64,000 nt of DNA, from contig BGOM01000015.1 of NCBI GenBank assembly GCA_003569245.1, positions 186,001-250,000 on the forward strand, read 5' to 3'. The notes under the pieces were generated by a model that saw nothing but the letters and a program-made list of their open reading frames with translations, was not told the origin of the DNA and searched no databases. Source of the stretch: Opitutia bacterium. Lineage in GTDB: Bacteria > Verrucomicrobiota > Verrucomicrobiia > Opitutales > UBA953. Numbering within the stretch: position 1 is the stretch's first letter; the number at the start of each line of letters is the position of its first letter. The translations under genes were made by a program, and so were the position numbers. Below, in pieces: positions 1-64,000 of the stretch.

Positions 1-7
1 CGTCGGC

Positions 8-886
8 ATGAGCGCGCTCCTGGGCGGCATCCTCGTCGGCGGTCGCCTCCTGCCGGACGCCCTCGCGGGCGGGGCGCAGCTCGCGGTCGCCGCCCTCGCG
101 ATCGTGGCCGTCTCGTTCTTCATGGCGTGGCTCACGGTCATGCTGCCCCGCAAGGTCGGCATCCATTTCCGCGTCGCCCTCGCCCCGCGGATCGCCCCCA
201 CGCTGTCGCTCGTCCGCGGCGCGGCCTCGATCCTCCGGAGCTTCGGCAAGCTGCACGACTCGCTGGCGCCGCCCGCCGAGACCGGCGTCGACCAGGCCGA
301 CGCCGACATCGGGAGCCTCGCCCGCGCCGCCGCCCGTGAGGGCAAGATCACGCAGGCCGAGAGCAACCTCGTCGCCAACGCCGTCCGCCTCGATGACATC
401 CCGGTCTCCCAGGTCCTGACTCCCCGCCCGGTCGTCACCGCGCTGGACGCCGACCTCACGGTCGCCGACGTGCTCCGCCTCTACCCGAACGTCCCGCACG
501 GCCGGCTGCCGGTCTGGGAGAAGAACCCCGACCGCATCGTCGGCCTCGTCCGCCGCCGCGACCTCCTCAAGGCCGCGGGCGAGGACCGCCACGCCACCAA
601 GGTCCGCGAGCTCATGGGCAAGGCGCACATCGTGCCCGAGAACGCGAACCTCTCGGACGCCCTCCACGACCTCGTCCGGAACCACCAGCAGCTCGCGGTC
701 GTGGTCGACGAGTTCGGCGCCTTCGCCGGGGTGATCACCCTCGAGGACATCTTCGAGTCCTTGCTCGGCGTCGAGATCTACGAGAAGGACGATCCGCACC
801 CCGACATGCGCGAACTCGCCCGCCAGCGCGGTCATCGCCTCGGGCGCAAGGGCGCCGGCGACGCGCCGGCGAAGCCCGCCCCATGA
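8..886 (+). CDS. CBS-domain protein, HlyC/CorC (CNNM)-like; 5' end probably lies left of the window
   Basis: Membrane segment followed by paired CBS-like region (VSQVLTPRPVVTALDADLTVADVL...VVVDEFGAFAGVITLEDIFESLLG). Confidence 0.8.
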   Translation: MSALLGGILVGGRLLPDALAGGAQLAVAALAIVAVSFFMAWLTVMLPRKVGIHFRVALAPRIAPTLSLVRGAASILRSFGKLHDSLAPPAETGVDQADADIGSLARAAAREGKITQAESNLVANAVRLDDIPVSQVLTPRPVVTALDADLTVADVLRLYPNVPHGRLPVWEKNPDRIVGLVRRRDLLKAAGEDRHATKVRELMGKAHIVPENANLSDALHDLVRNHQQLAVVVDEFGAFAGVITLEDIFESLLGVEIYEKDDPHPDMRELARQRGHRLGRKGAGDAPAKPAP

Positions 887-1686
887 TCGGGCGCGTGCTC
901 GGCGCCTGGGTCCACGACCTCGACCCGGTCGCGATCCATTTCCCCGCGAGCTGGGGGTTGCGCGGCGTCCATTGGTACGGTCTCGCCTACGCGGCCGGCT
1001 TCCTCGCCGCGGCCTGGTTGCTCGGCCGGTGGCGCCGCCAAGGCCTGGCGCCCGCCCGCCAGGCCGCCGACGAATCGACCCTGGTCACGGCGGTGATGAT
1101 CGGGGTGCTCGCCGGTGGTCGTCTCGGCCACGTGCTCCTCTACGCGCGCGACGAGTTCGCCGCCGACCCGTTCATGGTCTTCCAGGTCTGGAAGGGCGGC
1201 ATGGCCAGCCACGGCGGTTTCCTCGGCGTGGTGCTGGCCGGCCTCTGGTACGCGCGTACCAGAGGCGTCCCGTTCCTCGCCGTCGGCGACCTGCTCTGCG
1301 CCCTCGCGCCCGCCGGCATCTTCTTCGGCCGGCTCGCCAATTTCGTGAACGCCGAGCTGGTCGGCCGGACGACCGACGTGCCGTGGGCGGTGATCTTCCC
1401 GCACGAGGGCCTGTCGCCGCGTCACCCGTCGCAGCTCTATGAAGCCTTCGGCGAAGGCCTGCTGCCGCTCGTCTGGGTGCTGGTACGTTACCCGCGCCGC
1501 CTCGCGCCGGGCCGGCTCGCCGGCGAATTCCTGCTCCTCTACGCCGTCGCGCGCATCGTGTGCGAGGCCTTCCGCGAAGCCGAGGACGGCCACATCCTCG
1601 GGCTGACCGCCGGCCAGTTCTGGACGTTGCCGCTGGCCGCGGCCGGACTCTGGCTGGTCTGGCGCGCCCGGCGGACGGCTGAATGA
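883..1686 (+). CDS. lgt: Prolipoprotein diacylglyceryl transferase
   Basis: GRLANFVNAELVGRTTDVPWAVIFP and HPSQLYEAF motifs; ATGA overlap with the upstream gene. Confidence 0.93.
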   Translation: MIGRVLGAWVHDLDPVAIHFPASWGLRGVHWYGLAYAAGFLAAAWLLGRWRRQGLAPARQAADESTLVTAVMIGVLAGGRLGHVLLYARDEFAADPFMVFQVWKGGMASHGGFLGVVLAGLWYARTRGVPFLAVGDLLCALAPAGIFFGRLANFVNAELVGRTTDVPWAVIFPHEGLSPRHPSQLYEAFGEGLLPLVWVLVRYPRRLAPGRLAGEFLLLYAVARIVCEAFREAEDGHILGLTAGQFWTLPLAAAGLWLVWRARRTAE

Positions 1687-1707
1687 TGTTGCCCGTGCGC
1701 GGGGACG

Positions 1708-2892
1708 GTGGGAGAAGCCAGCCGCGCCATGACGACCGTCCCGCTCCTTGACCTCGGCCCGCAGAACCGCGCCCTCGAAGCGCAGTTCGAAGCCGCCTTC
1801 CGCGACGTCCTCCGCTCGAACCAGTTCATCATGGGCCCGCGCCTCGAGGCCTTCGAGAAGGACTGCGCCGCCTTCCTCGGCGTGAAGCACGCGCTCGGCG
1901 TCTCCTCCGGCACCGACGCCTTGCTGCTCGCGCTGATGGCCCTGGATATCGGGGAGGGCGACGAGGTCCTGCTCCCGGCCTTCACCTTCTTCGCCACCGC
2001 CGGCTCGGTCGCCCGCCTCGGCGCGACGCCCGTCTGGGTCGACGTCGACCCGCATCACTTCAACATCGACCTCGCGGACGCCGCCCGGAAGGTCTCGCCG
2101 CGCACCCGGGCGATCATGCCGGTGCACCTCTTCGGCCAGTCCCTCGACCTCGACGCGCTCCAGGCCTTCGCCGCCGCGCACAAGCTCCGCGTCGTCGAGG
2201 ATGCCGCGCAGTCCATGGGCGCCCGCTGGAAAGGCCGCGCCACGATGTCCGTCGGCGATCTCGGCGCCACGAGCTTCTTCCCCTCCAAGAACCTCGGCGG
2301 CATGGGCGACTCGGGCCTGGTCACGACCCAGGACGACGCGCTCGCCGAGCGCGCCCGCATCCTGCGCGTCCACGGGATGCAGCCCAAGTATTACCACCGT
2401 GAGGTGGGCGCGAACTTCCGCATGGATCCGCTGCAGGCGGCGCTCCTGCACCTCAAGCTACCGCACCTGCCGGAGTATAACTGCGCGCGCGCGGGCAATG
2501 CCAGCTTCTACCATGGCGCGCTCAAGGGCGTCGCCGGCATCGCCGAGAACCGGGCCGGCGCCGATCGGGCCGCGAAGATCCTCCTGCCGGTCGACTTCTC
2601 CGGCCAGGGCATCTGGAACCAGTTCACGCTTCGTGTCACCGGCGGCCGGCGCGACGCCCTCAAGGCTTTCCTCACGGAGCGCAAGATCGGCTGCGAGATC
2701 TATTACCCGATCCCGCTGCACCGCCAGGAGTGTTTCGTGGATCAGAAGTATCGCGGCTTCGACAGCGTGCCCGTCTCCGAGCGTCTCGCCGGCGAAGTCC
2801 TCAGCATCCCGATCTTCCCCGAGCTCACGGGCGAGCAGCGGCAGTGGGTCGCGGATGCGATCGCGGATTTCGCCGCGGGGAAGGGCGCGTAA
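1708..2892 (+). CDS. DegT/DnrJ/EryC1/StrS family aminotransferase (true start may be the ATG at 1729)
   Basis: GVSSGTDALLLAL, VVEDAAQSMGARWKG, SFFPSKNLGGMGDSGLV PLP-aminotransferase motifs. Confidence 0.92.
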   Translation: MGEASRAMTTVPLLDLGPQNRALEAQFEAAFRDVLRSNQFIMGPRLEAFEKDCAAFLGVKHALGVSSGTDALLLALMALDIGEGDEVLLPAFTFFATAGSVARLGATPVWVDVDPHHFNIDLADAARKVSPRTRAIMPVHLFGQSLDLDALQAFAAAHKLRVVEDAAQSMGARWKGRATMSVGDLGATSFFPSKNLGGMGDSGLVTTQDDALAERARILRVHGMQPKYYHREVGANFRMDPLQAALLHLKLPHLPEYNCARAGNASFYHGALKGVAGIAENRAGADRAAKILLPVDFSGQGIWNQFTLRVTGGRRDALKAFLTERKIGCEIYYPIPLHRQECFVDQKYRGFDSVPVSERLAGEVLSIPIFPELTGEQRQWVADAIADFAAGKGA

Positions 2893-3053
2893 ACAGGGCC
2901 TGGGCTTGGGCCCGGGCTAGGGCCAGTTGGAGGCCGCGGAGGACAATGCTCGGTCGTCTCTGGCCTGGACGCGGCAAACATCAGACAGAACTTGTCGCCC
3001 GGGTTGCCTAGGAGCGCACATCCCAGCCCCGGCCCTAGCCCCGGCCCTGCCGC

Positions 3054-3389
3054 TCAAAAGAACCGGATCGTCTTCACCTTCATCTTCTCGTGCTCGGCGT
3101 CGGTGCACGGCGCGTCCGTCGGCGCCGCGGGGGCGACGTCGTTCGGCTGCACGAGGCCCTTCGCCAGCAGGTACTGCTCGACCTCGGCGCCGGAGACGTC
3201 GGCCAGCATCTCGCCGTCGATCTCGACGCAGGGCGAGAGGCGCTGCCCGGTGCGCTCCACCATCTCGGCGTAGTTCGCCGGGACGTTGATGATGTCCACG
3301 TCTTCGTAGGCCAGCGCGTACTTCTTCATGATGGCGCGGACGCCGTTGCTCCAGCCGCAGCTGGGTTTGAGGTAGCACTTGATCTTCAT
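3054..3389 (-). CDS. Glutaredoxin-like protein with CGWS active site and C-terminal extension
   Basis: KCYLKPSCGWSNGVRAIMKKY...LSPCVEIDGEMLADVSGAEVEQYL. Confidence 0.75.
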   Translation of the reverse strand: MKIKCYLKPSCGWSNGVRAIMKKYALAYEDVDIINVPANYAEMVERTGQRLSPCVEIDGEMLADVSGAEVEQYLLAKGLVQPNDVAPAAPTDAPCTDAEHEKMKVKTIRFF

Positions 3390-3422
3390 CGTGCTCCCTA
3401 GTGTGCGGTTAATCCGCGGGAA

Positions 3423-4190
3423 TCAAGCCCGGCGGGATTTTTTCCCCTCCCGCTCGGGCGGCGGGGCCGGTTCGTACCAATACCCGATACCGTGGATCGT
3501 GCGGAAGCAGTCGAGGTCGCGGCCGAAGCCGGCGAAGGCGTCGCGGATCTTGGCGATGTACTGGTCGAGGGAGCGGCTGCGGACGTCGGCATGCACGCCC
3601 CAGACGGCGTGGATCAGGCTGTGCCGGCTGATGATGACACCGGGGTTGGCGTGCAGGTGGTAGAGGATGCCGAGCTCCTTGCGGCCGAGCTTGCATTTCC
3701 TGCCCGGGCCGAAGACGAGCTCGAGCCGCTCCGGGTGGACTTCCGCGCCATTGAACAGGAAGACCCCGGTCGCGAGGTCGGCGTTGCGCGTCAGGCGGCT
3801 GTCGCCCGCCGTCTCGCTGCGCCGGAGCACGGCGTGGATGCGCGCGATGAGCTCGTCCTGGTCGTGGGGCTTGGCGACGAAGTCGTCTGCCCCGAGGTCG
3901 AGCGCCCGCGCGGCCTGGCCCGGCAGCTTGAGCCCGGAGAGGAAGATCACCGCCGGCCCGAGCGTCATCCGCCGGATCGACTGCAGCAGCTCCCAGCCAT
4001 CCACGTCGGGCAGGGCAGGGTTGAGCAGGACCAGATGGACATGGTTCTCCCCGATGAACTTCAGCGCGGTGGCGCCTTTGTGGAAGACTTGGGTGACGAA
4101 GCCGGCGGTCTCCAATTGTTCGGTGAGCAAGGCGGCGAGGCCTCGCTCATCTTCAATGATGACCACGAGAGGTTTCTGCTTGGGGCTCAT
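3423..4190 (-). CDS. OmpR/PhoB-family response regulator
   Basis: Receiver domain (VVIIEDERGLAALL...LLNPALPDVDGWELLQSIRR...LDLGADDFVAKP) plus winged-helix effector (LGRKELGILYHLHANPGVIISRHSL). Confidence 0.9.
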   Translation of the reverse strand: MSPKQKPLVVIIEDERGLAALLTEQLETAGFVTQVFHKGATALKFIGENHVHLVLLNPALPDVDGWELLQSIRRMTLGPAVIFLSGLKLPGQAARALDLGADDFVAKPHDQDELIARIHAVLRRSETAGDSRLTRNADLATGVFLFNGAEVHPERLELVFGPGRKCKLGRKELGILYHLHANPGVIISRHSLIHAVWGVHADVRSRSLDQYIAKIRDAFAGFGRDLDCFRTIHGIGYWYEPAPPPEREGKKSRRA

Positions 4191-4325
4191 GCAGAAAAGG
4201 TGGGGGTAAGACTAGGGGGTGATTACAGATGTAAAAAACAGGGGGATATTGCCAAGCGTTTAAAAACATCTTAATTTCATATAAATGACAGTTATCGAGC
4301 GAAAAGGACGGACGGCGAACTGGAA

Positions 4326-4349
4326 AATATGCCTATTTTTAGGCATATT
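4326..4349. repeat. Perfect inverted repeat AATATGCCTA-TTTT-TAGGCATATT
   Basis: Read directly; 10-bp perfect arms, 4-nt loop, in an AT-rich intergenic patch. Confidence 0.9.
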
Positions 4350-4556
4350 CATCAGTTCGGCTGCGTGGGGCGGCTGCGCCCTCGCCGAGCAGGCCGGCAA
4401 GAAAGGCGCGTTGAAGTCCAAGGACCCGATCGAGGACCGCAGCCTTTTTGGTCGGTGAGCGGTGTCTGGCTCCGACGTTCGGCTGGCATCGTCCGGTCGG
4501 GTCGTGAACGGGACAAGCTGAGTAATTATCCCTATTGGTGAGTGGGGGTTCAATGA

Positions 4557-4584
4557 TTGACTCTCAGGTGTCTAAATAGGATAC
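4557..4584 (+). promoter_or_regulatory. Possible promoter of the autotransporter pair
   Basis: TTGACT followed at about 16 nt by GGATAC, roughly 40 nt upstream of the 4621 start; weak -10 match. Confidence 0.25.
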
Positions 4585-4620
4585 CAAAACCTCCATTTAA
4601 CCCCTTGCCCCACCCACACC

Positions 4621-7600
4621 ATGCGGATCTCTAAATCTCTGTTGGTGGCCGCGGCTACGCTTGCGACCGCAAGCCTCGCCCAGGCCCAACAAAACGTCAC
4701 CGGGGCCACCTGGGTGGGGCCCGCCCTGGGCGGCTCAGGGACCTGGGAACGCTGGACCGGCGTACCGGCGCATAACTACTGGACCGCGACCTCCGTGGCC
4801 GGCAACCCTCTGGTCTCTGGCGCCCGCCTGACGAACACCGCCACGTTGACCTTCCAGTACAACGGTCCCGTCCTCGCCGAAACGCCCGAGGGAGCCTACC
4901 CGACCCAGACCGTCGATATCCTCTACGACTCGAGCAACGTCTCCAGTCAGTCGCAGACCCTGCGCTTCTTCAGCAGCGGCTACCGTCTGTTGCCGGGGGC
5001 GTTCAACACCTCGGTGACCGCCGAGCCCACCGCCGCCAATTTCACGGACATCGATCTCGTCCGATCGCCGGCCCTCGCCCCCTACCTCACCACGCCGAAC
5101 GGCACGCTGCAGCTGGGCACCGTCACCTTCACCACCGCCTCCCCGGTGCTGGCCACGGACCCCAAGCCTTTCGTCGTCCTGCGCAACACCACCACGGCGG
5201 ACCGCATCACCGTCACCAACGCGGGCACGGTCGCCATCCTCGAGAACCTGGTCGCCTCGACGATCTCCGGCGCCTTCCGCGGCGATGGCGACCTCCGCAA
5301 GACGGGCGGCGGTGTCCTGCAGTACCAGGGCAGCGCCGGCAGCATGTTCAACTACTCCGTCGCGCTCCCGTATTCGTACATCCAGACCCCGCTGGGCTTC
5401 TTCCTTTCGAACCCGGGCACCAATAACATCTACGGCCTGCGCCCCATCGACCTCAGCCCCAACGTCCCGACCCCCGACCCTACCAACGGCAACAACTGGC
5501 GTCTCTCCGGCCTGCAGGGCCGCGTCCAGGTCGACGCCGGCCTGCTCATGGTCAGCGGCCACCTCAACATGTGGCACGACTACGGCGCCCGCGTGGAGAG
5601 CCAGATCCTCGCCCCCTTCGAGATCCCCACGCTCGTCAACAACATCTCCCTCGCCGTCGCCGACGCCGACAGCATCGCCTACGCCCTCGCCAAACGCATG
5701 ACCGGCGTGAGCAGCATCGTCCTGAACGGCTCGGCCGAACTCAGCTTCACCAACACCTCGACCAACGTCGGCGGGCTGCGCCTGAACTTCGCCCACAACC
5801 TCCAAGCCGGCGACAACAACGACCAGTTCCAGACCACCGTCACCACCGGTCCCGACGCGAGCTACCGCCTCGGCATCCACATCGACCAGGACTTCGTCGG
5901 GTCTGTCGGCATCCTCGCCGGCAGCGGCAAGGTCATCAAGACCGGCGCGGGCACCCTGCGCGTCCTCAACGATTCGCGGATGACGGGCGATTTCATCGCG
6001 GCGGGCGGCACGATCATCCTGGAGTCGGCCACCGGCCTCACCTTCGCCAACAGCGGTTCCTTCAACATCGCCGGCACCCAGGACACCGCCGACTTCAACG
6101 GCGCCCAGCAGACCGAGGGAGCCCTCGGCCTCTCCCGCCGCGGCGCCAACATCCGCTACGCGGAGGTCGCCTCCAATTCCAACAACTACCCGCGCTGGGA
6201 CTACCGCCCCGCGCTCTTCCCCGACACCGGCACCCTCACCGTCCAGCGGGATGGCGCGGGCCAGTTCATCTCCTACGCGAACACGGGCGCCGAGGTCATC
6301 CTCCGCAACGATCAGACGGTCCGCAACTTCCAGGCCGACTTCGCGCTGCGCTCCAAGGGCACGACCAACATCGGCGGGGCTAACGCCGAGGTCTACACCG
6401 CGGTGGACGCCGTGCGCACCGCCGCCGACGTGAGCGACAAGAACGAGCTCGTCATCGCCGGCACCGGCGTGGGCGCCACCTTGCGCCTCGACGGCCACAC
6501 CCTCACCATCAACCAGGACGCGGGCCGGGACGGCTTCTTCGCCGGCAACATCTTCGGCTACGATTCCGTCAACAACGTGCCCGGCGGCCGCATCGTGAAG
6601 ACCGGCGCGGGCACCCTCGTGCTCCTGCTCGCCGGCGGTTCCTCCTACGATGAGACCCTGGTCCTGGGCGGGACGTTCATCGCCAACGCGCAGGGCCTGG
6701 GCCAGAAGCAGGTCTTCATCGGCGACAACGGCACCTTCGCCATCCTGCAGAACAACTCCGGCACGCTTTCCGCCAACCTCGCGGGCTCCGCGGGCTCGAC
6801 CCTCAAGCTGCTGGCCTCGGCGGTGCTCGACAACGGCAGCGGCGCCGGCATCCAGGTGAATCCGGGCCTCGACCCCGGCGAGCTCAACGTCATCAACGCG
6901 CAGGACCAGTTCCGCGGCAGCATCCTCGTCAACGACGGCGTGGACCTTTCCTTCTCCGGCGGCCGGAACAACACGTTCATCAACGCCACCGCCGTCACGC
7001 TCGACTCCGGCTCCGCCCGCGAGACCGTGCTCCGGTTCGGCGACACCAACCAGCTCATCCGCAACCTGGCGGGCAACGCCTCCGCGCGCGTCGAGCTCGG
7101 CCGCGGCGACATCACCCTGGAGCAGAACGCGAGCCTGGCGTACGCCGGCTTCATCACCGGTGTCGGCAGCCTGATCAAGCAGGGCACCGCCGGCTTCACC
7201 TTGGCGGGCACCACCGGCACCAACCTCTTCAAGGACGCCTACTACGGCGCGACCATCGTCCGTCCGGGCGGCGCCCTGATCGCCGGCACCGCCAACGCCA
7301 CGCCCAACACCTCGGCCCTCGTGCTCGTCGGCGCCGGCACCTACACGCAGGGTAACCAGGACCAGGTCGTGGGCGCCCTCTTCGGCTCGGCCAGTTCCTT
7401 CGTCAACCTCGGCACGGGCAACCTGACCGTGGGCTACACGTCCGCGCGGGCGGCCTCCCTCACCACCGCCCTGCAGGGCTCGAACCCGCTCCTCGCCGAC
7501 TACCTCGGGACCACCACGCAGTTCGACCCGATCCTGCCCTTGCAGCCCCTGCCGGTCCAGCCGACGGGCGTGGCGGGTGAGCTTGGGTCCACCTCGTTGG

Positions 7601-10600
7601 CGCTGAGCTCGGTCGCCGATGTCGGCGTCGGCCAGATCATCGGCGGGCCCGCGCTCGACGGCGGCACCTACGTCACGAAGGTCATCGCGGCCGGCTCCAC
7701 CGCCGTCGCCGGCACCATCGCCGCCGGTCTCACCGCGCTCCCCACCACGGACGCCAGCGGCCTCTCCGTCGGCCAGATCATCACCGGTACCGGCATCGCC
7801 GCCGACACCGTGATCACCGCGATCACCGGCAACAACCTCACCCTGAGCAAGCCGCTCGCCGGCGTCGCGACCGGCGCCGTCACCGGCCTGGCCGGCGTCG
7901 AACTGAGCGCGCCGCTCGTCGCGCCCGCGTTGAACGAGAATTTCGCCGTCCTCCGCGTCCGCACCATCGACGTCAGCTCCCTGTCGCTCAGCGCCGCCGA
8001 GCTCAACCAGCTCTACACCGGCAACCTGTCGATGCCCGAGCTGACCTCGCTTTACCTCAGCCGCGTCGCCGTCGGTACCGGCATCGGTAGCTACGTCGCT
8101 CCGACCGCCGCCGCCGAGCTTGCCTTCGCGGCGACCCGTTCCTTCGACGGCCGCCTGGTCGGTTCCGGCGCGTTGATCAAGATCGGCAACGAGGATCTCA
8201 ACTTCGGCGGCTCCAGCCCCGACTTCACCGGCCGCGTCGAGATCGCCGGCGGCACCCTCAACCTCATCTGGGCCACGGGCTCGAACGAGGCTCCGCTCCG
8301 GAACGCCCAGTACTTCCTGACCACCGCCCCGGGCGTGCTCGCCGTCACGGTCAACGATGCCTACGACCCCGTCACCGATCTCACCAAGCGCACTTTCACG
8401 GCGCCGATCGTCGGCACCGGCGGCTTCGTCAAGCGCGGCGAAGGCTACCTTAAGCTCGCGCCCGGCGTCGTCGTCGGCCAGACGCCTTACACCGGCACCA
8501 CGACCGTGCAGGCCGGCTGGCTGGAGATGGCGGCCTTGGCCACCAACGGTCCGGCGGTCTTCGATCCGCTTTCCTTGGGCGTCCTGGGCGGCGCCGGCGC
8601 CGCGAACAGCATCGCCCTGGTCGATGTGACCGGCTTGTCCGTCGGCCAGGTCGTCGTCGGCACGGGCATCCCCGCGGGCACCTCGATCACCGGCATCCTC
8701 GCCGCGGGTTCGGGCACCATCACAGGGACCATCCCCACCGGGGATACCATCCTGCCCATGGCCAACACTGCCGGCCTCTCCGTGGGCCAGATCGTCACCG
8801 GCTTCGGCATCCCCTTCAACACGACCGTCACCGCGATCGCGCCGAACGCCAGCGTCACCTTGAGCAACCCGCTCCAGTCCGCCGCGTCGGGCGTGGTCAC
8901 CGGCCTGGCCGGCGTCACCCTGAGCGCGAACCTGACCCAAGCGGCCGCTGGCAACCTCAGCGTGCTGTCGCACCTCGTGCTGACCACGCCCGTCGACGTG
9001 ACCTACACCGGCGCCGTTTCCGGCGTCGGCCAGCTCGAGATCCGGGCCGGCTCCAAGGTCCTGACCGCGGGCGGTTCCCTCACCCATACCGGCGGCACCT
9101 TGGTGCGCACCGGCACGCTCCTCGCCTCGGCCGGTTGGGCCGGCGCGACGACGGGCGACATCACCGTTCTCGCCGGCGCGACCGCCCGGCTCAACGTCCA
9201 GCTCGACAAGGCCGTGACGAGCGGTGCCATCAGCACCAATCGCCTCATCGTCGCCGATGTCGCCGGGCTGGCCACCGGCCAGGTCGTCGTCGGCACGGGC
9301 ATCCCCCAAGGCACGACCATCACCGGCATCAATCTCGTCACCCGGGAGCTGACGCTTTCGGCCGCCCTCACCGCGGCCGCCAGCGGCACGCTGCAGGTGG
9401 CCAACGACCTGTCCGCCACCGGCGTCTTCGTCGGCGCCGGCACCGTCATCAAGGAAGGCATCGGTTCGTTGACGCTGAACACGCCGACCACCGCCTTCGC
9501 CGGCACCTTCCGCTCCGACGCGGGCACGACCAACCTCGTCGCCGACAACCTGTTCGGCAACCCGAACGCGTTGCCGGTCCAGTCCGTCGCCGCCGTCGAC
9601 CTCCGGGGCGCCTCCGTGCTCAACGTCCAGGACGGCACCGACCAGTCTTTCCGTAACCTGTCCGGCGAAGCCGGTACGTCGATCGTCTTCGGTGACGTCG
9701 GTTCGGTCGTCACCTTGCAGGTCGATCCGGTCGGCAACTACAGCTTCGCCGGCCGTTTCCAGCAGGCCGCGGGTGTCACCGATGGCACCATCTTCAAGAC
9801 CGGCACGGGCACCCTGACCCTCGCGCCCACCGCGGGCCCGAACAGCCTCGACGCCGTCGTCGTGACCGCGGGCAAGCTCGTCGGCACCACCGCCGGCTTC
9901 GCCACGGCCGACCTCTACGTCGGCACGGACGGCAACGTCGCGTTCCACAACCCGACCGCCGGCACCACGGTGACCTTCACCAATACCGTCCTGGGCGCGG
10001 AGATCTACCAGGCCGGCCTCGGGGTCGGCACCGTCGGCAAGACCGGCGCCGGCATCGTCGAACTGACCGCGGCCGCGGACAACCTCCGCTTCAACGTCGA
10101 GGCCGGCGAGCTGCGCCTGACGGACAGTCGTCTGGGCGAGCAGGATCTCTTCACCGCGATCATCGCTTCCGGCGCCACGCTCAGCCTGGCGTTGGCCGAC
10201 GATCGCCGGATCGGCACCCTCGTGCCCCCGTCCGTCAGCCAGATCTCGGGCGGCGGCATCCTCGACCTCCGTTCGGATGTGGCCGGCGTGGCGCGGACCG
10301 TCTTCGCCTACGCCCAGCCGGGCGTGGCCACGACCAACCTGGGCGCGGACATCACCCTGGATGTGTCGACCCTGACCGACATCACCGGCGTCACCGGCGC
10401 GGCCGGCTCGATCCTCGACCTCGGCGCGGCCGCCCCGGGCCGGACCCTCAGTCTTACCCAGTCGGTCGACGGCGTCTTTGCCGGCGACCTGCGAGGCACC
10501 ACGGACCTCGTCATCAAGGGAACCGGCATGCTGCGCTACACCGGCGCCGCGCTCACCCTTCCGGGCGTCGCTACGCCGGCGCTCAACACGCCGAACACCA

Positions 10601-12840
10601 TCACCGTGCTCGGCGGCGGCCTCGGCCTCGACGTCGGCAACCTCCGGGAGGTCAATCTGGCGGCCGACGGCACCCGGCTCGCCCGCCTCGGCGTGATGGT
10701 CGGTACGGGCGTCGATACGTCCTACGCCGGTGTCGTGACCGGCAACCCCGGCGCCGCCGAACTGGTCAAACTCGGCAATGGCACCCTGGATCTCACCGCC
10801 GCGGCGATCCTCGCCGGCAGCACCCTGGCCGACCCGGTCTTTGGCTCTTACGTCGTCAAGGAGGGCACCTTGCGCGCCACCCTGGATGCGGCCGGCCTGA
10901 TCCTGCCGTTCAACGGCGCCAGTCGTCCGATCCGCCTCGAAGGCGGCACGCTCGCCGTGGAAGTCTCCGCGACGGGTGGTATCCTCCAGTCCGGCTCGCA
11001 GGTCGGCAGCAGCGGCAACCTTACGGTGACCACCAATCCGGCCACCTTGCCCGCGGACTTCGCCACGCTTACCGTGCTCGGCAATATCGGCGGCAATGTG
11101 ACCGTCGACGGCGGTACTACTTTGTCGCTCGGCTCCGCCAACGCACCCTCGTTGCTGACCATCGATGGCAACGTCTCCATCACCGGCGGCTCGACCTTGA
11201 GCGGCTCGGCGAACATCCAAGGCAACCTTTCCGTCGGTGCCGGCGCGTCGCTGGCCCCGGGTTATTCGCCGGGTACGCAGGTCGTGGCAGGGAACTTCAC
11301 CCTGGCGGGCAATGCCAACATGGAGGTCACCGGCACCCCGACCGGCGTCGCTCCCAATCAGCTCTTCAACGATTCCGTCCAGTTCTCCGGTACGGCGTCC
11401 CTGACCGGCAACCTCATCATCGAACGCTGGAACGCCCCGGCGACCACGACCGCCCCGGCCTTCGGCCGTCGCTTCGTCCTCTTCAAGGATACTTCGGTCG
11501 ACGCTTCCCCCACGGTCGCGGAGAGCTTCGTCAACCTGTTCCCGCAGGCCAATATCAGCGTCGCTCCCGGCGCCGGGCGCTACCTGATCGTGGAACCGCG
11601 GGCGGATGGCGCCTTCCCCGGCCTGCCCACCTCGCCCTCCGAATACGCCGTCTACTTCGTCGGCGGCGCCGACCGTTACGCCATCCCCGGCGTGGCCACC
11701 GGCATCGTCAACTACCTGCAACAAATCACCAAGACCTCCGCCGGCGGGGCCCTCCAGGCCAACGACGCGGTGTTCTTGCCCAGCAACGTCGCGGGCGACG
11801 CCAACTACCTGAACGAGCTGGCGGCGCGCCTCATGCTCATGGATGACGCGACGCTCGCCACCTCGATCCGTTCGCTCCAGCCCGCCTCCCTCTCGGCCAT
11901 CCCGGCGACCATCGCCCTCGAGCAGCGCGCCGAGACCGACGCCCTCCAGCGTCGCCTCGACCAGCGCCGCTACGATCGCGCGGGTTACAGCGTCTACTAC
12001 AACGAGTTCTTCGTCGAGGCCACCTCGACCCGCTTCCAGGGAGGTTCCGGCGCGGGCGCCCCGCCGTTCAACTCCACCCTCACCGGCCTCCTCGGCGGCT
12101 ACATGAAGGACCTCAACCCTTGGTCCGTGGCCGGCGTCACCCTTGGTGCCTCCCGGACCACCAGCACCCTCGCCGAGGGCGCCGGGTCCGTCTCCGGTAA
12201 CGCCTTCCGCGCCACCGCCTTCTTCTCCGGCATGCTGGGTGAGCGTCGCGACACCGTCTACCTCGACGCCGGCGTCTCCCTCGGCAACAGCACCAACACC
12301 TCCGAGCGCGTGACGTTCCTCGGCACGCAGCGCGGCTCGCCCTCGGCGATGTCGTACGGCGCCTTCGCCCGCCTCGGCGCGGGTTTGGCGACCAAGGGCG
12401 GCGTCAACTTCACCCCGTTCGTCGGCCTCGACCTCGTCCGCGTCAGCGGCAAGTCCTTCGTCGAGACCAACGGGAGCCGGGCCAGCGACCCGACTTCCCT
12501 GAGCGTCAATTCCTACGGTTACACGTCGGCCCGCGCCTCCACCGGCACGGGGATGACCTGGCTTTCCGTCCATGAAGGGCAGATGATCAAGTTCGCCTTC
12601 GACCTCGAGGCCTTCGCCGAAGTGGGCGGGGGTAAGACGGCCGACATCGAGGCCAACTTCGGCGGGGTCGGTGCCTTCAACACCAAGACCAACGTCGCCG
12701 CCGGCTCCGGCGTCCGCGTCGTGCCGTCGTTTACGTACGGCCCGAATCCCGACACGGCCTACTACCTGACGATCTCGCTCGAGAAGGCCGGCTCCACCCA
12801 GACCACCGGCTTCGAGGCCGGCTACCGCCGCCGCTTCTGA
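4621..12840 (+). CDS. Giant autotransporter adhesin-like protein, 2739 aa
   Basis: Signal peptide (MRISKSLLVAAATLATASLAQAQ), many autotransporter-associated beta-strand repeats (IVKTGAGTLVLL, LIKQGTAGFTLAG), C-terminal beta-barrel ending GFEAGYRRRF. Confidence 0.92.
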   Translation: MRISKSLLVAAATLATASLAQAQQNVTGATWVGPALGGSGTWERWTGVPAHNYWTATSVAGNPLVSGARLTNTATLTFQYNGPVLAETPEGAYPTQTVDILYDSSNVSSQSQTLRFFSSGYRLLPGAFNTSVTAEPTAANFTDIDLVRSPALAPYLTTPNGTLQLGTVTFTTASPVLATDPKPFVVLRNTTTADRITVTNAGTVAILENLVASTISGAFRGDGDLRKTGGGVLQYQGSAGSMFNYSVALPYSYIQTPLGFFLSNPGTNNIYGLRPIDLSPNVPTPDPTNGNNWRLSGLQGRVQVDAGLLMVSGHLNMWHDYGARVESQILAPFEIPTLVNNISLAVADADSIAYALAKRMTGVSSIVLNGSAELSFTNTSTNVGGLRLNFAHNLQAGDNNDQFQTTVTTGPDASYRLGIHIDQDFVGSVGILAGSGKVIKTGAGTLRVLNDSRMTGDFIAAGGTIILESATGLTFANSGSFNIAGTQDTADFNGAQQTEGALGLSRRGANIRYAEVASNSNNYPRWDYRPALFPDTGTLTVQRDGAGQFISYANTGAEVILRNDQTVRNFQADFALRSKGTTNIGGANAEVYTAVDAVRTAADVSDKNELVIAGTGVGATLRLDGHTLTINQDAGRDGFFAGNIFGYDSVNNVPGGRIVKTGAGTLVLLLAGGSSYDETLVLGGTFIANAQGLGQKQVFIGDNGTFAILQNNSGTLSANLAGSAGSTLKLLASAVLDNGSGAGIQVNPGLDPGELNVINAQDQFRGSILVNDGVDLSFSGGRNNTFINATAVTLDSGSARETVLRFGDTNQLIRNLAGNASARVELGRGDITLEQNASLAYAGFITGVGSLIKQGTAGFTLAGTTGTNLFKDAYYGATIVRPGGALIAGTANATPNTSALVLVGAGTYTQGNQDQVVGALFGSASSFVNLGTGNLTVGYTSARAASLTTALQGSNPLLADYLGTTTQFDPILPLQPLPVQPTGVAGELGSTSLALSSVADVGVGQIIGGPALDGGTYVTKVIAAGSTAVAGTIAAGLTALPTTDASGLSVGQIITGTGIAADTVITAITGNNLTLSKPLAGVATGAVTGLAGVELSAPLVAPALNENFAVLRVRTIDVSSLSLSAAELNQLYTGNLSMPELTSLYLSRVAVGTGIGSYVAPTAAAELAFAATRSFDGRLVGSGALIKIGNEDLNFGGSSPDFTGRVEIAGGTLNLIWATGSNEAPLRNAQYFLTTAPGVLAVTVNDAYDPVTDLTKRTFTAPIVGTGGFVKRGEGYLKLAPGVVVGQTPYTGTTTVQAGWLEMAALATNGPAVFDPLSLGVLGGAGAANSIALVDVTGLSVGQVVVGTGIPAGTSITGILAAGSGTITGTIPTGDTILPMANTAGLSVGQIVTGFGIPFNTTVTAIAPNASVTLSNPLQSAASGVVTGLAGVTLSANLTQAAAGNLSVLSHLVLTTPVDVTYTGAVSGVGQLEIRAGSKVLTAGGSLTHTGGTLVRTGTLLASAGWAGATTGDITVLAGATARLNVQLDKAVTSGAISTNRLIVADVAGLATGQVVVGTGIPQGTTITGINLVTRELTLSAALTAAASGTLQVANDLSATGVFVGAGTVIKEGIGSLTLNTPTTAFAGTFRSDAGTTNLVADNLFGNPNALPVQSVAAVDLRGASVLNVQDGTDQSFRNLSGEAGTSIVFGDVGSVVTLQVDPVGNYSFAGRFQQAAGVTDGTIFKTGTGTLTLAPTAGPNSLDAVVVTAGKLVGTTAGFATADLYVGTDGNVAFHNPTAGTTVTFTNTVLGAEIYQAGLGVGTVGKTGAGIVELTAAADNLRFNVEAGELRLTDSRLGEQDLFTAIIASGATLSLALADDRRIGTLVPPSVSQISGGGILDLRSDVAGVARTVFAYAQPGVATTNLGADITLDVSTLTDITGVTGAAGSILDLGAAAPGRTLSLTQSVDGVFAGDLRGTTDLVIKGTGMLRYTGAALTLPGVATPALNTPNTITVLGGGLGLDVGNLREVNLAADGTRLARLGVMVGTGVDTSYAGVVTGNPGAAELVKLGNGTLDLTAAAILAGSTLADPVFGSYVVKEGTLRATLDAAGLILPFNGASRPIRLEGGTLAVEVSATGGILQSGSQVGSSGNLTVTTNPATLPADFATLTVLGNIGGNVTVDGGTTLSLGSANAPSLLTIDGNVSITGGSTLSGSANIQGNLSVGAGASLAPGYSPGTQVVAGNFTLAGNANMEVTGTPTGVAPNQLFNDSVQFSGTASLTGNLIIERWNAPATTTAPAFGRRFVLFKDTSVDASPTVAESFVNLFPQANISVAPGAGRYLIVEPRADGAFPGLPTSPSEYAVYFVGGADRYAIPGVATGIVNYLQQITKTSAGGALQANDAVFLPSNVAGDANYLNELAARLMLMDDATLATSIRSLQPASLSAIPATIALEQRAETDALQRRLDQRRYDRAGYSVYYNEFFVEATSTRFQGGSGAGAPPFNSTLTGLLGGYMKDLNPWSVAGVTLGASRTTSTLAEGAGSVSGNAFRATAFFSGMLGERRDTVYLDAGVSLGNSTNTSERVTFLGTQRGSPSAMSYGAFARLGAGLATKGGVNFTPFVGLDLVRVSGKSFVETNGSRASDPTSLSVNSYGYTSARASTGTGMTWLSVHEGQMIKFAFDLEAFAEVGGGKTADIEANFGGVGAFNTKTNVAAGSGVRVVPSFTYGPNPDTAYYLTISLEKAGSTQTTGFEAGYRRRF

Positions 12841-12866
12841 TCGCCTCCGCCCGCTTCTTTTCCGCA

Positions 12867-15800
12867 ATGAAACTCTCCCGCCGCTTCCTCGTCCTGGCCG
12901 CCGCCCTCGCGGCCGCCCCCCTCGCCCGGGCCGACGTCACCGTCAACTACGCCTCGCCGCAGACCAACCCGGCGCAGGTGCTCGTCGGCGCGCCCCTCAC
13001 GGGCGTCGTCAACCTGAGCAACCTCAGCGCGCCCGGCTCCTTGCCGAGCCCGACGCAGATCCAGGAGCTGACCCGCACGATCACCTCGCTGAACCTCAGC
13101 CAGCCGGTCGGCGGCGTCCGCACCCAGCTCGTCGTCAACCAGCAGGTCGCCGCGACCACCCAGATCAAGCTGCTCAGCGATGACTTCACCTCGATCACCG
13201 CCTTCCCGGTGACCGACTTGGCGATCGCCGACGTGGTCCCGCTGTTCATCAAGACCGGCGGCGGCACCCTCCAGTACGATGCCTTCAAGGACATCAACTA
13301 CTTCGGCAACAACACCTTCACCAACAACTCCAACCTGCCCAACGACCTGCGCTCCCAGGGCGCCTTCTCGGGCATCGCGATCGTCAACCAAGGCTCGCTG
13401 GTCGTCAGCGGTTACCTCAACCAGTGGGCCCAGTACGGGGCCTTCACCCCCGCCGGCTTCACCGCGCGCATGGTCGGCGCCAAGGCCGTCATCGTGCAGG
13501 GTAATTCCACGCTCAGTTTCCAGAACACCCCTTACAACGTCGTCCGCCAAGGTCCGCAGCTGGGCGACGGCCAGCTGGGCAATCCCTCCTCGCCGTTGCT
13601 CTACCGCCTGAACTTCGTGCATAACCTCTATGCCGGCACCCTGACCGACTTCGTGACCGGCAACGAGGGCACCGACGTCAACACCGTCCTCGAGGTCGGC
13701 AAGGACGAAGACTACGCCCTCAACGCGCATTTCGACGCCGGCATGGTCGGTTCCATCGGCCGCATCGACGGCGCCGGTCGCCTTTACAAGACCGGCACCG
13801 GTCAGCTGACCATCCTGAACAGCAGCCGTCTCACCGGCGACGTCTTCATCGCCGGCGGCGACCTCGTCCTCAACGACCCCAACGGCCTCGCCCTCCGCCA
13901 GGCCGCCTCCGTCAACCTCATCGGCGGTTCGCCGACCGGGCAGACCACGCTTTCCGAATATAACTCCGCCACCGATCAGGCCGGCGGCACCGAGTGGCGC
14001 CCGGGTTACCTCCCCGCCGGGGGCGCCCCCGTCCTCGAGGTGCGCAGCAACCAGACGATCCGCAACCTGCAGGCCCTCTTTGCGGAAGCCGCCGTCAACC
14101 TCTGGGACGCCGGTCCCGGCACCGGCTCCCGCATCGACGTCTCGCCGAACCAGCGCCTCGTCGTCATCCAGGACGCGAACCTGGACGGCTACTACACGGG
14201 CAGCATCAACGGCGGCCAAGGTGTCTTCGACAAGCAGGGCGTCGGCGCGCTCGCGCTGATGGGCACCAGCTCGACCATCGGCCAGATCGACGTCAACGGC
14301 GGCAAGATCATCGCGAACGTGCAGAGCCTCGGCTACGGCCGCGTCGTGCTGGGCGCCGCCGGCACCCTCTCCATCGTCCAGAACAACGCCGGCACGCTCC
14401 GCGCTCAGATCAACGGCGCCGCCGGCTCCGTCCTGACCGTGGCCCCGACGGACAATATCGTCAACACCCGCTCCGGGAACGCCACGATCGGCAACGGCCA
14501 GCTCGGCGTGATCGACGTCTACAACCGCCAGGACCTCTTCTACGGCCAGCTCGTCGTGCGCAACGGCATCACGCTCGCCTTCTCCTTCGGTCAGGACAAC
14601 ACGTTCGTGAACGCCTCCTCCATCGTGCTCTCCTCGGGCCTCGGCGACAATGACGTGAACGGCGGCCTCGGCTATGAGACCACCATCCGTTTCAACGACA
14701 CCACGCAGCGGGTCAACAACCTCGTCGGCGACGCCAACACCCGCATCGAGCTCGGCCGCGGCAGCGTCACCCTGAACCAGAACGCCGCCACGACCTACCA
14801 AGGCAAGGTCACGGGCGCGGGCAACCTCGTCAAGGAGGGCGCCAACACGCTGACCCTCTCCGGCCTGAACACCTACTACGGCGCGACCGTCGTCAAGCAG
14901 GGCGCCCTCGCCCTCACCGGCGCGAACAGCATCCAGAACACCGCCGGTCTCGTGCTCCTCGCCGGCGCGTCCCTCAACGCCACGGGCAACCAGACCGTCG
15001 GGTCGCTCTTCGGCCAGGCCGGGTCGACCATCAACCTCAACGGCGGCACCCTGATCGTCGGCAAGACGACCGGACAGATCGCCGAGCTCAACGCCGCGCT
15101 CACCAACTTCCCCGGAACCTCGCCGGATGCCAATCCCGCGTTCTACCTGCAGACGACCCCCACGGTCAACGCCACCATCACCCTGCCGTGGGGCGCCGCG
15201 GGCGCCAACACGATCAGCCTCGCCAGCGTCGCCGGTCTCAGCGCCGGCTCCCCGGTCAACGGCATCGACCCGACGGCGTCCGTCGGATCGGGAGCTTTCA
15301 TCATCCGTCCGATGGGCGCCGGTGCGGCCGGCACCGCCACGCTGACCCTGGGCAACGTGACCAACCTGTCGCCGGGTCAGGCGATCGGGACCATCCCCAT
15401 CGTCAAGCCCATCAATACTTCCTCCGCCGCGGGGGCGGTCATTTCCTTCGTCACGGTCGGTAACACCGCCAACCTCGCCGCAGGACAGACCGTGACCGGC
15501 CTCGGCATCGCCGCCGGCACCACGATCCAAAGCATCGTCGGCAACCGGGTGAACCTCAGCGCGCCCCTGACCGCCGCTTCTTCCGGGCTGCTCACCGTCG
15601 CGACGGGTATCCCGGCGGGCACCACGATCGTCGCCGTCGACCTCGGCACGAACACGCTGACCCTGAGCAACGCGCTCACCGCGCAGGCCGCGGGCAGCCT
15701 GACCGCTTCCCAGCCCACCCTCGTCGTCGCCGACGCGTCCCGGCTCGCCGTCGGCCAGACCGTTTATTCCGAGGCCCTCCGCAAGGCCCTGGTTCCGGGC

Positions 15801-18800
15801 AACATCAACGCGGGTTTCGTCACCGTCGCCGATGTCACCGGGCTGGCCGCCGGCCAGATGGTCACCGGCGTCGGCATCCCCGCCGGCACCACGATCACCG
15901 GGTTCGCGGGCAACGACGTGCTCCTCAGCGCGAGCACCACCGCCGCCACCAGCGGCACCTTGACGGTCCTGACCGGCATCCCGACCGGCGCGCGGATCAT
16001 CGGTCTGGATACCGCCACCAACACCGTCACCCTCGACACCAACCTGCTCGCTCCCGCGACCGGCGAACTGGCGATCCGCTCCGGCATCACGCCGGGCTCC
16101 GTGATCACCGGCATCAATGGCAACGTCCTCACGCTGGACACCCCCTTGAGCTTCCAGTCGGCCGGCGACCTCACCAACCTCCCCGTGGCCGGCATGTCGC
16201 GCGAGAACACCGTGGGCTACCTGGCCTCCACCCTCGGCGAGCAGGTCGTCCGGACCGTCGTCTCCGGCGCCGTCGGCGGCACCACCCTGGCCCTGACCGA
16301 CACCACCGGGCTCGTCCAAGGCCGCACCATCCTCGGCACCGGTATCCCGGCCGGAGCCGCGATCACCGGCATCCTCGCCGCGGGCTCGGCCACCATCACG
16401 GGCACCATCCTCGCCGGCGAGACCATCCTGCCGACCACCAACACCGCCGGGCTGACCGTCGGTCAGATCGTCACCGGCGTCGGTATCCCCGCCAACACGG
16501 TCATCACCGCGATCGCGCCCAACGCCAGCATCACCTTGAGCAACGCGCTGCAGGCGGCTTCGTCCGGCGTCGTGACCGGCCTGGCCGGCGTCACGCTCAG
16601 CCAGGCCCTGACCGCCGCGGCCACCGGCAGCGTCCGCGTCCTCACCGTCGCCGACCAGCAGGTGCTGTCCTTCCGCGGCGATATCACGGGGACCGGCGGT
16701 CTGACCAAGATCGGGCCTGAGCGCCTGATCCTCGCGGGCGTGAACACTTACTCGGGCGCCACCAATATCGAGGGCGGCGTCCTCCAGATCAACGGCGACT
16801 CCCTGCGCAACACCTCGGGGATCAACATCGGCGCGCTGGGCTCCCTGGCCATCAACGTCGATAGCGGCACCCTGGAGTTCAACCGACCCATCGCCGGCGT
16901 CGGCGGTTTCGAGAAGCTCGGCGCCGGCACCCTCGTGATCAACACGACCACCGGCTGGTCCACCGGCCGCATCGACATCATCGCCGGCTCCGTCCAGTTC
17001 AACCCGGGCAATCTCTCCTCCATCACCGGCGGCATCGTCAACGTCCGCGCCGGCACGAACTTCCAGCTCAACACGCCGAACGACCTGGCTTGGACCGGCT
17101 CCATCAGCGGCCCGGGCAACACCTCCAAGACCGGCGCCGGCACGCTCACCATCGGCGGCAGCTTCACCGCCACCGGCACGATGTCCGTGCTGGCGGGCAA
17201 GGTCATCGTCAACGCGCTGCCGAAGGACGGCTCCCTCTTCGGCACGATCGACGTCGCCGCCGGCACCACCTTCGCCGACAAGGTCGCGGCCACCACCGGC
17301 TCCCAGCTGCTGGCCGGGACCAATGTCCCCGTCGTCTCCACCGCCGGCTTCTACGTCGGCCAGCGCGTCTCCGGCCCCGGCATCGCCGCCGGCTCCGTGG
17401 TCGTCGCGGTCGGGACGGATTCGCTGACCTTGGACCTGCCCACGACCGCCGTCGCCAACCAGGCCGTCGTCGGTGCCGAGACCTATGGCACCCGGGTCAG
17501 CCGCACCGCCACCCAGGCGGCCGCCGGCACCTCGGTGTCCGCGAACACGGCGGGCCTGCAGGCCGGCATGCGCGTCTACGACAACACCGTGGCCGGCGCC
17601 CCGGTGCTGCTCGGCACCATCGCCGCCATCGTCGACGCGAACACGCTCACGCTCAGCGCCGCGACCACCGCGGCGCGCAGCGGCGACTATGCCTTCTATC
17701 AGGGAGACATCAAGGGCGCGGGTAACTTCGAGAAGACCGGCGGCGGTCTCCTGCAGCTCGATGTCCCGCTCTCCCTCACGGGCTTGGTCAACCTCACGGG
17801 TGGCACGCTCAAGCTGAACACCGCGGCGACCTTCGCCACCGCCACGGCCGTGAACCTCGGCGCCAACACGACTTTGGACGTCTCCGGCTTCCGCCAGGAC
17901 CTCGCCAACGTGACGGGCGACGCCAGCTCGACCATCGACGGCACGGGCTCGGTCCTGACCATCAATGTCTCCGCCGGCACCACCGCCGTCTATCGCGGCA
18001 ATATCGTGGGCGGCGCCACCATCGATAAGCTCGGGGAGGGCACCTTCAACCTCGCCCGCCTCGGGACGGCCAACCTCATCGGCGCGATCAACGTGCAGGC
18101 CGGCACCCTCATCGGGAGCCAGGGCGGCTTCGGCGCGGCCAACCTCTCCGTCGACAACGGAGCGACCATCGGCTTCAACAACGACGACCCGACGCTGGCT
18201 TGGACTTATGCCGGCCAGGTCACCAGCACCGGCGCCGGCACCGGCACGGCCGGCGGCACCATCCTCAAGACCGGGGCCGGGGAAGTCCGGTTGACCAACG
18301 CGGGCAACACCGCGGAAAACTACGTCGTCCTAGGCGGCAAGCTCCGCGTCAGCGACGGTCGGGCCAACGGAATCGGCACGTCGATCACCTTGATCAACGC
18401 GGCCCCCAGCAGCCTCACCACCGGGATGTTCACCGCCAACCTGGCCGCCAACACCACGTTGGAAATCGCCTTGGGCGACGGCACCGAGCGCGCCCTGGGC
18501 TCCCAGGTGACCGCCGGCGCCGGCAGCTCGCTCATCCTCGCCAACGCCGGCGCCGGCGCCACCGTGGCGCTGACCTCCGTGCCGCAACTGGGCTCGATCG
18601 GCTTGCAGGGCAATGTCGCGCTCTGGACGAACGGTCAGAGCGAGGTCGTCGGCGTCGAGGGTTCCGCCGGTTCCACCCTGGCCTTTTCCCCGGCGCCCGG
18701 AAGCGCCGCGGCGTCCCAGGCCGTCACGCTGCGCCAGAACCTGCCGACCACGATGCTCGGCGTCGTCGCTTCCGGCTATATCAACACCAACCTGACGCTG

Positions 18801-21503
18801 GTCGGTCCGGCGCGTGCCTCGTTCTTGGCGCCTACTTTCGCGACCGACTTCCTGGATCCCGTCTCCCACGCGACCACCAATACCCTCACCGTCGGCACGA
18901 CGACCGAGGCCGGTCATATCGAGGTCCGGCCCGCTTTCGGCTCCAAGACCCTCACCCTGGCCCAAAGCTCCGCGGTCCTGGCCAACCAGAGCTCCGTCGC
19001 GGTGCGCGCGGTCGGCGGCTCGTACGCCTCGCCCGAGCAATTCCTCGGCACGGTCGACGGCGTCACGGCCGCCGGTCGCTTCATCAAGACCGGCGCGGGT
19101 TACCTCGACGGTCGGACTGCCAGCGTCACGGCGCCGGTGTTCTCGTCCTATGAGATCGAGGCCGGCCACCTCATCGTCGAATCCGCGAACGGCAGCATCC
19201 TCGGCGGCCGCCCGATCACGCTGAAGGGCGGCTTCCTTGAGATCCAACAAGGCGCGGGCGCGGCGACGCTCGCCACCGGCGCCTTCGCCGCTTCCAGCGG
19301 TACTGGGCTCATCCAGGTCGACGGGGCGCTTGGTTCCGGCGTCCTGACCATCGGCGGCAGCTTTGCCGGCGGCCTGGCGCTGACCGGCGAAGCCAAGGTG
19401 ACGCTGGGGACGACGCTCGCGCCCAACGTGGCCATCTCCGGGGACATCTCGGTCGGCGGCACGTCCACGCTCCGCGGCTCGGCCGTCCTGGGTACGCTGG
19501 CGGCACCGGCGGATTTCATCAACAACGGTACCGTCGCCCCCGGCTACTCGCCCGGCGTCATCACGGTCACGGGCGACGTCACCAATACCGGCACCTACCA
19601 GCTGGAACTTTCCGCCACGGAGACCAACGGCACCTTCAACGACCGTATCGAGTTCTACGGAGCGGCGGACCTGAACAGCGGCGGCACCGGCAAGATCGAG
19701 CTGTCGAAGTACGGCGTCGCCGCCCTCCCGTTCGGACAGCGCTACGTTCTTTTCAAGGGACTCACGCCGGCCACGGTCGCCGCCGCCGGCGGCGTCTCCG
19801 GACAGACCTTCCTCGCCACCGCGAACCTGGGCGGCCTCCGCGTCGGCGACGGCCTCGCCGGTACGGGACTGGCCGCCGGCACCACCGTCACCGGAGTCGT
19901 CAGCACCCTGGCGCGTACGGCCACGGGCGGCTTCGGCAGTTCTGTCATCCTCGACAATGTCACCGGTCTCGCGGTCGGCCAGGTCGTGACGGGTACGGGT
20001 ATCGCCGCGAACTCCGCCATCACGGCCATCGTCGGCAACACCCTGACGTTGGACAAGCCCACCACGGCGACGCCTGCCGGTACGGTCACCCGCGTGGCCG
20101 GTGTCACGCTGAGCACCGCCCTCACCGCCGTCCCCGCCGGAACGGTGGCGATCACGCCGAGCACGAACGCCTCGTCCTATTACACCTCCGTCATCCCGGC
20201 CGGCTCCATCACGATGACCGGGGTGGCTCCGAAGCCCTACTTGTTGTCGATCCCCACGGCGCCCGTCGTCGTCGGCGTCCCGGTGCTCCCCAACGAGATC
20301 GCCGTCTACTCGGTCCGCACCGCCGCCGACTACGACGCTTTCCGGGGGCCGACCGCCCTGCGTACCGCGATCAAGAGCCTCGCTCAGGTCGATATCGTCC
20401 GACTCAACCTCGGCGCCGATGCGACGGCTGACACCCTAGATGACGTCTGGCAGGCGACCCCCGGTGCCTCCTTCAACCTCCTCGGCTCCAAGCTGGCGCT
20501 CATGAGCGACGCCCAGCTGCAGACCGCGATCAACAACCTGACGCCCTTCGGCGCGGCATCCGTCGCCGCGATGTCGATCGAAGGGTTCCGGTCCTCGGAG
20601 GCCCTCCTGGCCAAGCGCCTGGAGACGCGTCGCTTCGACCGCGCCGGCTTGTCCATCGTCAACTCCGAGTGGTTCGTGGGCAGCGATATCCGCCAGCTCA
20701 GCCTCGGCGCCTCCGGCGAACTCAAGACGAAGGGCAACCTGATGGGCGTGCACGCCGGCCTGATCCGGCAGACGGACGAGGGCGCCAACTACGGCTTCAC
20801 CCTCGGCGCCAACCGCGTGACCACCACCGGCGATACCAGCGCCAAGTTCGAGGGTAACGACATCCGTGCGGATGTCTTCGCCGGCACCACGTTCTACAAC
20901 GACCTAATGTCGGTGGACGTCGGCTTCTCCGTAGGCCGCCTGTCCGGCGAGACCCGCCGCGATTCCGTCATCGTGCCGGGCACGACTAACGTCGCTTCCC
21001 CGACGGCGACGACCATCGGTGGCTGGGCCCGGATCGGCACGGTCTTGCCCATGAAGGCCGTCGGTGCCTACGCCACGCCCTTCCTCGGTGTCCAGGTCTC
21101 CTCGACCAGCCTCTCCAGCCTCGAGGAAACCGGCCAGGCCGATGCCTTGAAGGTCACGGCTAAGACCATCGCCCAGACCTCGCTCCGGGCGGGCGTCGGT
21201 TTCCATAAGCAGTGGGAGTCGGAGGATGGCACCTGGCGTTACCGTTTCTCGGCCGACCTGGGTTACCTCAACCAAGGTTCGGGCGAGACGAGTGACTTCA
21301 CCGCCACCAACGCCGATACCAACGGGTTGAACGGACAGAGTTACACCTCGCCCCTGCGCGTCACGGGTGGTTCCGGTTACTACTTCGCGCCCTCGATCAA
21401 CTTCGGGCCGAACGAGAACACGACTTACAGCCTGGGCCTGACCTACGAGAAGAACCAGGGTACCGGTACCGGCTTCAATATCAGCTACCGTAAGCGTTTC
21501 TGA
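12867..21503 (+). CDS. Giant autotransporter adhesin-like protein, 2878 aa, paralogue of the upstream gene
   Basis: Signal peptide (MKLSRRFLVLAAALAAAPLARA), PATR-type repeats, C-terminal barrel ending GFNISYRKRF; 26 nt after the upstream stop. Confidence 0.92.
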   Translation: MKLSRRFLVLAAALAAAPLARADVTVNYASPQTNPAQVLVGAPLTGVVNLSNLSAPGSLPSPTQIQELTRTITSLNLSQPVGGVRTQLVVNQQVAATTQIKLLSDDFTSITAFPVTDLAIADVVPLFIKTGGGTLQYDAFKDINYFGNNTFTNNSNLPNDLRSQGAFSGIAIVNQGSLVVSGYLNQWAQYGAFTPAGFTARMVGAKAVIVQGNSTLSFQNTPYNVVRQGPQLGDGQLGNPSSPLLYRLNFVHNLYAGTLTDFVTGNEGTDVNTVLEVGKDEDYALNAHFDAGMVGSIGRIDGAGRLYKTGTGQLTILNSSRLTGDVFIAGGDLVLNDPNGLALRQAASVNLIGGSPTGQTTLSEYNSATDQAGGTEWRPGYLPAGGAPVLEVRSNQTIRNLQALFAEAAVNLWDAGPGTGSRIDVSPNQRLVVIQDANLDGYYTGSINGGQGVFDKQGVGALALMGTSSTIGQIDVNGGKIIANVQSLGYGRVVLGAAGTLSIVQNNAGTLRAQINGAAGSVLTVAPTDNIVNTRSGNATIGNGQLGVIDVYNRQDLFYGQLVVRNGITLAFSFGQDNTFVNASSIVLSSGLGDNDVNGGLGYETTIRFNDTTQRVNNLVGDANTRIELGRGSVTLNQNAATTYQGKVTGAGNLVKEGANTLTLSGLNTYYGATVVKQGALALTGANSIQNTAGLVLLAGASLNATGNQTVGSLFGQAGSTINLNGGTLIVGKTTGQIAELNAALTNFPGTSPDANPAFYLQTTPTVNATITLPWGAAGANTISLASVAGLSAGSPVNGIDPTASVGSGAFIIRPMGAGAAGTATLTLGNVTNLSPGQAIGTIPIVKPINTSSAAGAVISFVTVGNTANLAAGQTVTGLGIAAGTTIQSIVGNRVNLSAPLTAASSGLLTVATGIPAGTTIVAVDLGTNTLTLSNALTAQAAGSLTASQPTLVVADASRLAVGQTVYSEALRKALVPGNINAGFVTVADVTGLAAGQMVTGVGIPAGTTITGFAGNDVLLSASTTAATSGTLTVLTGIPTGARIIGLDTATNTVTLDTNLLAPATGELAIRSGITPGSVITGINGNVLTLDTPLSFQSAGDLTNLPVAGMSRENTVGYLASTLGEQVVRTVVSGAVGGTTLALTDTTGLVQGRTILGTGIPAGAAITGILAAGSATITGTILAGETILPTTNTAGLTVGQIVTGVGIPANTVITAIAPNASITLSNALQAASSGVVTGLAGVTLSQALTAAATGSVRVLTVADQQVLSFRGDITGTGGLTKIGPERLILAGVNTYSGATNIEGGVLQINGDSLRNTSGINIGALGSLAINVDSGTLEFNRPIAGVGGFEKLGAGTLVINTTTGWSTGRIDIIAGSVQFNPGNLSSITGGIVNVRAGTNFQLNTPNDLAWTGSISGPGNTSKTGAGTLTIGGSFTATGTMSVLAGKVIVNALPKDGSLFGTIDVAAGTTFADKVAATTGSQLLAGTNVPVVSTAGFYVGQRVSGPGIAAGSVVVAVGTDSLTLDLPTTAVANQAVVGAETYGTRVSRTATQAAAGTSVSANTAGLQAGMRVYDNTVAGAPVLLGTIAAIVDANTLTLSAATTAARSGDYAFYQGDIKGAGNFEKTGGGLLQLDVPLSLTGLVNLTGGTLKLNTAATFATATAVNLGANTTLDVSGFRQDLANVTGDASSTIDGTGSVLTINVSAGTTAVYRGNIVGGATIDKLGEGTFNLARLGTANLIGAINVQAGTLIGSQGGFGAANLSVDNGATIGFNNDDPTLAWTYAGQVTSTGAGTGTAGGTILKTGAGEVRLTNAGNTAENYVVLGGKLRVSDGRANGIGTSITLINAAPSSLTTGMFTANLAANTTLEIALGDGTERALGSQVTAGAGSSLILANAGAGATVALTSVPQLGSIGLQGNVALWTNGQSEVVGVEGSAGSTLAFSPAPGSAAASQAVTLRQNLPTTMLGVVASGYINTNLTLVGPARASFLAPTFATDFLDPVSHATTNTLTVGTTTEAGHIEVRPAFGSKTLTLAQSSAVLANQSSVAVRAVGGSYASPEQFLGTVDGVTAAGRFIKTGAGYLDGRTASVTAPVFSSYEIEAGHLIVESANGSILGGRPITLKGGFLEIQQGAGAATLATGAFAASSGTGLIQVDGALGSGVLTIGGSFAGGLALTGEAKVTLGTTLAPNVAISGDISVGGTSTLRGSAVLGTLAAPADFINNGTVAPGYSPGVITVTGDVTNTGTYQLELSATETNGTFNDRIEFYGAADLNSGGTGKIELSKYGVAALPFGQRYVLFKGLTPATVAAAGGVSGQTFLATANLGGLRVGDGLAGTGLAAGTTVTGVVSTLARTATGGFGSSVILDNVTGLAVGQVVTGTGIAANSAITAIVGNTLTLDKPTTATPAGTVTRVAGVTLSTALTAVPAGTVAITPSTNASSYYTSVIPAGSITMTGVAPKPYLLSIPTAPVVVGVPVLPNEIAVYSVRTAADYDAFRGPTALRTAIKSLAQVDIVRLNLGADATADTLDDVWQATPGASFNLLGSKLALMSDAQLQTAINNLTPFGAASVAAMSIEGFRSSEALLAKRLETRRFDRAGLSIVNSEWFVGSDIRQLSLGASGELKTKGNLMGVHAGLIRQTDEGANYGFTLGANRVTTTGDTSAKFEGNDIRADVFAGTTFYNDLMSVDVGFSVGRLSGETRRDSVIVPGTTNVASPTATTIGGWARIGTVLPMKAVGAYATPFLGVQVSSTSLSSLEETGQADALKVTAKTIAQTSLRAGVGFHKQWESEDGTWRYRFSADLGYLNQGSGETSDFTATNADTNGLNGQSYTSPLRVTGGSGYYFAPSINFGPNENTTYSLGLTYEKNQGTGTGFNISYRKRF

Positions 21504-21532
21504 CGCTCAAAAACCAAGCTGAGGTCCCCCAA

Positions 21533-21569
21533 GGGGCGGCATTCCGACGAATGTCCGCCCTTTTTGTTG
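21533..21569 (+). terminator. Rho-independent terminator after the autotransporter pair
   Basis: GGGCGGCATTC-CGAC-GAATGTCCGCCC hairpin (one bulge) followed by TTTTTGTTGTT. Confidence 0.9.
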
Positions 21570-21628
21570 TTCGCCCAAAAGCCTTGACCAACGGACCTTC
21601 GTTCCTACTTTCGGCTCTTCCACCGTCC

Positions 21629-21706
21629 GCCCCCTTCGTCTAGCCCGGTCCAGGACACCTCGTTTTCATCGAAGTAACTGGGGTTCGAATCCCCAAGGGG
21701 GCGCCA
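21629..21706 (+). tRNA. tRNA-Glu (anticodon UUC), genome-encoded CCA
   Basis: Acceptor GCCCCCT/AGGGGGC, T-arm TGGGG-TTCGAAT-CCCCA, anticodon loop TTTTCAT, terminal CCA at 21704-21706. Confidence 0.93.
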
Positions 21707-21730
21707 CGGTGGACAATTTTCCGCCGACCG

Positions 21731-22997
21731 TCAGACCGTCAAGGTCACGGTCCGGCCGGAACGTCGGGACTCCTCGGCGGCGAAGGCCATGAGATGGCTC
21801 TGGAGGGATACCTCCAGCGAGGTGCGCATCGCGGCCGGATCCGGACAGGTCAGGTCGGCGTGCAAGGTGCTCATGAGCCCGAAATCTCCCCCGCCGTGGC
21901 CGGCGTAGCCCGCCGCGGGCGTCTCGACCACGATTTTTTCCGTGGGCTGTTCCCAGCCGTGACGGGTCACCGCGAGGTCGCAGCCGAGCTGTTTCTTCAC
22001 GAAAGCCCCGCCGCGTAGCACGCCCTCCGTGCCGAAGATCTCCAGGTGGCGACCCTCGTCGAACGCCGTCATCGTGAAGGTCGCCGTGACCTGGCCGGTG
22101 AACCGGGCCGCGATCACCTGATGGTCCACCACGTCGTTATCGCAGCGGTAGACACAACGCCCCCACGGGCTCGTCCGCAACCAGTCGAAGACCTCCGCGT
22201 CGCTGGCTTCCTTGGCGCGGTCATGGACCATCGCCAGCCAGCGCCGGCCTTCCGGCCGGGCGTAGCGGTGGGCGTCGTAAAGACAGGTCGCCGCCGCCGG
22301 GCAGCCGTCGGTGCAGCGGGCCGGGGCGCCGGCGGGCGCGTGCGCCGCGGTGAAGTGCGACAGGCCCCCGTGGGAGGAGAGGGCCTCGCAGGGGCGGTCG
22401 ATGAGCCAGGCCAGCAAATCCATATCGTGGCAGCTCTTGGCCAGGATCATCGGGGAGGAGCTGGCCTCGACCGACCAATGACCGCGCACGAACGAGTGCG
22501 CCTGATGCCAGGGTTGCACCCCCTCGATGAAGTTCGCGGAGACGATGTCGCCGATGGCGCCGGCGCGGAGCAACGCGTGGACCCGGGCGTAGAAGGGCGT
22601 GTAGCGCAGCACATGGCAGACGACCACCCGGCGGCCCAGGCGGCGGGCGGCGTCGCGCACGGCCAGGGTATCCTCGAGCCGGTGGGCGATCGGCTTCTCC
22701 AGCAGCAGGTCGCACCCGAGCTCCATCGCCCGGATCGCGTGGTCGCGGTGCTGGGCGTCCTGGGTCCCCACGACCACCACGTCGGCAGGTTTGCCGGCGG
22801 CGAACATCGCCTCGGCCGAGGCGAAGGACCGGAAGTCGGCCCCGTCCGGCGCGTGGGAGCGGATCACCGCGACGCGCTCCGGGATCGGGTCGGCCGCGGC
22901 CACGAGGGCGAATTGGTCGGTCATGCCGGCGGCGATGGCGGCGTAGGTACGAGCCCGGGAGCCGCTGCCGCAGAAAGCCAGGGAAAGTCGTCGCATG
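21731..22997 (-). CDS. Gfo/Idh/MocA family oxidoreductase (start placed at MRRLSLAF)
   Basis: LAFCGSGSRARTYAAIAAG Rossmann start; LLLEKPIAHRLEDT. Confidence 0.88.
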
Positions 22998-23056
22998 GGA
23001 TAGGCAGGGTAGGGTGGGGCCATTGGCTTGCAAGGCCATGACTGGATGGGGTTTGC

Positions 23057-23087
23057 GGGGTATTCACCCTGAGGGTGAAGATACCCC
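23057..23087. promoter_or_regulatory. Imperfect inverted repeat GGGGTATTCACCC..GGGTGAAGATACCCC between divergent genes
   Basis: Read directly; TCACCC/GGGTGA inner and GGGGTAT/ATACCCC outer arms. Confidence 0.6.
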
Positions 23088-23096
23088 TTGCCTAAG

Positions 23097-23112
23097 TTCA
23101 ATTTTTATTGAA
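23097..23112. promoter_or_regulatory. Palindrome TTCAATTTTTATTGAA upstream of the MarR/GbsR-type regulator
   Basis: 6-bp perfect arms, 4-nt centre; AT-rich site in high-GC DNA. Confidence 0.55.
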
Positions 23113-23145
23113 ACATGTCGGGCCTTCAGCCCCCAAGGCCGCGCG

Positions 23146-23670
23146 ATGAAGCCCCCCGTCAAAAAGACCCCCGTTGCTCGCCGCGGCCGGCGCGACTCCC
23201 ACCGGCTGACGCCGCACGAGCTCGAGCTGGGCGCCTTTTTTGTTCAAATGGCGGGGATTCTTGGGGTGCCGCGCTCCGTCGCCCAGATCTATGCGTTGCT
23301 ATACGCGGCCGATGTGGCCCTAGATTTCGACCAAATCCAGGCCAAGTTGGGAATGAGCAAAGGTTCTGTCAGTCAAGGACTTAAGTTCCTCAGGGACCAC
23401 GAGATGATCCTCTCCGTCAAGGCCAAGGGTGTCAGGCGCGAACGCTGGGAGCCCACCCCCTCCTTGGCCGCCTCCATGGTCAACCTGGTCCGCCGGCAAG
23501 TCCTGCCGGCCCTCGAACAATCGACCCCGGCCTTGCAGCGGGTCCTCGATGGCGCGCAGAAGGCCGGAGCTTCGCCGGAAGTCCTCGAGCGCCTGACCCG
23601 ACTCAAGCGTTGGAATGCCCGCGCCCTGGAACTCTTCCCCCTGATGCTGCCCCCTTCTCCGGGCGGCTGA
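23146..23670 (+). CDS. GbsR/MarR-type HTH transcriptional regulator (start placed at MKPPVKKT)
   Basis: MAGILGVPRSVAQIYALLYAADVALDFDQIQAKLGMSKGSVSQGLKFLRDHEMI. Confidence 0.85.
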   Translation: MKPPVKKTPVARRGRRDSHRLTPHELELGAFFVQMAGILGVPRSVAQIYALLYAADVALDFDQIQAKLGMSKGSVSQGLKFLRDHEMILSVKAKGVRRERWEPTPSLAASMVNLVRRQVLPALEQSTPALQRVLDGAQKAGASPEVLERLTRLKRWNARALELFPLMLPPSPGG

Positions 23671-23774
23671 AAATTTCGCCGGGTAACCGGCAGACAGTCA
23701 AAAACGCACCGTACGTGCCGGCCCCCAGCGCCGCCACGGGCGGTAGCCTGCCCGAGTAATCAAAATAAGCATAA

Positions 23775-23901
23775 GCGATTGGCGGATAGCGGTTGGCGGT
23801 TAGGACATCAGTCAAACCACTTCAGGCCCGCGAAGGCCCCTGTCCAAGCAATCGCCTGCATCGGTCCAGCCGCTAGCTGCTCACCGCCAACCGCTAACAC
23901 C
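23775..23901. repeat. Inverted pair of 7-bp-period arrays: (GCGGTTN)x4 at 23775-23802 and (NANCCGC)x5 at 23867-23901
   Basis: GCGATTG GCGGATA GCGGTTG GCGGTTA ... CAGCCGC TAGCTGC TCACCGC CAACCGC TAACACC. Confidence 0.85.
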
Positions 23902-23922
23902 TTAAATCTCCCCTCCTGTCCC

Positions 23923-24360
23923 ATGCGCGTCGCCATCACTTCCGGCTACTTCGACCCGATGCACCGCGGGCACCTCGAGATGCTGGAACTTTCCCGGGCC
24001 CAAGGCGACGTCCTCTGGGTCATCGTCAATAGCGATGCCCAGGCCGCCCTGAAGAAGGGCAAGGCTTTCATCGACCAGGACACCCGCTTGGCGGTGACCC
24101 GCGCCCTCCGCGTGGTCGACCGGGCGGTGCTGGCCATCGACGCCGACGGCTCCGTCTGCGCCACCCTCGAGCGACTGCTGGCCGAAGCCAAGGCCGCCGG
24201 CGCCGAGGCGGTCTTCTGCAAGGGCGGCGACCGCCATGCCGGCAACATCCCCGAGCTCGCCGTCCTCCGACGTCACGGCGCCCTGCTCATCGACGGGCTC
24301 GGCGCCAAGATCGACAGCAGCTCCCGCATCATCGCCCAGGCCAAGGAAGGTCAGGCCTGA
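23923..24360 (+). CDS. Cytidylyltransferase-like nucleotidyltransferase (RfaE-II/TagD-like)
   Basis: [24 protein letters not shown] nucleotidyltransferase motif; [14 protein letters not shown]. Confidence 0.82.
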
Positions 24361-24376
24361 GAACCATTTACCCGAC

Positions 24377-25438
24377 ATGAAGAAACGCGCGCTCATCACC
24401 GGCATCACGGGCCAGGACGGCTCCTACCTCGCCGAGTTCCTCCTCGCCAAAGGCTACGAGGTCCACGGCGTCATCCGTCGGTCCTCGTCCTTCAACACCT
24501 CGCGCATCGAACACCTCTACATGGAGGACCTCGTCCGCGACATCCACGTCAAGAAGATCCACCTGCACTACGGCGACCTGGGCGACGCGACCGGCCTGAT
24601 CCGGCTCATCGGCGACATCCAGCCCGACGAGATCTACAACCTCGGCGCGATGTCCCACGTGAAGGTCTCGTTCGACATCCCCGAGTACACCGCCGACACC
24701 GACGGGCTCGGCACGCTCCGCCTGCTCGAGGCGGTCCGCATCCTCAAGCTGGAGAAGAAGGTCAGGGTCTACCAGGCTTCCACCTCCGAGCTCTACGGCA
24801 AGGTCGTCGAGGTCCCGCAGTCGGAGACCACCCCGTTCTACCCGCGCAGCCCGTACGCCGCGGCGAAGATCTACGCCTACTGGATCACGCGCAACTACCG
24901 CGAGGCTTACGGCATGTTCGCCTCCAACGGCATCCTCTTCAACCACGAGTCCGAGCGCCGCGGCGAGACCTTCGTCACGCGCAAGATCTCGCTGGCCGTC
25001 GCCAACATCGTCCACGGCCGCCAGGATTGCCTCTATCTCGGCAACCTTTCCGCGCAGCGCGACTGGGGCTACGCCCCCGACTTCGTCCAGTGCATGTGGC
25101 TCATCCTGCAGCACCGGCAGCCGGATGATTTCGTCATCGCGACGGGCAAGATGTACACGGTCCGGGAATTCTGCACCCACGCCTTCCGCCGCGCCGGCAT
25201 CGAGCTCGCCTGGCGCGGGACCGGCGTCGACGAGCAGGGAGTCGACCCGAAGACGGGCAAGACGCTCGTCGCGGTCGACCCGCGTTACTTCCGCCCGACC
25301 GAGGTCGAGCAGCTGCTCGGCAACCCGGCCAAGGCCGTCCGCGAGCTGGGCTGGAACCCGCAGCAGACCACCTTCGAGCAGCTGGTCCAGAAGATGGTCG
25401 ACCATGACCTGAAGGCCGTCGCCCACGCGCACCGCTGA
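24377..25438 (+). CDS. gmd: GDP-mannose 4,6-dehydratase
   Basis: [47 protein letters not shown]. Confidence 0.96.
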
Positions 25439-26379
25439 TGGATCGGGCCGCCAAGATCTACGTCGCGGGCCACCGCGGGATGGTGGGTTCGGCCATCGTC
25501 CGCGCGCTCCGCGCCGCGGGCCACGCCGCCATCGTCACGCGGACCTCCGCGGAGCTCGACCTGCGCGACGGTGCCGCGACCCGCGCGTTCCTCGCCGCCG
25601 AGCGCCCGGCCACCGTCGTGATGGCCGCCGCCCGCGTCGGCGGGATCAAGGCCAACGCTGCCGCCCCGTACGACTTTCTTCACGACAACCTCATGATGGC
25701 GGCCAACGTCATCGAGGGCGCCCGCCTCGCCGGCGTGCGCAAGCTGCTCTTCCTCGGCTCGAGCTGCATCTACCCGAAGCTCGCGCCGCAGCCGATCCGC
25801 GAGGACGCGCTCCTCACCGGCCCGCTCGAGGTCACCAACGAGGCTTACGCCGTCGCCAAGATCGCCGGCATCAAGCTCTGCGACCATGCCCGCGCCCAAT
25901 ACGGGTGCGACTTCATCAGCGCGATGCCCTGCAACCTCTACGGCACGGGCGACAACTTCTCGCTCGAGAACTCCCACGTGCTGCCGGCGATGATCCGCAA
26001 GATGCACGAGGCCAGGCTGCGCGGCGATACCACGCTCCGCCTCTGGGGCACCGGCACGCCGCTCCGCGAGTTCCTGCACGCCGACGACCTCGCGGAGGCC
26101 TGCGTCATGCTGCTCGAGCGCTACTCGCAGGCGGGCCACATCAACGTCGGCTCGGGCGAGGAACTCACCATCCGCGAGCTGGCCGGGCTGGTCGCCCAGG
26201 CGGTCGGCTTCACCGGGCGGGTCGAGTTCGACCCGTCGATGCCGGACGGCACCCCGCGCAAGCTGATGGATGTCTCGCGCCTCCGCGCGCTCGGCTGGAA
26301 ACACCGCATCACGATGGCCGACGGTATCCGCGACGCCTACGCCTGGTACCTGGCGAACGCCGCGGAGGCGCGTAAGTGA
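25438..26379 (+). CDS. fcl: GDP-L-fucose synthase
   Basis: KIYVAGHRGMVGSAIVRAL...FLGSSCIYPKLAPQPI; ATGA overlap with gmd. Confidence 0.96.
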   Translation: MDRAAKIYVAGHRGMVGSAIVRALRAAGHAAIVTRTSAELDLRDGAATRAFLAAERPATVVMAAARVGGIKANAAAPYDFLHDNLMMAANVIEGARLAGVRKLLFLGSSCIYPKLAPQPIREDALLTGPLEVTNEAYAVAKIAGIKLCDHARAQYGCDFISAMPCNLYGTGDNFSLENSHVLPAMIRKMHEARLRGDTTLRLWGTGTPLREFLHADDLAEACVMLLERYSQAGHINVGSGEELTIRELAGLVAQAVGFTGRVEFDPSMPDGTPRKLMDVSRLRALGWKHRITMADGIRDAYAWYLANAAEARK

Positions 26380-26380
26380 T

Positions 26381-26397
26381 CTCGTGCTTCGCACGAG
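26381..26397. repeat. Perfect hairpin CTCGTGC-TTC-GCACGAG just after the fcl stop
   Basis: Read directly. Confidence 0.8.
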
Positions 26398-26398
26398 A

Positions 26399-26506
26399 GG
26401 GCCAGGGCTAGGGCCCGGGGCAGGGTCAGGCCGCCAAGATTTCTTAGCCTCCGGGATGCATCGCTCTAGTCCTCCGGCCCTCCGGCCCTCGAGCCCTCCC
26501 TCCTCC
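26399..26506. repeat. Short-period arrays: 6-bp (GGGCNN-type)x5 at 26399-26428 and 8-bp (NNGYCCTC)x4 at 26467-26498
   Basis: GGGCCA GGGCTA GGGCCC GGGGCA GGGTCA ... TAGTCCTC CGGCCCTC CGGCCCTC GAGCCCTC. Confidence 0.85.
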
Positions 26507-26520
26507 TTCCCTCGATTCAA

Positions 26521-27276
26521 ATGTCCTCCGTCACCCTCTGCATCCCCGCCCGTCTCGCCTCGACGCGCCTGCCGCGCAAGGTCGTGCTCGACCTCGGCGG
26601 CAAGCCCGTCGTCCAGCATGTCTGGGAACGCGCCCGCCAGGTCCGCCAGGCCGACCGCGTCGTCCTGCTCACCGATTCCGAGGAAGTCGCCGACGTCGCC
26701 CGCGGCTTCGGCGCCGAGGTGCTGATGACCGACCCGGCCTGCCCTTCGGGCACGGCGCGCATGGCGAGCGTCATCGACCGCCTTCCCGGCGACTTCTTCC
26801 TCAACGTGCAGGGCGATGAACCGTTCATCCAGCCCGCGCTGCTCGACGGGCTCATCACCCGCTGGAAGGAGACCCGCTGCCCGCTGGTCACCGCGGTCTC
26901 GCGGATCACCACCGCCGAGCGCCTGCTGGCTTCCAGCGTCGTCAAGGTCGTCCGCGCCGAGAACGGCGAGGCCATCTACTTCTCGCGCAGCCCGATCCCG
27001 CACCTGCGCGGGGTCGACCCGGCCGAGTGGGTGTCGCGACGCGCCTATTGGGTCCACATCGGCGTCTACGGCTATGATCGCGCGACCTTGGCCGGCTACG
27101 GCCAGCTGGCGCCGACCGAACTCGAGGCGACGGAGTCGCTCGAACAGCTGCGCTTCCTCGCCCACGGCAAGACGTTCCAGACCGTCCTGACCGATTACCA
27201 CCCCGTCGCCATCGACACCCCGGAGGATCTCGAGACCGCGCGGCGCCTTCTGGCGCAAAGAGGTGACGTTAGTTGA
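26521..27276 (+). CDS. kdsB: 3-deoxy-manno-octulosonate cytidylyltransferase
   Basis: CIPARLASTRLPRKVVLDLGGKPVVQHVWERA; LNVQGDEPFI. Confidence 0.95.
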   Translation: MSSVTLCIPARLASTRLPRKVVLDLGGKPVVQHVWERARQVRQADRVVLLTDSEEVADVARGFGAEVLMTDPACPSGTARMASVIDRLPGDFFLNVQGDEPFIQPALLDGLITRWKETRCPLVTAVSRITTAERLLASSVVKVVRAENGEAIYFSRSPIPHLRGVDPAEWVSRRAYWVHIGVYGYDRATLAGYGQLAPTELEATESLEQLRFLAHGKTFQTVLTDYHPVAIDTPEDLETARRLLAQRGDVS

Positions 27277-27551
27277 CCCTTTGAAAAGCCGGCCGGTTGA
27301 CAAGGAATCCAAGCGCATCCCATCTGTCAGGCATAAGCCAGGCGCGAGCGATCGCGTTCTCGCCGCCGTCAGGTAACCGCAGACAGCGGTCGGAAGCACA
27401 TCCGAGACAAAGTCGCCGAGACGGGTGCCTCCCTTGTCCACTGGTCAACCGGTCAACTGGCCAGCCAGCTACTCGTTCCGGGCCTCTCAGCCTCTGGTCT
27501 GTCTCTTCCTCCGGCCAACTGGCCAACCATTCAACCGTTCAACCAGCCCCC
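27272..27551. repeat. 8-bp-period arrays: left 27272-27303, right 27434-27465 and 27512-27543
   Basis: GTTGACCC TTTGAAAA GCCGGCCG GTTGACAA | TTGTCCAC TGGTCAAC CGGTCAAC TGGCCAGC | CGGCCAAC TGGCCAAC CATTCAAC CGTTCAAC. Confidence 0.88.
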
Positions 27552-27558
27552 TCACCCC

Positions 27559-28533
27559 ATGACCACTCCCCTTCATTCCGCTCGCGCCCTCCTGCAGGCC
27601 GAAGCCGCCGCCCTCGGCGAACTGGCCGCGCGCCTCGACGGCGCCTTCACCCAGGCTGTCGACCTCATCGCGACCCACCCGGGCAAGGTCGTCCTCTGCG
27701 GCGTCGGCAAGTCCGGCCTCATCGGCCAGAAGATCGCCGCCACGCTCTGCAGCACGGGCACGCCGGCGATCTTCCTCCATGCCGCCGACGCGGTCCATGG
27801 CGACCTCGGCATCCTGCAGCCCGGCGACCCGGTCATCCTGATCTCCCGCTCCGGTTCCACCGCGGAGCTGGTGCGCCTGCTGCCGGTGCTGCGCGGGTTC
27901 AAATCGCCGCTTATCGCCATCGTCGGCAACCTGCAGTCGCCGTTGGCTGGCCAGGCCGACGTGGTGCTGGACATCGGCGCGCGTCCGGAGGCCGACCCCC
28001 TGGGCCTGGTGCCGACCACGAGCGCATTGCTGACCTTGGCGCTGGGCGACGCCCTCGCCGCGGCGCTGATGACGAAGCGTGGTTTCGGCGCGGCCGATTT
28101 CGCCCGCTTCCACCCGGCGGGCCAGCTGGGACGCAACCTGCTGCTCACCGTCGGCGAGGCGTCGCAGCCGCTCGAGCGGTGCGCCCGGGTCACCGCCGAG
28201 GCGTCGCTGCGCGACACCGTCATCGCGATGACGCAGTTCCCGCTGGGCGCGGCCTGCATCCTCGCGCCCGACGGCTCTCTCGTCGGCCTGATCACCGATG
28301 GCGACCTCCGCCGGGCCCTGAGCCGGGGTGTCGACCTCAATACCGCCCGGGCGGCCGACATCATGACCCGCAACCCGATCCGCGCCCACGCGGCGATGCC
28401 GCTGGGCGAGGCCGCCCGCATCATGGAGGACCGTCCTTCCCAGATCTCGGTGCTGCCGGTGACCGCGCCCGACTCGGCGCGCTGCCTCGGCCTGCTCCGC
28501 ATTCACGACATCTACCAGGCCGGTCTGGTCTGA
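27559..28533 (+). CDS. kdsD: Arabinose-5-phosphate isomerase (KpsF/GutQ, SIS + CBS)
   Basis: VVLCGVGKSGLIGQKIAATLCSTGTPAIFLHAADAVHGDLG; C-terminal CBS pair. Confidence 0.94.
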   Translation: MTTPLHSARALLQAEAAALGELAARLDGAFTQAVDLIATHPGKVVLCGVGKSGLIGQKIAATLCSTGTPAIFLHAADAVHGDLGILQPGDPVILISRSGSTAELVRLLPVLRGFKSPLIAIVGNLQSPLAGQADVVLDIGARPEADPLGLVPTTSALLTLALGDALAAALMTKRGFGAADFARFHPAGQLGRNLLLTVGEASQPLERCARVTAEASLRDTVIAMTQFPLGAACILAPDGSLVGLITDGDLRRALSRGVDLNTARAADIMTRNPIRAHAAMPLGEAARIMEDRPSQISVLPVTAPDSARCLGLLRIHDIYQAGLV

Positions 28534-28543
28534 GTCCCCGCCC

Positions 28544-30208
28544 GTGTCACCCCCCGCCGCCATCGCGCGCACCGTCACGACTTCCCGCGAATGGGCGGTC
28601 GGGGCGATTGCCGTGCTCATGCTCATCCTCGCCCCGTGGGGTTGGGGTGGGGTGGTGTTTTGGGTGGTCGCCGCGACCTGCGGTCTCGGGGTCGCCGCGC
28701 TGATCGGCGCTTGGGGCAGCCGCCGCTTCCAACTGGCCGCGGCCGTGGGCTGGGTCGGCTGGGCGATCGTCGCCGCCCTTCGGACCGCCGCGGCTTTGCG
28801 CGGCAGCGATGAGCCCGGGTTGCTGCCGTTCGTGCCCCCGGCGTTCTCCCTCGCCAACAACCCTTGGTGCGAGGCCCTGGCCTTCCCCGTGGCCGCGTTG
28901 GTCGGCCAGCTCCTCGCCTTCGCTTTCCTGCGCGAGCCGGCCGCGTCCCCCGACGCCTGGCCGCGGCTGCGCCGCTCGATCCCTTTCTGGGCGGGGCTCG
29001 CCTTCGCCGCCTACGTCGCGCTCCAAGCCGCCAACACCTATGGGACGGTGGTCGAACGCGACCTCTTCTGGCGGATCGTTCCCGAGCCGCACCTGGCCTG
29101 GCTCCCCGCCGGCCTCGGCGCCCCGTTGCGCTCCGACGGCATCGACCCGGGCGCGATGAACGGCTGGCGGCTGCTGATGATCCTCGGCGGCCCGTGGGCG
29201 TTCTTCTGCGCCCTGCGCGCCGCCGGTCTGCGCCGTCGCGCGCTCGTGGCCCTCGCCTGGATCTCCGTCGCCGCGGCCGTGCTTTTCGCGGCCTGGGGTT
29301 ATTTCAACCAGCCAAGCTCCGGGACGATCCTCGGTTTCGAGATCCCCCCCGCGTCGCAATCCTACGGCACGTTCATCAACCGCAACCACGCGGGCGCCTA
29401 CTTCTACCTCAACGCCGGCCTGGCGCTCGCCGTCGCGTGCTGGCACCTGCGCCGGGCCGGCGACCGGGCGGCCCAAGGCGGGCCGCATCTCCTCGCCGCG
29501 TTCGCGGCCGTCGTGCTCGCGTTGTTCGCGGCGCTCACCAACAGCATCGGCGCCGTCCTCGTCGTCGGCCTGCTCGGCCTGGTGGTCGCGCCGCTGACCT
29601 TGTTCCGAGGCTATCGCGACGACCAAGGCAAGGTGCGCCCGGGCGTGTGGGCCGCCGCGCTGGCCTCGGCGGGGATCGTCCTTGCGCTCGGCGCGGTCGC
29701 CGATTTCGGCCGGCTGGCCGACAAGGCGAGGGGCAAGGCCGATCGTTACCTGCAGGCGGGCGTCGACGACCGGGCCCCGCTGCGCGCCGCGACGTGGCAC
29801 ATGGCCCTCGACCGGCCTTGGACCGGGTGGGGCGCCGGTTCTTACCGATGGGTTTCCCCGGTCTACCAGGCCGAGCAGAAGGACTTGCAGGATGACCGCG
29901 GCCGTTTGCGGGTCCGCGCCTCGTACGCGCATCACGACTGGCTGCAGCTCTTCGCCGAAGTCGGCCTGCTCGGCCTGCTGCCGCTGCTGGCCGCCCTTTA
30001 CTGGCTCGGTCGCAAGTTCCGCGCGGCCCTCCGGCCCGGCCATCCGGAGGCGGTGCCGCTCGCGGGCTTGCTGTTGCTCTTCGCGGCGCATGCCTGCTTC
30101 GACCTGCTTTGCTGGTTCACGCCCTTGCTCACCGTGCTCGCCCTCGTCGTCGCGGCCTTCGCGGCCTTCACCGAGCAGTCCTCCGCCGGCCGCGCCTCCG
30201 CGAGCTGA
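28544..30208 (+). CDS. O-antigen ligase/polymerase-like multi-spanning membrane protein
   Basis: Many TM segments; NRNHAGAYFYLNAGLALAVA and SYAHHDWLQLFAEVGLLGLLP typical of WaaL/Wzy-like proteins. Confidence 0.8.
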   Translation: MSPPAAIARTVTTSREWAVGAIAVLMLILAPWGWGGVVFWVVAATCGLGVAALIGAWGSRRFQLAAAVGWVGWAIVAALRTAAALRGSDEPGLLPFVPPAFSLANNPWCEALAFPVAALVGQLLAFAFLREPAASPDAWPRLRRSIPFWAGLAFAAYVALQAANTYGTVVERDLFWRIVPEPHLAWLPAGLGAPLRSDGIDPGAMNGWRLLMILGGPWAFFCALRAAGLRRRALVALAWISVAAAVLFAAWGYFNQPSSGTILGFEIPPASQSYGTFINRNHAGAYFYLNAGLALAVACWHLRRAGDRAAQGGPHLLAAFAAVVLALFAALTNSIGAVLVVGLLGLVVAPLTLFRGYRDDQGKVRPGVWAAALASAGIVLALGAVADFGRLADKARGKADRYLQAGVDDRAPLRAATWHMALDRPWTGWGAGSYRWVSPVYQAEQKDLQDDRGRLRVRASYAHHDWLQLFAEVGLLGLLPLLAALYWLGRKFRAALRPGHPEAVPLAGLLLLFAAHACFDLLCWFTPLLTVLALVVAAFAAFTEQSSAGRASAS

Positions 30209-30220
30209 CGGCCCCCTCCT

Positions 30221-32257
30221 TTGCGGCAGTTGCTTCAATACCTGGATTCCGGTCGGACGGAACTCGCCCGCGTGCCCGCGCCCGGGCCGCGGCCCGGGCG
30301 TCTGCTGGTCCGCGCCACGTGCTCGCTGGTCTCGCTTGGTACGGAGCGCATGCTCGTCGAGTTCGGACGCGGTGGTTGGTTGAGCAAGGTCCGCCAGCAG
30401 CCCGAGAAATTCCGCCAGGTGCTCGCGAAGGCGCGCGCCGAAGGGATCTTCGTCACGGTCGCCGCGGTCCGCGGCAAGCTCGCCCGACCCATCCCGCTCG
30501 GCTACTGCCATGTCGGCCACGTGCTCGATGCGGGGGGCCTGCCCGGTTTCGCCGTCGGCGACCGCGTGGTCTCCAATTCGCCGCACGCCGAAGTGGTCTC
30601 GGCCGATCCGGCCTTCGCGGCCCGCGTGCCCGCCGCGGTCTCCGACGAACAAGCCGCCTTCACGCCGCTCGCCGCGGTCGCCCTGCAGGGTCTTCGTCCG
30701 GTCGCCGCCGGTCCGGGCGACACGGTGGTGGTGATGGGCCTCGGCCTGATCGGCCAGCTCGCGGTCCGGCTGCTCCGGGCCCGCGGTATCCGCGTGGTCG
30801 GCGTCGACCCCGATGAGGCGAAACGCGCCGCGGCGGCGCAAGCGGGCGCGGTCATCCCCGACGGGGCGACGGGTCTGTCGGCGCTCCTGCCCGGCGGCGC
30901 GGCCGGAGTGCTCATCACGGCCAGCACCGCTTCCGACGAACCGGTGAACCAGGCCGCCCGCCTCTGCCGCCGTCGCGGACGCGTCGTCCTCGTCGGCGTG
31001 ACGGGGCTCACGCTCAACCGCGCCGACTTCTACCAGAACGAGGTCACGTTCCAGGTCTCCCGCTCCTACGGCTCCGCCGATCCGGCCGACCCTTCCTCGG
31101 CCCGTGCCAATTTCGACGAGGTCCTCGCGCTCATGGCTTCCGGGGCGCTCGACGTCGCCCCGCTGCTGACCGCGCGTCAGCCGTTCTCCGCGGCGCCGGG
31201 GATCTACGATGACCTGCGTCGGCCCGGTGCCTACGGCCTGCTCATCGATTATGCCGTCGCACCGGAGGCGGCGGGACGGACGATCCCGGGGTTGGTCGAC
31301 TCACGGCCGTCCCGCGCGGTCGGACTCATCGGGTGCGGCAACTTCGCCGCTCGGGTGCTTGTGCCGGAGCTCCACCGGCTGGGTGCCCGGCCCTCCGTCT
31401 ACGCTTCCGCGAACGGACTTTCGGCGAACCTGCTCGCTGGCGAGGCGTGGACCGCCACCACCGAGGCGCGGACGGTGCTCGCCGACCCGGCCTTGAAGGC
31501 GGTCTTCATCGCGACCCGTCATGATGACCATGGCGAGCTCGCCCGGGCCGCGCTCGGCGCCGGCAAGCACGTCTGGGTCGAGAAGCCGCTCGCGCTGACC
31601 GAGGCCGACCTCGAGGCCACGCTGGCCGTCGCGCGTTCGTCTCCGTCCATCCTCGCCGTCGGGTTCAACCGGCGCTTCGCCCCGTTGGCCGTCCGCCTGC
31701 GCGGCGCGTTAGCCGCGCAGCCGGGCCGGCGCCGGTTCGTCGTCGACGTCAACGCGGGCCGCCTGCCGGCCGATCACTGGGCGCTTGATCCGCGGCAGGG
31801 TGGGGGACGTATCGTCGGCGAGGCCTGCCATTTCATCGATCTGCTTCGTTATCTGGCCGGCGCCCCCTTGGTGTCCGCCCACGCGATCTCGCGCGATGTC
31901 GACGGCCAGGACGGCGGCTGTTTCGAACTCGCCTTCGCCAACGGCGACGTCGCCGCGCTCAACTATCGCACCGACCTGCCGGCTCACCTGCCGAAGGAGC
32001 GCATCGCCGCCGCCGGCGAAGGTTGGTCCGCGGAGATCCTCAACTGGAAATCGCTCCGCGCGACGAACCTGCCCGGCGCCACCGCGCGTCCCGCCTGGCT
32101 CGGCGGTCCCGCCCGCGGCAAAGGCCACGCCGAAGCCCTCGCCGCTTTCCTCGCCGCCGTCGGTGCCGGCGGCGGCGCCCCGATTCCGCTCGACGAGCTC
32201 GCGGAAGTCTCCCGCTGGAGCATCCGGATGCAGGTAATGAAGCCGGTACAAAGTTGA
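30221..32257 (+). CDS. Bi-domain oxidoreductase: zinc-type alcohol dehydrogenase-like plus Gfo/Idh/MocA (TTG start)
   Basis: N-terminal MDR-like (GDTVVVMGLGLIGQLAVRLLRARG) and C-terminal Gfo/Idh (AVGLIGCGNFAARVLVPEL...VWVEKPLALTEADLE). Confidence 0.88.
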   Translation: MRQLLQYLDSGRTELARVPAPGPRPGRLLVRATCSLVSLGTERMLVEFGRGGWLSKVRQQPEKFRQVLAKARAEGIFVTVAAVRGKLARPIPLGYCHVGHVLDAGGLPGFAVGDRVVSNSPHAEVVSADPAFAARVPAAVSDEQAAFTPLAAVALQGLRPVAAGPGDTVVVMGLGLIGQLAVRLLRARGIRVVGVDPDEAKRAAAAQAGAVIPDGATGLSALLPGGAAGVLITASTASDEPVNQAARLCRRRGRVVLVGVTGLTLNRADFYQNEVTFQVSRSYGSADPADPSSARANFDEVLALMASGALDVAPLLTARQPFSAAPGIYDDLRRPGAYGLLIDYAVAPEAAGRTIPGLVDSRPSRAVGLIGCGNFAARVLVPELHRLGARPSVYASANGLSANLLAGEAWTATTEARTVLADPALKAVFIATRHDDHGELARAALGAGKHVWVEKPLALTEADLEATLAVARSSPSILAVGFNRRFAPLAVRLRGALAAQPGRRRFVVDVNAGRLPADHWALDPRQGGGRIVGEACHFIDLLRYLAGAPLVSAHAISRDVDGQDGGCFELAFANGDVAALNYRTDLPAHLPKERIAAAGEGWSAEILNWKSLRATNLPGATARPAWLGGPARGKGHAEALAAFLAAVGAGGGAPIPLDELAEVSRWSIRMQVMKPVQS

Positions 32258-32393
32258 CCCGTCGACCCGTGGGCCGGTTGACACGAAGAAAAACCATTTA
32301 GGGTCTCGGGTCTCGGACCACGGTTCCCCTTTGAGTTAAGTCCGCCGCCTCCCTTGCCCGTCGGTCAACGGGTCAGCCAGCCAGCTTGCCCCC
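32253..32393. repeat. 8-bp-period inverted array pair: left 32253-32284, right 32354-32393
   Basis: GTTGACCC GTCGACCC GTGGGCCG GTTGACAC | TTGCCCGT CGGTCAAC GGGTCAGC CAGCCAGC TTGCCCCC. Confidence 0.88.
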
Positions 32394-32403
32394 TCCTCTC
32401 ACC

Positions 32404-33624
32404 ATGTCCTCGCTCTGCGTTCTCGGCCTCGGCTACATCGGCCTGCCCACCGCGTCGATCTTCGCGACCAAGGGGCGTTCCGTGCTCGGGGTCGATATCG
32501 CCCCGGAGGTGGTCGCCACCATCAACAGCGGGCGTATCCATATCCAGGAGCCCGACCTCGACGTGCTGGTCCGCGCCGCGGTGCAGTCTGGCAACCTGCG
32601 CGCCGCGACCGCGCCCGCGGCGGCGGAGACTTTCATCATCGCGGTACCGACGCCCTTCACGGTCGACGCGGCCGGCGCCCGGCGTCCCGACCTGAGTTTC
32701 GTCGAGGCGGCGGCCCGCTCGCTCGCCGCCGTCGTCGCCCCCGGTAATCTCATCGTGCTGGAGTCGACCTCCCCGGTCGGCACCACGGAGAAGGTGAAGG
32801 CGTGGGTCGAGGACGAGCTGCGCCGGCGCGGCCGCGCGGTCGATGGCCTGCTCTACGCCCATTGTCCCGAGCGGATCCTGCCCGGCCAGATGCTCAAGGA
32901 ACTGATCGCCAACGACCGCATCGTCGGCGGCCTCACCCCCGAGGCTTCCGCCCGGGCGAAGGCCCTCTACGAGATTTTCTGCGCGGCGCAGATCTTCGTG
33001 ACGGACGCCCGCACCGCCGAGCTCGCCAAACTGACCGAGAACGCGTTCCGCGACGTCAACATCGCCTTCGCGAACGAGCTGTCGATGATCTGCGACCGGC
33101 TCGGCGTCGACGTCTGGGAACTCATCCGCCTGGCCAACCGGCACCCGCGCGTGAAGATCCTGCAGCCCGGCCCGGGCGTCGGCGGCCATTGCATCGCGGT
33201 CGATCCCTGGTTCATCGTCGACGCCGCCCCCGCGGAGGCGCGCCTCCTGCGGACGGCGCGCGAGGTGAATGACGCGAAGCCGGGCCATGTGCTCGCGCGG
33301 ATCCGCGCGCAGGTGACGCCCGGCGCGGCGGTGGCCTGCCTCGGCCTGGCGTTCAAGGCGAACGTCGACGACCTCCGCGAATCCCCGGCGCTGGATATCG
33401 CCGTCCACCTCGCCGCCGAGGGTTACCGGGTGCTGGCGGTGGAGCCGCATATCACCACCTTGCCCGCCGCCCTCGCCGGCCGCGCCGAGCTCGTCGACCT
33501 CGCGACGGCCTTCGCCCGGGCGGACGCCATCGTCCTCCTGGTCGACCACCGCGCCTTTGGGTCGCTGACGTTGGCGGATCTGGCCGGCAAGGCCCTGATC
33601 GACACGCGCGGGCAGATCCGCTGA
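32404..33624 (+). CDS. wecC: UDP-N-acetyl-D-mannosamine dehydrogenase
   Basis: SLCVLGLGYIGLPTASIFATKG; LTENAFRDVNIAFANELSMICDRLGVDVWELIRLANRHPRVKILQPGPGVGGHCIAVDPWF. Confidence 0.93.
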   Translation: MSSLCVLGLGYIGLPTASIFATKGRSVLGVDIAPEVVATINSGRIHIQEPDLDVLVRAAVQSGNLRAATAPAAAETFIIAVPTPFTVDAAGARRPDLSFVEAAARSLAAVVAPGNLIVLESTSPVGTTEKVKAWVEDELRRRGRAVDGLLYAHCPERILPGQMLKELIANDRIVGGLTPEASARAKALYEIFCAAQIFVTDARTAELAKLTENAFRDVNIAFANELSMICDRLGVDVWELIRLANRHPRVKILQPGPGVGGHCIAVDPWFIVDAAPAEARLLRTAREVNDAKPGHVLARIRAQVTPGAAVACLGLAFKANVDDLRESPALDIAVHLAAEGYRVLAVEPHITTLPAALAGRAELVDLATAFARADAIVLLVDHRAFGSLTLADLAGKALIDTRGQIR

Positions 33625-33629
33625 CTCCC

Positions 33630-35572
33630 TTGTACCTCTCGGCCCTTGCTCATCTCGGACCTGCGTGGTTCTGGCGCCGGCTTTGGTTCCGGGCCGAGCG
33701 TTCGCTCGGTTGCCTGGAACGACGCTGCCCTCTCCGCGCCTGGGATCAGGTCGATGTTCCGGCCGACTACGCCGACCGCTGGCGTCGTTCCGTTCCCCGT
33801 CTGCCTATCGCGAAGATCGACCGCGCTTACCTGGCCCCGCACGTCGAGGCTTACGCGGTCGCCAACGGCCACTCCCCGGTCGCGGAAGCCGACCTGCTCG
33901 CCCGCGGCCGCTTCCGGATCTTCGACCATGACCTCGTCGAGGCCGGGATGCCGCCGCGCTGGCACGTCAGCGTGCTCGATGGTGCGCTCGTCGACGCCTC
34001 CGTCCATTGGACGAAGCTGTCCGCCGCCGGCCCCGTGGACATCAAGGGCGTCTGGGAGCTCTCGCGCTTCGCCTGGGTCTACCCGTTGGTGCGAGCCTGG
34101 GTCCTGGATGGCGAGGCCCGGCATGTCGAAAACTTCTGGCGATTGCTCGAGGACTGGATGGCGGCGAACCCGCCGAACCGCGGGCCGCAATGGATGTGCG
34201 GGCAGGAGGCGTCGATGCGGCTCATCGCCGTCGCGTTCGCGCTCCAGGCCTTCCGCGCGCACCCGGCCACGACGGACGCCCGGCTGCTGCTGACCGCGCG
34301 ACTGGCGACCGTGACCGCGGAACGTATCCGCGCGCACCTGGCCTACGCTCTTTCCCAGGAGAACAACCATGGCCTGAGCGAGTCGCTGGGGCTCTACACG
34401 GCGGGCGCGCTGTGGCCGCAGCTGAAGCACGCCCCGGCCTGGCGCGACCAAGGGCTGGAAACCCTTTTCCCGCAGGTCGAAGCGTTGGTCGATCCCGCGG
34501 AGGGCGGCTTCAGCCAGCATTCGACGAATTACCACCGACTCTTCCTGCAGCTCATGACCTGGGCGGAGGTCGTCCTCGGAGCCGAGGGCCAGCAGCTGCC
34601 TCCGCGGACCCGCGCGCGCGTCGGTCGGGCCACCGAGTTCCTCTCCGACCTGCTGGAGCCCGATGGCACGGTGCCGCGTTATGGCGCCGACGACAGCGCC
34701 AATCTCTTTCCGCTGAGCGGGCTACCCGCCCGCGATTTCCGTCCCGCCCTCGTCGCCGCCCAGGCGCTTTTCCTGGGAGACCGTCCGTCCGCGGGGCCGT
34801 GGGATGAAGCCGCCTTGTTGCTCATCGGGCCGAGGCCCGTCTCCGCGCGCGTGCTGACGCGCACGGAAAAAGTCTTCCGCCCCGCCGCCGGCGTCGGCCT
34901 GCTGCGCCATCCGCGCGGGACCGCTTTTTTCCGGGCGCCCGTGCGCTCACCTTGGCGGCACCGGCCCAGCCAGGCGGACCACCAGCACGTCTCTCTCCGC
35001 TGGGACGGCGCCTGGATCGCCGAAGATGTCGGCACCTTCACCTACGCAGGCGTCGGCCCCGACGACTTCGGGTCGGCCATCCACCATGACGTCGTCACGG
35101 TCGACCGGCGCGGCCCCATGCGTAAGGTCGGCCGGTTCCTCTGGCTCCCCTGGACTTCCTGTTCGCCTCTTTCCACACCGCAGGGTTGGGCGCGACCTGC
35201 CGCGATCTCGGCGGTGCGCGGTGGGATCGTCGGGTCCTCCGCTTCCCGCAAGGGTTCGTCATCCTCGATCAGGTACGCGCCACCGAGCCGGCAAGCTGCT
35301 GCGAGCTCCGCTGGCATGGCCGGACCCGCGCGGGCCTCGCACGGCTTTCCCTCGCCTGCTCCCAGCCGTCGCAGGAAGCCTGGGTCACCGCGGATGCCCG
35401 GACCGGCGAAGGCTTCTTCGCGCCCTGCTACGGTCGCCGTGAGCCCGCATGGACCCGTCGGCTGACCGCCGTGGGCCCGTCGGTCACCTTCGTCACGGCG
35501 CTGGGCTGCCAGGTCGAGCTGCGCGCCGACGTCTTGCTCGTCGATGGCGAGTCCATCCCCCTTCCACCCTGA
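33630..35572 (+). pseudogene. Heparinase II/III-family protein, split by a frameshift near 35147-35150
   Basis: N-terminal part in ORF 33630-35465, C-terminal part (LDFLFASFHTAGLGATCRDLGGARWDRRVLRFPQGFVILDQV...) in another frame ending 35572. Confidence 0.78.
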
Positions 35573-36726
35573 TGCGCACCGTCGCTCTCATCGTCGGCAC
35601 CCGCCCCGAGGTCATCAAGCTGGCCCCGGTTTACTTCGCGCTGCGGGACTCCGCGCAGCTTCGCCCGGTCCTGGTGGCCACCGCGCAGCATCGCCAGATG
35701 CTCGACCAGGCGCTCGGCGCCTTCGGCCTCAAGGCCGACCACGACCTCGACCTCATGCGGCCGGGCCAGACGTTGCCGGAGCTGACCGGCCGCGTCGTCA
35801 CCGCGGTCTGCGGCTGGCTCGATCGCCATCACCCCGATGTCGTCCTCGTCCAAGGCGACACCACGACCGTCCTCGGGTCGGCCTTGGCCGCGTTCTACTC
35901 GGGCATCCCGGTCGGACACGTCGAGGCGGGTCTCCGCACCGGCTCCCTGCGCACGCCTTTCCCCGAGGAGATGAACCGCCGCGTGACCTCGACGTTGACG
36001 CGCTGGCATTTCTGCCCGACGGAAGGGGCGCGCGCGAACCTCCTCCGCGAAGGCGTCGCGCCCGCGCATTGCCATGTCACCGGCAACACGGTGGTCGACG
36101 CCTTGTTGGGCGCCCGCGAGCGGGCGCGGTTGGCTCCCGCCGAGCTGCCGGCCTTCGCCGCCCGGTTGGGCATCCCCGAAGCTTTCGCCGCCCGCCACCT
36201 CGGCCCCGGCGGCGCTCCCTGGGCGCTGATGACCGGTCATCGCCGCGAGTCTTTCGGCGAGGGCTTCGAGCGAATCTGCCAAGCCATCCGGCGTCTCACC
36301 GAGGAGCATCCCGACCTGGGCGTGATCTACCCGGTGCACCTCAACCCCCAGGTCCAGGAGCCGGTCCGCCGCCTCCTGCAGGATCATCCCCGGGTCGTCC
36401 TGATCCCGCCGACCGACCACCTCGATTTCATCCGGCTCCTCGATCGCGCGACCTTCGTCCTCACGGATTCGGGCGGGGTGCAGGAGGAGGCGCCCACCTT
36501 GGGCAAGCCGGTCCTGGTCCTGCGCGACAGCACGGAGCGGCCGGAGGGCGTGGCCGCCGGCACCTGCGTCCTCGTGGGGACCGATCCGGCGCGCATCGTC
36601 GCCGAAGCCGCGCGGCTGCTCCGCGACCCGGCCGAGTACGCCCGCCGCGCCGCCTTGCGCAACCCGTACGGCGACGGCCAGGCCGCGGGCCGGATCCGCG
36701 CGATCCTCGAGCGGGAACCGCTCTGA
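35572..36726 (+). CDS. wecB: UDP-N-acetylglucosamine 2-epimerase (non-hydrolysing)
   Basis: MRTVALIVGTRPEVIKLAPVYFAL; GHVEAGLRTGSLRTPFPEEMNR; LTDSGGVQEEAPTLGKPVLVLRDSTERPEG. Confidence 0.95.
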   Translation: MRTVALIVGTRPEVIKLAPVYFALRDSAQLRPVLVATAQHRQMLDQALGAFGLKADHDLDLMRPGQTLPELTGRVVTAVCGWLDRHHPDVVLVQGDTTTVLGSALAAFYSGIPVGHVEAGLRTGSLRTPFPEEMNRRVTSTLTRWHFCPTEGARANLLREGVAPAHCHVTGNTVVDALLGARERARLAPAELPAFAARLGIPEAFAARHLGPGGAPWALMTGHRRESFGEGFERICQAIRRLTEEHPDLGVIYPVHLNPQVQEPVRRLLQDHPRVVLIPPTDHLDFIRLLDRATFVLTDSGGVQEEAPTLGKPVLVLRDSTERPEGVAAGTCVLVGTDPARIVAEAARLLRDPAEYARRAALRNPYGDGQAAGRIRAILEREPL

Positions 36727-36733
36727 CCATCCG

Positions 36734-37951
36734 GTGCGCGTCCTGTATTTCCATCAGCACTTCGCCACCCCGGCCGGATCCGCGGGGACCCGCTCGTATG
36801 AGTTCGCCCGGGCCTTGGTCGCCCGTGGGCATGCCGTCACGATGGTCTGCGGAGCCCATGCGCAGTCGGGGCTCGAGCTGCCTTTCGACCCCGCCCGGGG
36901 CTGGCGGCGCGGGCTGGTCGACGGGATCGACGTGATCTCCCTGCCGCTGCCTTACGCCAATCGCGACGGCGTGGCCCGCCGCACCTGGACCTTCCTGCGC
37001 TTCGCCGCGCGCTCGGTCCGCCTCGCGCTCACGCTGGAGGCCGACCTCGTGTTCGCGACTTCGACGCCTCTGACCGCGGCCTTGCCCGGGCTGGCGGCGC
37101 AGGCCGCCCGCGGCCTGCCGTTCGTCTTCGAGGTGCGCGACCTCTGGCCCGAGCTGCCGCGCGCGCTCGGCCTGCGGAATCCCCTCCTGCTCGGCGGCAT
37201 GGAAGTCCTCGAGACGGCCGCCTACCGCGCCGCCGACGCCGTGGTCGGGCTTTCCCCGGGCATCGTCCGCGGGATCCGCCGCAAGTCGTCCCCGCGTCAG
37301 CGCGTGGTCATGATCCCGAACGGCAGCGACCTCGAGGTCTTCCACCCGCGCCTCCGCCGCGCCGGCGCTTTGCCGGGGTTCGGGCCGGATGATTTCCTCG
37401 CCGGCTTCACGGGCGCCCATGGTCCGGCCAACGGCCTCGACGCTTTGCTGGACGTCGCCCGCGAGCTGCGACGCCGCGGCGACCGCCGCGTGAAGCTCGT
37501 CTTCATCGGCGACGGCAAGGAGAAGGAGCGGCTCGCCGCGCAGGCGGCCGCCGAGGGCCTCGACCAATGCCGGTTCTTCCCGCCCATCCCGAAGACGGAA
37601 CTCGGCGCCGTGACCGCCTCCCTCGATTGCGGCCTGATGGTCCTCCGCGATGTCCCGGCGTTCTACGACGGCACTTCCCCGAACAAGTTCTTCGACTACG
37701 CCGCCGCCGGCCTCCCGGTCGTGAACAACTACCCGGGCTGGCTTGCCGGGCTCATCGCTGACCACGACGCCGGCAGCGTGGTCCCGCCGGCCGATCCGGT
37801 CGCGTTCGCCGACGCCTTGCAGGCGCTCGCCGCCGACCCCGCCCGCCGGGCCCGTCAAGGTGCGGCGGCCCGGCGGCTTGCCGAGACCCGCTTCGCCCGC
37901 GCCGACCTCGCCGCCGACTTCGTCGCCACGCTCGAAGCCGCCGCCGGCTGA
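36734..37951 (+). CDS. Family 4 glycosyltransferase (WbuB-like)
   Basis: MRVLYFHQHFATPAGSAGTRSYEFARALVARGHAVTMVCG; GTSPNKFFDYAAAGLPVV. Confidence 0.87.
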   Translation: MRVLYFHQHFATPAGSAGTRSYEFARALVARGHAVTMVCGAHAQSGLELPFDPARGWRRGLVDGIDVISLPLPYANRDGVARRTWTFLRFAARSVRLALTLEADLVFATSTPLTAALPGLAAQAARGLPFVFEVRDLWPELPRALGLRNPLLLGGMEVLETAAYRAADAVVGLSPGIVRGIRRKSSPRQRVVMIPNGSDLEVFHPRLRRAGALPGFGPDDFLAGFTGAHGPANGLDALLDVARELRRRGDRRVKLVFIGDGKEKERLAAQAAAEGLDQCRFFPPIPKTELGAVTASLDCGLMVLRDVPAFYDGTSPNKFFDYAAAGLPVVNNYPGWLAGLIADHDAGSVVPPADPVAFADALQALAADPARRARQGAAARRLAETRFARADLAADFVATLEAAAG

Positions 37952-37965
37952 AGGTCCCCTCGCTT

Positions 37966-38262
37966 ATGCTGACCCGTCCCGAAGTCCTCCAGCTGGTGCT
38001 CCGCCGCCTCGCCGCGCTCGGCCGCGAGCTGGGTAAGCCCGAGCTCGAGCACGCCGACGAGCAGACGCGCCTCTTCGGCGAAGCCTCGTCCTTGGATAGC
38101 ATCGGGCTGGTCACGTTGATCGCGGACCTCGAGGAGGATCTCCGCCGCGCCACCGGCCGCGACGTGGTCCTGGCGGATGAGAAGGCGATGAGTCGCCTGA
38201 CCTCGCCGTTCCGCCGGGCGGGCCTCCTCGCCGACCACATCGTCGCGACCCTCGCCGCCTGA
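37966..38262 (+). CDS. Acyl carrier protein-like (ACP 1)
   Basis: SSLDSIGLVTLIADLEEDL; D-S-I phosphopantetheine-site motif. Confidence 0.75.
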   Translation: MLTRPEVLQLVLRRLAALGRELGKPELEHADEQTRLFGEASSLDSIGLVTLIADLEEDLRRATGRDVVLADEKAMSRLTSPFRRAGLLADHIVATLAA

Positions 38263-38265
38263 ACC

Positions 38266-38959
38266 ATGCCCCTCGCGATCGTCACCGGAACTTCCCGCGG
38301 CCTCGGCCGCGCCCTGGCCGAGCGGCTGCTCGCCGAGGGCTGGACCGTGCATGGGTTCTCGCGCGAACCCGATGGCTGGGCGCGGCCCGGCTTCGTCGCG
38401 CATGCCGTCGACGTGGGCGACCCGGCGGCGGTCCGCGCGGCGGTCGCCGCCGTCACGGCGGACGGAGCGACGATCGACCTGCTCGTCAACAACGCCGGGT
38501 ATCGCCGCGATGAACGCCCTCCTGCTCACGCCGCCGGAGGTGGCCGCCGAGCTCATGCGGGTCAATTACCTCGGGACCTTCCATTGCCTGCAGGCCGCGG
38601 GGAAGGCCATGGTCCGCGCCCGCCGCGGCCGGATCCTCAATGTCACCACGGTGGCCGTGCCGCTCGCGCTGGAAGGCGAGGCCGCCTATGTCGCCAGCAA
38701 GGCGGCGGTCGAAGCGCTCACCCGGGTGGCCGCCCGCGAACTCGGCCCGCACGGCGTCCTCGTCGCCGCCGTCGGCCTGGGCCCGGTCGACACCCGGCTC
38801 ACGCGCGGGGTCGGCGCGGAACCGCTCGCCCGGCTCAACGCCCGCATCGGCCGCCCGGCCGGTACCACGGTCGCGGAAGCGGCGGACTTCCTGTTCCGTC
38901 AGGCGGTCGATCCGGGACTGGTCGGCGGCTCCATCCATTACCTCGCCGCGCTGACCTGA
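38266..38959 (+). pseudogene. SDR-family ketoreductase (3-oxoacyl-ACP reductase-like), frameshifted at 38497-38499
   Basis: VTGTSRGLGRALAERL...LLVNNAG| frameshift |IAAMNALLLTPPEV...YVASKAAVEAL (YxxxK). Confidence 0.82.
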
Positions 38960-38960
38960 T

Positions 38961-40295
38961 TTGCGGAACTGGCTCTCCAGTCGATGCGCGGCCTTCGGGG
39001 CGCGACCCGCGCTCGCCGGCGCGTGGGGTGTCGTGACCTACGCCGACCTCGCCGCGGAGATCGCCTCGGTGCGCGCCGCCCTCGCCGCGCTGGGTCTCGC
39101 GCGTCCCGCCTGTTTCGCGATCGTCGGCGGGCATGGACCGGCGGCCACCGCCTGGCTGCTCGCGCTCGCCGAGGCCGGGCACGTGGTCGTGCCGCTCGCA
39201 GGTAATCTCGCCGAGCACCCGGCGCGGCTCGCCGAGGTCGGGGCGCGCTGGGTCGTCGCCGTCGAGGGCCGCGAAGCCCGGCTGCTGCCCCGGGTCGCCG
39301 AGCCCAAGGAATACCCGTTGATCCAGGCGTTGGCGGAACGCGGCGCCGCGGGACTGGTCCTGTTCTCCAGCGGCACCAGCGGCCGACCGAAGGCGATGGT
39401 GCAGGATTTCACGAACCTGCTCGCGACCTACCAGGAGCGTCGGCCCAGCGGCCTGCCGGTGCTCGCGCTCCTCGGCTTCGATCACATCGGCGGGCTGAAC
39501 ACGCTGCTCGGGGCTTTGGCCGCCGGCGCGCTCGTCGTGGTGCCCGGCGACCTCTCCGCCGGCTCCGTCGCCGCGGCGATCGCCCGCCACCAGGTCGCCG
39601 TCCTGCCCGCGTCCCCGACTTTCCTTAACCTCCTGCTTGCGGCCGGCGTCCCCGCCGCGGAGCTCACCTCGTTGCGCATGATCACCTATGGCACCGAGCC
39701 GATGCCCGAAAGCCTGCTCGGCCGGCTCCGGGCGGCGTTCCCGCGCGTCCGTTTCATCCAGACGTTCGGCACGAGCGAGACCGGTATCTTCCGTACCGAG
39801 AGTCCCGAGCCCGGCTCGACTTTCCTGCGTTTCGACGATCCCGGACTGGCCTGGAAGGTCGAGGATGACGAACTTTGGCTGCGCAGCCGCACCCAGGTCA
39901 CCGGTTACCTGAACGCCGGCAACGAGCGCTTCACCGCGGATGGTTGGTTCCGGACCGGCGACCGCGTCGAGGTCCGCGCCGACGGCGCGCTCCGTATCCT
40001 CGGCCGCGTCGGCGAGCTCATCAACGTCGGGGGAGAGAAACTCATGCCGGCCGAGGTCGAGACCGTCCTGCTGACCGTGCCCGGTGTCCGCGACTGCCGG
40101 GTCGCGGGCGAGCCCAGCGCGCTGACCGGGCAGACGGTCGTGGCCGACGTGGTGCTCGCGCCGGGCCACGACGCCGAGGTCGTCCGCGCCGCGCTCCGCC
40201 AGGCGTGCCGCGCCCGCCTCGCCCGCCACAAGGTGCCCACCCGGGTGCGTTTCGTCCCCGCCGTCTCCGGCGACCGCCTGAAGAAGATCCGCTGA
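38961..40295 (+). CDS. AMP-dependent acyl synthetase/ligase
   Basis: LVLFSSGTSGRPKAMVQDF; TYGTEPMPESLL; GWFRTGDRVEVRADGALRILGRVGELINVGGEKLMPAEVE. Confidence 0.9.
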   Translation: MRNWLSSRCAAFGARPALAGAWGVVTYADLAAEIASVRAALAALGLARPACFAIVGGHGPAATAWLLALAEAGHVVVPLAGNLAEHPARLAEVGARWVVAVEGREARLLPRVAEPKEYPLIQALAERGAAGLVLFSSGTSGRPKAMVQDFTNLLATYQERRPSGLPVLALLGFDHIGGLNTLLGALAAGALVVVPGDLSAGSVAAAIARHQVAVLPASPTFLNLLLAAGVPAAELTSLRMITYGTEPMPESLLGRLRAAFPRVRFIQTFGTSETGIFRTESPEPGSTFLRFDDPGLAWKVEDDELWLRSRTQVTGYLNAGNERFTADGWFRTGDRVEVRADGALRILGRVGELINVGGEKLMPAEVETVLLTVPGVRDCRVAGEPSALTGQTVVADVVLAPGHDAEVVRAALRQACRARLARHKVPTRVRFVPAVSGDRLKKIR

Positions 40296-40296
40296 C

Positions 40297-41658
40297 ATGA
40301 CCGCCTTGCTGCCGTATCTCCTCCTCGATGCGATCCTCCTGATCGGGTGCGTCGTTTTCCTGGCGCCCCGCCTGTCGTTCTGGCATCCCGCCACGACCTA
40401 CCTCCTTTTCCACGCCTATAGCTTCAGCTTCCGCGCCTGGCAGCTCTTCGACGGCGCCAGCCCGATGTACGCCGACAACACCGCGTTCGATGTCATCCGG
40501 CCGGAGGAATTCCAGCGCGCCATGTTGCTCGCCGACGTGGCCTTGGTCGTCTTCGTCGGCGCCGCCTACTTCGCCCACCGTCGGTTCGAGGCGGCGGCCC
40601 AGGAGCCGATCCGTCGCCGGCTCATCAACCGCGCGGCGGTCCTCGTCGTCGCCGGACTCTGCCTGCCGGTCGGCTTTTTCGTCTTCCTGACCTCCAAGGC
40701 GGGCGCCGTCGCGGCGAACGCGCTGACCGAGACGAACTACTACACGGTGATGGGGATGTGGCCGATCGGCTGCCTTGGCCTGCTCATCTACCTGCGCGGC
40801 TTCCGTTGGTACCTCCTGCTGCCGACGGCCCTGTACCTGGCCTTGGTCGCGGTCCAAGGTTACCACCGGTTCATGCTCGTCCTGCCGCTGGTGTTTCTCG
40901 CGTCCTACTACCTGCAGGCACGCCGGCGGCGCTGGCCGGGCCTGCCGATCCTGCTCGGCGCCCTGTTGGTATTCATGGTCCTGCCCCGGCTCAAGGCGAT
41001 CGGGCAGGCCGTGCAGGCAGGCGATCTCAACGAGGCGGCCCAGCTGGTGGGCGATTCGTTCCGCTCGACCAAGGGGTTGGAGGGGTCCTCCAGCGAGCAG
41101 TTCCTCGACCAATTCGCCGGGGCTCTCACCATGGCCGACGATTATGGCAAGGTGTACTATGGCTCGACCTACCTGGCCATCGTGACCTTGCCGGTCCCGC
41201 GATCCCTCTGGCCCGCCAAGCCCGGCCTGGGCGACCATACGATCGAGATCTCGACGGCGCGCCGCCAGTACGACCGCGAGGGCCGCATCGTCACCTATAT
41301 CGGCGAATCCTACCTGAATTTCCGCTACCTCGGCATCGTGCTCGTGCCCGCCTTGCTCGGCTTCTTCCTCACGCGATGGTGCCTGCGGGCGACCAGCGGT
41401 CCGCTGCTTCGTTTCGACGGCTACCTGTACACGGTCTTCGCGATGGCCTATATCCAGCTGTTCCGCGACGGCCTGCTGTCGATCTTCGTCTTCACGGTCG
41501 TGCATAACATGCCGATGCTCTTCGCCTGGATCCTGCATGCCTTGCCGGGCTTCGCCCGACGGGTGGTCGATCCGCCGCCGGCGCATCCGCTGGCGCAGGA
41601 GGATCTCACGCTCGGTCCGCCCCCCGGCTTCGCCCCGGGCGGCCCCCCGCCCCGATGA
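40297..41658 (+). CDS. Oligosaccharide repeat-unit polymerase-like membrane protein (Wzy candidate)
   Basis: Multi-spanning hydrophobic protein between glycan genes; YIGESYLNFRYLGIVLVPALLGFFLTRW. Confidence 0.65.
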   Translation: MTALLPYLLLDAILLIGCVVFLAPRLSFWHPATTYLLFHAYSFSFRAWQLFDGASPMYADNTAFDVIRPEEFQRAMLLADVALVVFVGAAYFAHRRFEAAAQEPIRRRLINRAAVLVVAGLCLPVGFFVFLTSKAGAVAANALTETNYYTVMGMWPIGCLGLLIYLRGFRWYLLLPTALYLALVAVQGYHRFMLVLPLVFLASYYLQARRRRWPGLPILLGALLVFMVLPRLKAIGQAVQAGDLNEAAQLVGDSFRSTKGLEGSSSEQFLDQFAGALTMADDYGKVYYGSTYLAIVTLPVPRSLWPAKPGLGDHTIEISTARRQYDREGRIVTYIGESYLNFRYLGIVLVPALLGFFLTRWCLRATSGPLLRFDGYLYTVFAMAYIQLFRDGLLSIFVFTVVHNMPMLFAWILHALPGFARRVVDPPPAHPLAQEDLTLGPPPGFAPGGPPPR

Positions 41659-42833
41659 AAGCCATCATCCATGTCGTCTACGATTGCGTGCCGGGAGCCT
41701 ATGCCGGCGGCGTGCAGAAGATGGTCTTCGAGCTTGCGAGCGCCCAGCGGCGGGCGGGCGCCGACGTCGAAGTCTGGGCGGTCAACGCGCTCCGGGCGGG
41801 CGCGACGGAGGATCATGGCGGGCTCACCCTGCGTTATTTCATGCCCGATGACGCCCTCGGGCTGGTCAAGTCCGACCGGCTGGAGGCCCACCTACGCGCG
41901 TTACCGACGGGGTTCGTGCTGCACGCCCATAACTCCTTCCACCCGCTGAACGTGCAGGTCGGTGAGGCCGCCGCGGCCAGAGGCTTCCCGGTCTATTACC
42001 ACCCGCACGGCGCCATGGATCCCTCGTTGTTCCAAGGCTGGTCGTGGCGCGCGCTGAAGAAGCGTCTCTACATCCGGTTCGTCGGCCGCCTCGACCTGAA
42101 CCGTTCCGCCGGGGTCTTCGCCCTGACCGGGTACGAGGAGGCCCAGCTGCGCTCCCTCGGCGTCACCGCGCCCGTGGCCGTGATTCCGAACGGCGTCGCC
42201 GCGGCGGAGTCCGCCGAGGTCCCGCCGGCGGAGTCCGCGCGCCGCGCCGCCGCCTTCCGCGCCGCGCATGCCCTGCCGGGCACGGCCAAGGTCCTGCTCT
42301 TCATCGGTCGGATCAACCCGAAGAAACGGCTGGAGGACATCATCGCCGCCTTCGCCGAACTCGCCCCGCGCGAGCCGGACCTGCACCTGGTCCTGGCGGG
42401 CCAGGCCGACGACGCCTACCTCCGCGCCTTGCGCGGGTTGGTCGACCGGACCGGCCTGTCCGCGCGCGTCCGTTGGGTCGGCTTCCTGGACGAGCGGGCC
42501 AAGCCGGCGGCCTTCGCCGCCGCCGATTGCTTCGTCCATGCGTCCGTCTCGGAGGGCATGGCCTTGGCGATCCTCGAGGCGATGGCCCATGGTTTGCCGG
42601 TGGTCGCCACCGAGGGTTGCTATATGCGGGCGGCGGCGGAGCTCGGCGCGCTGCGCGAATGCGCGCAAGGCGGCGCGGCCTTGGCGGCGGCGTTGGCGCC
42701 CGTGCTGGCCGACCCCGCCGCGGCGCGGACGCTGGGCGCGGCGGGGCGTCGCTATATCCGGGAGGTCCACGACTGGGACCGGCTCGCCCGCCGTTACCTG
42801 CGCATCTACGAGGAGGGCTTGCGCGCGCGCTGA
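41655..42833 (+). CDS. Family 4 glycosyltransferase
   Basis: KVLLFIGRINPKKRLEDIIAAFAEL; SVSEGMALAILEAMAHGLPVVATEGCYM. Confidence 0.9.
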   Translation: MKAIIHVVYDCVPGAYAGGVQKMVFELASAQRRAGADVEVWAVNALRAGATEDHGGLTLRYFMPDDALGLVKSDRLEAHLRALPTGFVLHAHNSFHPLNVQVGEAAAARGFPVYYHPHGAMDPSLFQGWSWRALKKRLYIRFVGRLDLNRSAGVFALTGYEEAQLRSLGVTAPVAVIPNGVAAAESAEVPPAESARRAAAFRAAHALPGTAKVLLFIGRINPKKRLEDIIAAFAELAPREPDLHLVLAGQADDAYLRALRGLVDRTGLSARVRWVGFLDERAKPAAFAAADCFVHASVSEGMALAILEAMAHGLPVVATEGCYMRAAAELGALRECAQGGAALAAALAPVLADPAAARTLGAAGRRYIREVHDWDRLARRYLRIYEEGLRAR

Positions 42834-42835
42834 GC

Positions 42836-44728
42836 ATGTGCGGCATCGCGGGATACTTCGGTAATTTCGCGGCGGAACTCCTGCCGCGGATGAACCAGGC
42901 CCAGGCCCATCGGGGGCCGGACGGGCAGGGCGTCTGGTCTTCCGGTCGCGTCGGCCTCGCGCACGTCCGCCTGGCGATCCTCGACCTTTCCCCGTCCGGG
43001 CATCAGCCGATGTCCGATGCGCGCGGCCGGGTGACGCTGGTCTTCAACGGCGAGATCTACAACTACCGGGAACTCCGGGCCCGGCTGGAGCGCGAGGGCG
43101 CGACGTTGCGCGGTTCGAGCGATACCGAGGTGCTCGTCGAACTGCTGGCGCGCCATGGCCGCCGGTGCCTGCCATGGCTGAACGGGATCTTCGCCTTCGC
43201 CGCCTGGTTCGCCGATGAGCGGCGCCTCCTGCTCGCGCGGGACGCGGCCGGCGTGAAGCCGCTCTACTGGACGCGGACCCCGGCGGGATTCGCGTTTGCC
43301 TCGGAACTGAAGGCCCTGCTCGCCGTGCCGGGCGTCGACCTGACGCCGGATGCCCATGCCATCGCCTCCTACCTGACCTTGCTCTATGCTCCCGGGGAGC
43401 GCACGCCGGCCCGCGGCGTCCGCAAGCTCCGGCCCGGCGACTTCCTCGAGTGCGCGGAGGACGGCGCCGTCCGCCTCGCGGCGTTCGCCCCCGGGCATTA
43501 CCGGGAGGAGGTGCAGGCTTTCCCGCGCGCCACCGCCGTGGAGGCGTGTCGTCACTACGTGGCGCAGGCGGTGCGTCGGCAACTGGTCGCGGATGTCCCG
43601 CTCGGCGGGTTCCTATCCGGCGGGGTCGATTCCACCACGATCGCGCACCATGCGGTCCGGCACCTCGCCCGCGGCGCCGGCTACCCTTGCTTCTCCTTGG
43701 AACCCCGCGGCGGCGAGGCCGAAGGCTTCGCCGATGACCTGCCCTACGCGCGCCTGGTGAGCACGCGCCTCGGCGTCCCTTTGCACGTGGTGGGTCTCGA
43801 GGAGGAAAGCCTGGATGAGCTCGACGAGCTGGTCCGGAGCCTGGACGAGCCGACCCCGGATCCCGCGGCTTTCGCGACGCGCGCGATCTGCGCCGCCGCG
43901 CGCGACCGGGGCGTGAAGGTCCTGCTTTCCGGCGCCGGTGGCGACGATATCTTCTCCGGCTATCGCCGGCATCAGGCGCTGGCGTCCGAACGCTACTGGG
44001 GTTGGATGCCGCCGCCCTGGCGCGAGGCCTTGGTCGACCTGAGCGCGCAGCTGCCGCGGGACAACCCTGCCGGCCGCCGCCTCGCCAAGCTTTTCGGTCA
44101 TGCGTCCGCCCCGCCCGCCGAACGCTTGGCGAGCTACTTCCTCTGGCTGGACGACTCGGTCCTCGCTCCCGCGTTGGCGCCTGGTTTCCGGGAGGAGCTG
44201 CGTCGCTTCCGTTCGGTGGATACGATGCTCGACGCGCTGGCCGCCTTGCCGACGGGCGTGAGCCGGCTCAACCAGATGCTCCACCTCGACCGGAGCTTCT
44301 TCCTGGCCGACCATAACCTCAACTACACCGACAAGATGGCGATGGCGTGCGGCGTCGAGGTCCGCGTGCCCTTCCTCGACCCCGATCTGGTGGCCTTCAC
44401 CGAACGCCTGCCCGATGACCTCAAGCAGCGCGGCCGTTCCGGCAAATACCTCCTGCGCGCGGCCATGCGCGGCGTGATCCCCGCGGAGGTGCTCGATCGC
44501 CCGAAGACCGGGTTCGGCTTCCCGTTGCGCCGCCTGCTGCACGGCAGCTATGGGCGCCGGCTCCGGCGCCTCGCCGCCGAAGGCCGCCTGGACGCCACCG
44601 GGGTCTTCCAGGGCGCCGGCGTCATCGCCTTGCTCGAGGCCGACGCCCGGGGTGAGATCGACGCCGCCTACCCCCTGATGGGCGTGCTGTGCGTCGAGTC
44701 GTGGTTGCGCCAGTTCGCCGGTCGCTGA
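42836..44728 (+). CDS. asnB: Asparagine synthase (glutamine-hydrolysing)
   Basis: MCGIAGYFGNF; LVFNGEIYNYRELR; GGFLSGGVDSTTIAHHA; MACGVEVRVPFLD. Confidence 0.95.
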   Translation: MCGIAGYFGNFAAELLPRMNQAQAHRGPDGQGVWSSGRVGLAHVRLAILDLSPSGHQPMSDARGRVTLVFNGEIYNYRELRARLEREGATLRGSSDTEVLVELLARHGRRCLPWLNGIFAFAAWFADERRLLLARDAAGVKPLYWTRTPAGFAFASELKALLAVPGVDLTPDAHAIASYLTLLYAPGERTPARGVRKLRPGDFLECAEDGAVRLAAFAPGHYREEVQAFPRATAVEACRHYVAQAVRRQLVADVPLGGFLSGGVDSTTIAHHAVRHLARGAGYPCFSLEPRGGEAEGFADDLPYARLVSTRLGVPLHVVGLEEESLDELDELVRSLDEPTPDPAAFATRAICAAARDRGVKVLLSGAGGDDIFSGYRRHQALASERYWGWMPPPWREALVDLSAQLPRDNPAGRRLAKLFGHASAPPAERLASYFLWLDDSVLAPALAPGFREELRRFRSVDTMLDALAALPTGVSRLNQMLHLDRSFFLADHNLNYTDKMAMACGVEVRVPFLDPDLVAFTERLPDDLKQRGRSGKYLLRAAMRGVIPAEVLDRPKTGFGFPLRRLLHGSYGRRLRRLAAEGRLDATGVFQGAGVIALLEADARGEIDAAYPLMGVLCVESWLRQFAGR

Positions 44729-44741
44729 ATCCTCTTTCCCG

Positions 44742-45818
44742 ATGCAGACCATCCTCCCTGCCGTCCGTCTCGCCGGCCTCGCCGTCACGACCGGCCCGCT
44801 GGTCCGCGATTTCCTCGCGGATGGCCTCGCCGCGGGCCAGGACGCCGGCGCGCTGGAACGCACCGCTCGCACGGTGGGTCTGCGTCGCCGGCTGGTCGCG
44901 GCTCCCGGGCAGACCGCGCTGGATCTTTGCGCCGACGCCGCCACGCGTCTCCTCGCGGCCTGTCCGGAGCCGGCCGCCCAGGTCGACGCGGTCATCTTCG
45001 TCACGCAGACGCCCGATCACGCGCAACCGAACAACGCGTGCCTGCTCCATGGCCGGCTCGGGCTCGCCCGCACCGTGGCGGCCTACGATGTCTCGCTGGG
45101 TTGTTCCGGTTGGGTCTACGCGCTGCAGCAGGCGGCCTTGCTCTGCGCGCACGGCGGAGCGCGCGCCGTCCTGCTTTGCGCCGGCGACACGTTGAGCCGG
45201 ACGACCAACCCGCGCGACCGCGCGACGGACCCGCTCTTCGGCGACGCCGGGAGCGCGACCTTGGTCGTGCGCGACCCGGCCGCCGGCGCCTGGCATTTCG
45301 TGCTCGGCACGGACGGCGCCCGTGCCCGCGTCATCGAGGTGCCGGGCGGGGGCGCCCGGTCGCCGCGCGGCGCCGAGCCCTGGGTCGAGCACGCGGACGC
45401 GGACGGTAACGTCCGCCACCCCGGCGACCTCCACATGGACGGGGCCGAGGTCTTCAACTTCAGCCTGCGCGAGGTGCCGGCGGCGATCGCCGAGGTGATG
45501 GCGCTCGCCCGCTGGTCCGAGCCGGACGTGGACGCGCTCGTCCTGCATCAGGCGAACCGCTTCGTCCTTTCCGCCGTCGGTCGCAAGGGCGGCTTCCCGG
45601 CCGCCAAGACCCCGATGGACCTCGTCGAGCGTTTCGGCAACCAAAGCTCCGCCTCGATCCCGTGCGCCTTGGTCGAGGCCCTCGGTCCGGAGCTGGGCCG
45701 TCGTCCGCTCCGCGTCGTCGCCTGCGGCTTCGGCGTCGGGTTATCCTGGGGGGCCGTCGCGCTGACCCTGGGGCCGGTGACCCTCGTGCCCACCGCGCCG
45801 CTTCCGCCCGCCCCATGA
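44742..45818 (+). CDS. 3-oxoacyl-ACP synthase III (FabH-like)
   Basis: Predicted Cys-His-Asn triad intact: VSLGCSGWVYAL, LHQANRFVL, FGNQSSASIPCALVEAL. Confidence 0.9.
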   Translation: MQTILPAVRLAGLAVTTGPLVRDFLADGLAAGQDAGALERTARTVGLRRRLVAAPGQTALDLCADAATRLLAACPEPAAQVDAVIFVTQTPDHAQPNNACLLHGRLGLARTVAAYDVSLGCSGWVYALQQAALLCAHGGARAVLLCAGDTLSRTTNPRDRATDPLFGDAGSATLVVRDPAAGAWHFVLGTDGARARVIEVPGGGARSPRGAEPWVEHADADGNVRHPGDLHMDGAEVFNFSLREVPAAIAEVMALARWSEPDVDALVLHQANRFVLSAVGRKGGFPAAKTPMDLVERFGNQSSASIPCALVEALGPELGRRPLRVVACGFGVGLSWGAVALTLGPVTLVPTAPLPPAP

Positions 45819-46042
45819 GCCTTGCCGAGGAACAACGCTGGCAAGCCTTGCAGGCCGATGTCGATGCGCTGGCCGCGGCGCCGGCGGGGATGGATACCGT
45901 CCTCGCCGGGTTGCCGCAGTGGGACTCCCTGGCCGTGCTCCTCGTCCTCACCCACGCCGAGCAGGCCTACGGGCGCACCCTCACCGGCGCCCAGGTCCGC
46001 GCTTGTCGCACCGCCCGTGACCTCGTCGCCCTCCTTTCCTAA
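45815..46042 (+). CDS. Acyl carrier protein-like (ACP 2)
   Basis: GLPQWDSLAVLLVLTHAEQAYG (D-S-L motif); ATGA overlap with the KAS III gene. Confidence 0.75.
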   Translation: MSLAEEQRWQALQADVDALAAAPAGMDTVLAGLPQWDSLAVLLVLTHAEQAYGRTLTGAQVRACRTARDLVALLS

Positions 46043-46043
46043 C

Positions 46044-46670
46044 ATGAAGAAACTCCTCATCGTCGGCGCCGGCGGCTTCGGCCGCGAGATGCATGCCTGG
46101 GCCCGGCAGCATCCCGACCACGGGCGTGCCTGGACGTTCGACGCCTTCCTCGATGACAACCCGGCCGCGTTGAAACGCTTCGGCGACTTCGCCCCGGTCC
46201 GGCCCCTCACGGGACATCGTCCGGCGGCCGACGAGGTCTTCCTCTGCGGGCTCGGCCTACCGCCGCAGAAGGAACGACTCATCGCCCCCTTGGTCGCCGC
46301 CGGCGCCGAGTTCCTGACCTTCATCCACCCGCGCGCCCTGGTCGGCGAGCGCGTCCGTCTCGGCCGGGGGGTCGTGCTGTGCCCCGGGGCGATCGTCTCC
46401 GCGGACGTCGAGCTGGGCGAGTTCGCGATGGTGAACCTCCACGCGACGATCGGGCACGACGCCCGCCTCGGCGACTGGAGCACCGTGAGCGCGCATGGTG
46501 ACCTGACCGGCCGGGTCGAGGTCGCCGACCGGGTCTTCCTGGGCAGCCGCGTCTCGGTGATCCCCGGCAAGAAGGTCGGCAGCCGCGCGGTCCTGGGCGC
46601 CGGCGCCGTGGTCATCGCGGATGTCCCTCCGGGCGTGACCGTGGTCGGTAATCCCGGCCGGATCCTCTAG
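46044..46670 (+). CDS. NeuD/PglD-type left-handed beta-helix sugar acyltransferase
   Basis: MKKLLIVGAGGFGREMHAWARQ; hexapeptide repeats; VGSRAVLGAGAVVIADVPPGVTVVGNPGRIL. Confidence 0.9.
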   Translation: MKKLLIVGAGGFGREMHAWARQHPDHGRAWTFDAFLDDNPAALKRFGDFAPVRPLTGHRPAADEVFLCGLGLPPQKERLIAPLVAAGAEFLTFIHPRALVGERVRLGRGVVLCPGAIVSADVELGEFAMVNLHATIGHDARLGDWSTVSAHGDLTGRVEVADRVFLGSRVSVIPGKKVGSRAVLGAGAVVIADVPPGVTVVGNPGRIL

Positions 46671-46671
46671 C

Positions 46672-47397
46672 ATGCGCCGCTTCCTGCTCATCGCCGGCGT
46701 CCTCGCGACGGTCGGCCTGGTCGCCCTCCTCCTCGCGGTCGAGGTGTTCGCGGATCATCGCCGTCGTTTCACCGGCGAGCTCCCGCGGGCCTTGCCGACC
46801 GTGGTCGCCGGCTGGGTGCGGCGCGACGTCCCCGTCGCGGTCGGCTCCGCGGCCGCCGCCAACGTGCAGGGCATCCTGAACTATTCGCAGGTCGCGCAGG
46901 CGGTCTACGCCAAGGACGGGCTGCAGATCCTCGTCTACGTCGCCTACTGGGAGCCGGGCAAGGTCTCGGTCGTGGACGCCGGTTCCCACAACCCGGATTC
47001 CTGCTGGGTCAACAACGGCTGCGTGCGCACCGACCGGCGCTACGCCGTGTCCGCCCGGCTCGGGGAGCGCGCGTTGCTGCCCTATGAGGCCGGCACCTAC
47101 CTGGTCCCGCGCGGCGGCCTGCAGCATGTCGCCTTCTGGCATCTCGTGAACGGGGAGCCCAACCGTTATGAGGCGCAGGAGCAGGGTTGGCGCGACGGCC
47201 TCATCGGCCGGCTGGAGCGCCTGCCGCTCCTGCTCAAGGACATCCGCGTCCACGGCCTCAACCAGAAGAGCGAGCAGATGTTCATCCGCCTCTCCTCGCC
47301 GACGCCATTCCCCGAGCTCCTCGCGCGCCAGGATGTGCAGGCGCTGCTGCGGGAGCTCGAAGCGCTCGGGATCTTCCCCGACCGCCCCTGGCGCTGA
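46672..47397 (+). CDS. EpsI-domain (DUF3485) protein, exosortase-system-associated type
   Basis: N-terminal TM; NYSQVAQAVYAKDGLQILVYVAYWEPGKVSVVDAGSHNPDSCWVNNGC. Confidence 0.75.
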   Translation: MRRFLLIAGVLATVGLVALLLAVEVFADHRRRFTGELPRALPTVVAGWVRRDVPVAVGSAAAANVQGILNYSQVAQAVYAKDGLQILVYVAYWEPGKVSVVDAGSHNPDSCWVNNGCVRTDRRYAVSARLGERALLPYEAGTYLVPRGGLQHVAFWHLVNGEPNRYEAQEQGWRDGLIGRLERLPLLLKDIRVHGLNQKSEQMFIRLSSPTPFPELLARQDVQALLRELEALGIFPDRPWR

Positions 47398-47408
47398 ACC
47401 CCTCTCCC

Positions 47409-48539
47409 ATGTCCCGCATCTACCTTTCCCCGCCCGACGTCGGCACCGCCGAGGTCGAGTTCGTCCTGGAGGCGTTCGAGGCCAACTGGGTCGCCCCGGT
47501 CGGGCCGCACCTCGACGCCTTCGAGCAGGAGTTCGCGGCCTTGGTCGGCTCGCCGCACGCCGTCGCGCTCTCGTCCGGCACCGCCGCCTTGCACCTGGCC
47601 CTCCGTCTCGCCGGGGTCGGGCCCGGCGACGAGGTCCTCTGCTCGGACCTCACCTTCATCGCCTCGGCCGCGCCGATCACCTACCTCGGCGCCCGCCCGG
47701 TCTTCATCGACAGCGAGGAGCGCAGCTGGAACATGGATCCGGCGCTAGCCTGCGCCGCCATCGAGGCGAAGGCCCGCGCCGGCCGGCCGCCCAAAGCCCT
47801 CGTGCTGGTCCACCTTTACGGTCAGTCGGCCGACATCGCCCCGATCCAGGCATGCTGCGAACGGCATGGCGTGAAGCTCATCGAGGACGCCGCCGAGGCC
47901 CTGGGGGCGACCTACGGGGACCGCTGTCCCGGCTCGCTCGGCTGGGCCGGCATCCACTCCTTCAACGGCAACAAGATCATCACGACCTCCGGCGGCGGGA
48001 TGCTGGTGACGGCCGATGCCGGGATGGCGAAGCAGGCGCGTTTCCTCGCGACGCAGGCGCGCGACCCCGCGCCGCACTACCAGCATGCGACCATCGGATA
48101 TAACTATCGCCTCTCCAACATCTGCGCGGGGATCGGCCGCGGCCAGCTGCTCCGGCTCGCCAGCAAGGTCACGCGCCGCCGCGCCCATTTCCGCGCCTAC
48201 CGGCAGGCGCTCGGCGACCTGCCCGGCGTCACCTTCCAGCCGGAGGCGCCCTGGGGCCAGTCGACGCGCTGGCTGACCTGCCTGACCATCGATCCCGCGG
48301 TCGCCGGCCGCGATCGCGAGGACGTGCGGCGGGCCCTCGAGGCGGCCGACATCGAGTCGCGCCCGCTGTGGAAACCGCTCCACCTGCAGCCGGTCTTCGC
48401 CGGGGTCGAGACGCACGGCGGCGCCGTCGGCGAACGCCTCTTCGCCCAGGGCCTCTGCCTGCCGTCCGGCTCCGGCATGGCCGAGCAGGATCGGGAGCGG
48501 GTGATCGCGACGGTGAAACAAGCCTTCCGGGCCTCCTGA
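47409..48539 (+). CDS. DegT/DnrJ/EryC1/StrS aminotransferase (PglE/WecE-like)
   Basis: RIYLSPPDVGTAEVEFVLEAFEANWVAPVGPHLDAFE; ALSSGTAALHLALRLAGVGPGDEV; SFNGNKIITTSGGGML. Confidence 0.93.
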   Translation: MSRIYLSPPDVGTAEVEFVLEAFEANWVAPVGPHLDAFEQEFAALVGSPHAVALSSGTAALHLALRLAGVGPGDEVLCSDLTFIASAAPITYLGARPVFIDSEERSWNMDPALACAAIEAKARAGRPPKALVLVHLYGQSADIAPIQACCERHGVKLIEDAAEALGATYGDRCPGSLGWAGIHSFNGNKIITTSGGGMLVTADAGMAKQARFLATQARDPAPHYQHATIGYNYRLSNICAGIGRGQLLRLASKVTRRRAHFRAYRQALGDLPGVTFQPEAPWGQSTRWLTCLTIDPAVAGRDREDVRRALEAADIESRPLWKPLHLQPVFAGVETHGGAVGERLFAQGLCLPSGSGMAEQDRERVIATVKQAFRAS

Positions 48540-48541
48540 CG

Positions 48542-49255
48542 ATGTCGCACGAGGAACAGATCCGGTTGCAGCGTCAGTATTACGCCGAGACGGCCGAGAA
48601 CTATGACGCCATGCAGCTTTCGCCCCAGGACGAGCATCAGTTCGCCTTGGCGGTCCTTTCGGCCATGATCGAATACCATGGTATCCGGTCCGTCTTGGAC
48701 GTCGGCTCCGGCACCGGTCGGGCCCTCCGCTTCCTGAAGGCGCGCCATCCGCGCGTCCGGTTCGTCGGCATCGAGCCCGTCGAGGCCTTGCGCCAGGTCG
48801 GCCATGCGGCGGGCTTGTCCGCGGAGGAGCTGCGGGACGGGGATGTCAACGCCCTCGCGTTCGCCGACGGGGAGTTCGACCTCGTCTGCGAGTTCGCCGT
48901 GCTGCACCACGTCCCGCAGCCCGCCCGGGCGGTCGGCGAGATGCTGCGCGTGGCTCGCAAGGCCATCTTCATCTCCGACGCCAACAACTTCGGCCAAGGC
49001 GGCAAGCTTGCCCGCCGCCTGAAGCAGGCGCTCGACGCTCTCGGCCTCTGGCGGGCGTTTGACTGGTTGCGCACCGGGGGGAAGGGCTATCATGTCTCCG
49101 CCGGCGACGGGCTCTTTTATTCTTATTCCGTCTTCGGCGACTATGATCAGATCCGCGGGGCCTGCGGGTCGGTCCACCAGTTCAACACCGTCGACGCCGG
49201 GCCGAACCTGTACGGCTCCGCCCCGCACGTCGCCCTGCTTGGCCTCAAGAAATGA
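48542..49255 (+). CDS. Class I SAM-dependent methyltransferase
   Basis: VLDVGSGTGRALRFLKARHPRVRFVGIEP; FDLVCEFAVLHHVPQP. Confidence 0.88.
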   Translation: MSHEEQIRLQRQYYAETAENYDAMQLSPQDEHQFALAVLSAMIEYHGIRSVLDVGSGTGRALRFLKARHPRVRFVGIEPVEALRQVGHAAGLSAEELRDGDVNALAFADGEFDLVCEFAVLHHVPQPARAVGEMLRVARKAIFISDANNFGQGGKLARRLKQALDALGLWRAFDWLRTGGKGYHVSAGDGLFYSYSVFGDYDQIRGACGSVHQFNTVDAGPNLYGSAPHVALLGLKK

Positions 49256-50466
49256 CGCCCAGACCTGCCGTCATCTGCTTCGCCGGTCCGCGCGATCGTT
49301 ATCAGTCCGCCCTGGCCTTGCAGGAGAACCATGCCCTGGAGGCCTTGGTCACGGAGGCTTACTTCGGGAAGTTCTGGGCCGAGACCGGTCTGGCCGGCCA
49401 GAACTTCCACCGTTTCGCCAAGGCCCGCCATCACCCCGATATCCCGGCGACCAAGGCCGTCCGGTCGCCGGGCGCCTTCGTGCGGACCCTCCGGGCGCGG
49501 TTCGATCGGCGGAAAGATTCCCCGCACCTGGCCATCGCCGACCGGTTACTCGGCGAGAAGGCCGGCCAGGTCGCCCTGCGCCGCCGCGCCCCGCTCATCG
49601 GCTACAGCTATTACGCCGCCGCGGCTTTCCGGATGATGGCGGGCTCCGGTCTGCCGCGGATACTCTTCCAGGTCCATCCGAACGGCAAATACCTGCGGGA
49701 GCTCTTCCGGCAGGAGATCGAGAAAGTCCCGGAAGCGCGCGCCTCGCTCATGGAGGAGGCCGAGATGTCGCCGCTCTTCGCCGCCAACGACGAGGCCTGC
49801 GCGATGGCGGACGCCGTGATCTGCGCCAGCACCTTCACCCGGAGCTCGTTGGCCGCCGCCGGGTCCGTCGCGCCGGCGCACGTCGTCGGCTACGGCGTCG
49901 ACCTCGACGTCTTCACGGCCCGCTCCGCGGCGCCGTCGGCCAAGCCGCTCACCGTCGGCTTCGTCGGCGCGCTGTCCCAGCGCAAAGGCGCCCGCTACCT
50001 GCTCGGCGCCCTGGCCGCTTTGCCGAAGGGCGCCGCCCGGCTGATCCTGTACACCCGCGCGGCGATCGACCGCGACCTCATCCGCGGGTTCGCGTCCGTC
50101 GACGTCGAGCTCCGTAGCGGGCTTTCCGACACCGCGCTGGCGGCGGACATCCGGCGCTGCGATCTGGTCGCCTTGCCCTCGATCGCCGAAGGCTTCGGCC
50201 TCGTCATCCTCGAGGCGATGGCTTGCGGGGTCCCGGTGCTCTGCACGACGAGCACCGGCGGTGCCGACTTCATCCGGCACCGGCGGAACGGCTTGCTCAT
50301 CGAGCCGGGCAGCGTCGCCGCCATCGAGCAGGAACTCGCCTGGGCCCTGACCCATCGCGACGAACTCTTCCAGCTCGGCCAGGCCGCCCGCGCCGAGGCC
50401 GAGAAGCATACCTGGGCGGAATACCGCCGTAAGTTCTTCGCGGCTTACGCCAACGTCATCGGCTAA
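49252..50466 (+). CDS. Family 4 glycosyltransferase
   Basis: VGFVGALSQRKGARYLLGALAAL; LPSIAEGFGLVILEAMACGVPVLCTTSTGG. Confidence 0.9.
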   Translation: MTPRPAVICFAGPRDRYQSALALQENHALEALVTEAYFGKFWAETGLAGQNFHRFAKARHHPDIPATKAVRSPGAFVRTLRARFDRRKDSPHLAIADRLLGEKAGQVALRRRAPLIGYSYYAAAAFRMMAGSGLPRILFQVHPNGKYLRELFRQEIEKVPEARASLMEEAEMSPLFAANDEACAMADAVICASTFTRSSLAAAGSVAPAHVVGYGVDLDVFTARSAAPSAKPLTVGFVGALSQRKGARYLLGALAALPKGAARLILYTRAAIDRDLIRGFASVDVELRSGLSDTALAADIRRCDLVALPSIAEGFGLVILEAMACGVPVLCTTSTGGADFIRHRRNGLLIEPGSVAAIEQELAWALTHRDELFQLGQAARAEAEKHTWAEYRRKFFAAYANVIG

Positions 50467-50467
50467 G

Positions 50468-51868
50468 ATGAGTTTGGACAGGATATTCAAGACCAGCGCG
50501 ATGACCGGCGCGATGTCCATCGTGACCATGGTCGCCGCCTTGCTGCGGGGAAAGGTGATGGCGATGTGCCTAGGGCCAGCCGGCGTCGGTCTGTCGGGCA
50601 TCCTCAACCAGGTCGTAGCCCTGGAGTCCCAGGTGCTCGCCTTGGGACTCCCCACGGTGGTCGTGAAGTCCGTGGCCGGCGCCGATGTCGAGGCGAGACC
50701 GCAGGTGGAATCGGTCATCGCGCGTCTGGCGCTGGCGCTCGGCGTGTTCGGCCTCGTGCTGGGCCTGGTCTTGTCGCCGTTGGTAGCCGTGGCCACCTTC
50801 CAGTCATTCGAGCATCTGCCGCTGGTCATCGCGGCTTCGCTCGCCGTTCCCGCCGCCATCCTCACCAGCATCTGGTGCGCCGTCATTCAAGGTCGCGGCG
50901 AGGTCGGTTTTCTTGCGCGTTCGCAGGCCGCCTTCGCCGTGGTCAGCGCCCTCGTCGCCGTGCCGCTCATCTGGTACGGCGGGCTGGCTGGTCTCGGTGT
51001 CTCGGTGGTCTTGGCGGCGCTGATCCCGGTCGCCGGCCTATGGTCCAGGCGCCCGCGCTACCCGACGGCCGCGTCGGACGACAAGGGCATCCGGGATTCG
51101 TTGGTCAGGGCCGGATTATCCATCATCGCCACCATCGCGATCGCCCAGGTCGCCGCCTATGCGACCAGGTTGGTCGTGGTCAACCAGCTCGGGGTCTTCG
51201 AAGCGGGACTTTATCAGGCGGCGCTGGCGGTTTCCGGCGGCCTTCCCGGCTTCGTGTTTTCGGCCATGGCGCTGGACTATTATCCCAGGATATCCGCCGC
51301 GAGAGACGGCGAGGAGATCGCGCGGGCCACGAACATGCAGGTGCAGGCCAGCATGGTCATCGCCACGCCTTTGTTCGTCGGCATGATCGTCTTCGGCGGA
51401 CCACTGCTCGATTTCTACTACACCGAAGAGTTTCTGGGCGCCACCGAACTCATGGCATGGATGACCGCCAGTGTCGCCTTCCGGATCATCAGCTGGCCGG
51501 CCGGCTATTGGCTTGTCGCCAAGGCGACCCCGCGGGAATATCTGCTTATCGAAGGACCGGCGGCGCTCCTCGCTCCGCTTGTGACGATCGCCCTGTTGCC
51601 GTCGGCGGGACTGGCCGGCGCCGGGATCGCGATGGTGCTCTCAGCCCTCGTCTATGCGCTGGTCATCATCACGTTCATGCGTCGTCGCGGCGGCCTGGGC
51701 TACACCGCGGCCACGTGGTGGTGGGCAGCCCTGGGCGCGCTGCAGGTCGCCCTCGCCTTCGGCGTCGCCCGGAACGGCGTCGCGCCGTTGACCGGGGGCC
51801 TATGCCTGGCGGCAAGCGTGGCGGTATCCTTGGCCGCCTATCCGGTCATTCGCCATGCCAAGGCCTAA
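50468..51868 (+). CDS. O-antigen/oligosaccharide flippase (Wzx-like)
   Basis: MATE/PST-like multi-TM protein; MSLDRIFKTSAMTGAMSIVTMVAALLRGKVMAMCLGPAGVGLSGI. Confidence 0.88.
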   Translation: MSLDRIFKTSAMTGAMSIVTMVAALLRGKVMAMCLGPAGVGLSGILNQVVALESQVLALGLPTVVVKSVAGADVEARPQVESVIARLALALGVFGLVLGLVLSPLVAVATFQSFEHLPLVIAASLAVPAAILTSIWCAVIQGRGEVGFLARSQAAFAVVSALVAVPLIWYGGLAGLGVSVVLAALIPVAGLWSRRPRYPTAASDDKGIRDSLVRAGLSIIATIAIAQVAAYATRLVVVNQLGVFEAGLYQAALAVSGGLPGFVFSAMALDYYPRISAARDGEEIARATNMQVQASMVIATPLFVGMIVFGGPLLDFYYTEEFLGATELMAWMTASVAFRIISWPAGYWLVAKATPREYLLIEGPAALLAPLVTIALLPSAGLAGAGIAMVLSALVYALVIITFMRRRGGLGYTAATWWWAALGALQVALAFGVARNGVAPLTGGLCLAASVAVSLAAYPVIRHAKA

Positions 51869-52889
51869 GGTCAGCGTCATTTTCCTGTGCTACAATCAGG
51901 AGAGGTTTGTCGAGGCAGCCCTGCGCTCGGCCTTGGATCAGGCCTACCCCGACTTCGAGGTCATCGTGGCGGATGATTGCTCGACGGATAAGACGATGGA
52001 GGTGATCCAATCGGTGCTCAACCGGCACCCACGGGCTTCGGTCGTGCGGATGGTGCCTGCCTCCGCCAACCTCGGCATCGCGCGGAACTGGGACCGATCG
52101 ACAGGGTACGCCCAAGGAGAAATCCTCGTCTGCATGGCCGGCGACGATGTCTCGCGCCCCGACAGGCTGGACAAGGTCGTGGCGGTCTTTGAGGCGGAGG
52201 CGGCGGCGCAGGCGGTCGTCAGCCAGGTGCGAGTCATCGATCGGGATGGCCGGACGATCCGGGACAGGTTCGAGTCAGGAAGCCGCCGGGCCGGACTGTT
52301 ATGCAGGAATCCCGCGATGAGCGGCTACGCTTTTTGGTCCGATGTCCCGGTGATCGGAGCCTCTGCGGCCTATCGTTCCGGGGTCGTGAGGAATCTCGGC
52401 GCTATCGAGCATGCCGCATCGGAAGATAACTCCAGTTTCTACCGGGCGTTGCTCACGGGGGGAGTATGGTATTTGCCCGAAGCCTTGGTGGATTGGCGTT
52501 GGCACGGCCGCAACGCATCCAACGGGGCCGGCCATCCCGATGAAGATCCGGCCGTCTCCGTCGCAAGGCATGCCCAGCGGGCGCGTGCGGAGTACGATGC
52601 TTGCCGGCAATACCGGGCCGATGCCGCGAAAGTTCATTCGAGCGGCCTGCTCGGGGCCAAAGCCTACGCCTCGGAACTCCGCAGGATCGAGCTCTTGGAG
52701 TCGCTCCTGATGCTGGGCTGGAAGTCAGCCGACCCCGCCCAATCATTCCGGTCCGTCCTCGCGAGCGCCCTTCGCCACGTGATGGCTGAGCGCTTTCGCC
52801 CCAGGGCATTGGGCTATGCGCTGCGCTCGCTATTGAAGGCCGCTTCTCCGGTAAAACTGAGAGCCCTCATCCATCGTCGTTCCCGCTGA
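51855..52889 (+). CDS. Family 2 glycosyltransferase
   Basis: VSVIFLCYNQERFVEAALRSALDQAYPDFEVIVADDCSTDKT; MAGDDVSRPDR. Confidence 0.92.
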   Translation: MPRPKVSVIFLCYNQERFVEAALRSALDQAYPDFEVIVADDCSTDKTMEVIQSVLNRHPRASVVRMVPASANLGIARNWDRSTGYAQGEILVCMAGDDVSRPDRLDKVVAVFEAEAAAQAVVSQVRVIDRDGRTIRDRFESGSRRAGLLCRNPAMSGYAFWSDVPVIGASAAYRSGVVRNLGAIEHAASEDNSSFYRALLTGGVWYLPEALVDWRWHGRNASNGAGHPDEDPAVSVARHAQRARAEYDACRQYRADAAKVHSSGLLGAKAYASELRRIELLESLLMLGWKSADPAQSFRSVLASALRHVMAERFRPRALGYALRSLLKAASPVKLRALIHRRSR

Positions 52890-53094
52890 GCCCCCCGAAG
52901 GCTGATCCGGTCTGCAGGAAAGTCCTGCTCCGGGTGCCCGCAGCGGATCAAGGGTGATCAACCCCGCCTCGTTCCACCCTGTCGTGACGGGGTCCCGGCC
53001 CGGCCCGCCGCATCCCTGGCCCGCTGGCCAGATCACGCCGCATCAATCGGGCCAACCGCGTCGCTTGATGCCGGCCTTGCCCATTCCCCAACCC

Positions 53095-54117
53095 ATGCCC
53101 GAGCTCGCCACCTTCGCGCTATTCGCTTACCGCCACGAAGCATTCGTGGCGGAGGCCATCCGTTCGGTGGCGAAGCAGACATATCGCCCATTGGAATTGG
53201 TCATCACCGACGACGCCTCGCCGGACGAAACTCGCCGGAAGATCGACGAAGCCCTGCGGGACTTCCCGGCCGATATCCCGGTCATCCGCATCAATCATCC
53301 GCAGAATCAGGGAATCCCCGGCGTCATCAACGCCGCGGTGCGTCAAGCCTCCGGGCGGGTCATCGTCTTCGGTGCCGGCGATGACGTTTCCGAGCCGGAA
53401 CGCGTCGCCCGGACCATGCGGGTTTTTGCCGATCCCCGCGTCGCCTTCGCCCACACCGCGGCCAGCGTCATCGACGAGGAAGGTGAACTGGTCCGAGGAC
53501 GGGAAGGGGCGGGCCATCGGGATGCGGAGCTTTCCCTGGCGGGGATGCTGCTGGGCGCGGGCGCCCCGATCCTCGGCGCCACCTGCGCCTATCGCGCCGA
53601 TGTGTTCCGCGAATTCGCGGAGCTGCCGCCGCAGATCCTGCGGGAGGATGTCATCCTGCCTATCCGCGGGCTGATCCTGGGCGAAGGCCGTTTCATCGCC
53701 CGCAAGCTGGTCCGCTACCGCACGCATGCGGGTAATCTGCACAGTCCCGCGCCTGCGCAGTCCTCGGCCGAGATGGTCCGGCGCAACCTCAGGTTCGCCG
53801 ATGACCGGGAGGCATCCTGCGCGCAACTCGGCGCGGACATCGCGAAAGCCCGGGCTGACGGACGCATCCTGCCAGACGAACTGGACCTTTATCTTCGTCA
53901 GGAAGCGGCCTATTCCGCGGTCGAGCAGCGTCTGCTCAGGACCAAGTCTATGTTCGTTCGGGCCGGGCAAGTCGCGCTTGCCTGGTCGCTTCGCCGGATC
54001 GGCACGGTCAAGGCGATGAAATTATTCACGCTTTTCGTCACCCCTTTCCTTTATGCGCCGGTACTCAAGGCATGGATTCGTCTGAGTGAACGTAAACGTC
54101 AGATACGCCATGGTTAA
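53095..54117 (+). CDS. Family 2 glycosyltransferase (start placed at MPELATF)
   Basis: TFALFAYRHEAFVAEAIRSVAKQTYRPLELVITDDASPDETR; GAGDDVSEPERV. Confidence 0.9.
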   Translation: MPELATFALFAYRHEAFVAEAIRSVAKQTYRPLELVITDDASPDETRRKIDEALRDFPADIPVIRINHPQNQGIPGVINAAVRQASGRVIVFGAGDDVSEPERVARTMRVFADPRVAFAHTAASVIDEEGELVRGREGAGHRDAELSLAGMLLGAGAPILGATCAYRADVFREFAELPPQILREDVILPIRGLILGEGRFIARKLVRYRTHAGNLHSPAPAQSSAEMVRRNLRFADDREASCAQLGADIAKARADGRILPDELDLYLRQEAAYSAVEQRLLRTKSMFVRAGQVALAWSLRRIGTVKAMKLFTLFVTPFLYAPVLKAWIRLSERKRQIRHG

Positions 54118-55174
54118 GACACCCACAGAGAAGAGCCAGCTGCCCATGAACGACCTCGCTTTCTCATGGAATGGTCTGCCGCAATATGCGGCCAGGCTTT
54201 TGGCGGCCGCAGGGCGGGAATTTGGCCGGTCCTTCCCCGTCATCGGCTCCCGCCCGGCTGTTCCGGTAGGTGGCATGGAGGAAGCGCTCGGCTGGCCCGC
54301 GCATTGGCTCGACGCCACGCGCCCCGTTTCATGGCAAGACCTCGGGCTATCTGTGCCCGGAGTCTTTTTCCAATCAGGCTGGGCATACCCGGCATTCAAT
54401 GCCTTGGGAGACGAAGTCCGCGCCGCCGGCGGCAAGGTGTGTCTCCTGATGGACAATAATTGGCGGGGGGATTTCCGCCAGTGGCTCGGGGCGCCTTGGT
54501 TCCGGCTTTGCCAACGCCGCAAGTTCGCCGCCATCCTGGTGCCGGGCAAGTCCGGCCGGAGATTGGCCCGTTGGTACGGCATGGACGATCGGCTGATTCA
54601 CGAGGGCATGTATGGCGCCGACCCCGCCTTGTTCCACGATGGGCCTCCCCTGGCCGAAAGACCTAAGCGGGTTCTTTTCGTCGGGCAGTACATCGACCGG
54701 AAAGGCTGCGTGCCGCTGGCCCGGGCTTTCGCCCGCGTCGCCCACCGGCTCCCGGATTGGGAACTCTGCCTGTATGGGAGCGGACCCTTGCAGTCTGCGA
54801 TCCCCTCGCACCCGCGCATCAAGGTCCATGGCTTCATCCAGCCGGAGCAACTAGGCTCGCTTTACCGCCAGGCCCGCATCTTCGCCCTCCCTAGTTTCTC
54901 GGAGGCGTGGGGCGTGGTCGTCCATGAAGCTGCGCTGTCCGGCTGCCAGCTCCTGCTTTCGGACGCGATCGGTTCGGCGGAAGATTTCGCGACCCCGGCC
55001 AATGCCCGGCTGTTCCGTCCCGGCGATGAAGCCGGCCTGGCCGCCGCCTTGATCGATCTCGCCACGTCGCCAGACCTTGGGGCGGCGCAGGCCGCTTCGC
55101 TCACCGCCGCCGAGAGCCACGGACCGGCGGTCTTCGCTCGCCGGGTCGGGGAGATTATCCGGCAGCTGTCCTGA
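54110..55174 (+). CDS. Family 4 glycosyltransferase
   Basis: KRVLFVGQYIDRKGCVPLARAFA; FALPSFSEAWGVVVHEAALSGCQLLLSDAIGS. Confidence 0.88.
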   Translation: MVKTPTEKSQLPMNDLAFSWNGLPQYAARLLAAAGREFGRSFPVIGSRPAVPVGGMEEALGWPAHWLDATRPVSWQDLGLSVPGVFFQSGWAYPAFNALGDEVRAAGGKVCLLMDNNWRGDFRQWLGAPWFRLCQRRKFAAILVPGKSGRRLARWYGMDDRLIHEGMYGADPALFHDGPPLAERPKRVLFVGQYIDRKGCVPLARAFARVAHRLPDWELCLYGSGPLQSAIPSHPRIKVHGFIQPEQLGSLYRQARIFALPSFSEAWGVVVHEAALSGCQLLLSDAIGSAEDFATPANARLFRPGDEAGLAAALIDLATSPDLGAAQAASLTAAESHGPAVFARRVGEIIRQLS

Positions 55175-55202
55175 ATCGTCTCGCTCAGGCCTCCGGGCAT
55201 GC

Positions 55203-55229
55203 AAGCCGCGCTTTCTGCGCGGCTTTTTT
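55203..55229 (+). terminator. Rho-independent terminator
   Basis: AAGCCGCGC-TTTCT-GCGCGGCTT followed by TTTTG. Confidence 0.92.
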
Positions 55230-55241
55230 GTGCCCCTTTTG

Positions 55242-55463
55242 GGTGGTAGCGGTTGGCGGTTAGCGGCTGGGAAAACAAATCTCGCCGCCTGCCACCCGTA
55301 GCCGCCGCCCGCCACCCGGAACGATTCACCCAGGCCAATCATCCGGTCTCCGGTTTTCTTTTGAGCCCTGCCGATAGCATCCCTTGTCAACGGGCCAACT
55401 TGCCAACGAATCGACTCGTTTTGTCTCGTTCCGGCCAACCGGCCAACGGGTCAACGGCTCGAC
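55242..55463. repeat. 7-bp arrays (55242-55269; looser 55284-55318) and two 8-bp NNGYCAAC arrays (55384-55415, 55432-55463)
   Basis: GGTGGTA GCGGTTG GCGGTTA GCGGCTG; TTGTCAAC GGGCCAAC TTGCCAAC GAATCGAC; CGGCCAAC CGGCCAAC GGGTCAAC GGCTCGAC. Confidence 0.87.
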
Positions 55464-55504
55464 TCATCTTGCGCCTTCGCTTCCTGGCCCGCACAATCTG
55501 CCCG

Positions 55505-58149
55505 ATGCCCCGCCTCTTGGCCTTCAACTGCCTCCTGCTGCTCGCCGTCACCTTGCGCGCGGGCGGATTATTCGAGGCTGGTGCCTGGGCTCCGGTCGTA
55601 CTCCCGGCGACGCCGGAGACGGAGGAATGGTACGCCGCCCAGACCTTGCTCGATTGGTGCGAGCGCGTCACCGGCGTCCGCCCGGAACTGATCGCGGAGC
55701 AACCTGGGGTCGCCTTGCCCGCCCGCGGGCTCTTCGTCGGTCGCACCGCCGCGTGGCAGGCGTTGCGGCGCCCGCTACCCGACGTGGAAGGCGACCTGCT
55801 GGTGCGCGACGTCGAAGGCGAGGCGCTGTTCCTGCTCGGAACGAATCCCCTCGCGACACGCGCCGCGGTCGGCCGGTTCTGCGAGCAGGCGCTCGGCGTC
55901 TGCTTCGCCTTCCCCGGCCCGCGCGGCGCCGATTGGGTCATGCGGTCGTCGGTGGGCGTGCCTGCCGCCGAACGTTTCCGCCCGGCCTTCGCGTGGCGCG
56001 AGATCTCCGGCCTGTCCAACGAGCTCTCCCAGGAATGGGCCTATAACGTCGGCTACGGCAAAGCCCCGGAGTTTTCGCACGGCTTTTTCCGCGCCTTCAA
56101 CCAGGAGGTCTTCGCCGATTTCCTGGAAGATTTTGAAAACTATCGAAGTCCGGAGGGTTCGGCCCGGAGGACAGCCAATGCCTTCCCGCGGTCGGCACCG
56201 GTACGGGCAGGTGAGGGCAAGGCCCAGATTGATCCCGTAAGCCGGGCTTCGAGCCTTGGGTGATTTCCCTCTCATCCGATAAACCCTTTTACGAGGCCTC
56301 CCCGTTTTACGATGAAGAGTGGTGGGATGTTTGGCCGCGGCCGAAGCCCGACTTCGATGGGTACGACCCGATGCCGCGCCTCAAGGTCCCGTCGGCGGTG
56401 GAGATCGGCGCGCGCTACACGCGCGACTGGTTCCACCAGCACCCCGGTGCGTTCAGCGTGCCGTTCGGCGTCAATGACACCTTGCGCTTCCTTGGCTCCC
56501 CGCCGTCCGAGGGTTGGTATCGCGACCGTCCGGTGCGGACCGATTACGTGATGGGCTACCTCAACGAAGTCGCCCAGTCGTTCTGGGAACCGTCGGGTGA
56601 CCTCTCCGGCCTGCGCCACGCCATCGGGACGCTGGGCTACCTGCAGACCTTGCGCGCCCCGACGATCCGCCTGCACCCGGCGATCTTCCCCTGGATCTGC
56701 GCCGACCGCAGCGCCTACGCCAACCCCGACTTCGCCGCGATGGAATCGGTCAACCTCGCCGCCTGGGTGCGCTCCGGCGTCCGACGGGTCGGCGCTTACG
56801 ATTATTGGTACGGCGCCGACTACACCGTCCCGCGCGTGTCTTTCCGGGCGCAGGCCGACGCCATCCGCACGGTGCACGCCGCCGGGGTCGTCGGTTGGTA
56901 CGCCGAGCTGGCCCCGCTCTGGGCCTTCGACGCCCCGAAGGCTTGGTTGGGCGCGAAGCTCCTCCAGGATCCCGGTCAGGATGCGGAGGCCCTGCTCGCG
57001 ACCTGGTTCGCCGCGGCCTACGGTCCCGCGGCCGCCGAGATGCGCGCGGCTTACCGTGTCCTCGAGGGCGCGTGGGAACGCGACGCGCGCGCCGGGGGCG
57101 TCGACCAGTGGATCCGCCATTTCCGTACCGAAGGGTCGACCTTCGTGCTCACTTCGGCGGAGCTCGCCGCGGTCTCCGCGCGGGTCGAGGCCGCGCGTCG
57201 CCTCCTCGCGGCCCAGGATAAGCCCACGTTCCGGCTCGCCAACCAACGCTGGCGCCTCGAGCAGTTCGCCGAGGCCTGGGCCTTGAGTTGTGCCTTCCGC
57301 GGTGTTGTCGCGACCCGTCGCGCCGCCGATCCGGCCAACGCCGCCGAAGCCGTCGCCCAGCTCAGCGCCTTATCCGCCGCCGAGTCCGCCTACCGACGGG
57401 CGGAGTCCACCTTCAACACCGCGTGGGGGGCGTATGGACTCCCGGTCGCCTGGAGCCGTTTCGCCGCCACCAATCCTCGCCCCGAGTGGCTCGACGCCGC
57501 CATGCCCTACGGTTTCGCGCGGGTGGCCGGACCTACGCGACGGGCGCTCGCCACCTGGGCCGCCGGCGACACGCTCGGCAACGGCGCCGTGCTCTGGAGG
57601 CTCGCCCAATTGCCGGAAGACCGCGAACGTCTCCAAGCGCGCATGGAGCACACCAAGGACCGTAATCACGGCGGCGCTTACTTCATCGGCGAACTCAGCC
57701 CGAGTCGGCGTAACCAGGTGAACGGGCGTCCGGAGGATGAGTCGACCAACTACAACGCCCATATCCTCGCCCCGGCAGGAAAGATCAAAGGGGTTCCCTA
57801 CACGAATAGAGGAGATGTCGGCAGCGGTTGGAGCGACCGCCTCGTCCCCGGCTTCATCCTGGATTTTCAAGTGGAGCTGGATGCGGCGAAGACCCGCGAC
57901 CCCGAAGCCAAGGCTCGGCTGGTGCTGACTTTCACCGACGGGAAAAAGACGCGGACGATCGCGCAGGAATGCCGCCCGACCGGCGGACGCTTGGTGGTGG
58001 AAGTTCCCGACGGCTTCGACTGGGGTGTTGCTGGTCAACCCGACGACTGGCGCGGGGAAATCAAGTATTCGCTCCGGTATGAACTGACCTTCGAGAAGGA
58101 GGTTGCGGTCAAGGAGATCGACCTTGTGCTGTGGAGCCCTCGCCGCTGA
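55505..58149 (+). pseudogene. Secreted DUF4838-type protein (glycoside-hydrolase-like), split by a frameshift near 56239-56240
   Basis: Signal-peptide-like N-terminus (MPRLLAFNCLLLLAVTLRAG); N-terminal half ends in ORF 55253-56263, C-terminal half in ORF 56260-58149. Confidence 0.7.
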
Positions 58150-58152
58150 GCC

Positions 58153-58749
58153 ATGGTCAAGCGCCTCTTCGATATCTTCTTCGCCCTCGGGTGGCTCGTG
58201 CTCTTCACCCCGCTCATGCTGGTCGTCGCCGGACTCGTCCGCCTGAAACTGGGTTCCCCGGTGCTCTTCATCCAGGAACGCCCCGGGCTGCGCGGGCGGC
58301 CCTTCCGCATGGTGAAATTCCGCACCATGACCGACGAGCGCGGCCCCGATGGGCAGCTCCTGCCCGACGAGCTGCGTCTCACCGCCTTCGGGAAATTCCT
58401 CCGCGCCTCCACCCTCGACGAGTTTCCCGAGATGTGGAACGTGCTCGTCGGCGACATGAGCGTCGTCGGCCCGCGCCCGCTCCTGATGCGCTACCTCCCG
58501 CGTTACGACGCCTTCCAGGCCCGGCGCATGGAAGTGAAACCCGGCGTCACCGGCTGGGCCCAGGTCAACGGCCGCAACGCCCTCAGCTGGGAGCAGAAGT
58601 TCGCCTACGACGTCTGGTACGTCGACCACCGCACCCTCTGGCTCGACCTGAAGATCGTGGTCCTGACCTTCTTCAAGGTCTTCGCGCGCTCCGGCATCAA
58701 CTCGGACAAAGCGGCGACGATGGAGGAGTTTCGGGGTGGCAAGAGTTAG
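58153..58749 (+). CDS. Initiating sugar transferase (PglC/WbaP catalytic-domain family)
   Basis: KRLFDIFFALGWLVLFTPLML; VKFRTMTDERG; LDEFPEMWNVLVGDMSVVGPRPLLM; VKPGVTGWAQVNGRN. Confidence 0.95.
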   Translation: MVKRLFDIFFALGWLVLFTPLMLVVAGLVRLKLGSPVLFIQERPGLRGRPFRMVKFRTMTDERGPDGQLLPDELRLTAFGKFLRASTLDEFPEMWNVLVGDMSVVGPRPLLMRYLPRYDAFQARRMEVKPGVTGWAQVNGRNALSWEQKFAYDVWYVDHRTLWLDLKIVVLTFFKVFARSGINSDKAATMEEFRGGKS

Positions 58750-58799
58750 CTGGCCGGCTGGCCAGTGGGCCAGCTGACTAGGAGCCAGCCGCCAGCCAA
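58745..58799. repeat. 8-bp-period array filling the gap between convergent genes
   Basis: GTTAGCTG GCCGGCTG GCCAGTGG GCCAGCTG, then GCCAGCC GCCAGCC. Confidence 0.8.
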
Positions 58800-59900
58800 C
58801 TACGCCTTCTTCACGCCCAACGGCCGCAGGACCGGATCGCGGGCCAGCGGCAGTTCGACCGTTACGCCGCCATTCTGCGCGGATTGATAGAGGGCGAGGA
58901 TGAGCTCGACGGCCTTGCGGCCTTCGGCGCCGTCGACCGCGGGTGGTCGGCCGGCGCGGATCGCCTCGATGGCGTCGACCAGGTTAAGCCGGTGCCAGCC
59001 GTGGCTGATCGCCTTGGGGTCGGCCGCGCCGGCGCCACCGGTCTCCGCCGCGGAAGCGAGGAACCCGGCGTCGGCGGGCAGGGGAGGGTCGAACTCAAAG
59101 GACGTCAGCTTGTCGTCGCGCAGGACCGCCGCGCCCTTCGTGCCGTGGATACGGATCTCGGCGGGGAAGCCGGTGGCCGACCAGCAGGCCGTCGAGCCGG
59201 CCAGCGTGGCGCGGGCGCCATTGGCGAATTCGATCCAGCCGACGGCGATGTCCTCGACCTCGATGCCGGCGTGCGCGACCAGACCGAGGGTGGCCGAGAC
59301 ACGCTTCACCGGTCCGAGGAACCAGAGGAGCAGGTCGATGGTGTGGATACCTTGGTTCATCAAGGCCCCGCCCCCGTCGAGCGCGTAGGTCCCGCGCCAG
59401 GCGGCGGAGTCGTAATAGGCCTGGGTCCGCCACCAAGGGATGAGGGCCGAGGCCAACGTCACCGGACCGAAGCGGCCCGCGTCGAGGGCGGCCTTCAGCG
59501 CGATCGACCCGCGCACGTAGCGGCGGGGCAGGATTCCGGCGACCGTCACGCCGGCGGCGCGCGCGGCGGCGATCAGTTCGTCGCATTTCGCCAAGGTGAC
59601 CTCCAGCGGCTTCTCGACGACCACGTGCTTGCCCGCGCGGATGCACGCGAGGGCGGGGGCGAGGTGGTCGCCGCTGGGGGTGCACAGGCAGACGACATCG
59701 ACCGCGGGGTCGGCCAGGAGCGCTTCCGGCGTCACGGCGACGGCGCACCCATGGGTGGCGGCGAAGGCGGCGGCCTTCGCGGGGGTCCGGTTATAGGCCG
59801 CGACCAGGCGCGCGTCGGGGATCTCAGCCAAGGCCTTGGCGTGGAACTCGGCGATCATGCCGGTTCCCCAGATGCCGAACCCGAGCGGTCGTTGGGACAT
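58800..59900 (-). CDS. Gfo/Idh/MocA family oxidoreductase
   Basis: LGFGIWGTGMIAEFHAKALAEIPDARLVAAYNRTPAKAAAFA; KHVVVEKPLEVT. Confidence 0.92.
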   Translation of the reverse strand: MSQRPLGFGIWGTGMIAEFHAKALAEIPDARLVAAYNRTPAKAAAFAATHGCAVAVTPEALLADPAVDVVCLCTPSGDHLAPALACIRAGKHVVVEKPLEVTLAKCDELIAAARAAGVTVAGILPRRYVRGSIALKAALDAGRFGPVTLASALIPWWRTQAYYDSAAWRGTYALDGGGALMNQGIHTIDLLLWFLGPVKRVSATLGLVAHAGIEVEDIAVGWIEFANGARATLAGSTACWSATGFPAEIRIHGTKGAAVLRDDKLTSFEFDPPLPADAGFLASAAETGGAGAADPKAISHGWHRLNLVDAIEAIRAGRPPAVDGAEGRKAVELILALYQSAQNGGVTVELPLARDPVLRPLGVKKA

Positions 59901-59903
59901 GGC

Positions 59904-60200
59904 GGGAGTTAGAGGGCAAGTGAGCGAGGGGGCAAGAGGACAGCGTCAGAGGCAACACGAGTTGACCCGTTGACACGCTGGCAAGGGGTGGACCCCGTTG
60001 GCAGGTTGATAAGCTGGTGAGGGCAGAAATATCTCCAACCGCTTACCGCCTACCGCTACCACCTTTTATGGGTAGGGCCCGGACCGCGTCACGACATAGC
60101 TCCTTCCCCTCGCCCCTGTTAACGTGGTCCCTAAGCCTTGGGTTTGTCGATCTTGTCAACGTGTCAACTTGCCAGCCGGCCAGCTAGTGGCCTGGCCGCC
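59904..60200. repeat. Complex of short-period arrays: 8-bp at 59904-59943, 59961-59992, 59997-60020 and 60153-60200; 7-bp at 60036-60063
   Basis: GTTGACCC GTTGACAC GCTGGCAA; GTTGGCAG GTTGATAA GCTGGTGA; CAACCGC TTACCGC CTACCGC TACCACC; TTGTCAAC GTGTCAAC TTGCCAGC CGGCCAGC. Confidence 0.85.
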
Positions 60201-60249
60201 TTTTTTCTGGCCTTAACCCCGGGCTTCGGAGAGTTTTCCCGCACTGCTT

Positions 60250-61302
<1,053 letters not shown>

Positions 61303-61307
61303 CTTCC

Positions 61308-62177
61308 ATGAAAGGCATCATCCTCGCCGGCGGCTCCGGCACCCGTCTGCATCCTCTGACCCAGGTCATGAGCAAGCAGCTCCTGCCGGTGTACGACAAG
61401 CCGATGATCTACTACCCGCTGTCCGTGCTCATGCTGGCGGGTATCCGGGAGATCCTGATCATCTCCACGCCGCAGGACCTGCCGCGCTTCCGGGAAGTCC
61501 TCGGTGACGGCTCGCGCATCGGCTGCCGTTTCGACTACGTCGAGCAGGCGGTCCCCAACGGGCTCGCCCAGGCTTTCGTGCTGGGCGAGAAGTTCATCGG
61601 CGCCGACGACGTGTGCCTCGTCCTCGGCGATAACATCTTCTACTCCGCCGGCTTCGGCGAACTCCTGAAGTCCTGCCGTGCCCCGCGGGGCGGCGTCGTC
61701 TTCGCCTACCATGTCAAGGACCCCGAGCGCTTCGGCGTGGTCGAGTTCGACGCGGCCGGCAAAGCCGTCTCCATCGAGGAGAAGCCCAAGGCGCCGAAGT
61801 CCAGCTTTGCCGTCCCCGGGCTCTACTTCTATGACAACTCCGTCGTCGGCATCGCCAAGGCGCTCAAGCCCTCGGCGCGCGGCGAATACGAGATCACCGA
61901 CGTCAACCGCGAGTATCTCCGTCAGGGCAAGCTGAGCGTCAAGGTCCTCCCGCGCGGCACCGCCTGGCTCGACACCGGCACCTTCGACTCCCTCCTGCAG
62001 GCCTCGCAGTTCGTCCAGATCGTCGAGGCCCGCCAGGGCTTCAAGATCGGCTGCATCGAGGAGATCGCCTGGCGCCGCGGCTACATCGACGACGCCCAGC
62101 TGCTCAAGCTCGCCGAGCCCATCGCCAAGTCGGGCTACGGCGAATACCTCAAGGCTCTTGTCGGCCAGAAGCACTGA
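61308..62177 (+). CDS. rfbA: Glucose-1-phosphate thymidylyltransferase
   Basis: [39 protein letters not shown]. Confidence 0.97.
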
Positions 62178-62180
62178 ACG

Positions 62181-63260
62181 ATGCGCCGCCAGATTCCGCC
62201 CCTCACTTCCCTTCGCTTCCTCGCGGCCCTCTGGGTCTTCGTCTTCCATCTCTACCTCTGGCATGGCGGCAAGGCGCCGGGGGTCCTCGACCGGCTCCTG
62301 CTGGCGGGACCGCTCGGCATGGCGTTCTTCTTCGTCTTATCCGGGTTCATCCTCGCGCACTCCGCCGCCGGCACGGATCCCCTTGGTTCCTACCGTGCGT
62401 ATGCCGCGCGACGCTTCGCCCGGATCTACCCGATCTACCTCTTCGTGCTCCTGTCGAGCTGGGCCTTCGTCGGCTTCGCCGGGGAGCTCGGCGAATCGCC
62501 GATCCGCTCCGGGGTCGCGCACGGGGTGGCCGACCTGACCCTCACCAACGCCTGGTTTCCGCAGATGTTCATGGGCGGCTTCATCCGGAACGGGACCTGG
62601 TCCCTCTCCGTGGAGGCTTTCTTCTACGCGCTCTTCCCGCTCGTCTTCTTCCATGCCAAGGGGCTCTCCGACCGCGCGCTCGTCATCGGTATCCGCTGGG
62701 CGGTCGGCCTGCTGTGCTTTTTCTCCCTGATGGGCAAATACGTTCAGCCGTTCGACCCTGGCGTCCGCTTCGCCGTCTTCTACTCCATGCCGATTTTCCG
62801 CCTGCCGGAGTTCGTCGCCGGAGTCTTCGCGGGGGTCCTCGCCACCCGTGACAGCGTTCCGGCGCCGACCGGTCGGACCGCGGTCTGGACCGTCATCGGG
62901 ACGGTCCTGCTCGTGATCATCTTCGCCAAAGCGCTCCCCGAGGTGGCCCTGGGGGTCTTCCTCGTGCCCTGCCTCCTCGTGGTCTTCGCCTACTTCGCCC
63001 GTCGCGAGGACGGTCCCGCCGTGCGCCTGTTCTCCCACCCGGTCTTCGTGTTCCTCGGCGAAGCCAGCTTCGCGCTCTACCTCGTGCAGCTCGTCACCTT
63101 GCCCCTCTTCGCCGTCCACGCGAAGGCCATGGATCGCAACCAGGCGGTCGCGCTCTGCTTCGTGGTCACCCTGGCGCTCGCCTGCCTGGCGCATCTGCTG
63201 GTCGAACGCCCGCTGCGTCCGCTCGTCGCCCGCCGGCTTTCGCCGCGGCCCCCCGCATGA
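62181..63260 (+). CDS. Acyltransferase 3 family membrane protein
   Basis: LTSLRFLAALWVFVFHLYLWHGG; GFILAHSAAG; NGTWSLSVEAFFYALFP. Confidence 0.9.
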   Translation: MRRQIPPLTSLRFLAALWVFVFHLYLWHGGKAPGVLDRLLLAGPLGMAFFFVLSGFILAHSAAGTDPLGSYRAYAARRFARIYPIYLFVLLSSWAFVGFAGELGESPIRSGVAHGVADLTLTNAWFPQMFMGGFIRNGTWSLSVEAFFYALFPLVFFHAKGLSDRALVIGIRWAVGLLCFFSLMGKYVQPFDPGVRFAVFYSMPIFRLPEFVAGVFAGVLATRDSVPAPTGRTAVWTVIGTVLLVIIFAKALPEVALGVFLVPCLLVVFAYFARREDGPAVRLFSHPVFVFLGEASFALYLVQLVTLPLFAVHAKAMDRNQAVALCFVVTLALACLAHLLVERPLRPLVARRLSPRPPA

Positions 63261-63667
63261 GCGCCCCGCTCGTCCAGCTCGTCGATATCCCCCAGCGCGG
63301 CGACGCCCGGGGCGGTCTGGCCGTGGCCGAGCTCGGCGTGGCGCTGCCGTTCCCGGTGCGGCGCGCCTACTGGATTTACGGGACAAGCCCCGGAGTCAGC
63401 CGCGGTTTTCATGCTCATAAACGGCTGCGCCAGCTCTGCGTCTGCGTCGCCGGCTCCGTGCGCCTGAGCCTGTTCGACGGCCGCCGCGAAGAGAGCGTCG
63501 TCCTCGACTCGCCGGCCCAGGGACTCCTCGTCGGCCCAGGTCTCTGGCGGGAGATGCATGACTTCTCTCCCGATTGCGTGCTGATGGTCTTCGCCGACGC
63601 CGAATACGACGAAGCCGATTACATCCGCGACCGCGACCAATTCATCCGCCATGTTCATTCATCCTAG
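63257..63667 (+). CDS. FdtA/QdtA-like cupin dTDP-4-oxo-6-deoxyhexose 3,4-ketoisomerase
   Basis: [67 protein letters not shown]. Confidence 0.9.
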
Positions 63668-64000
63668 CGCCGACGTGCAGTCGAAGCAGATCGGCGAAGG
63701 GACGCGGATCTGGCAGTTCGTGGTGGTCCTGCCCGGGGCGGTCATCGGCCGCGACGGCAATATCTGCTCCCATTGCTTCATCGAGAACCAGGTCGTCGTG
63801 GGCGACCGCGTCACGGTCAAGTGCGGTGTCCAGCTGTGGGACGGCGTGACGTTGGAGGACGACGTCTTCGTCGGCCCGAACGCCACATTCACCAACGACC
63901 TTGCCCCGCGGTCGCGCAACGCGGCGGCGCAGCTATTGCCGACCCTGGTCAGGAAAGGCGCCTCCATCGGCGCCAACGCGACCATCCTGCCCGGACTCAC
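63651..64000 (+). CDS. Left-handed beta-helix N-acyltransferase (FdtC/WbbJ-like), truncated by the window end
   Basis: [83 protein letters not shown]. Confidence 0.88.

Follow-up and report, generated by a model that had tools for sequence, protein, structure and literature searches.

Four-box Elements in the Window

The window, i.e., the whole stretch of 64,000 nucleotides of Opitutia contig BGOM01000015.1 analysed here, contains in its intergenic gaps several copies of an element built from four 8-bp boxes, whose bit scores and E-values derive from R1, a model of the element family. At the 3' end of kdsB, a decayed four-box element occurs on the minus strand (27269..27309; E = 2e-5); its GTTGAC provides the stop codon TGA of the gene (27274-27276), and a better-preserved counterpart exists in the nearest relative, G014. 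Two four-box elements of the plus strand are located upstream of kdsD, at 27427..27467 (TTGTCCAC TGGTCAAC CGGTCAAC TGGCCAGC; 42.5 bits) and 27505..27545 (CGGCCAAC TGGCCAAC CATTCAAC CGTTCAAC; 31.5 bits). Another minus-strand four-box element (32251..32287; 31.0 bits) overlaps the stop codon TGA of the upstream gene (32255-32257), and a plus-strand element with three clear boxes (32347..32388; 24.6 bits) lies upstream of the UDP-ManNAc dehydrogenase gene. Two plus-strand elements share a single gap, the first at 55378..55412 (TTGTCAAC GGGCCAAC TTGCCAAC GAATCGAC; 30.2 bits) and the second at 55426..55457 (CGGCCAAC CGGCCAAC GGGTCAAC GGCTCGAC; 27.7 bits). A short convergent gap is filled by a minus-strand element (58746..58783; 28.5 bits) directed toward the stop end of the gene 58153-58749. 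In a divergent gap, a minus-strand element (59960..59991; 25.5 bits) points left to the gene 58800-59900, accompanied in the same half-gap by a partial second element of the same strand (59997..60017; 11.6 bits, E = 0.016), and a plus-strand four-box element (60148..60187; TTGTCAAC GTGTCAAC TTGCCAGC CGGCCAGC; 35.8 bits) faces the dTDP-glucose dehydratase gene on its right. The interval separating the left- from the right-pointing elements displays an unstranded, degenerate GTAG palindrome (60071..60099; GGTAGGGCCCGGACCGCGTCACGACATAG), and near-identical palindromes are present in other genomes of the genus.

The plus-strand arrays quoted in the initial annotation of the window, at 27442, 27512, 55384 and 60153, were all located, and the minus-strand arrays reported at 32253 and 59961 stand out clearly. 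The minus-strand array at 27272 is a real member according to the family model but a decayed one, with only two of its four boxes fitting. To these are added the copies at 32362 (+), 55432 (+) and 58749 (-), and the partial copy at 59997 (-).

Organization of the Element

The arrays are real and lie well past chance expectation. Runs of at least three boxes number eight in the window versus none expected from Markov shuffles of the window (orders 1-3), and 286 arrays occur in the intergenic DNA of the genus versus 0-2 after shuffling (orders 2-5), so that DNA of equal composition does not reproduce them under the control that the initial annotation had proposed. In the array-bearing species, the autocorrelation suggested along with it is raised at lags 6 and 7 and most strongly at lag 8; this excess persists once the arrays are masked, and is absent in the array-free species of the genus and in other families.

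The element consists of four boxes NNGYCARC forming a non-palindromic module of 32 bp, often with TGCMTCCC before it and TA after it. Three to five units had been claimed initially; the number of boxes is in fact fixed at four, the probability that a run stops being 0.04 at two boxes, 0.14 at three and 0.91 at four, and no run of more than four boxes was found in independent genomes. An alignment of 54 elements extends free of gaps across 44 columns. Within the box, positions 3 and 5-8 are conserved and positions 1-2 highly diverse, the constant positions exceeding 90% (73% for G3) even in boxes left out of selection, and 188 distinct sequences are counted among 207. The variation at positions 1-2, first described as free, is large but incomplete: position 1 has about 2% A and position 2 about 3% C.

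Microsatellite-like slippage, or mere chance in C-rich intergenic DNA, could be invoked with respect to a weak period-8 excess that occurs outside the called arrays. However, the shuffled controls, the diversity of the array sequences, the invariable number of boxes and the limited likeness of adjacent boxes (0.567 versus 0.527 for ordinal-matched boxes taken from other arrays) exclude it as the main explanation. Since the box number is fixed and neighbouring boxes are hardly more alike than the controls, simple slippage is unsupported, as the initial annotation had argued; neither the local homogenisation nor the variable unit number of micro- and minisatellites was found.

The RNA hairpin considered at first is not supported by the alignment, in which no consensus base pair occurs among the 54 elements; the C-rich strand of single copies folds more stably than mono-shuffled sequences, with no consensus structure. 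The element, which starts after TGCMTCCC and ends before TA, is devoid of a GTAG/GTRG head. Rfam models run over the whole window recognized a single tRNA and left the element unmatched. The element corresponds to no Rfam family and to no catalogued REP, its neighbours being the GTAG REPs.

Distribution among Genomes

Of 37 genomes belonging to one Opitutae genus, 29 carry the element, whereas 20 further families of the order gave no copy. A scan of genome contigs with the four-box pattern gave, among the matches listed, mostly unrelated sporadic ones in other phyla, together with relatives labelled Opitutae/Opitutales. The copy number varies from 0 to 123 (the maximum being that of G029) and amounts to 63-73 in the present genome, and some species of the same genus lack the element, which indicates that it is not essential. 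By its dispersed, intergenic and high-copy occurrence, the element resembles REPs.

Location and Polarity at Gene Edges

Among the 286 arrays, 235 are intergenic, 50 are located at the edges of the stretches and a single one is coding. Near gene edges, the C-rich strand runs toward the nearest gene in all cases (113/113), a polarity that is the same at the start and stop ends of genes and was repeated in 24 of 24 cases in genomes not used for finding the rule. The density of the element reaches 2.6 per kb in convergent gaps versus 1.2 in divergent ones. As a more general property of these genomes, purine richness gives way to pyrimidine richness at mid-gap in all gaps, whatever the arrangement of the genes. 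Other C-rich phased phrases occurring in the same gaps share the polarity of the element.

Left- and right-pointing copies of the same gap face outward, and gaps with both copies are weakly in excess (odds ratio 2.3, p = 0.008, uncorrected for gap length). Both features, as well as the palindromes formed by some other gap families, e.g., CAGGTCTCGG, would suit a MITE with terminal inverted repeats, or a single hairpin whose two arms span the gap. Such an organization is nevertheless very improbable, taking into account that most array gaps contain one-sided copies (42 left only, 59 right only, 23 both), that k-mers common to both arms of one gap are as frequent as in permuted gaps (103 versus 108 +/- 17), and that the interiors are unrelated instead of being shared between paired ends. 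A gap-spanning hairpin or palindrome was discarded, the complementarity of a gap's own arms being equal to that with other gaps, and so were gene-flanking inverted-repeat cassettes and mRNA 5'/3' panhandles, which show no excess by sequence or by presence. Of the readings offered by the initial annotation, a mobile or dispersed element is the best supported, in the form of one module within a REP mosaic and not as a paired-end MITE.

The polarity toward gene edges is also what would be needed by a selected gene-boundary element halting transcription from the gap into the gene. The C-rich strand would be the RNA of any polymerase running in this direction, and the whole, possibly depending on Rho, would resemble a terminator acting in both directions, whose hairpin core is flanked by pyrimidine-rich outer arms. 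The mid-gap turn in every gene arrangement, the polarity common to other C-rich phased phrases, the higher density in convergent gaps and the C/G ratio of 1.68 all agree with this possibility, which we consider unlikely, if still credible. The element is also directed into promoters and 5' leaders, both in divergent and in tandem genes, and there it would cut the gene's own mRNA; its C-rich strand is more stably folded than mono-shuffled sequences, and species of the same genus manage without it. In addition, Rho sites have been described with YC dimers at 9-13 nt gaps (PMC9160355). The element resembles these rut sites by its C-rich strand and the YC dinucleotide of each box, but differs from them by a constant YC pitch of 8 nt, a fixed length and a tight box sequence, and its identification as a Rho site was rejected on account of this pitch.

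Association with GTAG Palindromes and RAYT Genes

The element and GTAG palindromes (REPs) share gaps and, where they co-occur, the element points away from the palindrome in 120 of 122 cases. When the side of the palindrome and the gap midpoint conflict, 13 of 14 elements follow the palindrome. In gaps where neither a palindrome nor a strong hairpin was found, orientation follows the midpoint in 46 of 50 cases, and palindromes are therefore not the sole cause of orientation. The midpoint as sole cue was likewise abandoned, because the palindrome wins where the two disagree, although the midpoint works in palindrome-free gaps. For 31 elements, the distance to a CTACC palindrome end is 11-12 bp and the joining sequence reads CCCTACC-(N)RTTGCATCCC; a palindrome end occurs at no more than 60 nt from the element in only 63 of 277 cases.

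RAYT genes (NF047646, E = 2e-24 to 3e-19) carry GTAG palindromes on both flanks in G016 and G024, and in G029 and G001 such palindromes lie next to the gene, on one side. The RAYT-associated palindrome of G029 was also found immediately adjoining an element. Since palindromes of the same kind flank RAYT transposase genes in the genus, they are genuine REPs. No Y1_Tnp/RAYT gene was found in the present genome or in the 99%-complete G019, both of which bear the element, and no element occurs beside the short RAYT genes examined.

The known systems of GTAG REPs/REPINs and RAYT (TnpA-REP) include the REPs of Opitutus terrae (PMC3733652, PMC2817692, PMC8266576). The genus resembles them by its GTAG palindromes, its RAYT genes flanked by these palindromes and the frequent sharing of gaps with the element. 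In contrast, the element itself lacks a palindrome, a GTAG head and consensus pairing, and no copy was found next to RAYT genes. The targets GTAG-15, GTAG-23 and CGTC-1 are palindromic repeats serving as REP landing sites (PMC3733652). There too, REPs are regularly joined to another repeat; however, these targets are palindromes interrupted by the REP, whereas here a direct four-box array lies on the outside.

Variation in Orthologous Gaps

The comparison of orthologous gaps advocated by the initial annotation revealed module swapping between close species whose flanking proteins are 94-100% identical. With its junctions of 11-12 bp and its fixed relative orientation, the palindrome-element mosaic is thus BIME-like. 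The BIMEs of enterobacteria similarly combine GTAG-type palindromes with other short conserved motifs into modular intergenic mosaics, which vary between close strains and are densest in convergent gaps; they differ from the present mosaic, in which the module is a non-palindromic 4 x 8 bp array with near-absolute polarity toward gene edges. To our knowledge, the four-box element is not among the described enterobacterial BIME motifs.

Substitutions between orthologues affect positions 1-2 (39/230) more than positions 3 and 5-8 (26/575). An early impression of dinucleotide hypermutation, based on orthologous arrays differing at the variable positions alone, failed: where the two flanks of a copy are conserved, the element evolves about as fast as they do. 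Fixed positions kept in the nearest relative have disappeared from the copy at 27269. Single copies are therefore not strongly protected. In the present genome, kdsB has lost the TAA that G007 retains, and its reading frame is now closed by the TGA within the element.

This substitution pattern, the fixed number of boxes, the ungapped alignment and the contrast between constant and diverse positions in non-selected boxes would be expected if the element were an operator, bound by a modular factor that recognizes DNA or RNA through four modules, each specific for GYCARC and set at an 8-bp pitch. We regard such an operator as rather unlikely, in view of the flank-like rate of change, the decay of the 27269 copy, the copy number ranging down to zero and the failure to find a candidate binder.

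Proposed Origin and Significance

In our reading, to which we give a probability of roughly 55%, the arrays are a dispersed, fixed-length, non-palindromic module of a BIME-like mosaic whose mobile core consists of GTAG REPs/REPINs. The element looks like an unrecorded partner of known mobile REP palindromes. Copies would spread with or beside REPs by RAYT-type transposition, and recombination between dispersed copies may also contribute; the element itself would be chiefly a passenger. Its orientation could be fixed when it comes to lie outward of a palindromic centre, or else the opposite orientation may not be tolerated at gene edges. Where an element overlaps the 3' end of a gene, its G-rich strand might serve as a fail-safe stop, a TGA every 8 nt giving a stop in all three frames. 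Any role at gene boundaries is one that we infer. Against the passenger counts the conservation of positions 3 and 5-8 next to the diverse positions 1-2, which resembles a sequence-specific recognition that a mere passenger does not need. A bolder and quite doubtful proposal holds the element for a dedicated gene-boundary mark, read by a genus-specific four-module factor recognizing GYCARC at an 8-bp pitch and acting with strict polarity on anything that enters a gene from intergenic space, at starts and stops alike, the REP palindromes forming the core of each boundary.

Descriptions of REP mosaics generally focus on the palindromes. Here, a non-palindromic companion of fixed four-box build can be traced over 37 related genomes, and the element-free species of the same genus provide a natural control. 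We know of no described bacterial repeat that, like this one, is always directed toward the closest gene edge, whether this is a start or a stop. Explaining this polarity rule would show how such mosaics form, or would disclose a hidden type of gene-boundary signal.

Architecture of the Four-Box Element

All the arrays quoted in the initial annotation are present in the window, but the one at 27272 is decayed and a better version of it is kept in the nearest relative (G014). Additional elements, beyond those previously listed, occur at 32347-32388 and 55426-55457 on the plus strand and at 58746-58783 on the minus strand, together with a partial element at 59997-60017 (minus strand). Eight runs of at least three boxes, i.e., of 8-bp units of the form NNGYCARC, were observed in the window versus none expected from window shuffles. 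Across the genus, 12 genomes sampled over 1.14 Mb yielded 286 arrays, versus 0-2 in Markov shuffles of intergenic DNA.

The arrays had been described as containing three to five units; the phased boxes are real, but their number is mostly fixed at four, the probability that a run stops rising from 0.04 after two boxes and 0.14 after three to 0.91 after four, and loci from other genomes yielded 29 four-box runs and none longer. Since run lengths do not fall off smoothly, the boxes are not added by slippage, in agreement with the original claim. Neighbouring boxes are barely more similar (0.567) than ordinal-matched boxes of other arrays (0.527). Fifty-four elements align without gaps across 44 columns, often preceded by TGCMTCCC and followed by TA, and 188 different sequences occur among the 207 with four boxes. 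When only boxes that played no part in the selection are counted, Y4, C5, A6, R7 and C8 each exceed 90%, and position 3 is occupied by G (73%) or A (23%). The two leading positions are mixed, as first reported, but not fully free, with nearly no A at position 1 and nearly no C at position 2.

Distribution in the Genus

The genome containing the window, a 2.45 Mb draft in 24 contigs (91% complete), harbours 63 copies matching R1, the sequence model of the element, at E<=0.001 and 73 at 0.01, these E-values being rough. The copies are concentrated in a small number of stretches, one of them being the polysaccharide region of the window. The highest copy number, 123, occurs in a relative. Within the genus, 29 of the 37 genomes gave R1 matches, some species being entirely devoid of the element, whereas 20 other families of the same order gave none; the element is confined to one Opitutae genus.

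Location and Polarity

With genes called by a simple codon model made for this analysis, 235 of the 286 arrays are intergenic, one is coding and the remaining 50 sit at the edge of a stretch or contig, the genomes being drafts with arrays frequently at contig ends. Whatever the gene arrangement, copies lie in the part of the gap toward which their C-rich strand points, right-pointing ones to the right and left-pointing ones to the left, gap-length effects being only coarsely controlled. All 113 copies that have one gene edge within 100 nt and the other no closer than 150 nt point toward the nearby edge, which is a stop end in 81 cases and a start end in 32; so do 24/24 in genomes not used for finding the rule. 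In gaps shared with GTAG palindromes, the copy points away from the palindrome in 120 of 122 cases and, where the palindrome side and the gap midpoint conflict, 13 of 14 copies follow the palindrome; in gaps devoid of visible palindromes, 46/50 copies still point outward. Placement relative to palindromic centres would account for most cases, but not for those in gaps devoid of visible palindromes. The phased C-rich phrases CACCTTTGCA (34:2), TGCCCACGTG (22:0) and AGCCTCYG (36:2) obey the same rule, which phrases that form part of palindromes, such as CCGGTYTCC (43:22), do not follow.

In whole gaps, array-free ones included, a purine-rich half gives way to a pyrimidine-rich one; array-free species of the genus show this change weakly, and the other families sampled show it weakly or not at all. 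In the genus, this mid-gap reversal of purine content, together with that of GC skew, occurs regardless of flanking gene direction, with or without arrays.

Within a gap, the two arms have 103 k-mers in common versus 108 +/- 17 for permuted gaps, and most copy-bearing gaps carry copies on one side only, so that the element is not a hairpin spanning the gap and not a paired-end MITE. The suggested mobile miniature element accordingly survives as a dispersed module and not in its paired-end form, and the suggested RNA hairpin finds no consensus RNA structure for the element. Rfam gave no match to the element, and the two flanks of a gene do not match each other. A Rho site was rejected on spacing, the boxes having a pitch of 8 nt where 9-13 nt is used for such sites (PMC9160355).

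Other Features of the Gaps and Window

The element gaps also hold phrases phased at 7 bp (window 23774-23803, 55245-55320 and 60038-60064), which read GCGGTTR or, in reverse complement, CCGCYTA/CCGCTAA and are frequently paired in inverted orientation on either side of the gap centre. The palindromic dispersed family CCAATCATCCGGTCTCCGGTTTYCYTTTGAG, found at 55337-55365 and in the kdsB-kdsD gaps of G007, G015 and G016 (L262, L267, L276), is far less biased in orientation than the element (43:22). Loci L263, L264, L265 and L249 (G004, G012, G010) carry another dispersed phrase, CACCTTTGCAC / GTGCAAAGGTGCAAA, which points outward just as strictly as the element (34:2), as well as an imperfect palindrome of ~150 bp based on CAGGTCTCGGGTCTCGG. 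The window also contains two neighbouring giant ORFs (4621-12840 and 12867-21503; 2739 and 2878 aa) and, within a convergent gap, a tRNA gene (21629-21703; Rfam).

Sequence Change and Stop Codon Use

Between species whose flanking proteins are 94-100% identical, orthologous gaps have identical outer parts and whole inner modules swapped. Where both flanks are conserved, the element changes at about the flank rate, indicating neither hypermutation nor strong single-copy protection. Differences between aligned copies are concentrated at positions 1-2 (39/230, versus 26/575 at positions 3 and 5-8). In the window's genome, kdsB has lost the TAA kept by G007 and now ends at a TGA inside the element, which can therefore act as a reserve stop codon; with a TGA at every 8-nt step, no reading frame is left without one.

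REP Palindromes and RAYT Genes

GGTAGGG...CCCTACC palindromes occur at 1.5 to 15 per 10 kb of gap in array-bearing species, densities that are not genome averages because the sampled stretches were picked mostly around arrays; in seven other families, the gaps sampled contain none. Such palindromes lie on both sides of genes for RAYTs (REP-associated transposases) in G016 and G024, and beside them in G029 and G001; they therefore qualify as GTAG REPs as these are understood in PMC2817692 and PMC3733652, the latter describing Opitutus terrae as REP-rich. Short RAYT-type proteins of the genus match NCBIfam NF047646 (E 2e-24 to 3e-19), one above its cut-off and two near it. No element adjoins these short genes, and Y1_Tnp has no match in the window's own 91%-complete draft. 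Sixty-three elements have a CTACC end within 60 nt, and in 31 of these the start lies at a distance of 11-12 bp, the junction reading CCCTACC(N)RTTGCATCCC.

From this association, the range and the module swapping, the element is best read as part of a BIME-like REP mosaic, in which it would be a new module, non-palindromic, built of four boxes and limited to its genus. Its spread would have been by copying and recombination, either together with REPs or beside them. It may instead have a selected role at boundaries or in binding, the main reason being that the six constrained positions of each box are conserved and the two leading ones are not. The REP-flanked RAYT genes at L364:1506-2112, L365:3402-4074 and L362:3774-4390, from three species of the genus, are good material for the study of REPs in the Opitutae.
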